Assembly: GCA_021166815.1 (NCBI GenBank)
Contig: JAJPEO010000017.1
Span: 1 to 28,281, forward strand
Origin: Nocardioides sp.
Lineage (GTDB): Bacteria > Actinomycetota > Actinomycetes > Propionibacteriales > Nocardioidaceae
Direction of reading: 5' to 3'
DNA: 28,281 bases
The position numbers were made by a program, and so were the translations under genes. The notes under the pieces are model-generated. The model was given only the letters and a program-made list of their open reading frames with translations, had not been told where the DNA came from and searched no databases. Shown piece by piece: positions 1 to 28,281 of this stretch. Each line of letters opens with the position of its first letter. The first letter of the stretch is position 1.

Positions 1-1360
1 CGGCCTCGGCCGCGGTGAGCCAGCCCTCGGCCACGACGACCTCGAGCACGCCCCGGTCCGAGGCCAGCGCCAGCCGGGCCGCCTCGGTGGCGCGTTCGTA
101 CCCGATCATCGGGCTCAGCGCGGTCACCAGTCCGATGCTGCTCTCCACCTGGGCGCGCAGGTGCACCTCGTTGACCGTGATGCCGTCGACACAGCGCGTC
201 GCCAGGGCGGTGGACGCCCGGCCGAGCCGGTCGATGCTCCGGAACAGCGTGTGCCCGATCACCGGCTCGAACGCGTTGAGCTGGAGCTGACCGGCCTCGG
301 CCGCCATCGTGACGGTGAGGTCGTTGCCGATCACCTCGAAGGCCACCTGGTTGACCAGCTCGGGGATCACCGGGTTCACCTTGCCGGGCATGATGCTCGA
401 CCCCGCCTGACGCTCCGGGAGGTTCAGCTCGTGGAAGCCCCCTCGGGGCCCCGACGCCAGCAGCCGCAGGTCGTTGCAGATCTTGGAGAGCTTGACGGCG
501 TACCGCTTGAGCATCGACGAGAGCAGCACGAAGACGCCGCAGTCCTGGGTCGCCTCGATCAGGTCCGGAGCGGTGCGCACCGGCAGCCCGGTGATCCTCG
601 CCAGGTAGTGGCGCACCAGGTCGCGGTAGTCGTGGTGTGCGTTCAGGCCGGTGCCGATGGCCGTCCCGCCGAGGTTGACCTCCAGCAGGTGCGGGACCAC
701 CTCGTCGATGCGCGCGCGGTCCTCCCGCAGCGTCGCCGCGAACGCCCGGAACTCCTGGCCGACGGTCATCGGCACGGCGTCCTGGAGCTGCGTGCGCCCG
801 AGCTTCAGCACGTCGCCGATGTCGTCGGCCTTCCGCTCGAACGACGCCGCCAGTGCCTCGATCCGCACCACGAGATCGCGCACGGCGAGCCGCAGCCCGA
901 GCCGCAGCGCGGTCGGGTAGACGTCGTTGGTGGACTGTCCCAGGTTCACGTGCTCGTTGGGATGGACCACGGCATAGCTGCCCCGCGGCTCGCCGAGCAG
1001 TTCCAGCGCCCGGTTGGCGATGACCTCGTTGGCGTTCATGTTGGTCGACGTCCCCGCACCGCCCTGGAGCACGTCGACGACGAAGGAGTCCCGCAGCCGC
1101 CCCTGCCGGATCTCCAGGCACGCGGCGACGACGGCGTCCGCCACCTGCTCGTCCAGGAGGCCGAGGTCCCGGTTGGCCATCGCCGCGGCCTGCTTGACGC
1201 CGGCCAGCGACTCGATCAGCGCCGGGTGCGCCGCGATCGGGGTCCCGGTGATGTCGAAGTTCTGCAGCGCCCGGGCCGTGTTGATGCCCCAGTAGGCCTC
1301 GGCGGGGATCTCGAGCTCGCCGATCAGGTCGTGCTCGACGCGCAGCGCGGGTCGCGTCAT
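1..1360 (-). CDS. aspA: Aspartate ammonia-lyase (partial, C-terminus beyond the window)
   Basis: Reverse translation from the ATG at 1360 gives an aspartase/fumarase-superfamily protein, MTRPALRVEHDLIGELEIPA at its N-terminus. About 453 residues are inside the window; the family is about 470 long, so only the tail is missing. Visible signatures: GTSTNMNANEV near residues 103-113, HPNEHVNLGQSTNDVYPT near 133-150, LIEATQDCG near 268-275, and the flexible catalytic loop GSSIMPGKVNP near 320-330 with the base Ser and the Lys and Asn of the substrate-binding site. The Thr in QSTND and the LIEAT segment favour aspartase over class II fumarase. It would reversibly turn L-aspartate into fumarate and ammonia in the cytosol. 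Its start overlaps the stop of the epimerase gene by an ATGA junction, so it is the last visible gene of the operon that starts at 6293. A lyase on a related amino acid is possible. Confidence 0.88.
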   Translation of the reverse strand, partial: MTRPALRVEHDLIGELEIPAEAYWGINTARALQNFDITGTPIAAHPALIESLAGVKQAAAMANRDLGLLDEQVADAVVAACLEIRQGRLRDSFVVDVLQGGAGTSTNMNANEVIANRALELLGEPRGSYAVVHPNEHVNLGQSTNDVYPTALRLGLRLAVRDLVVRIEALAASFERKADDIGDVLKLGRTQLQDAVPMTVGQEFRAFAATLREDRARIDEVVPHLLEVNLGGTAIGTGLNAHHDYRDLVRHYLARITGLPVRTAPDLIEATQDCGVFVLLSSMLKRYAVKLSKICNDLRLLASGPRGGFHELNLPERQAGSSIMPGKVNPVIPELVNQVAFEVIGNDLTVTMAAEAGQLQLNAFEPVIGHTLFRSIDRLGRASTALATRCVDGITVNEVHLRAQVESSIGLVTALSPMIGYERATEAARLALASDRGVLEVVVAEGWLTAAEA

Positions 1361-1764
1361 CCGTCGGTCTCGCTCGAGGTCTCCACCAGCTCGACCAGCA
1401 CCCCGCCGAACGAGCGCGGATGGGCGAACGCGATCCGGTGGCCCCCGCCGCCGATCCGGGGCTCGCGGTCGATCAGCTCGACCCCGTGGCGCGCCATCCG
1501 GTCGAGGGCGGCGGGGAGGTCCTCGACCTCGAAGGCCACGTGGTGCAGACCCGGTCCGCGGGCCGCGATCGACCTCCGCACCACGCCGTCGCCGGTCGCC
1601 TCCAACGCCTGGAGCCAGCAGTCACCGACCGGGAGCATGCGTTCCACGAAGCCGGGCGCCGCCTCCTCGCTCTCGACCTCGAGCCCGAAGACCTCCTGGA
1701 GCCGCCGCACCACAGCGGCGCCGCTCTCCTCGGCGAAGGCGACGTGATGGATCCGTTTGAGCAC
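1357..1764 (-). CDS. mce: Methylmalonyl-CoA epimerase (VOC/glyoxalase fold)
   Basis: A 135-residue protein read from a GTG at 1764 with an AGGAG four bases upstream. A longer in-frame ATG at 1818 exists, but the extra 18 residues only translate a 14-bp tandem repeat, so I reject it. The protein has two VOC half-domains: LKRIHHVAFAEE near the start and GPGLHHVAFEVEDLP near residues 71-84. The expected metal ligands are in place: His7, Gln52 (CWLQ), His75 and Glu126 (VLVELVE). The family interconverts (S)- and (R)-methylmalonyl-CoA, the step before the B12-dependent mutase. The mutase subunits are encoded at 16297-18296 in another operon of this window, which supports the assignment. It overlaps aspA by 4 bases downstream and sits 88 bases after the aldehyde dehydrogenase stop. 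Confidence 0.8.
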   Translation of the reverse strand: MLKRIHHVAFAEESGAAVVRRLQEVFGLEVESEEAAPGFVERMLPVGDCWLQALEATGDGVVRRSIAARGPGLHHVAFEVEDLPAALDRMARHGVELIDREPRIGGGGHRIAFAHPRSFGGVLVELVETSSETDG

Positions 1765-1773
1765 GGCACTCCT

Positions 1774-1815
1774 GATCTGAGTTCTGGGATCTGAGTTCTG
1801 GGATCTGAGCTCTGA
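1774..1815. repeat. Three tandem 14-bp repeats upstream of the epimerase
   Basis: The unit GATCTGAGTTCTGG occurs perfectly at 1774-1787 and 1788-1801, and a third time with two changes at 1802-1815. It fills most of the 88-bp gap between the aldehyde dehydrogenase stop (1853) and the epimerase GTG (1764). The GATCTGAG part is identical to part of the operator-like motif at 6321-6342 read on the minus strand, so it may be an array of half-sites or a slippage product of one. Confidence 0.85.
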
Positions 1816-1852
1816 CACCGGGCTCGCACCGGCTGATGACGGGCGACCCTGG

Positions 1853-3286
1853 TCAGCGCAGGCTGACCATCACGTGCTTCAGGTTCGTGTACTCCTCGAG
1901 CGCGTAGCTGGACAGGTCCTTGCCGTAGCCCGACTGCTTGTAGCCACCGAAGGGCATCTCGGGGGTGACCGGGAAGTGGTCGTTGACCCACACCGTGCCG
2001 AACTGCAGGGCCTTGGACATCCGCATCGCGCGGGCGACGTCCCGGGTCCACACCGAGGCGACCAGCCCGTACGGCGTGCCGTTGGCCGCACGGACGGCCG
2101 CCTCCTCGTCGGCGACGCGTTGCACGGTCACCACCGGCCCGAAGATCTCCTGCTGGATCAGGTCGTCGCCCTGCTCGGCGCCGGTGATCACGGTCGGCTG
2201 GAAGTAGTAGCCGGCCCGGTCGACGGCGACGCCGCCGGTGACCACCTCGGTCCGCGGCGAGCGGCCGGCCACGAGCGCGGCCACGCGGTCGCGCTGGGCC
2301 GCGCTGATCAGAGGCCCGAGCGTCGTCGCGGGGTCGCTGGTGTCACCGACGACGAGCTTCCCGGCCGCGTCCGCGACGGCCGCGACCAGCTCGTCGTACG
2401 CCTTCGGGGTCGCCAGCACGCGGGTGGCGGCGGTGCAGTCCTGGCCGGCGTTCCAGAAGCCGCCGGCCGCGATCGCACCGGCGGCGGCCGCGACGTCCGC
2501 GTCGTCGAAGACGACGACCGGGGCCTTGCCGCCGAGCTCGAGGTGGACGCGCTTGAGCGAGTCCGCCGCCGTGCGGGCGATGGCCTTGCCGGTGGCGACC
2601 GACCCGGTCAGCGAGACCATGTCGACGCCGGGATGCCCGACGACCGCGGCGCCGACCTCGTCGCCGCCCGCCACCGCGTTCAGGACGCCGGGGGGCAGCA
2701 CCTCCGCCGCGAGGGCGGCCAGCCGCAGCGTGGACACCGGCGTGAGCGGCGCCGGCTTGAGCACCACGGTGTTCCCCGCCGCGAGGGCCGGGCCGATCTT
2801 CCAGAGGGCCATCATCAGCGGGTAGTTCCAGGGCGCGATCTGACCGACCACGCCGATCGGCTCGCGCCGCAGCATCGAGGTGTAGCCCGTCAGGTACTCC
2901 CCCGCCGCCTTCCCCTCCACGACCCGGGCCGCACCGGCGAAGTACCGCAGGCTGTCGACGCCGCCGTCGACCTCGTCGCCGACCGACTCGATCGGCTTGC
3001 CGGCGTTGCGGGAGTCGTCGGAGACGAACAGCGACCGGTGCTCCGCCACCGCGTCGGCCAGCGCGAGCAGGTGCTCCGCTCGCGCGGACGGAGTGGTGTC
3101 CGCCCAGCCCTCCGCGGCCCGGCGTGCGGCGGACACCGCCCGGTCGACGTCGCCGCGGCCCGAGTCGGGCGCCACCGCGAAGGAGGTGCCGGTCGACGGG
3201 TCGGTCACCTCGCGCGACGCACCCGACGCGGCCTCGACCCGCTGCCCGTCGATGAGGTTGAGGAACGGGTATGCGTAGTCGCTCAT
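1853..3286 (-). CDS. Aldehyde dehydrogenase, gamma-aminobutyraldehyde/betaine-aldehyde type
   Basis: A full-length NAD(P)-dependent aldehyde dehydrogenase of 477 residues. The active site is intact: APWNYP with Asn154 (oxyanion hole), LELGGK with the general base Glu250, and WNAGQDCTAATR with the nucleophile Cys284; the C-terminal EMPFGGYKQSGYGKD is also typical. The GQDCTAATR form of the cysteine motif is common in the gamma-aminobutyraldehyde dehydrogenase (PatD-like) branch, which handles amino or amide-bearing aldehydes, but the substrate cannot be fixed from sequence. Its ATG overlaps the stop of the FAD oxidase by 4 bases, so the oxidase and dehydrogenase are translationally coupled. 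An alcohol-to-aldehyde-to-acid pair is a natural reading. It is cytosolic; no signal peptide is seen. Confidence 0.88.
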   Translation of the reverse strand: MSDYAYPFLNLIDGQRVEAASGASREVTDPSTGTSFAVAPDSGRGDVDRAVSAARRAAEGWADTTPSARAEHLLALADAVAEHRSLFVSDDSRNAGKPIESVGDEVDGGVDSLRYFAGAARVVEGKAAGEYLTGYTSMLRREPIGVVGQIAPWNYPLMMALWKIGPALAAGNTVVLKPAPLTPVSTLRLAALAAEVLPPGVLNAVAGGDEVGAAVVGHPGVDMVSLTGSVATGKAIARTAADSLKRVHLELGGKAPVVVFDDADVAAAAGAIAAGGFWNAGQDCTAATRVLATPKAYDELVAAVADAAGKLVVGDTSDPATTLGPLISAAQRDRVAALVAGRSPRTEVVTGGVAVDRAGYYFQPTVITGAEQGDDLIQQEIFGPVVTVQRVADEEAAVRAANGTPYGLVASVWTRDVARAMRMSKALQFGTVWVNDHFPVTPEMPFGGYKQSGYGKDLSSYALEEYTNLKHVMVSLR

Positions 3287-4512
3287 CGGTCTCCTTCGCG
3301 CGGCGCGCCGTCCAACAGGCCGCCGAGATAGGGGTTGGTGAAGAGGTGGCCGGGATCGAACTCGGCGCGCACCTCACGGAACGCGGACAGGCCGGGGTAC
3401 AGGGCGGCCAGGTCGGCGGCGTCGTACGGGTGCCACTTCCCCCAGTGCGGACGCCCGTCGAACTGCGCGAAGACCCACTCGCAGTCGCGGAAGAGCGCCG
3501 CGTTGTCCTCCCCCATCACTCCGGAGACCGAGATCGAGCACGAGGCCCGCGCCGAGAACGGGCTGAGGTAGGAGTCGTCGGCCGCGATGAAGCGCACCTC
3601 CAGCGGGAGCGGGTGCTCCGGATGACGCGCGAGCAGCATCGCCCGGAGCTCGCCGAGCGCCTCCTCGGCGCGCTCGATCGGCACCATGAACTCGAGCTCG
3701 TGGAACGTCGGCTCGGACGGGTCGGCGAAGACCTGGTAGGCGCGGCCCACCCGGGGCGTGCCGTCGGCCCTGGGGGCGTCCGCCGGCAGCGGGTCCATCG
3801 TCTTGACCAGCACGGTGTCCGCGCCGAGCGGCGGATCGTAGTCGAACCACGCACCCGCCGCGGCGGCGGTGGGGAACCAGTAGAAGAGGAAGTGCCGGTG
3901 CCCGTCGAGGCGCTCGGACCAGCTGTCGAGCAGCTCCGCCCAGCTGGCCGGCTCGAGCCGGGCCGCGAGCGAGTAGGCCGGCGAGACCTGCAGGGTCAGC
4001 TCGGTGACCACCCCGAGCGCACCGAGCGACGTGCGGGTGGCGCGCAGCCACTCGGGCGTCGAGGAGTCGACGACGGCGACCGACCCGTCGGCGCGGACCA
4101 CGCGCGCGCCCACGACCGCGTTCGACAGGGAGCCGAGGTCGCGGCCGGTGCCGTGCGTGCCGGTGGCGATCGCGCCGGCGATCTGCTGGCCGTCGATGTC
4201 GCCCTGGTTGGTGAGGCTCAGCCCGTGCTCCCACAGGAGCGGACCGAGGTCGCAGATCCGCGTGCCGGCACGCACCGTCGCCCGATGGGTCGCGCAGTCG
4301 ACGTCGACCAGGCCGGACAAGCCGGCCAGGTCGACCACGACGCCGTCGGTGAGGACGAGCGGCACGTTGGAGTGTCCCGACCCGGCGGGCCGCAGCGTCC
4401 GGCCCCGGGACCGGGCCCTGTCGACGGCCTCGACGACCTCGGCCTCGGACGCCGGCGTGACGACCTCCGCCGGGGTGCAGTGCTGGTTGCGGTACCAGTT
4501 CGTCCAGTGCAT
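3283..4512 (-). CDS. FAD-linked oxidoreductase, D-arabinono-1,4-lactone oxidase/alditol oxidase family
   Basis: A 409-residue flavoprotein. The N-terminal half is an FAD-binding PCMH domain; the segment RTLRPAGSGHSN places His47 where the covalent FAD linkage lies in alditol oxidase (His46 there). The C-terminal half carries the ALO-family signature HWGKWHPYDAADL and FDPGHLFTNPYL. Members oxidise primary or secondary alcohols of sugars or lactones with O2 (oxidases) or another acceptor (dehydrogenases). The ATG at 4512 follows an AAGGAA box at good distance. It lies 43 bases after tenA copy 1 and overlaps the downstream aldehyde dehydrogenase. The context suggests oxidation of a hydroxymethyl group to an aldehyde, but this is inference; a role in sugar-acid metabolism is equally compatible with the sequence alone. 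Confidence 0.82.
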   Translation of the reverse strand: MHWTNWYRNQHCTPAEVVTPASEAEVVEAVDRARSRGRTLRPAGSGHSNVPLVLTDGVVVDLAGLSGLVDVDCATHRATVRAGTRICDLGPLLWEHGLSLTNQGDIDGQQIAGAIATGTHGTGRDLGSLSNAVVGARVVRADGSVAVVDSSTPEWLRATRTSLGALGVVTELTLQVSPAYSLAARLEPASWAELLDSWSERLDGHRHFLFYWFPTAAAAGAWFDYDPPLGADTVLVKTMDPLPADAPRADGTPRVGRAYQVFADPSEPTFHELEFMVPIERAEEALGELRAMLLARHPEHPLPLEVRFIAADDSYLSPFSARASCSISVSGVMGEDNAALFRDCEWVFAQFDGRPHWGKWHPYDAADLAALYPGLSAFREVRAEFDPGHLFTNPYLGGLLDGAPREGDR

Positions 4513-4555
4513 CGACTTCCTTCGGGTAGACGGGGTGCGCGCGGTGGCGGGCGGC

Positions 4556-5248
4556 TCAGTTGGCCGGGACCGCCAGGTCCGGCCACTGCCGACAGCCGTA
4601 GGCCATGTCCCAGAACGCGACCTCCAGCCGGCTCGCGGTCGCGAACTGCTCCCGCAGGAAGCCGCGCCTGCTGTCGTCGGCCCGGGCCGCCAGCTCCGCG
4701 AAGTTCGCCTGCATCTGCCGGAGCCGCTCGCCGTAGAAGTCGCCGACGAAGAACTCCATCCAGGCCGTGTAGAGCGAGTCCGGCGCGATCACCTCGACCA
4801 GCTCCAGGGCGATCTCCCGGTAGCTGATCGCGCACGGCAGGATCACCGTCATCACGTCCAGCGCGTCCCCGCGGTACGCCGTGGCCGTCAGGAAGGACGT
4901 GTACGCCAACGTGGTCGGCGCCATCCCCCGCGACCCGCCGCGGTCGGCCGCCCCGAGGTCGATGACCCGCTGCAGCAGCTGCTCGTTGCGCGGGAGCTCG
5001 TTGTCGACGATGTTGTCCAGCGAGTCCCGGAGCCAGGCGACCTCGTCCACCCGGGCGGCCCGGGCGGCACCGAGAGCCATGCACTTGGCGTACTCCCGGA
5101 GGTACATCGTGTCCTGCTCCAGGTAGAACCGGAACCGGTCCAGGCTGAGCGTCCCGGTCGCCATCTCCCGCAGGAACGGGTGGTCGTGCAACGAGTCCCA
5201 GATCTGCGGGCAGGACTTCCGGAGCCACTCGGCGGTCAGCTCGCTCAT
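4556..5248 (-). CDS. tenA: TenA-family aminopyrimidine hydrolase, copy 1
   Basis: A 230-residue all-helical TenA/THI-4/PqqC-domain protein. B. subtilis TenA hydrolyses 4-amino-5-aminomethyl-2-methylpyrimidine to the hydroxymethyl form (HMP) plus ammonia. The key residues can be matched: Asp46 in YLEQDTMYL (equivalent of Asp44, which binds the pyrimidine amino group), the nucleophile Cys139 in VILPCAISYREI, and Glu209 in RLEVAFWDMAY (equivalent of Glu205). It is therefore of the cysteine (TenA_C) type. The DNELPRNEQLL segment (82-92) is also family-like. It is the second gene of the operon starting at 6293, 37 bases after the amidohydrolase and 43 before the FAD oxidase. Identity among the three TenA copies in this window is low enough that they look functionally distinct rather than recently duplicated. 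Confidence 0.87.
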   Translation of the reverse strand: MSELTAEWLRKSCPQIWDSLHDHPFLREMATGTLSLDRFRFYLEQDTMYLREYAKCMALGAARAARVDEVAWLRDSLDNIVDNELPRNEQLLQRVIDLGAADRGGSRGMAPTTLAYTSFLTATAYRGDALDVMTVILPCAISYREIALELVEVIAPDSLYTAWMEFFVGDFYGERLRQMQANFAELAARADDSRRGFLREQFATASRLEVAFWDMAYGCRQWPDLAVPAN

Positions 5249-5285
5249 GTGCGCCTCTCTTTCTCGGGACGGTCGGGTCGGCAGG

Positions 5286-6293
5286 TCAGTCGATCAGGCG
5301 CATGATCCGGGCGAAGTTGTCGCCCAGGATCCCGTCGAGCTTGGCCTGAGGGATCTCCGGCATGTCGAGCTTGCGGGCCACCTCGTTGACGCTCAGGACC
5401 TTGTCGCGCAGCTGCACCGGGTCGTAGGTGAAGCCCGGGTAGTCGGAGCCGAAGACCACCTTCTCGAGCGGGACGAACATCTGCTCGAGGTGGAGCAGCC
5501 ACCGGTACAGCTCCTCGGTGGTGACGGTCGAGATGTGGTAGCTGAGCTCGGCGAAGAAGTTGGGGTGCTTGGTGCACATGAACATCGCCTCCTCCACCCA
5601 GGGCGTGCCGCAGTGGGCGATCAGCAGCCTCACGCTGGGGAAGTTCCTGCCGATGTCGTCGAGCAGGGCGGGGCGGGCGAAGTCCATCCGGGCATCGACG
5701 CGGGTCGACCCGGCCTGGTGCACCAGCACCGGGATGTCGAGCTCGGCGGCCTTCTCGAAGATGGGGAAGGAGAGGATCGGGTCGGCCGGGGACCAGTGCT
5801 GGTACATCGGGTAGAGCTTGAGGCCCTGGAGCCCCAGCTCGGTGACCGCGCGCTCGAGCTCGGCGACCGCCGCCTTGACCCCCTTGTAGTTGGGGTTCAC
5901 CGATGCGAAGCCGATGAACGTGTCGGGGTGCTGGCCCTGTACGTCGGCGATGTAGTCGTTGCACTTCTCGGGCGTCGGCGGGCCGGGCACCGAGGTGACG
6001 CCGAGGTTGTCGACGGTCCCGATCAGCCGACCGTCGAGGAACTGCGGCGACATCGCCAGCAGCACGATGCGGTCGAAGCCGGGGTGGCCGGCGATCATCT
6101 CGCTGGGCCCGATCTCGAGGAACCCGTCGTGCGAGAGGCCGCAGGCGCCGTACTCGGCCTCGGTCGGCATCCGATGGCTGGGCAGCTTGCCCTGGGCACG
6201 GTAGATGCAGAGCGACCCCTCCCGGCCGTACTCGGCCGTGAACGCGGGATCGGCTGCGAGCCCGAGGATGTGCGTGTGTGCGTCGATGATCAC
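5286..6293 (-). CDS. Amidohydrolase_2 (ACMSD-like) metal-dependent hydrolase or decarboxylase
   Basis: A 335-residue TIM-barrel protein of the amidohydrolase-related family that includes 2-amino-3-carboxymuconate-semialdehyde decarboxylase. The start is a GTG at 6293; an AGGAG lies about 10 bases upstream. The first strand carries His6 and His8 (IIDAHTH), followed by GLKLYP near 157-162, His192 in VLVHQAG, His227 in LLIAHCGTPW and Asp284 in VFGSDYPG, so the metal site is complete. Relatives are either non-oxidative decarboxylases of ring or open-chain dicarboxylates, or hydrolases, including ring-opening lactonases; the sequence does not tell which. It is the first gene of the leftward operon, and an operator-like site lies 28-49 bases before its start. 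Confidence 0.83.
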   Translation of the reverse strand: MIIDAHTHILGLAADPAFTAEYGREGSLCIYRAQGKLPSHRMPTEAEYGACGLSHDGFLEIGPSEMIAGHPGFDRIVLLAMSPQFLDGRLIGTVDNLGVTSVPGPPTPEKCNDYIADVQGQHPDTFIGFASVNPNYKGVKAAVAELERAVTELGLQGLKLYPMYQHWSPADPILSFPIFEKAAELDIPVLVHQAGSTRVDARMDFARPALLDDIGRNFPSVRLLIAHCGTPWVEEAMFMCTKHPNFFAELSYHISTVTTEELYRWLLHLEQMFVPLEKVVFGSDYPGFTYDPVQLRDKVLSVNEVARKLDMPEIPQAKLDGILGDNFARIMRLID

Positions 6294-6320
6294 CGGCGGA
6301 ACACTCCTGACGGACGACGT

Positions 6321-6342
6321 TTTATATGTCAGATCTCAGATC
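6321..6342 (-). promoter_or_regulatory. Operator-like site A, upstream of the amidohydrolase_2 operon
   Basis: Read on the minus strand this is GATCTGAGATCTGACATATA followed by AA. It matches site B at 17 of 22 positions in the same orientation towards its gene. It is one of seven related sites, all at the start of transcription units in this window, and lies 28-49 bases upstream of the GTG at 6293. Likely protein: one of the two GntR regulators (inference). Confidence 0.55.
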
Positions 6343-6425
6343 CTATCGGCCTCCGGATCGCGGTGGCAAGGGTCCGCCGCCCCCTGGACTGGTCATTGAC
6401 GGCAGCCGCCACCGCCTCCTATCGT

Positions 6426-6447
6426 GATCTCAGATCCAATATATGAA
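6426..6447 (+). promoter_or_regulatory. Operator-like site B, upstream of the aldehyde dehydrogenase 2 operon
   Basis: GATCTCAGATCCAATATATG plus AA, ending 16 bases before the ATG at 6464. It is nearly the same as site A on the opposite strand, so the divergent pair of operons at 6293 and 6464 probably shares control. The closeness to the start codon would suit a repressor that overlaps the promoter or initiation region. Confidence 0.55.
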
Positions 6448-6463
6448 GTGTGAGGGATAGGCC

Positions 6464-7939
6464 ATGGTTGCACTGCTCGAGTCCGTCTCGTCCTTCGTCA
6501 ACAGGGAGCACGGGCTCTTCATCGGCGGCGAGTTCGTCAGCTCCCACGGGTCGGACCGGATCCCGGTCACGAACCCCGTCACCCAGAGCGTTCTCACGTC
6601 CGTGCCCTCCGGGGTGAGCGCCGACGTCGACGACGCGGTCGCCGCGGCCCGGACCGCCCTGCCCGGCTGGCGCGCGCTCCCCACGGCGCAGCGCGCCGAG
6701 CTGCTGTGGCGGCTGGGGCAGCGGATCGAGGAGCTGACCGAGGAGTTCGCCCAGCTCGAGGCGATCGACAACGGCAAGCCGACCTCGGAGTCGCGCATGG
6801 TCGACGTGCCGCTCAGCGCGGGCCTGTACAAGTACTACGCCGGCTGGGCGAGCAAGCTCGAGGGCCGGACGATCACCCCCCAGGGCGGGGCCAACTTCCA
6901 CGTCTACACACGGCGCGAGTCGGTGGGCGTCGTCGGGGCGATCATCCCCTGGAACTTCCCGCTGCTCATGTGCGGCTACAAGCTGGGGCCGGCCCTGGCC
7001 ACCGGCAACACCGTCGTCCTCAAGCCCGCGGAGCAGACGCCCCTGTCGGCGCTGCGGCTGGCCGAGCTGATCAACGAGGTGGGCTTCCCGCCCGGCGTCG
7101 TCAACATCGTCACCGGCTACGGGCCCACGGCCGGCGCCCCGCTCGCATCGCACGCTGGCGTCGACAAGATCACCTTCACCGGCGAGACCACGACCGGGCA
7201 GAAGATCATGGAGGCCGCCCAGGGCAACATGAAGAAGGTGAGCCTGGAGCTGGGCGGCAAGTCGCCCAGCGTCGTCTTCGCCGACGCGGACCTCGACGCC
7301 GCCCTCGAGGGCACCTTCGGCGCGGTCTTCTTCAACCAGGGCCAGTGCTGCATCGCCGGCGCCCGGGTCTACGTCCAGGACGAGATCGCCGACGAGTTCA
7401 CCGCCCGGCTGGTCGACCGCGTCGCGCAGGTACGACTGGGATCGGGGCTCGACCCCGAGACGACCATGGGCCCGCTGGTCAGCGAGGAGCAGCAGGCCCG
7501 GGTCAACTCCATGATCCAGTCCGGGATCGAGGAGGGGGCGCGCCTCGCCTCCGACCCGAGCACCCCGCTCCCGGAGCAGGGCACCTTCGTGCGCCCCACC
7601 GTCTTCGCCGACGTCAAGCCGGACATGCGGATCATGCGCGAGGAGATCTTCGGCCCGGTCGCGATGGTGAGCCGGTTCGGCTCCGAGGAGGAGGCCGTCG
7701 AGCTCGCCAACGACACGTCGTACGGGCTCTGCTCGGGCGTCTGGACCAAGGACATCGCGCGTGCGCACCGGATGGCCGCCGGCATCCACGCCGGCACGGT
7801 CTACGTCAACACCTACGGCTACTTCGACCCCGCGGTCTCCTTCGGCGGCTTCAAGATGAGCGGCTTCGGCAAGGAGCTCGGCGAAGAGGCGCTCGACTCC
7901 TACCTCCAGACCAAGACGGTCTGGGTCAACCTGGACTGA
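6464..7939 (+). CDS. Aldehyde dehydrogenase 2 (broad NAD-dependent ALDH family)
   Basis: A full-length 491-residue aldehyde dehydrogenase. Landmarks: IPWNFP with Asn164, the nucleotide-binding segment FTGETTTGQKI near 238-248, LELGGKSP with Glu262, and the nucleophile in FNQGQCCIAGARV, most likely Cys296 (Cys295 is the variable neighbour). The C-terminal SFGGFKMSGFGKELG is typical. It belongs with the phenylacetaldehyde/betaine-aldehyde type of broad-range enzymes and would make a carboxylate from an aldehyde with NAD(P). The ATG follows GAGGGATAGGCC. It is the first gene of a two-gene plus-strand operon with the zinc dehydrogenase 58 bases downstream, again an alcohol/aldehyde oxidation pair. 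It is clearly different from the aldehyde dehydrogenase at 1853-3286. Confidence 0.9.
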   Translation: MVALLESVSSFVNREHGLFIGGEFVSSHGSDRIPVTNPVTQSVLTSVPSGVSADVDDAVAAARTALPGWRALPTAQRAELLWRLGQRIEELTEEFAQLEAIDNGKPTSESRMVDVPLSAGLYKYYAGWASKLEGRTITPQGGANFHVYTRRESVGVVGAIIPWNFPLLMCGYKLGPALATGNTVVLKPAEQTPLSALRLAELINEVGFPPGVVNIVTGYGPTAGAPLASHAGVDKITFTGETTTGQKIMEAAQGNMKKVSLELGGKSPSVVFADADLDAALEGTFGAVFFNQGQCCIAGARVYVQDEIADEFTARLVDRVAQVRLGSGLDPETTMGPLVSEEQQARVNSMIQSGIEEGARLASDPSTPLPEQGTFVRPTVFADVKPDMRIMREEIFGPVAMVSRFGSEEEAVELANDTSYGLCSGVWTKDIARAHRMAAGIHAGTVYVNTYGYFDPAVSFGGFKMSGFGKELGEEALDSYLQTKTVWVNLD

Positions 7940-7997
7940 CCGTGGCTCTCCCACCGTCACCAACCCTGTCACCGCGATACGCCCGAGGAGGGGCTCG

Positions 7998-9017
7998 ATG
8001 AAGGCAGTTGTCATGCAGGAAGCCGGTTCGTACGAGGTCGCGGAGGTGCCCGAGCCGGAGCGGGGAGACCTGGTCCTGGTCGAGTCCCGCGCGGCCGGGA
8101 TCTGCGGCACCGAGCTGCACATCCTCGACGGGATGCTCGAGCCGCCCGGCTACCCGTTCATCCTTGGGCACGAGGGCGCCGGCGTCGTCACGTACGTGCC
8201 GGAGGGCGTCACGAACGTCGCCGTCGGGGACCGTGTCGCGATCTACAACTTCGTGGGCTGCGGCACCTGTCACTGGTGCCGTACCGGGTGCGAGGAGGTC
8301 TGCACCGACCCGGTCGGCCAGCTCGGCTTCAGCAGCGACGGGACGTTCCGCGACATCGTGCCGGTGCCCGCCGCCAACTGCGTCAAGCTGCCCGACAACG
8401 TCTCCTTCGAGGACGCCGCCCTGCTCAGCTGCAGTGGGATGACGGCCGTGCACGCGCTGCGGCTGGCCGACGTGCGGTTCGGCGACACGGTGGTCGTCGA
8501 CGGGGTCGGCGGCGTCGGCCTGATGGTCATGCAGGCCGCGGTCGCGGCCGGCGCGCAGGTGATCGCGATCGCGGACTCCGACGCGCGCACCCCGCTCGCC
8601 AAGGACGCCGGAGCGAGCTCGGTGATCGTGCTCGACGAGCGCGGCTACGACGCCGTCGCCGACCGGATCCGGGAGGCCACCGACGGCCGCGGCGCCGACC
8701 ACTTCTTCGAGCTCGTGGGCACTACGGCCAGCATGCTCGCCGGCGTCCGCGGACTGGCCCGGCGCGGGACGGCCGTGATCATCGGCTACACCGACGACGA
8801 GCTGCAGATGCACCCGGTCGAGCTGATCCTGTCCGAGGCCCGGGTGATCGGGTCGGTGGCGGCGGCCCGTCAGGACCTCGAGACCGCCGTCGCCATGTGC
8901 GCGCGCGGCGAGTTGCGGGCCCAGATCGACACCCGCTACCCGATCGAGGAGTTCGGCACCGGCATCGAGCGGCTGCGCAAGCGCGAGGTGAACGGACGCA
9001 ACGTGCTCACCTGGTGA
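7998..9017 (+). CDS. Zinc-dependent medium-chain alcohol dehydrogenase
   Basis: A 339-residue MDR-superfamily dehydrogenase. The catalytic zinc ligands are visible as Cys36 in AGICGTEL and His58-Glu59 in ILGHEGAGVV. The structural zinc lobe is complete: Cys88, Cys91, Cys94 and Cys102 in GCGTCHWCRTGCEEVC. The Rossmann domain starts at VVVDGVGGVGLM near 165-176. It would oxidise an alcohol or reduce the aldehyde with NAD(P). The ATG sits after GAGGAGGGGCTCG, a strong ribosome binding site. Its partner is the aldehyde dehydrogenase just upstream. A perfect 20-bp hairpin follows 12 bases after the stop. The sequence does not give the substrate; a hydroxymethyl-heterocycle is suggested by context only. 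Confidence 0.9.
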   Translation: MKAVVMQEAGSYEVAEVPEPERGDLVLVESRAAGICGTELHILDGMLEPPGYPFILGHEGAGVVTYVPEGVTNVAVGDRVAIYNFVGCGTCHWCRTGCEEVCTDPVGQLGFSSDGTFRDIVPVPAANCVKLPDNVSFEDAALLSCSGMTAVHALRLADVRFGDTVVVDGVGGVGLMVMQAAVAAGAQVIAIADSDARTPLAKDAGASSVIVLDERGYDAVADRIREATDGRGADHFFELVGTTASMLAGVRGLARRGTAVIIGYTDDELQMHPVELILSEARVIGSVAAARQDLETAVAMCARGELRAQIDTRYPIEEFGTGIERLRKREVNGRNVLTW

Positions 9018-9029
9018 CACCCGCCAGCG

Positions 9030-9074
9030 ACGCACGAGGGGCCCGGACGTACGCCGTCCGGGCCCCTCGTGCGT
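9030..9074. terminator. Bidirectional terminator hairpin between the alcohol dehydrogenase and GntR copy 1
   Basis: The arms 9030-9049 and 9055-9074 are perfectly complementary over 20 bp (ACGCACGAGGGGCCCGGACG and its complement) with a 5-base loop. It lies between two converging genes (stops at 9017 and 9087). There is no T-run, as is common for actinobacterial terminators. Confidence 0.85.
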
Positions 9075-9086
9075 TCGGGATGCGCC

Positions 9087-9779
9087 TCAGTTCGCCGACA
9101 GGGCCTCGTGGTGCGCCGCCATCACTCCGGCCACGTGCTCCCGGGTCAGCAGCTCCGCCGCCTCCTCGTCCTGCTCGGCGATCGCGCGGACGATCTCGTG
9201 GTGCTGGGTGGCCGACACGGCCATCTGGCCGGGGATCCGCACGGTCAGCCGCAGGATCCGGTGCTGGTGGGCGCGGAGCTTGGTGACCAGCTCCTGGAGC
9301 CACCAGTTGTGCGAGAAGCCGTAGAGCATGTCGTCGAGCTCGAGGAACAGCACGAGGACCCGGTCGACGTAGACCGCCGCGAGGGCCTCGTCGGCGGCCA
9401 GGAGGTTGGCCCGCATAGCCGTCAGGTCGGCGTCGGTGCGGTGCCGGGCCGCGAGCGCGGCGCAGGCCCCTTCGACCAGCTGCCGGATCCCCGAGATGGC
9501 GTGGAGGTCCTCGGCCTGGTAGTCGGTCACGATCGCGCCGCGGTAGGGCACCAGCCGGACCAGCCCGTCGGTGGCCAGCCTCGCGAAGGCCTCGCGCACC
9601 GGCGTCTTGCTCACGCCGAGGCTGGTGGCGATCTCGAGCTCGCGCAGCGTGCTGCCCACGTCGTGCCGACCCGTGATGATGCCGTCCCTCAGCCGCTCGT
9701 AGACGACGTCCCGCAGCTGCACGTGCTGAAGCTGGTCCTCCGACTGAGGTGCGTTGCCTCGCAGCGGTGTCTGTGCCAC
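9087..9779 (-). CDS. GntR-family transcriptional regulator with FCD domain, copy 1
   Basis: I start it at the GTG at 9779 (230 residues), because GGAAGGA lies about 8 bases upstream and the length then fits the paralogue at 11300-11974; an ATG at 9830 would add 17 unlikely residues. The N-terminal winged helix-turn-helix covers about residues 20-85 (GSTLRELEIATSLGVSKTPV, then REAFARL), followed by an all-helical FCD ligand domain with QHHEIVRAI and REHVAGV. The usual FH of the first FCD metal motif appears as DD here. FCD regulators mostly repress and are released by organic acids of the pathway they control. It is divergent from the aminohydrolase at 9909 and an operator-like site lies between them. 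Confidence 0.88.
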   Translation of the reverse strand: MAQTPLRGNAPQSEDQLQHVQLRDVVYERLRDGIITGRHDVGSTLRELEIATSLGVSKTPVREAFARLATDGLVRLVPYRGAIVTDYQAEDLHAISGIRQLVEGACAALAARHRTDADLTAMRANLLAADEALAAVYVDRVLVLFLELDDMLYGFSHNWWLQELVTKLRAHQHRILRLTVRIPGQMAVSATQHHEIVRAIAEQDEEAAELLTREHVAGVMAAHHEALSAN

Positions 9780-9837
9780 GGTCCCGTTCCTTCCGGCCTG
9801 TCCGCATCCGTCTGCCCCAGGGGGAGACAAAAAGCCT

Positions 9838-9857
9838 TGTATCTCATATCTTAAACC
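9838..9857 (+). promoter_or_regulatory. Operator-like site C, between GntR copy 1 and the aminohydrolase
   Basis: TGTATCTCATATCTTAAACC. It shares ATCTCATAT with site E and the TGTATnnCATAT pattern with site G. It lies 59-78 bases before the GntR start and 52-71 before the ATG at 9909, so it could serve autoregulation and control of the aminohydrolase. It is one of the weaker members of the set. Confidence 0.42.
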
Positions 9858-9908
9858 TTAAATGGAATTCTGGGCACGATCACACAGCTGAGAGTTGAGG
9901 AGTCATCC

Positions 9909-11219
9909 ATGGCGCGCATGATCATCACCGGCGGCACCGTCCTGACCATGAACGATGCGGGTGATGTCGTCTTCGACGGACACGTGGTGGTGTCCGGCGA
10001 CCGGATCGAGTCCGTCGGACCCGGTGCCTACGCCGGACCGACCGGCCCGGACGACCGGGTGATCGACGCCCGCGGCAAGGTCGTGATGCCGGGCTTCGTC
10101 GACCTGCACTACCACACGGCCATCGGGAAGGGCTTCAGCGACCACCTGCCGCTGTGGGAGTACCTCGACACCTGCTGGTACCCCCTGATCCGCAACCTGG
10201 ACGCCGAGGCCGCCTACTGGGCCGCCGCCGGCTCCTACCTCGAGTCGATCAAGTCCGGCGTCACCACGGTCAACGACATGTACCGGCGCCTGCCCGACCT
10301 CGGCCGGGCCGCCGTCGACATCGGCATCCGGGCCGTGCTGTCCAACGACGTCGCGCTCCCCGAGCACGACCTGGACAGCCTGCAGGACAACAAGGACGCC
10401 TACGACGCCGTCCACGGCGCCGGCAACGGCCGCGTGGAGGTGTACGTCGGCATCGAGTGGCTGCCGCTGGCCTCCCCCGAGCTGCTGCGCGACGCCCGGA
10501 TCCTGGCGGACGAGCTGCAGACCGGGATCCACATCCACCTGAACGAGTCGCTCACCGAGGTCGAGGACAGCAAGAAGCGGTTCGGGATGCGGCCGACCGA
10601 GGTGGCCTACGACGCCGGGCTCCTGGGCCGCAACGTGATCGCCGCGCACTGCGTGTGGCTCTCCGACCGGGAGATCGCGCTGATGCGCGAGACGAACACC
10701 CAGATCTCCCACAACCCCTCGTCCAACGCCAAGCTCGGCAACGGCATCGCCCGGCTGCCCGAGATGCTCAACGCGGGCATCAACGTCGGCCTCGGACACG
10801 ACGCGGCGGAGTGCAACAACAGCCGCGACCCGTTCCAGGTGATGAAGTTCGCCTCGCTCATGCACCGCGCCTCACGGGTCGACGCCAGCCTGCAGCAGGC
10901 GCCCGACGTCGTCCGGATGGCCACCCGCAACGGAGCGGCCGCGCTCGGTCACGAGACCGGCGAGCTGAGCGCGGGGAAGAAGGCGGACATCATCCTCATC
11001 GACACCCACAACCCGATGTTCCTGCCGCTGGCGCCGAACGACCCGGCCCACATCTACTCCCACCTGGTCTTCAGCGCGAACGGCAGCGCCGTGCACACCA
11101 GCATCATCGACGGCGAGCTGGTCATGGAGGACCGGCGCCTGCTCACCCTCGACGAGGACGAGATCCTCAAGAACGCCAACGACGCCTTCCTGCGCACCCG
11201 GGCGCGCATCGAGGGCTGA
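9909..11219 (+). CDS. Aminohydrolase of the cytosine deaminase/TrzA-AtzA type, copy 1
   Basis: A 436-residue amidohydrolase-superfamily enzyme. It has the beta-sandwich N- and C-terminal strands (MIITGGTVLTMNDAG; GELSAGKKADIILID) around a TIM barrel. Metal site and catalytic residues: His67 and His69 in GFVDLHYHT, His210 with Glu213 in HIHLNES, His247 in IAAHCVWLSD, HNPSSNAKLGNGIA near 268-281, and Asp298 in GLGHDAAECNN. The family removes amino or chloro groups from N-heterocycles (cytosine, guanine, isoguanine, s-triazines, S-adenosylhomocysteine). Deamination of a 4-aminopyrimidine would fit the TenA context, but this is inference. The ATG follows GAGGAG at 7 bases. The gene stands alone between two regulators and ends in a perfect hairpin. 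Confidence 0.85.
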   Translation: MARMIITGGTVLTMNDAGDVVFDGHVVVSGDRIESVGPGAYAGPTGPDDRVIDARGKVVMPGFVDLHYHTAIGKGFSDHLPLWEYLDTCWYPLIRNLDAEAAYWAAAGSYLESIKSGVTTVNDMYRRLPDLGRAAVDIGIRAVLSNDVALPEHDLDSLQDNKDAYDAVHGAGNGRVEVYVGIEWLPLASPELLRDARILADELQTGIHIHLNESLTEVEDSKKRFGMRPTEVAYDAGLLGRNVIAAHCVWLSDREIALMRETNTQISHNPSSNAKLGNGIARLPEMLNAGINVGLGHDAAECNNSRDPFQVMKFASLMHRASRVDASLQQAPDVVRMATRNGAAALGHETGELSAGKKADIILIDTHNPMFLPLAPNDPAHIYSHLVFSANGSAVHTSIIDGELVMEDRRLLTLDEDEILKNANDAFLRTRARIEG

Positions 11220-11249
11220 GCCCGGAGCTGAGCCCGGAGCCACCACACA

Positions 11250-11287
11250 CGAACGCCGGGCCGCCCGATCGGGCGGCCCGGCGTTCG
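11250..11287. terminator. Bidirectional terminator: 38-bp perfect palindrome
   Basis: A perfect palindrome with arms 11250-11268 and 11269-11287 (CGAACGCCGGGCCGCCCGA and complement), without spare loop bases. It lies between converging genes (stops at 11219 and 11300) and looks like the hairpin at 9030-9074 in design though not in sequence. A short direct repeat (GCTGAGCCCGGA, twice) sits at about 11217-11240, just after the aminohydrolase stop. Confidence 0.85.
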
Positions 11288-11299
11288 GGGCAGGGAGTC

Positions 11300-11974
11300 T
11301 CAGTTCTCCGCGATGAAGGACGTGAGCCGGTCCGACATCACGCTGGCGACGTGGGCGCGCATGTCGCGCTCGGCCCGGCGCTCGTTGCGGGCCTTGATCG
11401 CCTCCACGATCTGCTCGTGCTGCTCGACCGAGCGCTCCAGGCGCCCGGGGATGGCCACGGTGAGGCGCCCGATCCGGCGCTGGTGGCCCTCGAGGTTCTC
11501 GACCAGCTCGGTGAGCCACTTGTTGCGGGAGTGCCGGTAGATCAGCTGGTCGAAGGTGTCGAAGAGCTTCGCCACCTGGGCGACCTTCCACTTCGCCAGG
11601 GCATCCTGCGACTGCTGGATGTTGCGCTCGAGCTCGGCGATCTCCTCGTCGGTGGCGTTCGCCGCGGCCGAGCTCGCGCAGGCGCCCTCGACCAGCTGCC
11701 GGATCTCCGAGATCTCCTCGAGGTCGGCGGCGGAGTAGCCGGCGACGATCGCACCGCGGTACGGGATCAGCTCCACGAGCCGGTCCTTCTCCAACCGGAC
11801 GAAGGCCTCCCGCACGGGCGTCTTGCTGACCCCGAGCCGGGAGGCGATCTCGACCTCGCGCAGCGCGGCGCCGGTGTCGTAGGTACCGTCGATGATGCCG
11901 TCGCGCAGATGGCGATAGACCCGGTCCTTCAACTGGAGATGCTCCAGCTGAACCCCTGTGCTGTCAGTACTCAT
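11300..11974 (-). CDS. GntR-family transcriptional regulator with FCD domain, copy 2
   Basis: A 224-residue paralogue of the protein at 9087-9779. The winged helix-turn-helix is at about residues 13-78 (REVEIASRLGVSKTPVREAF, then PYRGAIVAGY), and the FCD domain follows with EIRQLVEGACA, EQHEQIVEAI and RAHVASV. The recognition region GVSKTPVREAF is identical in both copies, so both may read the same or a very similar site. As in copy 1 the canonical FH of the FCD metal motif is replaced (FD), which could mean altered metal or ligand binding. It is 40 bases after the M29/NicX-like gene, with an operator-like site in between, so it may be both the last gene of that operon and autoregulated from its own promoter. 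Confidence 0.89.
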   Translation of the reverse strand: MSTDSTGVQLEHLQLKDRVYRHLRDGIIDGTYDTGAALREVEIASRLGVSKTPVREAFVRLEKDRLVELIPYRGAIVAGYSAADLEEISEIRQLVEGACASSAAANATDEEIAELERNIQQSQDALAKWKVAQVAKLFDTFDQLIYRHSRNKWLTELVENLEGHQRRIGRLTVAIPGRLERSVEQHEQIVEAIKARNERRAERDMRAHVASVMSDRLTSFIAEN

Positions 11975-12014
11975 TCATTCACATCCCACGCGCCGCCGAG
12001 AATCTCCGTCCAGA

Positions 12015-13007
12015 TTAGTGCATATCGGATCTGGTATCGGACGTAAGTACGCCGTCGCTGATCACAACTTCGCCGTCCAGCTCCAGTGTCGAGTGCTGCA
12101 TCACGCAGTCGAGATGGGCGACGGCATCCACGGTGCCGCCGTACGCGATAGAGTTGCCGAGCGCGATGTGGGCGCTGCCGAGCGTGGACTCGGTCTCCAT
12201 CGGCACGCCACACACCCGGCCGTTGGGGTTCAGCCCGACCGAGACCTCGGCCAGGTTGTCCATCCGCGGGTCGGCGCAGCGCTCGATCATCTCGGTCAGC
12301 CGGCCGGCCTCGTCACCCTCCACGCCCCGCAGTCGCCCGTTCTCGAAGTGCAGCGCGACCTCGCCGGCCAGCGGGCCCTGGCCCATGAACAGGAAGTCGG
12401 CGTCGATGACGACCACGCCCTGGGACGTCGCCTCGACCGGGGCCGTGCCGGCCTCGACGTCCGGCGGCGCCATGTACTCCCCCAGCTCGCGGGCGACGCC
12501 GAACAGCGCGCGCCCGGGCCGCTTCTCCACCGACCCCGACAGGTCCGTGCCCGCCGGAGTGGTGAGCCGGTAGGTGGTCGCCCGGCCCCACGCCGCGGCA
12601 ACGTGCTCGGTCAGTCCGCGCAGCGCGTCGAAGTCGACGTCGAGGGGCCCGGACAGCCGGAACGTGTCCGCACGCACACCGGGCATGGCGAGGTAGCGCG
12701 TCCCGGCGGCGGTCGCCCGCTGCCGGGCCACGCTCGACCCGATGAACGTCGAGGTGAGCTCGATCGCCCCGGCGGCCGAGGCCAGCAGCGCGGCCACGGC
12801 CGCGGGCGGCTCGCTGCCCGGCACGACGTACCGCGGCACCCGCGCCACCACCGGGATCGCGCGCCGCTCTTCGAGACCGCGGACGAGCGCCTCCAGCACG
12901 ATCGGGTCGGTCTCCTCGTCGGCGAGCAGCACGATCTCCTCGCCGCTGGCGGTGGCCAGGCACTGGTCGAGGACCCGGCCGACCGTGACCTCGGGCAGGG
13001 CGGTCAC
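12015..13007 (-). CDS. M29 aminopeptidase-like/NicX-like metalloenzyme
   Basis: A 330-residue protein from a GTG at 13007 that overlaps the stop of the flavoenzyme gene (GTGA). The C-terminal half shows the M29/leucyl-aminopeptidase-T pattern: GEYMAPP (Glu177), NLAEVSVGLNP (Glu254), ETESTLGSAHIALG (Glu273, His280) and VAHLDCVM (His298, Asp300). The same fold was recruited in 2,5-dihydroxypyridine 5,6-dioxygenase (NicX), an Fe(II) ring-cleaving enzyme that uses a His-x-Asp pair, and many 330-350-residue relatives carry that name in databases. Ring cleavage or amide hydrolysis of an N-heterocycle derivative is plausible given the neighbours; plain aminopeptidase activity is the alternative. The last codons overlap operator-like site D. 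Confidence 0.68.
   Translation of the reverse strand: MTALPEVTVGRVLDQCLATASGEEIVLLADEETDPIVLEALVRGLEERRAIPVVARVPRYVVPGSEPPAAVAALLASAAGAIELTSTFIGSSVARQRATAAGTRYLAMPGVRADTFRLSGPLDVDFDALRGLTEHVAAAWGRATTYRLTTPAGTDLSGSVEKRPGRALFGVARELGEYMAPPDVEAGTAPVEATSQGVVVIDADFLFMGQGPLAGEVALHFENGRLRGVEGDEAGRLTEMIERCADPRMDNLAEVSVGLNPNGRVCGVPMETESTLGSAHIALGNSIAYGGTVDAVAHLDCVMQHSTLELDGEVVISDGVLTSDTRSDMH
12016..12038 (-). promoter_or_regulatory. Operator-like site D, upstream of GntR copy 2
   Basis: On the minus strand: GATACCAGATCCGATATGCA plus CTA. It shares GATnnnAGATCC with site B and AGATCnnATATG with site E. It lies inside the last codons of the upstream gene, 42-64 bases before the ATG at 11974, so part of the match is constrained by coding. 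Confidence 0.45.
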
Positions 13008-14002
13008 GAACCGATGACCTCGTCGTAGGCCTTGCGGAAGTTGCGCACGGTCTTCATCCGGTCCTCCCCCAGCGGGAACACCGACACTCCGTCGACGCCC
13101 AGGTCCCTCATGTTGCGCAGGTGCTCCTTCGCCCGGTCGAGGTCGCCGGCGAGCGCCATCCGGTGGACGAAGTCGTCGGGCAGGAGCCGCGCGGCGGCGG
13201 CGGCCTCCTGGAACTCGCCGCCCTCGTACATGGAGCGGACCTGCTTGATCAGGTCGGCGGACAGGCCGGCCATCTCGCAGTACACCGGCGCCGTCTGGGG
13301 GAACCAGGCCGCGATCGTGCGGCCCGCCTCGAGGGCCGCGTCGGTGTCGTCGTCGATGGCGCCGTAGGCGAAGACGGTGATCTTCGGGCGGGCGCTGCGG
13401 CCGGCCTCCTCCACTCCGCGGTCGATGTGGTCGATCGCCCACTGCAGCCCCTCGGGGTGGAGACCCGCGAGGAGGACCACGCCGTCGGCCACCCGACCTG
13501 CGAGCTGCAGGGTCTTGGGGCCGCTCGCCGACATGTAGACCGGCATCGAGGTCGGTCCCGGCTCGCGCATGTGGGCGTCCACGAGGGAGAACCCGTCGCC
13601 CTGGTAGTCGACGTGCTTGCCGGTCCAGATCTCGCGGATCGCCTCGATCGCACCCTCGAGCCGGGCCAGCCTGGCGGGCTTCTCGCCGAGCGAGAGCAGC
13701 GGCCGGTCCCCGGCGCCGATCCCCATCACGGCGCGGCCGCCCGCCAGCTCGTTGATGGTGGCGAAGGCCGTCGCGGTGACGGCGGGGTGCCGGCTGACCG
13801 GGTTCGTGACAGCGGTGCCGAGCTGGAGGCCGCTGGTCCGGCGCGCCGCCAGCGCGAGGTAGACATAGACGTACCGAGCGTGCAGCGAGGAGTCGGTCAG
13901 CCAGAGCTCCTCGAACCGCATGCCCTCGATGTCGTCGACCATCCCCTCGAAGATCTCGGGGGGGTCGACCGGCTGCAGTGCGACACCGCTCTTGATGGAC
14001 AT
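13004..14002 (-). CDS. Luciferase-like flavin enzyme, F420-dependent (Mer-like) type
   Basis: A 332-residue TIM-barrel protein of the luciferase-like monooxygenase/F420-dependent reductase superfamily. Two adjacent ATGs exist (14005 and 14002); I choose 14002 because the GGAGG is then 4 rather than 1 base away. LGTAVTNPVSRHPAVTATAF followed by the INELAGGRAVMGIGAGD segment is the hallmark of Mer-like F420 enzymes, and SMPVYMSASGPKTLQLAGRV is also typical. Such enzymes use reduced or oxidised F420 for hydride transfer to C=C, C=N or alcohol groups. An FO synthase gene for the F420 precursor lies in the same window (25422-27977), which strengthens F420 over FMNH2. It is in the middle of the seven-gene leftward operon, overlapping both neighbours. 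Reduction of a pyrimidine ring before opening is a possible job. Confidence 0.78.
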   Translation of the reverse strand: MSIKSGVALQPVDPPEIFEGMVDDIEGMRFEELWLTDSSLHARYVYVYLALAARRTSGLQLGTAVTNPVSRHPAVTATAFATINELAGGRAVMGIGAGDRPLLSLGEKPARLARLEGAIEAIREIWTGKHVDYQGDGFSLVDAHMREPGPTSMPVYMSASGPKTLQLAGRVADGVVLLAGLHPEGLQWAIDHIDRGVEEAGRSARPKITVFAYGAIDDDTDAALEAGRTIAAWFPQTAPVYCEMAGLSADLIKQVRSMYEGGEFQEAAAAARLLPDDFVHRMALAGDLDRAKEHLRNMRDLGVDGVSVFPLGEDRMKTVRNFRKAYDEVIGS

Positions 14003-15108
14003 CATTCCTCCAGGTGTGTGTAGGTGACGATGGTCTCGGTCAGGGCGCGCAGCCCGCGCCCGATCGGCTCGACGTCGATCCATTCCGCCTCGGTGTGCGT
14101 CAGCTCGCCGGTGGTGATCCCCAGCGTGACCGCCGGGATGCCCCGAGCGTAGGCGGCGTTGGCGTCCGTGCTGGCAGCCGTGAGACGGGCCGGCTCCCCC
14201 GCGGCCTCCAGTCCCGCGACGGCCGCGGCGACGAGCGGGTGGCCGGGCTCGATGCTGCCCGCCGGCCGGCTGCCGATCACGTCGAGCGCGCAGGTCACGC
14301 CCTGCCTCTCGCAGTTGTCCCGGATCAGCTCCGTCGCGGTCGCCACGAGCCGGTCCAGGTCGTCCTGGGACTCGGCTCGCAGGTCCAGCTGGAGACGCAG
14401 CGCGCGGGCCCGGGCGTTGATCGACTCGCCGCCGGCCACGGTGCCGACGTTGACGCTGGTCCGGCCCGCCGGCCTCGCCATGGCATCGAGGTCGGCGATG
14501 ATCCGGCCGCCCACGTGCACCACGCTCGGGTGGTGGGCGTCCTCCCAGGCGTGCCCGCCGGGACCGGTCAGGGAGACCTCGATCCGGTGCGACCCGACGC
14601 CGATCGTGTTGACCCGGCCGAGGTAGTTGCCCTCCAGTGCGATCAGCGCGCCGACCGGACGGTCCGCGCGGCCCAGGGCTGCGGTGACGCCGCGCAGGTT
14701 GCCGAGGCCCTCCTCGCCGACGGTGGCGACGAGCCGCACCGGGACCGGCAGCCGCTCCGGCAGCACCGCGTGCAGTGCCGACAGCGCGGCCACCGCGACC
14801 GTGTCATCCCCGACGCCGGGGCCCACCAGCCGGCCGCCGATCCGCTCGGTCCGATGGACCACGTCGCGGGCGAACACGGTGTCGAGGTGGGCGGCGATCA
14901 CGAGCGCCGGCCCGCTGCCCGGGCGCAGCTCCGCCCAGACGTTGCCGACGTCGTCCTGCTCCACCCCTGCCAGGCCGTCCTCGGCCCACCAGGCCAGCAC
15001 CCGGTCCGCGCGGTCCTGCTCGTCGAGTGGCGGCGCCGGGATCCGACACAGCTCGATCGTCCGCTCCAGGACCCGGCTCGCGAGGGACTCCCACGATGCG
15101 TCACTCAT
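14002..15108 (-). CDS. M20-family metallohydrolase (ArgE/DapE type), copy 1
   Basis: A 368-residue zinc hydrolase. The ATG at 15108 overlaps the stop of the CoA transferase gene by 8 bases. The di-zinc site is complete: His74 and Asp76 in IAAHLDTVF, an aspartate in GPGVGDD near residue 101, the catalytic Glu132 and metal Glu133 in TVGEEGLGN, and the C-terminal His in LTHTEAEW. The dimerisation lid domain with SLTGPGGHAWED is present. M20 enzymes cleave amide bonds of N-acyl amino acids or small amides. B. subtilis YlmB, which deformylates a degraded thiamine pyrimidine before TenA, belongs to this family. Here an N-acyl ring-opening product (acetyl or formyl amide) is a candidate substrate; this is inference. 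Confidence 0.87.
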   Translation of the reverse strand: MSDASWESLASRVLERTIELCRIPAPPLDEQDRADRVLAWWAEDGLAGVEQDDVGNVWAELRPGSGPALVIAAHLDTVFARDVVHRTERIGGRLVGPGVGDDTVAVAALSALHAVLPERLPVPVRLVATVGEEGLGNLRGVTAALGRADRPVGALIALEGNYLGRVNTIGVGSHRIEVSLTGPGGHAWEDAHHPSVVHVGGRIIADLDAMARPAGRTSVNVGTVAGGESINARARALRLQLDLRAESQDDLDRLVATATELIRDNCERQGVTCALDVIGSRPAGSIEPGHPLVAAAVAGLEAAGEPARLTAASTDANAAYARGIPAVTLGITTGELTHTEAEWIDVEPIGRGLRALTETIVTYTHLEE

Positions 15109-16300
15109 CGCCGCCGACCCCCTGGGTGGGTACGGCGTCCCGGATGCGCAGGTCGGCCCGGATCTCCGCGGTGTGCTCGCCGAGGGTCGGCGCGGGACGC
15201 GGATAGCGCAACGGTCCGTCGACCCGCAGCGGAGGACCGATGTGCCGGTAGGCACGCTCGCCCTCGCCCTCGTCGCGCACCAGCCCGAGGTGGGACACCT
15301 GCGGGGAGGCGATCGCCTGCCGGAGGTCGCGGACCTGCGCCGCCGGCACCCCGGCCTCGGCGAACCGGGCGAGCCAGTCCGCCACGTCGCGCCGCAGCAG
15401 CCGGTCCTCGACCTCGGCGACCAGGTCGTCGAGGTGGCGGACCCGGTCGGCGTTGGTCACGAAGCGCGGGTCCACGAGCAGCTCCGGGGCTCCGAGCACC
15501 TCGCAGAACCGCCGCCAGAGCGAGTCGCTGCCGGCGCCGGCCACCACCAGCGACCCGTTGCCGGCCCGGAAGGCGCCGTACGGCGCGAAGGTCGGCGAGT
15601 GGCTGCCCATCGGCTGCGGCAGCTCGTCGTCCACGAACAGCGCCGGCGCGACGCTGGTGAAGCAGGCGAGCGCGAACTCCAGCAGCGAGGAGCTCACGTG
15701 GGCGCCCGTGCCGCCGCGCCCGCGGGCGTAGAGGGCGCTGACGATCCCGAGCGCGCAGGAGATGGCGCTGCCGATGTCGAGGACGGGTACGCCGACCTTG
15801 ACCGGGCCGGAGGACTCGGACCCGGTCACGCTCATGATCGCCCCCTCCGCCTGGAGGATCAGGTCGAAGCCACCCCGGGAGGAGTCGGGACCGGTCTGCC
15901 CGTACCCCGAGATCGAGCCGTAGACGAGATGAGGATGCCGCTCCCGCACCGAGGCGGCGTCGAAGCCGATCCCGGCCAGTGAGTCGGGACGGCCGTTCTC
16001 CAAGAACACGTCGGCGTCCGCCAGCAGCGCGTCGAGCTGTGCCCGGCCGGCCTCTGACCTCAGGTCCAGCACGATGCTCCGCTTGCCCGTGTTCAGGGCC
16101 TGGAAGAGCGCGCTCTCGCCGCCGGCGAAGGCGGTGCCCTGGGATCGGTACGGATCGCCGTGCGGCTCGGCCTCGACCTTGACCACGTCGGCGCCCAGCC
16201 CGGCCAGCAGCATGGCCGCGTAGGAGCCCGACACGAACCTGGTCAGGTCGACGACGCGGACCCCGTCGAGGGGGCGCGCGGGTGCGGAAGATGCGGTCAC
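15101..16300 (-). CDS. CaiB/BaiF family (class III) CoA transferase
   Basis: A 399-residue protein starting at a GTG at 16300 in a GTGA overlap with the mutase gene. The N-terminus [20 protein letters not shown] and the segments [26 protein letters not shown] and [15 protein letters not shown] are standard. The catalytic Asp that forms the acyl anhydride is Asp146 in [11 protein letters not shown]. The C-terminal part ([12 protein letters not shown]) is intact. Such enzymes move CoA from succinyl-CoA, acetyl-CoA or another thioester to a free acid, or act with decarboxylation (oxalate, mesaconate, benzylsuccinate and carnitine types). As it is directly coupled to the mutase, it most simply makes the mutase's CoA substrate, for instance with succinyl-CoA, the mutase product, as donor. 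Confidence 0.9.
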
Positions 16301-17877
16301 CACGCCTGGGGCTCCCGGTACTCGCCGAAGACGGCGCGCATCTCGTCGGCGATCTCGCCGAGCGTGCACCCCGAGCGGGCGCAGTGCAGCAGCGCCGGCA
16401 TCGCGTTGTCGTCGCTCTTCAGCACCTCGCGGAGCGCCGACAGCGCCTCGGCGGCGGGCTTCTCGTCGCGTGCGGCCAGCCTGCGGCGCAGGGTGCTGCG
16501 CTGCCGGTCGGCCGCCTCCACGTCGATCTCGAAGAGGGGCGGGGCCACCTCGTCGTCCTCGACGTACTTGTTGACGCCCACGCGGATCTTGGCGCCCTGC
16601 GCGACGTCGCGCTCGTACCGGTCGGCCGCCTCGGCGACCCACCGCTGCGGGATGCCCTCCGCTAGCATCGACACGTAGCCGCCGCCGGCGTCGATCTCCT
16701 CGACCAGCGCCCAGGCCCGCTCCTCGAGCGTGTCGGTGAGGGACTCCACGAAGTACGACCCGGCCAGCGGGTCCACCACCTTCGCGACGCCGGACTCGTG
16801 GGCGATGATCTGCTGGGTCCGCAGCGCCAGCCGCACCGACTCCTCGGTCGGGATCTCGAGCGCCTCGTCGTACCCCATCACGTGGATCGACTGCGCCCCG
16901 CCCAGCACCGCCGCCAGGCACTGCAGGGTGGACCGCACCACGTTGTTCAGCGGCTGCTGGGCGGTGAGCGTCGCCCCGGAGCAGCCGGAGAAGAACCGCA
17001 GCCGCGCCGAGGCCTCCTTGGTGGCCCCGAACCGCTCGGTCGCGATCCGGTGCCACATCCGACGCGCCGCCCGCACCTTGGCGGCCTCCTCGAACAGGTC
17101 GAGCTGGCTGGCGAAGTGGAACGAGAGCCGGGGCGCGAAGAAGTCGAAGTCCAGCCCACGAGCGCGGAACGCCTCGGAGTAGGCGACGGCCGAGGCCATG
17201 GTCAGCCCGACCTCCTGGATGGCGTCGCAACCGGCCTCGCGGGCGTGGTACCCGGTGATCGAGATCCCGTTGAAGCGGGGCAGCTCGGCGGAGGCGTACT
17301 CGACGACGTCGGCGACCAGCCGGATCGAGTGGTCGGGCGGGAAGATGAAGGTCTTGCGGGCCAGGAACTCCTTGAGGATGTCGTTCTGTAGGGTTCCCGC
17401 GACGTCGGCCATCGCGGCTCCCTGCCGCTCTGCAGCGACGAGGTAGAACGCCAGGATGATGGGGGCGGTCGCGTTGATGGTGAAGTTCACCGAGAGCTGG
17501 TCGATCGGCAGACCGTCGAAGACCATCTCCATGTCCTCGACCGTGTCGATGGCGACCCCGACCCGGCCCACCTCGGACGCGACCCGGTCGTCGGTGGAGT
17601 CGAAGCCCAGCTGCGTGGGCAGGTCGAAGGCGACGCTGAGCGCGGTCTGTCCCTGGGACAGCAGGTACCGGTACCGGGCGTTCGTGTCGGCCGCGGAGCC
17701 GTACCCGGCGTACTGCCGCATCGACCAGAGGCGGCCGCGGTACATCGACTCGTAGGCACCCCGCGTGAAGGGCGGGTGCCCGGGCTCCCCCAGCCGTTCG
17801 GGCAGATCCGAGCCCACCGAGTCCTCGTCGTAGAACGGCCGGAGCTCGATACCCGAGTCGGTGAACAGGTCGGTCAT
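16297..17877 (-). CDS. Methylmalonyl-CoA-type mutase, catalytic subunit (B12-dependent)
   Basis: A 526-residue TIM-barrel subunit without the C-terminal B12 domain, which is encoded by the overlapping upstream gene. This split is the layout of isobutyryl-CoA and 2-hydroxyisobutyryl-CoA mutases. The substrate-recognition residues, however, are those of methylmalonyl-CoA mutase: Tyr56 in SMRQYAGYG and Arg174 in EFLARKTFIFPP, matching Tyr89 and Arg207 of the P. shermanii enzyme with the same 118-residue spacing; Gln164 and Tyr210-His211 (ITGYHAREAG) match Gln197 and Tyr243-His244. Isobutyryl-type enzymes have Phe/Gln at the first two positions. A free carboxylate on the acyl group is therefore expected, with methylmalonyl-CoA to succinyl-CoA as first guess. 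An unusual relative such as a hydroxymethyl- or formyl-substituted acid is not excluded. Confidence 0.9.
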   Translation of the reverse strand: MTDLFTDSGIELRPFYDEDSVGSDLPERLGEPGHPPFTRGAYESMYRGRLWSMRQYAGYGSAADTNARYRYLLSQGQTALSVAFDLPTQLGFDSTDDRVASEVGRVGVAIDTVEDMEMVFDGLPIDQLSVNFTINATAPIILAFYLVAAERQGAAMADVAGTLQNDILKEFLARKTFIFPPDHSIRLVADVVEYASAELPRFNGISITGYHAREAGCDAIQEVGLTMASAVAYSEAFRARGLDFDFFAPRLSFHFASQLDLFEEAAKVRAARRMWHRIATERFGATKEASARLRFFSGCSGATLTAQQPLNNVVRSTLQCLAAVLGGAQSIHVMGYDEALEIPTEESVRLALRTQQIIAHESGVAKVVDPLAGSYFVESLTDTLEERAWALVEEIDAGGGYVSMLAEGIPQRWVAEAADRYERDVAQGAKIRVGVNKYVEDDEVAPPLFEIDVEAADRQRSTLRRRLAARDEKPAAEALSALREVLKSDDNAMPALLHCARSGCTLGEIADEMRAVFGEYREPQAW

Positions 17878-18296
17878 GAAACGCCCCTCTTCTCGTCGAC
17901 GATCCCGAGGACTCCGCTCACGACGTCGCCCAGCGGCGTCCCCACGGGATAGACCGCGCGGGCGCCGATGCCCAGCAGCTTCGGCACGTCCTGGGGCGGG
18001 ATGGTGCCCCCGACGACCACGCTGACGTCGTCGAGCCCGGCCCGCCGGCACTCCGCGACCAGGGCCTCGGTGACCGCGAGGTGCACCCCCGAGAGCACGG
18101 AGAGGCCGATCACGTCGGCATCCTCCGCGACCGCCGCCGCCACCGCCTGCTCCGGGCTCACGTGCAGCCCGAGGTAGACGACCTCGGCTCCGGCATCGCG
18201 CAGCGCCATGCCGACGACCTTGACCCCTCGGTCGTGCCCGTCCAGACCCGGCTTGGCCAGGACCACCCGGGCCCGACCCGGTGCACTCACAGCCAC
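17874..18296 (-). CDS. Cobalamin-binding subunit of the acyl-CoA mutase
   Basis: A 140-residue B12-binding Rossmann-like domain. The base-off signature is intact: KPGLDGHDRG with His21 as lower cobalt ligand, SVLSGVH near residues 66-72, and VVVGGTIPPQD near 93-103. It begins 10 bases after the upstream M20 gene and overlaps the catalytic subunit by ATGA, so the two subunits should be made in equal amounts. No MeaB-type G-protein chaperone gene, often next to such mutases, is visible in the window. Confidence 0.92.
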   Translation of the reverse strand: MAVSAPGRARVVLAKPGLDGHDRGVKVVGMALRDAGAEVVYLGLHVSPEQAVAAAVAEDADVIGLSVLSGVHLAVTEALVAECRRAGLDDVSVVVGGTIPPQDVPKLLGIGARAVYPVGTPLGDVVSGVLGIVDEKRGVS

Positions 18297-18306
18297 CGGC
18301 CCCGAC

Positions 18307-19500
18307 CTACTTCTTCTGCAGCGCGAGCGCGCCGAATGTGGTGTAGACCTGCGTGGCCTCGGCGAGGTCCTCCAGCGAGAGGTGCTCGTCGGGGCAGTAC
18401 ACGGGCTCGCCGCCGGGGCCGAAGATGATCGTGGGCACCTGGTCGCCGAAGCTCGCGGTGTCGCCGAGCCAGCCCGCGACCTGGAGCGGCGGCTCCGCGC
18501 CGCGCACCGACCGCACCGACTCGCGCATCAGCTCGACCACGGGGTCACCGGGCTTGGCCAGGTAGCCGGACTTCACGTCGACCAGCTCCACCTCGGCACG
18601 GAACCGGGGCTCGCGGGCCTGCGCGGCCGCCAGGCACCGGTCGATCTCGGCGCGCACCTGGTCGACGGTCACCCCGGGCTGCGGCCGGCAGTCGACCCGG
18701 ATCACGCACTCGTCCGGGATCATCGACGGCCCGCCGGGCGGGAGGCCGCCGTAGACGCGCCCGGGCGCCATGTACGTCTCGCCGCCGAAGAGGTCGACCA
18801 CCCAGGTCTCGAGGTCCGGCAGCAGCGCCGAGCGGTCGAGCTCGAGGATGGCGTGCGCCGCCAGGGCGTTCGCGTTGACCGCGAGCGGCTTGTGGCAGGT
18901 GTGCGCCGAGGTGCCGATGACCGTGATGTCGAAGTAGTAGCGACCCCGGTGCCCGAGGAAGATCTCGTTGTCGGAGAGCTCGCCGAGCACGCAGTAGTCG
19001 GCGGGGTACTCCTCGAAGTAGCGGATCGAGCCGAGCTGGTCACCCATGTGGTCGGAGACCGCGGCCATCGCCAGCGTTCCCGAGATCGGGATGCCGGAGT
19101 CGCGCAGCGCCTCGATCGCGACGATCTGGCAGACCAGCGCCGCCTTCATGTCCATGATCCCGTGCCCGTAGATCGCTCCGTCGATCAGCTCGCCGGAGAA
19201 CGGCGCGGTCTTGGACCAGCCGTGGGAGACGGGCTTGGTGTCCATGTGGCCGGTCATCACGACGCGAGGACCCGCGCCGAAGGACAGCTCACCGATCGCG
19301 TTGGGCCGGTCGGGCAGGACGTCCTGCTGCCGCACGTCCTCGAACCCCGACGACTTCATGACGTCGACCAGGAACGCCGCCAGGGGGCCCTCCTCGCCGA
19401 GCACGGAGGGGATCCGGCACACCTCCTGGACCAGGGTGTGCAGCCGGTCGTAGTCGATCGACGCCAGAGCCCTGGCCGCCACTGGGTTCCCGCTGGTCAT
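18307..19500 (-). CDS. M20-family metallohydrolase, copy 2, with altered EE motif
   Basis: A 397-residue M20/ArgE-DapE-like protein. I place the start at the ATG at 19500; an in-frame upstream ATG at 19551 lies in the operator-like site. Metal-site pieces: His85 and Asp87 in VMTGHMDTKPV, Asp117 in YGHGIMDMKAA, Glu174 in VLGELSD, and a late His in CPDEHLSLEDL. The catalytic/metal pair that is normally Glu-Glu (DEExxG) reads Asp150-His151 in AVSDHMGDQLG. It is the first gene of the seven-gene operon (mutase, CoA transferase, flavoenzyme). Given the TenA and ThiXYZ context it is a candidate counterpart of YlmB, the formylaminopyrimidine deformylase of thiamine salvage. The changed pair could mean another metal or mechanism, or loss of hydrolysis. 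Confidence 0.83.
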   Translation of the reverse strand: MTSGNPVAARALASIDYDRLHTLVQEVCRIPSVLGEEGPLAAFLVDVMKSSGFEDVRQQDVLPDRPNAIGELSFGAGPRVVMTGHMDTKPVSHGWSKTAPFSGELIDGAIYGHGIMDMKAALVCQIVAIEALRDSGIPISGTLAMAAVSDHMGDQLGSIRYFEEYPADYCVLGELSDNEIFLGHRGRYYFDITVIGTSAHTCHKPLAVNANALAAHAILELDRSALLPDLETWVVDLFGGETYMAPGRVYGGLPPGGPSMIPDECVIRVDCRPQPGVTVDQVRAEIDRCLAAAQAREPRFRAEVELVDVKSGYLAKPGDPVVELMRESVRSVRGAEPPLQVAGWLGDTASFGDQVPTIIFGPGGEPVYCPDEHLSLEDLAEATQVYTTFGALALQKK

Positions 19501-19536
19501 GCGCCCCTGCTTCCTTCGGTGATGGTTGAGATGTCC

Positions 19537-19559
19537 AATATTAGATCTCATATGCGATG
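19537..19559 (+). promoter_or_regulatory. Operator-like site E, upstream of the mutase operon
   Basis: Plus strand AATATTAGATCTCATATGCG plus ATG, 37-59 bases before the ATG at 19500. It shares AGATCnnATATnnGATGTG with site F in the same orientation towards a leftward operon. The terminator of the tenA copy 2 operon lies just to its right. Confidence 0.52.
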
Positions 19560-19575
19560 TGTCAAGATGTGGCGA

Positions 19576-19613
19576 AGAGCGGGGACTCCACCAACGTGTG
19601 GGATCCCCGCTCT
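19576..19613 (-). terminator. Terminator hairpin after tenA copy 2
   Basis: Arms 19576-19585 (AGAGCGGGGA) and 19604-19613 (TCCCCGCTCT) pair perfectly over 10 bp; the 18-base loop can add a short CCAC/GTGG stem. It begins 7 bases after the tenA stop on the minus strand and separates the importer operon from the mutase operon. No T-run follows. Confidence 0.78.
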
Positions 19614-19620
19614 CCGTCGG

Positions 19621-20316
19621 TCACACGAGGGTCGGCCACTCCTCGCCGCGGTAGGCCGAGTCCCAGAACATCCACTCGTACCTGGTGGCGGCGATCGCGA
19701 TGTCGACGCCTCGCTGCTTCTCTGCCTCCGCGACGTCCCGCGCCAGCACGTCGACGTCCGCCAGCACCCGTTCGACCTCGTCGAGGTAGTCCGACCCGGC
19801 GTAGCTCTCGATCCATCGCTGGTAGGTGGGATGGGGCGAGCCGGCCGCGACCAGGTGCCTGCCGACCTCGGCGTACACCCACATGCACGGCAGCACGGCA
19901 CACAGGCCCTCGAAGAACGAGCCGGAGTGGACGCGCGCGGTCACGAAGTCGACGTACGCCGCCGCGGTCGGCGTCGGCAGCACCCCGGTCAGCACCCCTG
20001 CCGGCGCGTCGATCATGTCCACGAGCTCCGCATGGAGGCCCGACTCCGCGGTCACCGCCCCGGCCGCGTGCTGGAGCAGCGATCGGGTCAACGCCATGTT
20101 CGGCGCCGTCGCGCTCAGCATCGCGAGGGAGCGGGCGTACTCGTGCACGTAGTACGTGTCCTGCGCGAGGAACCGGACGAACGCCTCGGGCGCCAGCTCC
20201 CCCGACGTCAGGCCCGTGATGAAGGGATGCTGGAGGATCTCGAGATGGATCGGCTCGATGGCCGACCAGAGCTCACCGGTCCACCCCGTGCGCCTGACCT
20301 CGACCGTGGCGGTCAT
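19621..20316 (-). CDS. tenA: TenA-family aminopyrimidine hydrolase, copy 2 (importer operon)
   Basis: A 231-residue TenA-domain protein from the ATG at 20316, overlapping the stop of the binding-protein gene by ATGA. Matching residues: Asp53 in FLAQDTYYVHEYAR (Asp44 of B. subtilis TenA), Cys144 in AVLPCMWVYAEVG (Cys135) and Glu214 in RYEWMFWDSAY (Glu205). It is a complete cysteine-type TenA. Coupling of tenA to a ThiY-type importer is the classic arrangement of base-degraded thiamine salvage, where TenA releases ammonia from the 5-aminomethylpyrimidine. The 128-APAGVLTGVLPTPTAAAY region differs clearly from the other two copies. It is the last gene of its operon, with a hairpin 7 bases further on. 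Confidence 0.88.
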   Translation of the reverse strand: MTATVEVRRTGWTGELWSAIEPIHLEILQHPFITGLTSGELAPEAFVRFLAQDTYYVHEYARSLAMLSATAPNMALTRSLLQHAAGAVTAESGLHAELVDMIDAPAGVLTGVLPTPTAAAYVDFVTARVHSGSFFEGLCAVLPCMWVYAEVGRHLVAAGSPHPTYQRWIESYAGSDYLDEVERVLADVDVLARDVAEAEKQRGVDIAIAATRYEWMFWDSAYRGEEWPTLV

Positions 20317-21341
20317 TCGGCATCGCCCCCGTCGGGGAGCATGTCGGTGTTGACCACGTTCGCGGCGTCGACTTCCTTCTCCAGCAGGTCGTTGTCGTAC
20401 AGCCAGTCCGCGAGCGCCTGCCACTCGGCGACGTCCATCTGGCCGAAGCCGTCCTCGTTCGCCAGGAGCGGCGCGGTGAGGTCGATCATCTCCTTGAGGC
20501 TCTCGTCGCTGTACCCCTTGGCGACGCCCGAGATCGCCTCGAACGCCGCGTCGTGGTCCTCCTGGGCCTTGGCGTCGCCCTGGGCGAGACCGGCGAGGAA
20601 CTTGCGGATCGTCTCCTGGTAGGCCTCGTCCTCCTCGAGCTTGCTGCGGTTGGCGATGAGCACCAGCTCGTCGTACTCCGGCACGCCGGCCTCGCCGACC
20701 GCGTACCCGACCGGGTCGACGCCGTTCTCGCGCAGCTCGACGCTCTCGATGTTCTGGTAGGCGCCGATGATCGCGTTCACCTTGCCGGAGATCATCGCCG
20801 GCGCGTAGCCCTGGTTGATGGACACGAACTTGATGTCGTCCTCGGCGAAGCCCTGCTGCTCGAGGGCGTAGGCCCACATCGCCTCGGACACGGGGTCACC
20901 CGAGGAGCCGATCGGCTTGCCCTTGAGGTCTCCCAGCTCCTGGACCTCGTCGGTGCGGTTCAGGATCAGCGAGTTGAGCGTCGTCGGGATCAGCGCGGCG
21001 ACCGCCACCACGTCGAGACCCTGGGCGTCGGCGTTGATGACCGCGTTCGCGTAGGAGATGGCCAGCGGCATCTGCCCCAGGCTGACCATCTTCAGCGAGT
21101 CGGTGTTGTTGGAGGGCGGCTGGAACTTGACCTTGAGGTTCTCGTCCTCGAACGCTCCCATGTCCTGGGCGGTGTACAGAGAGATGTGGTCCGGGTTGGG
21201 GAACCACTCCAGGAGCACGGTGACGTTGCCGTCCGCCCCGGTGCCGGACGCATCGTCGCCGCAGGCGGTCAGGGCACCGGCGGCCAGCAACACGCTGGTC
21301 GCCAGCAGAGCGGCCCTCCGGCGGGTGTTGAGTTTCCTCAT
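20313..21341 (-). CDS. thiY: ABC importer substrate-binding lipoprotein, ThiY/NMT1-THI5-like
   Basis: A 342-residue secreted lipoprotein: positively charged start MRKLNTRRR, hydrophobic stretch, and lipobox LTAC with Cys27 as the lipid-bearing residue. The mature part begins with the NMT1/THI5 pattern LLEWFPNPDHISLYTAQDMG, followed by AFEDENLKVKFQPPSNNTDS and LGQMPLAISYANAVI; these closely resemble ThiY, which binds formylaminopyrimidine from degraded thiamine (the WxPN and NxTD segments). SsuA/TauA-like sulfonate binding proteins share the fold but lack the NPDH-type start. GAYQNIESVELRENG near 190-204 is also THI5-like. An AAAGGAAG box precedes the ATG, and the stop of the permease gene overlaps it. 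The gene symbol is by similarity of motif and gene order. Confidence 0.78.
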   Translation of the reverse strand: MRKLNTRRRAALLATSVLLAAGALTACGDDASGTGADGNVTVLLEWFPNPDHISLYTAQDMGAFEDENLKVKFQPPSNNTDSLKMVSLGQMPLAISYANAVINADAQGLDVVAVAALIPTTLNSLILNRTDEVQELGDLKGKPIGSSGDPVSEAMWAYALEQQGFAEDDIKFVSINQGYAPAMISGKVNAIIGAYQNIESVELRENGVDPVGYAVGEAGVPEYDELVLIANRSKLEEDEAYQETIRKFLAGLAQGDAKAQEDHDAAFEAISGVAKGYSDESLKEMIDLTAPLLANEDGFGQMDVAEWQALADWLYDNDLLEKEVDAANVVNTDMLPDGGDAE

Positions 21342-22186
21342 CTGCGGTCTTCCTTTCTTGCCCAAGGGCAGACGAACCGTTCGACGATCGAGACGGCCAC
21401 GAAGAGGCTGATGGACATGAACGTGAGGATGAAGATCGCCACGAACACCATGTCCGTCTGCAGTTGCGAGGTGGCCTGGATCATCACGTAGCCCAGGCCG
21501 TCCAACGAGCCCGCGAACTCGCCGAAGACAGCACCGACCGAGGCGTAGGTCGCCGAGATCCTGAGGCCGGTGAAGAAGGAGGGAAGCGCAGCGGGGATCT
21601 CGACCCGCCGCAGGATGGCCCACCGACTGGCGTCGAGGGTGCGCATCACCTTGATGAGCTCCGGGTCGACGGAGGCGAGGCCGTGCATCGTGTTGACCAC
21701 GATCGAGAAGAAGCAGATCAGCGCCACCACGATGACCTTCGGCATCAGCGTGTAGCCGAAGATGATCGCGAGCACCGGGGCGATGACCACGATCGGCACC
21801 GCCTGGGACCCGATCAGCAGCGGCATGAACGCCGTGCGCAGCACCGGGGACATGTGGAGCGTCAGCGCGATCGAGACACTCACCACGATCGCCACGCCGA
21901 AGCCGATCAGCACCTCCGTGAGGGTGACCACGGTGGCGCTGGCGAACGTGTCCTCCCAGTTCTCGGAGGCGGACGCCCAGATCTCGCTCAGCGTGGGCAG
22001 GATGTAGTCCGGGACGCCGAAGACGTCACCGACCATCTGCCAGAGGATGCCGATCACGAGCAGGATGCCCGCGGGAGGCAGGATCCGCTTCGCCGTCGCG
22101 CCCAGCCACCGTCGGCGGGAGCCGGTGTCGGCGTCCGACGTGGGGACGTCCGTGCCAGTCGAGGTCATGGTCTCCATCACCGTCAT
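21338..22186 (-). CDS. thiX: ABC importer permease, ThiX-like
   Basis: A 282-residue inner-membrane permease of the BPD_transp_1 type. Hydrophobic segments lie at about residues 36-53, 86-110, 122-144, 148-166, 211-229 and 245-268, giving six membrane spans. The EAA-like loop that docks the ATPase is EIPAALPSFFTGLRIS at about 196-211. The N-terminus (about 30 polar residues) is cytosolic. The ATG at 22186 overlaps the stop of the ATPase gene and its own stop overlaps the start of the binding-protein gene, so the three importer genes are translationally coupled. SsuC/TauC/ThiX permeases are alike; the choice of ThiX rests on the ThiY-like partner and tenA. Confidence 0.82.
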   Translation of the reverse strand: MTVMETMTSTGTDVPTSDADTGSRRRWLGATAKRILPPAGILLVIGILWQMVGDVFGVPDYILPTLSEIWASASENWEDTFASATVVTLTEVLIGFGVAIVVSVSIALTLHMSPVLRTAFMPLLIGSQAVPIVVIAPVLAIIFGYTLMPKVIVVALICFFSIVVNTMHGLASVDPELIKVMRTLDASRWAILRRVEIPAALPSFFTGLRISATYASVGAVFGEFAGSLDGLGYVMIQATSQLQTDMVFVAIFILTFMSISLFVAVSIVERFVCPWARKEDRR

Positions 22187-22986
22187 TCCGTCACCTCCAG
22201 AAGGGACAGGAGCTCGTCGCGCAGCTGTGCGAACTCCGGATGCCGGATCAGCTCCCGGCGACTCTCGGTCTGCGGCAGCCGGACGTCTATCTGCTGCACG
22301 ATCCGGCCCGGACGCGCGCTCATCACCACGACCGTGTCGCCGAGCAGCAGCGCCTCCTCGACGTCGTGGGTGACCAGCACGGTGGTCCGCGGCGCCTCGT
22401 CGAGCGTGCGGCGCAGCCACTGCTGCAGGTCCGCGCGCGTGATCGAGTCGAGAGCACCGAACGGCTCGTCGAAGAGCAGCACGTCCTTGCCCGCGGCCAT
22501 CGTCCGCAGGAAGGAGACACGCTGTCGCATGCCGCCCGAGAGCTGGTGCGGGTACTTCTTCTCGAAGCCCGAGAGCCCGAACCGGTCGATCAGGTCGAGC
22601 ACCTGCTCGCGAGCCGCGCGCTTGGAGGTGCCGTGGTTCTCCAGCGCGAGCGCGGCGTTGCCGGCCACGTCGCGCCAGGGCAGGAGCAGGTCGCGCTGGG
22701 GCATCCAGGCGCAGCGCGCGAGCCGCTCCTTCATCGTGGTGGCCCCCTCGACGCGCACCACGCCGTCCGTGGGGTCGGTGAGGCCACAGATCATCGAGAG
22801 GATGGTCGACTTGCCGCACCCGCTCGGGCCGACGATCGACATCCGGCCGTGACGCGGGAGGGACAGGCTCGCGCCGGACACGGCCACCGTCGAGCCGAAC
22901 CGCTTCTCCACGTCGACCAGGTCAATGCCGACCTCGTCCTGGTGTCGACCCGCCGCGGGGGCCTGGACTTCCGTTCCTGAGTGCAT
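22183..22986 (-). CDS. thiZ: ABC importer ATPase, ThiZ-like
   Basis: A 267-residue nucleotide-binding subunit. Walker A GPSGCGKST (53-61), Q-loop MPQRDLLLPW (95-104), signature LSGGMRQR (149-156), Walker B VLLFDEP (169-175), D-loop ALD and switch His207 in VTHDVEEA are all intact. I start it at the ATG at 22986, which has GGAG 6 bases upstream; an in-frame ATG at 23208 would read through the intergenic region and into tenA copy 3. It is the first gene of the importer operon, with operator-like site F 19-41 bases ahead. NitT/SsuB/ThiZ ATPases cannot be separated on sequence alone. Confidence 0.88.
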   Translation of the reverse strand: MHSGTEVQAPAAGRHQDEVGIDLVDVEKRFGSTVAVSGASLSLPRHGRMSIVGPSGCGKSTILSMICGLTDPTDGVVRVEGATTMKERLARCAWMPQRDLLLPWRDVAGNAALALENHGTSKRAAREQVLDLIDRFGLSGFEKKYPHQLSGGMRQRVSFLRTMAAGKDVLLFDEPFGALDSITRADLQQWLRRTLDEAPRTTVLVTHDVEEALLLGDTVVVMSARPGRIVQQIDVRLPQTESRRELIRHPEFAQLRDELLSLLEVTE

Positions 22987-23004
22987 GACGCTCCGGGGGT
23001 TCAA

Positions 23005-23027
23005 GATTCGAGATCTGATATATGATG
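23005..23027 (+). promoter_or_regulatory. Operator-like site F, upstream of the importer operon
   Basis: Plus strand GATTCGAGATCTGATATATG plus ATG, 19-41 bases before the ATG at 22986. It is the best representative of the motif (AGATCTGATATATGATGTG). The gap to the tenA copy 3 stop is only 64 bases, too short for a TPP riboswitch, and I see no THI-box sequence. Confidence 0.55.
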
Positions 23028-23050
23028 TGCGTCGATCATAGAGACGGCAG

Positions 23051-23770
23051 TCACAGTTGACCAGCCCCTTCGCCACTCTCTTCGTCGCTCGCGTCGCGAC
23101 CGTGGGCCAGCGCCATCTCCCAGAACTCCCACTCCAGGCGGGTCGCGTCGCCGAAGATCCCGACCAGTCGGTCACGCTGGGCCGGGTCCAGCCCCGAGAC
23201 GTCGGCATCCATGCGCTCCCGCATGCCGGCCTCCAGCTCGGCGTACTGGTCGCTGGCGAAGAACTCGAACCACTCGCGGTACACCGGGTGCGCGACCGCC
23301 CCGCCGAGGTGCCGGCGCGCGATCTCGCCGTAGCTCCACGCGCACGGGAGGATCGCCGCCCCGATCGCCACGACGTCCGCGGTGCCCGCGACCGCCAGCA
23401 GGTACGACGTGTAGTTCCGCGTGCCGGGCGCCATCACGACCTCCCGCGAGACGTGGTCGCCGCTGAGGTCGCGCACCCGCGCCAGGAGCCTCTCGTTCTG
23501 CGGGATCTCGACGTCGACGATGTTGACCAGCGCGGCCGAGTACCGCCGCAGTTCGTCGTCGGAACGCGACTTCGTCACCGCGCACGCGATCGCGCGGGCG
23601 TACTGCGGCAGGTACAGCAGGTTCTGCCCCACGTAGTACTGGTAGACGGGCGCCGGCAGCGTGCCGTCCGCCATGCCGCGGACGAAGGGGTGGTCCGGCA
23701 GCCGGTCCCACACGTCGGCCACCGCGTCGCGAGCGATGTCCGTGAATCCCCCACCAGGTCCGGAAGTCAT
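23051..23770 (-). CDS. tenA: TenA-family protein, copy 3, with Asp-to-Asn change in the pyrimidine site
   Basis: A 239-residue TenA-domain protein from the ATG at 23770 with a near-perfect AGGAGGAGAG just upstream. Cys143 in AILPCAWSYGEI and Glu213 in RLEWEFWEMA keep the catalytic pair, but the residue equivalent to Asp44, which holds the 4-amino group and N3 of the pyrimidine, is Asn50 (YYVGQNLLYLPQYAR). A side chain that can both donate and accept hydrogen bonds could suit a 4-oxo (deaminated) ring better than a 4-amino ring. The gene is a single transcription unit pointing away from the aminohydrolase at 23866, which may make exactly such a deaminated compound. This link is inference. Confidence 0.86.
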   Translation of the reverse strand: MTSGPGGGFTDIARDAVADVWDRLPDHPFVRGMADGTLPAPVYQYYVGQNLLYLPQYARAIACAVTKSRSDDELRRYSAALVNIVDVEIPQNERLLARVRDLSGDHVSREVVMAPGTRNYTSYLLAVAGTADVVAIGAAILPCAWSYGEIARRHLGGAVAHPVYREWFEFFASDQYAELEAGMRERMDADVSGLDPAQRDRLVGIFGDATRLEWEFWEMALAHGRDASDEESGEGAGQL

Positions 23771-23779
23771 CTCTCCTCC

Positions 23780-23801
23780 TGTATTGCATATTGAATATGA
23801 T
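23780..23801. promoter_or_regulatory. Operator-like site G, between tenA copy 3 and aminohydrolase copy 2
   Basis: Plus strand TGTATTGCATATTGAATATG plus AT; it contains the imperfect inverted pair GCATATT/GAATATG. It lies 10-31 bases before the tenA start and 65-86 before the ATG at 23866. It shares TGTATnnCATAT with site C and CATAT with the others but lacks AGATC, so it is a weaker member. Confidence 0.42.
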
Positions 23802-23865
23802 TCGCCGACCATAGGTTCACCGCGGTGCACCGTCAATGGCTGCGCCCCTTGATCCGGAGGAACAC

Positions 23866-25416
23866 ATGCGCACCTTGGTCCTGGGCGATCCCGTCGTGGC
23901 ATTGAGCGACATCGATCTCATCGAGGACGGCGCGGTGATCGTGCAGGACGAGGCCATTGCCGAGGTCGGCCCTCGTGAGCGGCTGGAGCAGCACGGCCCC
24001 TTCGACCAGGTGCTCGGCGGGCCGGACAGCATCGTGATGCCGGGCCTCGTCAACGGGCACTACCACTCGGAGCTGTCCGTCGGCCCCGGCCACTACCAGT
24101 ACATCTTCGAGCAGGCCAACGTGCACGTGCACGGTGGCTACGGACCCGCCCTGGAGCACGACCTCTACCTGATCGCCCAGCACTCGATCGCCGCCATGAT
24201 CAGGGGTGGCCAGACCTCGGCGGTCGACATGTACTACGGCCGGCCGTCGGTCCCCCACTTCGGCACCGAGCCGGTGCTGCGCGCCTATGCCGACAGCGGT
24301 TTCCGGGTGGCGTTCGGACTGGTGTCGCGGGACCAGCACGTCTACGCCCACGAGGCGGACGACTGCTTCCTCAAGCGGCTGCCGCCGGCGCTCGCGGCCG
24401 AGGTGAGGGCCTCGCCGATGGGCTACGCCTGGCCGCTCGACGAGGTGTTCGCGACGTACGACCACCTGGCCCGGACGTGGGACGGGTACGACGGCCGGAT
24501 CCGCACCGTCCTGGCGCCGGACTGGACCCCCGCCTGCTCCGACGAGCTCTACCAGCGGTGCCGGCGGCTCGCGGACGAGTACGACACCGGCATCACCTCG
24601 CACGTGCTGGAGACCCGCGCCGAGATGCACTTCAGCCACCAGCGCTACGGCATGTCCGCGCTCGAGCGGTTGGACCGCCTCGGCGTCCTCGGACCGGACA
24701 TGGTGTGTGCCCACTTCGTCTGGGTCACCGACGACGAACTGCGGATCTTCGCCGACAGCGGCGCGGTGGCGTCCAACAACCCCGGATCGAACCTGCGGCT
24801 CTCCGCGGGCGTGGCCCGGATCCGCGACATCATGGCCGCGGGCGGCCGGGTGATGTTCGGCACCGACGGGATCTCGTTCAACGACGACGAGGACATGTTC
24901 ACCGAGATCCGCCTGGGCTCCTACCTCTACCGCGACCCCCGCGACTTCGAGCACGTCCGGGCCGACAGCGCCGCCCTCCTTCGCTCGGCGGGCGAGAACG
25001 GCGCGCGGGCAATCCGCCAGGAGGGCCGGGTCGGGCGCCTGGCCCCGGGGCTGCTCGCCGACCTCCTGATCCTCGACCGCACCCGCCTCATGAGTCCGGC
25101 CGGCCGCTACGACGACACCCCGTTTCTGGACCTGCTGGTCGACCGCGCCCAGCGTCACGACCTGCGGAGCGTGATGATCCACGGCCGGCTGGTGATGAGC
25201 GACGGCGTCCTCACCACCATCGACGAGGCTCGGCTCCGGCGGGAGCTGGAGGAAGCCCTCGAGCAGCGGGTCTACCACCCAGATGCCGCAACCCGACGTC
25301 ACCAAGAGCTCGGCCACCTGGTCACTGGAGTGCTGCCGGACATCTATCGGGAGGCGTACGAGCACGTCGTCACCCCTGCAGCTGTGTTCAACGCTCGGTC
25401 AGTGCCTGGGGACTGA
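23866..25416 (+). CDS. Aminohydrolase of the cytosine deaminase/TrzA type, copy 2
   Basis: A 516-residue amidohydrolase-superfamily enzyme. Of two in-frame ATGs (23836 and 23866) I choose the second, which has GGAGGA 5 bases ahead. Metal and catalytic residues: His65 and His67 in [12 protein letters not shown], His246 with Glu249 in [10 protein letters not shown], His283 in [27 protein letters not shown] near 303-317, and Asp334 in [13 protein letters not shown]. It is about 80 residues longer than copy 1; the extra part includes an insertion around 151-215 and a C-terminal extension. The family deaminates or dechlorinates N-heterocycles. It shares an intergenic region with tenA copy 3 and is followed 5 bases later by fbiC. 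Confidence 0.85.
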
Positions 25417-25421
25417 GCGTT

Positions 25422-27977
25422 GTGGACGCGCCCACCCCCCAGCAGGTACGCCGCGCGTTGGCGCGCGCCGAGCGCGGTGCTGCGCTCGACGTCGCTGAGG
25501 CCACGGTCCTCCTCGCCGCGCCCGGTGCCGATCTCGACCGGCTCACCGCGGCGGCGGCGAAGGTGCGCGATGCAGGCCTCATCGCCGCCGGACGACCGGG
25601 GACGGTGACCTACTCCCCCAAGGTCTTCATCCCGGTGACCCGGCTGTGTCGCGACCGGTGCCACTACTGCACGTTCGTGGAGACCCCGGCTCAGGCCGCG
25701 CGCGAGGGGCGGGCGCCCTACCTCTCCCCCGACGAGATCCTCGACATCGCCCGCCAGGGCGCCGAGCTGGGCTGTCTCGAGGCGCTCTTCACCCTCGGCG
25801 ACCGGCCCGAGGATCGCTGGCCCGAGGCGCTCGAGTGGCTGCACGAGGAGGGCTACGACTCGACGCTGGCCTACGTGCGCGCCATGGCAGTCCGCGTCCT
25901 CGAGGAGACCGGGCTGCTGCCCCACCTCAACCCCGGCGTGATGTCGTGGGAGGAGCTGAACCGGCTCAAGCCGGTCTCGCCGTCGATGGGCATGATGCTC
26001 GAGACCACCTCGCGGCGGCTCTTCGAGACCAGGGGGCTGGCCCACTTCGGCTCCCCCGACAAGGACCCGGAGGTCCGGCTGCGGGTGCTCGAGGACGCCG
26101 GACGCCTGTCGATCCCCTTCACCACCGGCCTGCTGGTCGGCATCGGCGAGACCCTCGCCGAGCGCGCCGAGACGATCTTCGCGCTGCGCCGGGTCAGCCG
26201 CGCCTACGGCTCGGTGCAGGAGGTGATCGTCCAGAACTTCCGCGCCAAGCCCGACACGGCCATGCGGCACACCGGCGACCTCGCGCTGGACGACTACCGC
26301 GCAGCGATCGCGGTCACCCGGATCGTGCTCGGGCCCAAGGCCCGCATCCAGGCCCCGCCCAACCTCGTGGATCTGGCCGAGTGCCGGGCGCTGCTGGAGG
26401 CCGGCGTCGACGACTGGGGCGGCGTCTCGCCGCTGACTCCGGACCACGTCAACCCCGAGCGCCCCTGGCCGTCGTTGGAGCGGCTGCGGTCGATCACCGC
26501 GGAGTGCGGCTTCGACCTCCGGGCTCGACTGACCGTCCATCCCGAGTACGTCCGCCAGGGCGAGCCGTGGCTCGACCCCCGGGTCTCGACGCACGTCGCC
26601 GCGCTGGCCACCGAGGACGGGCTGGCGCGCCCCGGCGTACGCCCGGAGGGGCTGCCGTGGCAGGAGCCCGACGGTGCCGAGAACGTTCTGTACGGCGCCA
26701 GCGTGGGCCGCACCGACCTCTTCGAGGCGGTCGACACCGAGGGGCGCACCGATGATCGGCGCTCCGACTTCGCCGACGTGTACGGCGACTGGGACCAGGT
26801 GCGCGAGGCGTCGCACGGGGTTTCGAGGCTCCCCACGAGTGACTCAGCGCTCGCACCTCAACCGCCGTCGGACGCGGTCGCGGCGCTCAAGGCCGCGGAG
26901 CGGGACCCCGGCAACCTGTCCGACGAGCACGCGCTGACCCTGATGACCGCGGAGGGCGACCTCCTGCGCGAGGTCTGCCGGCTGGCCGACGACCTGCGCA
27001 AGGAGGCGGTCGGCGACGACGTCACCTACGTCGTCAACCGCAACATCAACTTCACCAACGTCTGCTACGTTGGCTGCCGCTTCTGCGCGTTCGCCCAGCG
27101 CCGCACCGACGCCGACGCCTACTCCCTCTCCCTCGACGAGGTCGCTGACCGCGCCCAGGAGGCGTGGGAGCTCGGCGCCACCGAGGTCTGCATGCAGGGG
27201 GGCATCGACCCCGAGCTCCCCGCCACCGCCTACTTCGACCTGGTCACCGCGGTCAAGCAGCGGGTGCCCGAGATGCACGTGCACGCCTTCAGCCCGATGG
27301 AGGTCGTCAACGGCACGGCGCGCACCGGTCTGTCCATCGAGGACTTCCTGATCAAGGTCCGCGAGGCCGGGCTCGGCTCGATCCCCGGCACGGCCGCGGA
27401 GATCCTCGACGACGAGGTCCGCTGGGTGCTGACGAAGGGCAAGCTTCCCACCCGCACCTGGGTCGAGATCATCACCACCGCCCACCGGGTGGGGATCCCG
27501 ACCACCAGCACGATGATGTACGGCCACGTCGACCACCCGCGCCACTGGGTGGGCCACCTCCGGGTCCTCTCCCGCATCCAGGACGAGTCCCTCGCCTCCG
27601 GGGGGACGGGCTTCACCGAGTTCGTGCCGTTGCCCTTCGTGCACACCAGCGCCCCCATCTACCTCGCCGGGGTCGCCCGTCCGGGCCCGACCCTGCGCGA
27701 CAACCTCGCCGTCCACGCGATGGCGCGGATCATGCTGCACGGCCGGATCAGCAACATCCAGACCTCCTGGGTCAAGCTCGGGGTGGAGGGCACCCGGGCG
27801 ATGCTGCAGGCCGGGGCCAACGACGTCGGCGGCACCCTGATGGAGGAGACCATCTCCCGGATGGCCGGCTCCGAGCACGGCTCGGCCAAGACCGTCGAGG
27901 AGCTCGTGGAGATAGGAGCCGGCATCGGACGACCCGTGGTCGAGCGCACCACCACCTACGGCCGGGCGGCGCCGTGA
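25422..27977 (+). CDS. fbiC: FO synthase, fused CofG-CofH (FbiC), for coenzyme F420
   Basis: An 851-residue two-domain radical SAM protein, close to the 856 residues of the M. tuberculosis FbiC. The N-terminal CofG domain carries the cluster motif CRDRCHYC (Cys76, Cys80, Cys83); the C-terminal CofH domain carries CYVGCRFC (Cys548, Cys552, Cys555). Other family segments: [32 protein letters not shown], and in Cof[11 protein letters not shown] and [15 protein letters not shown]. It joins 5-amino-6-ribitylamino-uracil and tyrosine into 7,8-didemethyl-8-hydroxy-5-deazariboflavin (FO), the chromophore of F420. The start is a GTG 5 bases after the aminohydrolase stop, with GGGGA ahead, so the two are probably co-transcribed. 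F420 would serve the flavoenzyme at 13004-14002. Confidence 0.95.
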
Positions 27978-28129
27978 GCACCACGACCGTTCTGCGCGAC
28001 CTGTTGCCTGTGCTCCCGGTCAAGCGGCTCGCGGAGGCAGAGACGCACCCTTCGACCGGACCTGCTGGCCGACGTTCCAGAAGAAGTTCACCAGCGTCAC
28101 CGACGCACCGCAGAAGATCACGGGCCTAG
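27974..28129 (+). pseudogene. Truncated start of a cofC/fbiD-like gene
   Basis: A GTG overlapping the fbiC stop (GTGA) opens a 51-codon frame whose first part, [20 protein letters not shown], resembles the N-terminus of 2-phospholactate/phosphoenolpyruvate guanylyltransferase (CofC/FbiD), which has a PVKxLAxAKxRL signature. The similarity ends at about 28045 (AEAETHPSTG instead of AxAKTRL), and the frame then runs into arginine- and serine-rich nonsense and a stop. The enzyme normally has about 200 residues. I read it as a gene cut by a rearrangement or insertion; a sequencing error or a short unrelated frame is possible. Confidence 0.38.
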
Positions 28130-28281
28130 CCGCGACACGTGACCGTCCCTCTGGCGCTCGACCATGCAAGATCTCGTGATTCCGCCCAAGCCACTCGTAG
28201 ACGTCGGAGACGAGTGTCTGATCTGCCGACCGACGTGCACAGCGCACGGTCCTCTGCCGGATAGGCGCCAGTCGTAAACGT
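28046..28281. other. Stretch after the fbiC/cofC junction with no recognised gene
   Basis: The last 236 bases have visibly lower GC than the rest of the window and several stops in most frames. A 75-codon minus-strand frame (28247 to 28020) is open but resembles nothing I recognise. No tRNA, hairpin terminator or clear inverted repeat is visible. It may be an intergenic remnant or the edge of an inserted element whose body lies beyond the window. Confidence 0.5.

Follow-up and report, generated by a model that had tools for sequence, protein, structure and literature searches.

A conserved actinobacterial gene cluster, probably GntR-regulated, that looks built for catabolism of a thiamine-derived aminopyrimidine

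The closest described system to the locus reported here, a 28,281-nucleotide stretch of Nocardioides soli-like DNA (contig JAJPEO010000017.1; hereafter the window), is the salvage of the thiamine pyrimidine by ThiXYZ, YlmB and TenA, which has in common with it a ThiY-type importer, an M20 hydrolase (a likeness at the family level) and TenA. The two differ in regulation, salvage having a TPP riboswitch whereas our cluster has GntR genes and a palindromic operator, and in content, since the cluster is without ThiD and ThiE, includes three TenA genes and adds genes for oxidation, deamination, ring opening and carbon entry. Rut/reductive pyrimidine degradation likewise deaminates and reduces or opens the ring and has an LLM family member, but neither RutA nor dihydropyrimidinase is among the families listed for the window proteins, and the 2-methyl ring would lead to an N-acetyl, not an N-carbamoyl, intermediate. 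Nicotinate degradation offers NicX, a 2,5-dihydroxypyridine dioxygenase, whose fold recurs in the cluster. HcmAB (2-hydroxyisobutyryl-CoA mutase) shares split large and small subunits with the cluster mutase, and methylmalonyl-CoA mutase shares its Y89/R207 pair; unlike either, the cluster mutases form their own group and are embedded in a regulon. Dedicated, clustered vitamin-mineralising genes are found in soil bacteria for vitamin B6 and riboflavin, an example being the lumichrome cluster of Nocardioides simplex, of the same genus, in which the vitamin and the enzymes differ from those considered here (PMC12746152). That 2025 paper gives B6, NAD and riboflavin as the only cases in which such catabolism is well characterised to date.

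The window carries 24 genes. The sequence-only reading had listed families ranging from a ThiXYZ-like importer to a B12 mutase and an epimerase-like protein, every one of which is present, although it had counted one TenA and one M20 hydrolase where there are three and two, respectively. Two GntR/FCD regulators and an aspartate ammonia-lyase-like gene cut by the left window edge are additions to that list. The genes between TenA3 (23770) and GntR2 (11300), both included, share the minus strand with gaps of -11 to 117 bp, several of the starts being approximate, an arrangement that speaks for more than a chance assembly. An FbiC-like F420-synthesis gene is located past position 25416. This block of about two dozen genes looks built for eating the pyrimidine half of B1 rather than for recycling it, and we interpret it, with a probability of about 0.62, as a regulon dedicated to the catabolism of an aminopyrimidine derived from thiamine and probably under GntR control. 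The substrate would be FAMP, aminomethyl-pyrimidine, HMP or thiamine itself.

Conservation was assessed in cluster stretches of ten other actinobacterial genomes, a set that is not fully independent, as Nakamurella HJP_bin23 and Actinobacteria 69-20 are apparently close. Homologues of 11 of the 24 window genes occur in at least eight of these stretches, in rearranged order. M20a, LLM, the M29-like gene, TrzA1 (9909..11219, +; PF01979; a candidate ring deaminase) and GntR2 (11300..11974, -; PF07729/PF00392) have homologues in all ten, Amidohydro_2 in nine (62–94% identical), and the core gene ALDH2 (aldehyde dehydrogenase 2; 6464..7939, +; PF00171) in eight (63–88%), as do SBP, the permease and the TenA3 type. 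With the window counted, M20a, LLM and the M29-like gene, which co-localise, are present in 11/11 genomes, Amidohydro_2 in 10 and ALDH2 in 9. Homologues of the M29-like and Amidohydro_2 proteins with at least 60% identity fall in the identical three of 58 genomes (G000, G014 and G008). The Acrocarpospora stretch deviates: its TrzA1 is just 29% identical to that of the window, no TenA, ThiXYZ-like genes, ALDH2 or close TrzA1 were found in it, and the whole genome gave zero Amidohydro_2 matches at 1e-20. TrzA2 (23836..25416, +; PF01979) has proper counterparts in four of the ten genomes and is replaced by a second TrzA1-like copy in four more. The zinc alcohol dehydrogenase (Zn-ADH; 7998..9017, +; PF08240/PF00107) occurs in five genomes, in none of which a GMC oxidoreductase homologue was found, the latter being found only where Zn-ADH is absent. 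Two further oxidation genes of the window encode aldehyde dehydrogenase 1 (1853..3286, -; PF00171) and an FAD-linked oxidase of the ALO/VAO type, a candidate alcohol oxidase (3283..4512, -; PF04030/PF01565; TIGR01679).

The window promoters share a palindromic operator. Its core reads ATCTCAGAT at two sites of the Amidohydro_2/ALDH2 divergent promoter (6333..6341 and 6427..6435), ATCTCATAT in the divergent promoter between GntR1 (9087..9830, -; PF07729/PF00392) and TrzA1 (9841..9849) and upstream of the M20a-mutase-LLM-M29 operon (19545..19553), and ATCTGATAT upstream of the ABC/TenA2 operon (23013..23021). The operator derived from these promoters is present again in all ten other clusters. 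The exact 9-bp form has 34 sites in the ten stretches (39 including the window), where about 1.5 are expected by Markov-1 resampling; none lies within a tblastn-matched cluster gene, and a cruder ORF mask places 12 of the 39 inside called ORFs. Over the whole held-out stretches there were 42 matches, against a mean of 0.46 and a maximum of 6 for permuted patterns, and 0 of 300 permutations reached 42. A 17-bp form, searched with at most one mismatch, occurs at 35 places in eight whole genomes, all of them in the fetched stretches (in or beside the cluster), and a reversed control at one; as the 17-bp consensus was derived from these very clusters, the independent evidence in these counts is the near-absence elsewhere only. 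GntR2 is the candidate operator binder. At the gathering score, neither a TPP riboswitch nor any other Rfam family was found in the window or in 14 of the fetched loci, while TPP-riboswitch matches occur outside the cluster in 8/8 genomes, seven of them above the cut-off. The conserved gene set, the common operator and the lack of a TPP riboswitch at these loci together argue for a single dedicated regulon whose role is most probably catabolic.

The same data bear on the idea that a thiamine salvage locus (ThiXYZ, YlmB, TenA) lies by chance amid unrelated catabolic genes. In its favour, every TenA gene found in the N. soli genome, three in all, belongs to the cluster, so that TenA salvage would need to pass through it. 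Against chance stand the gene content conserved in ten other genomes, the common operator and the riboswitch distribution; no scanned window gene was assigned to ThiD, ThiE or ThiM, save for TenA-domain matches to fused models, and in Nakamurella leprariae a TPP riboswitch on a different contig is followed, 108 bp on, by the start of a third TenA match. We regard the salvage explanation, already disfavoured, as very improbable. Likewise, the sequence-only reading would have been refuted by a mere chance adjacency of tenA/ABC genes and mutase operon, and homologues in 8–10 of the ten genomes, with one operator upstream of the units, speak against chance.

The importer consists of an ATPase (22183..22989, -; PF00005), a permease (21338..22189, -; PF00528), both with approximate starts, and a ThiY/NMT1-type substrate-binding protein (SBP; 20313..21341, -), whose closest solved relative is the FAMP-binding ThiY (3ix1, E 6.2e-35). 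This relationship and the failure to find TPP-riboswitch control, taken together, fit catabolism better than salvage. All three TenA proteins pass the TIGR04306 cut-off of 130 bits: TenA1 (4556..5248, -) with 136.6, the canonical TenA2 (19621..20316, -) with 130.5 and TenA3 (23051..23770, -) with 134.4. In B. subtilis numbering, C135, E205, Y47 and Y112 are kept in 20/20 aligned TenA homologues from the stretches; position 163 is Y in TenA2 and F in TenA1 and TenA3. D44 is kept in TenA1 and TenA2 and replaced by N44 in TenA3 and its eight counterparts (9/9 rows of this type), for which reason we class TenA3 as a conserved variant of the TenA fold and stop short of calling it a proven thiaminase.

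These proteins also bear on the view that a regulon of like kind serves another N-heterocycle, such as a pyrimidine natural product or xenobiotic, by ThiY-like uptake and TenA-fold cleavage. The non-canonical TenA3 type is consistent with it and is the sole TenA of Frankia EI5c, so that canonical TenA is not universal; SBP is just 21–26% identical to that of the window in three aminotransferase-type genomes, and some clusters have a second, Liv-type or Bmp/PnrA-type importer. The ThiY relationship of the window SBP points the other way, as does the D44-type TenA in the stretches of seven of nine genomes with TenA rows, the exceptions being Frankia and NakHJP (whose stretch is cut by the contig end). 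TenA was not found in the fetched Parafrankia stretch; the single TenA of that genome is on another contig. We consider a different heterocycle unlikely.

Among the ring-acting candidates, the sequence-only reading had named an M29/NicX-like enzyme (12015..13007, -). The fold relation holds (phmmer E=4.9e-7 against NicX 7cn3), but a NicX-type reading is disfavoured. NicX binds iron through H265, S302, H318 and D320 (PMC7910607); in the M29-like family the last two are kept, while H265 is replaced by Glu and S302 by Ala. Instead, the M29 metal ligands (E192, E254, H280, H298 and D300) occupy the same columns as in two Pfam M29 members and are kept in 11/11 cluster homologues; three more distant homologues differ. 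The M29 catalytic Tyr, Y315 of Lmo1603 (PMC4661694), would correspond to Y289, a column that is Tyr in 11/11 cluster homologues and Leu or Phe in the two PF02073 members; the window protein scores 11.8 bits against PF02073, under the gathering score of 27. A NicX-type dioxygenase identity is therefore unlikely. The ligand pattern favours a candidate hydrolase and hydrolytic ring opening over NicX-type dioxygenation.

The Amidohydro_2 protein (5286..6293, -; PF04909), a candidate ring hydrolase or decarboxylase similar to ACMSD, LigJ and carboxyvanillate decarboxylase, has an ACMSD/IDCase-type decarboxylase fold according to Foldseek (4l6d, 2dvu, 4lan and others; model pLDDT 64.2). Its structural neighbours are mostly decarboxylases; the hydratase LigJ and the hydrolase LigY match too. 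The same substrate might alternatively be cleaved oxidatively, with decarboxylation by Amidohydro_2 (isoorotate-decarboxylase-like) followed by an RutA-like LLM monooxygenase and the NicX-fold dioxygenase. The prevalence of decarboxylase folds weighs against our own reading, since loss of the C5 carboxylate would deprive the mutase of a branched substrate. The oxidative route, for its part, has no role for mutase or aminotransferase. In addition to the M29 ligands, the window LLM/F420-type oxidoreductase (13004..14002, -; PF00296) argues against this route: Mer models match best (NF002619, 203.8 bits, below the cut-off of 276; PDB Mer 8qq8), and RutA is absent among the best 25 of 28 families. 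RutA-like LLMs occur only in the Nakamurella leprariae and G008 stretches. Oxidative cleavage is accordingly doubtful, and we retain the LLM protein as a candidate ring reductase in a hydrolytic route.

The cluster mutase comprises a large subunit (16297..17877, -; PF01642) and a B12-binding small subunit (17874..18296, -; PF02310), adjoined by a family III CoA-transferase (15101..16300, -; PF02515) and M20b (14002..15111, start approximate, -; PF01546). This block is present in 8/11 genomes, lies between LLM and M20a (18307..19503, start approximate, -; PF01546; a candidate N-acyl hydrolase) in 8/8 and is jointly absent from the other three, which are exactly those with an aminotransferase. 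The mutual exclusion suggests two fates of one amino-acid intermediate. Mutase, CoA-transferase and M20b thus form an exchangeable module.

An alternative is that mutase, CoA-transferase, M20b and epimerase form an ordinary methylmalonyl/propionyl-CoA route beside the pyrimidine genes. Consistent with this, Y89 and R207, aligned with E. coli ScpA, are found in 8/8 cluster mutases, as in methylmalonyl-CoA mutase, and the window has an epimerase-like gene (Glyoxalase_4; 1357..1758, start approximate, ORF to 1818, -; TIGR03081 96.5 bits, below the cut-off of 114.95), which recurs in five of the ten other stretches, every one of the mutase type. However, N. soli already has three further mutases outside the block, MCM-, ICM- and ECM-like in appearance (the ICM and ECM labels being assigned by motifs), and the fixed position and joint absence of the block speak against this alternative as well. 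The best PDB match of the mutase is HCM. Cluster mutases are 68–86% identical to that of the window; for other mutases the highest identity is 49% in six genomes and 49.9% among the plasmid matches listed. An ordinary methylmalonyl route is therefore improbable. The aspartate ammonia-lyase-like gene (2..1360, -; Pfam Lyase_1/FumaraseC_C; NF008909 698.1 bits, cut-off 510) shares 4 bp with the epimerase-like gene and was found in N. soli only (0/10 other stretches).

For the catabolic regulon we infer each reaction, and the reaction order, as follows. The ThiY-type ABC importer would take up the substrate, and TenA would cut the methylene C-N bond to give HMP, whose CH2OH group may be converted to a 5-carboxylate by an alcohol-oxidising enzyme (in the window Zn-ADH or the FAD oxidase, in other taxa a GMC oxidoreductase) together with ALDH2. 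A TrzA enzyme would deaminate C4, the LLM/F420 enzyme reduce the ring, and the metal hydrolases Amidohydro_2 and M29-like enzyme open it. The second TrzA could then turn the acetamidine into an N-acetyl group, from which M20a would remove acetate. The remainder would be 2-(aminomethyl)malonate or something near it, a C4 amino acid with a branched skeleton. In 8/11 genomes it would pass through CoA activation, epimerisation and a B12-mutase rearrangement, and in the other three through transamination.

2-(Aminomethyl)malonate is an isomer of aspartate. More speculatively, some Nocardioides might mineralise the whole of B1, forming 2-(aminomethyl)malonate hydrolytically, converting its CoA ester by a specialised B12 mutase to aspartyl-CoA for aspartase and the TCA cycle (other taxa using the aminotransferase for this intermediate), and degrading the thiazole by a separate module; we think this extension quite unlikely. 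In three Nocardioides, a second module with a molybdenum hydroxylase, a rhodanese, an MBL-rhodanese and a sulfite exporter adjoins the cluster and could be the thiazole arm. An MBL hydrolase and a CoA ligase are also listed for this neighbouring module.

In microbial as in animal communities vitamin B1 is a limiting factor, and we know of no described genes for a breakdown route of its pyrimidine. With the cluster, thiamine catabolism can be put to a direct test: the genes are specified, a strain can be named (N. soli DSM 105498), and both an operator and a candidate for its regulator are at hand. Further gains are a TenA subfamily of non-canonical type and, possibly, a new substrate for a B12 mutase. 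If whole-B1 mineralisation proved true, B12 chemistry would gain a new reaction, and B1 catabolism its first genetic pathway.

Gene calls and domain scans over positions 2–25416 of the window recovered every gene family that the sequence-only reading had listed there. That list was correct but incomplete, as the cluster also encodes three TenA proteins, two M20 hydrolases and two GntR/FCD regulators, together with a cut aspartate-ammonia-lyase-like gene. From TenA3 (23770) to GntR2 (11300), all genes lie on the minus strand, with intergenic gaps of −11 to 117 bp. The source assembly consists of 400 contigs and is 89.74% complete; for the part of the cluster covered in Nocardioides soli DSM 105498, the 20 window proteins encoded there showed 96–100% amino acid identity. 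The cluster is followed by an FbiC-like F420 biosynthesis gene (25417–28281, plus strand; Radical_SAM and CofH_C domains), and itself carries a gene for an F420-type enzyme.

To compare the cluster among relatives, we scanned a genome collection with the M29/NicX-like protein, which yielded nine loci including that of N. soli, and added two further Nocardioides genomes (G014 and G008). The resulting set comprised 11 genomes, the window and N. soli being counted as one. Homologues of M20a, the F420-type oxidoreductase (LLM), the M29-like protein, GntR2 and TrzA1 were present in all 11 genomes (the Acrocarpospora copy of TrzA1 being only 29% identical), Amidohydro_2 in ten, and ALDH2, the substrate-binding protein (SBP), the permease and the TenA3 type in nine each. 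The large and small mutase subunits, the CoA-transferase and M20b occurred all together in 8/11 genomes and were all missing from G008, Microbacterium and N. leprariae. TrzA2 was found in five genomes, and four more had a second TrzA1-like copy; ALDH1, the FAD oxidase and TenA1 were limited to the window, G014 and N. caldifontis. Gene order varied. Outside the close Nocardioides, the core enzymes were mostly 50–80% identical to those of the window, and the SBP, permease, ATPase, TenA and GntR proteins were less so (21–68%). Homologues of the M29-like protein and of Amidohydro_2 with at least 60% identity came from the same three of 58 genomes (G000, G014 and G008). The sequence-only reading had named chance neighbourhood of the tenA/ABC genes and the mutase operon as a finding that would refute it; conservation across the 11 genomes speaks against chance and for one unit. 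Against plasmid sequences, the mutase and the M29-like protein matched only relatives below 60% identity. Three homologues of the M29-like protein at about 30% identity (L007, L008 and L009) have E/H/E/W/H/D in the ligand columns.

The clusters also share an operator. We read the pattern ATMTSAKAT from AT-rich palindromes in the window promoters. Its form ATCTSAKAT, with up to one mismatch, had 22 matches in the window against 5.98 expected, palindromic sites being counted on both strands, and none of 100 shuffles had as many. Exact ATMTSAKAT sites numbered five in the window (6333, 6427, 9841, 19545 and 23013), all intergenic. The ten other genomes served as a held-out set: their cluster stretches contained 34 exact sites, with at least one in every genome. 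The total comes to 39, where summing the expectations gives about 1.5. None of the 39 fell within a tblastn-matched cluster gene and 38 were at most 350 bp upstream of one, the sole exception preceding the GMC gene of Parafrankia. A cruder ORF mask placed 12 of the 39 in called ORFs, probably because of over-extended starts. Over the whole held-out stretches, the pattern had 42 hits, whereas 300 versions of it with permuted columns averaged 0.46 and reached at most 6. Three tandem operator-like units, 14 bp apart and with one mismatch to ATCTSAKAT, were also noted at 1772–1812, in the stretch that separates ALDH1 from where the epimerase-like gene probably starts.

In eight whole genomes (~48 Mb), the 17-mer TNRGATMTSAKATCYNA with up to one mismatch occurred at 35 places, all within the fetched cluster stretches; since the consensus was derived from these very clusters, the independent evidence is its near-absence elsewhere. 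The reversed control occurred at one place. Twenty-five of the 35 places preceded a window-gene homologue by no more than 350 bp, and the other ten accompanied NtaA-like (n = 3) and RutA-like (n = 1) LLM genes, the Frankia GMC gene (n = 2) and Bmp-type importers (n = 4; three in Frankia and one in N. caldifontis, beyond the second module described below). The operator copies by Bmp/PnrA-type importer genes lie at 44742–44900 of contig C22 in Frankia EI5c (L042) and at G058:C1:641864 in N. caldifontis, and these importer genes are 61% identical to each other. Their linkage to the operator suggests a second importer in the regulon.

Some steps appear to be filled by different enzymes in different genomes. 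The three genomes that lack the mutase block, and only these, have a class I/II aminotransferase gene beside the M29-like gene; the three proteins are 66–86% identical to one another, and tblastn at 1e-8 found no match in any other stretch. Similarly, five stretches (Microbacterium, N. leprariae, G008, Frankia and Parafrankia) carry a GMC oxidoreductase and lack the Zn-ADH, which was found in the window, G014, N. caldifontis, Actinobacteria 69-20 and Nakamurella HJP_bin23; neither was found in the Acrocarpospora stretch. Both swaps fit the use of alternative enzymes for the same steps.

A C4 INTERMEDIATE route could account for the mutase block. Hydroxymethylpyrimidine (HMP) would be oxidised to the 5-carboxylate, deaminated at C4, reduced at C5–C6 and ring-opened, so that atoms C4, C5, C5a and C6 would end up in 2-(aminomethyl)malonate bearing an acetimidoyl group (C2 and its methyl). 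A TrzA/HutF-like deiminase and an M20 deacylase would then release ammonia and acetate. CoA transfer, epimerisation and a B12 mutase with Y89/R207, which we take to be carboxylate-reading residues, would convert the substituted malonate to an aspartyl thioester; the optional block would thus supply just what such a malonate requires. Of the eight mutase-type genomes, six had the epimerase-like gene, which was not found in the remaining three genomes of the set; the aspartase-like gene was seen in N. soli alone. A housekeeping role of the cluster mutase in propionate metabolism is disfavoured by comparison with the other mutases of N. soli: there are three, MCM-, ICM- and ECM-like in appearance, so that the cluster mutase should be dispensable for ordinary methylmalonyl-CoA. 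As to the M29-like enzyme (12015–13007, minus strand), comparison of its ligands disfavours a NicX-type dioxygenase role, and PF02073 had no match in five cluster genomes.

The best solved relative of the SBP was the FAMP-binding ThiY 3ix1 (E = 6.2e-35), followed by another binding protein, 4nmy, and by THI5 and THI13, two yeast enzymes of pyrimidine synthesis. Residues C135, E205, Y47, Y112, Y139 and F208 were kept in all 20 TenA rows of the stretches, which fell into three types: canonical D44/Y163 (eight rows, two of which best-hit naming had called TenA3), D44/F163, corresponding to TenA1 (three rows, confined to Nocardioides), and an N44 type in which residue 163 is F or W (nine rows from nine genomes; window member 23051–23770). 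The sole TenA of Frankia EI5c is of the N44 type. PMC5623701 places the Asp counted here as D44 among the thiaminase residues with the highest group specificity. One guess would be that N44 recognises a 4-oxo ring.

A second module adjoins the cluster or sits inside it in N. soli (G066:C1:430113–443793, ending ~2.6 kb left of the window edge if colinear), G014 (G014:C18:219233–235176) and N. caldifontis (G058:C1:622456–637194). It encodes a CoA ligase, a TetR regulator, an MBL hydrolase, an ABC importer, a rhodanese and a CoxG/M/S/L molybdenum hydroxylase; domain scans in G014 and BLAST matches in N. caldifontis added an MBL-rhodanese and a TauE exporter. CoxL is 86–89% identical among the three genomes and has an 89% match on contig 386 of the window's own assembly; eight other genomes, including the congeneric G008, contained no close homologue (at most 40% identity). 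The importer in N. caldifontis has an SBP 28% identical to the ThiY-like SBP of the window, with a canonical TenA, and a Liv-type importer takes its place in N. soli and G014. No operator was found in the module in these three genomes, the best sites having 3–5 mismatches to the 17-mer. Its sulfur handling and hydroxylation would suit the thiazole half of thiamine, making it a candidate thiazole arm.

Older chemical studies on thiamine degradation by soil bacteria exist. In an open-licence literature library, outside which subscription journals largely lie, we found no thiamine-pyrimidine catabolic gene cluster. According to PMC12746152, only the catabolism of B6, NAD and riboflavin is well characterised to date.

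Could the cluster simply serve thiamine salvage? No Rfam family reached threshold in the window or in 14 of the fetched cluster loci (265,553 bases), and a TPP-riboswitch match was present elsewhere in 8/8 genomes, seven of them over the cut-off. The third TenA match of N. leprariae is on another contig, where a TPP riboswitch lies 108 bp ahead of its start, so that salvage TenA and cluster TenA are separate there. PMC10470507 remarks that tenA is not multicopy in most isolate genomes; N. soli has three, all in this cluster. The riboswitch scans, with matches absent from the cluster loci and present elsewhere in the genomes, disfavour plain salvage and fit a catabolic role better.
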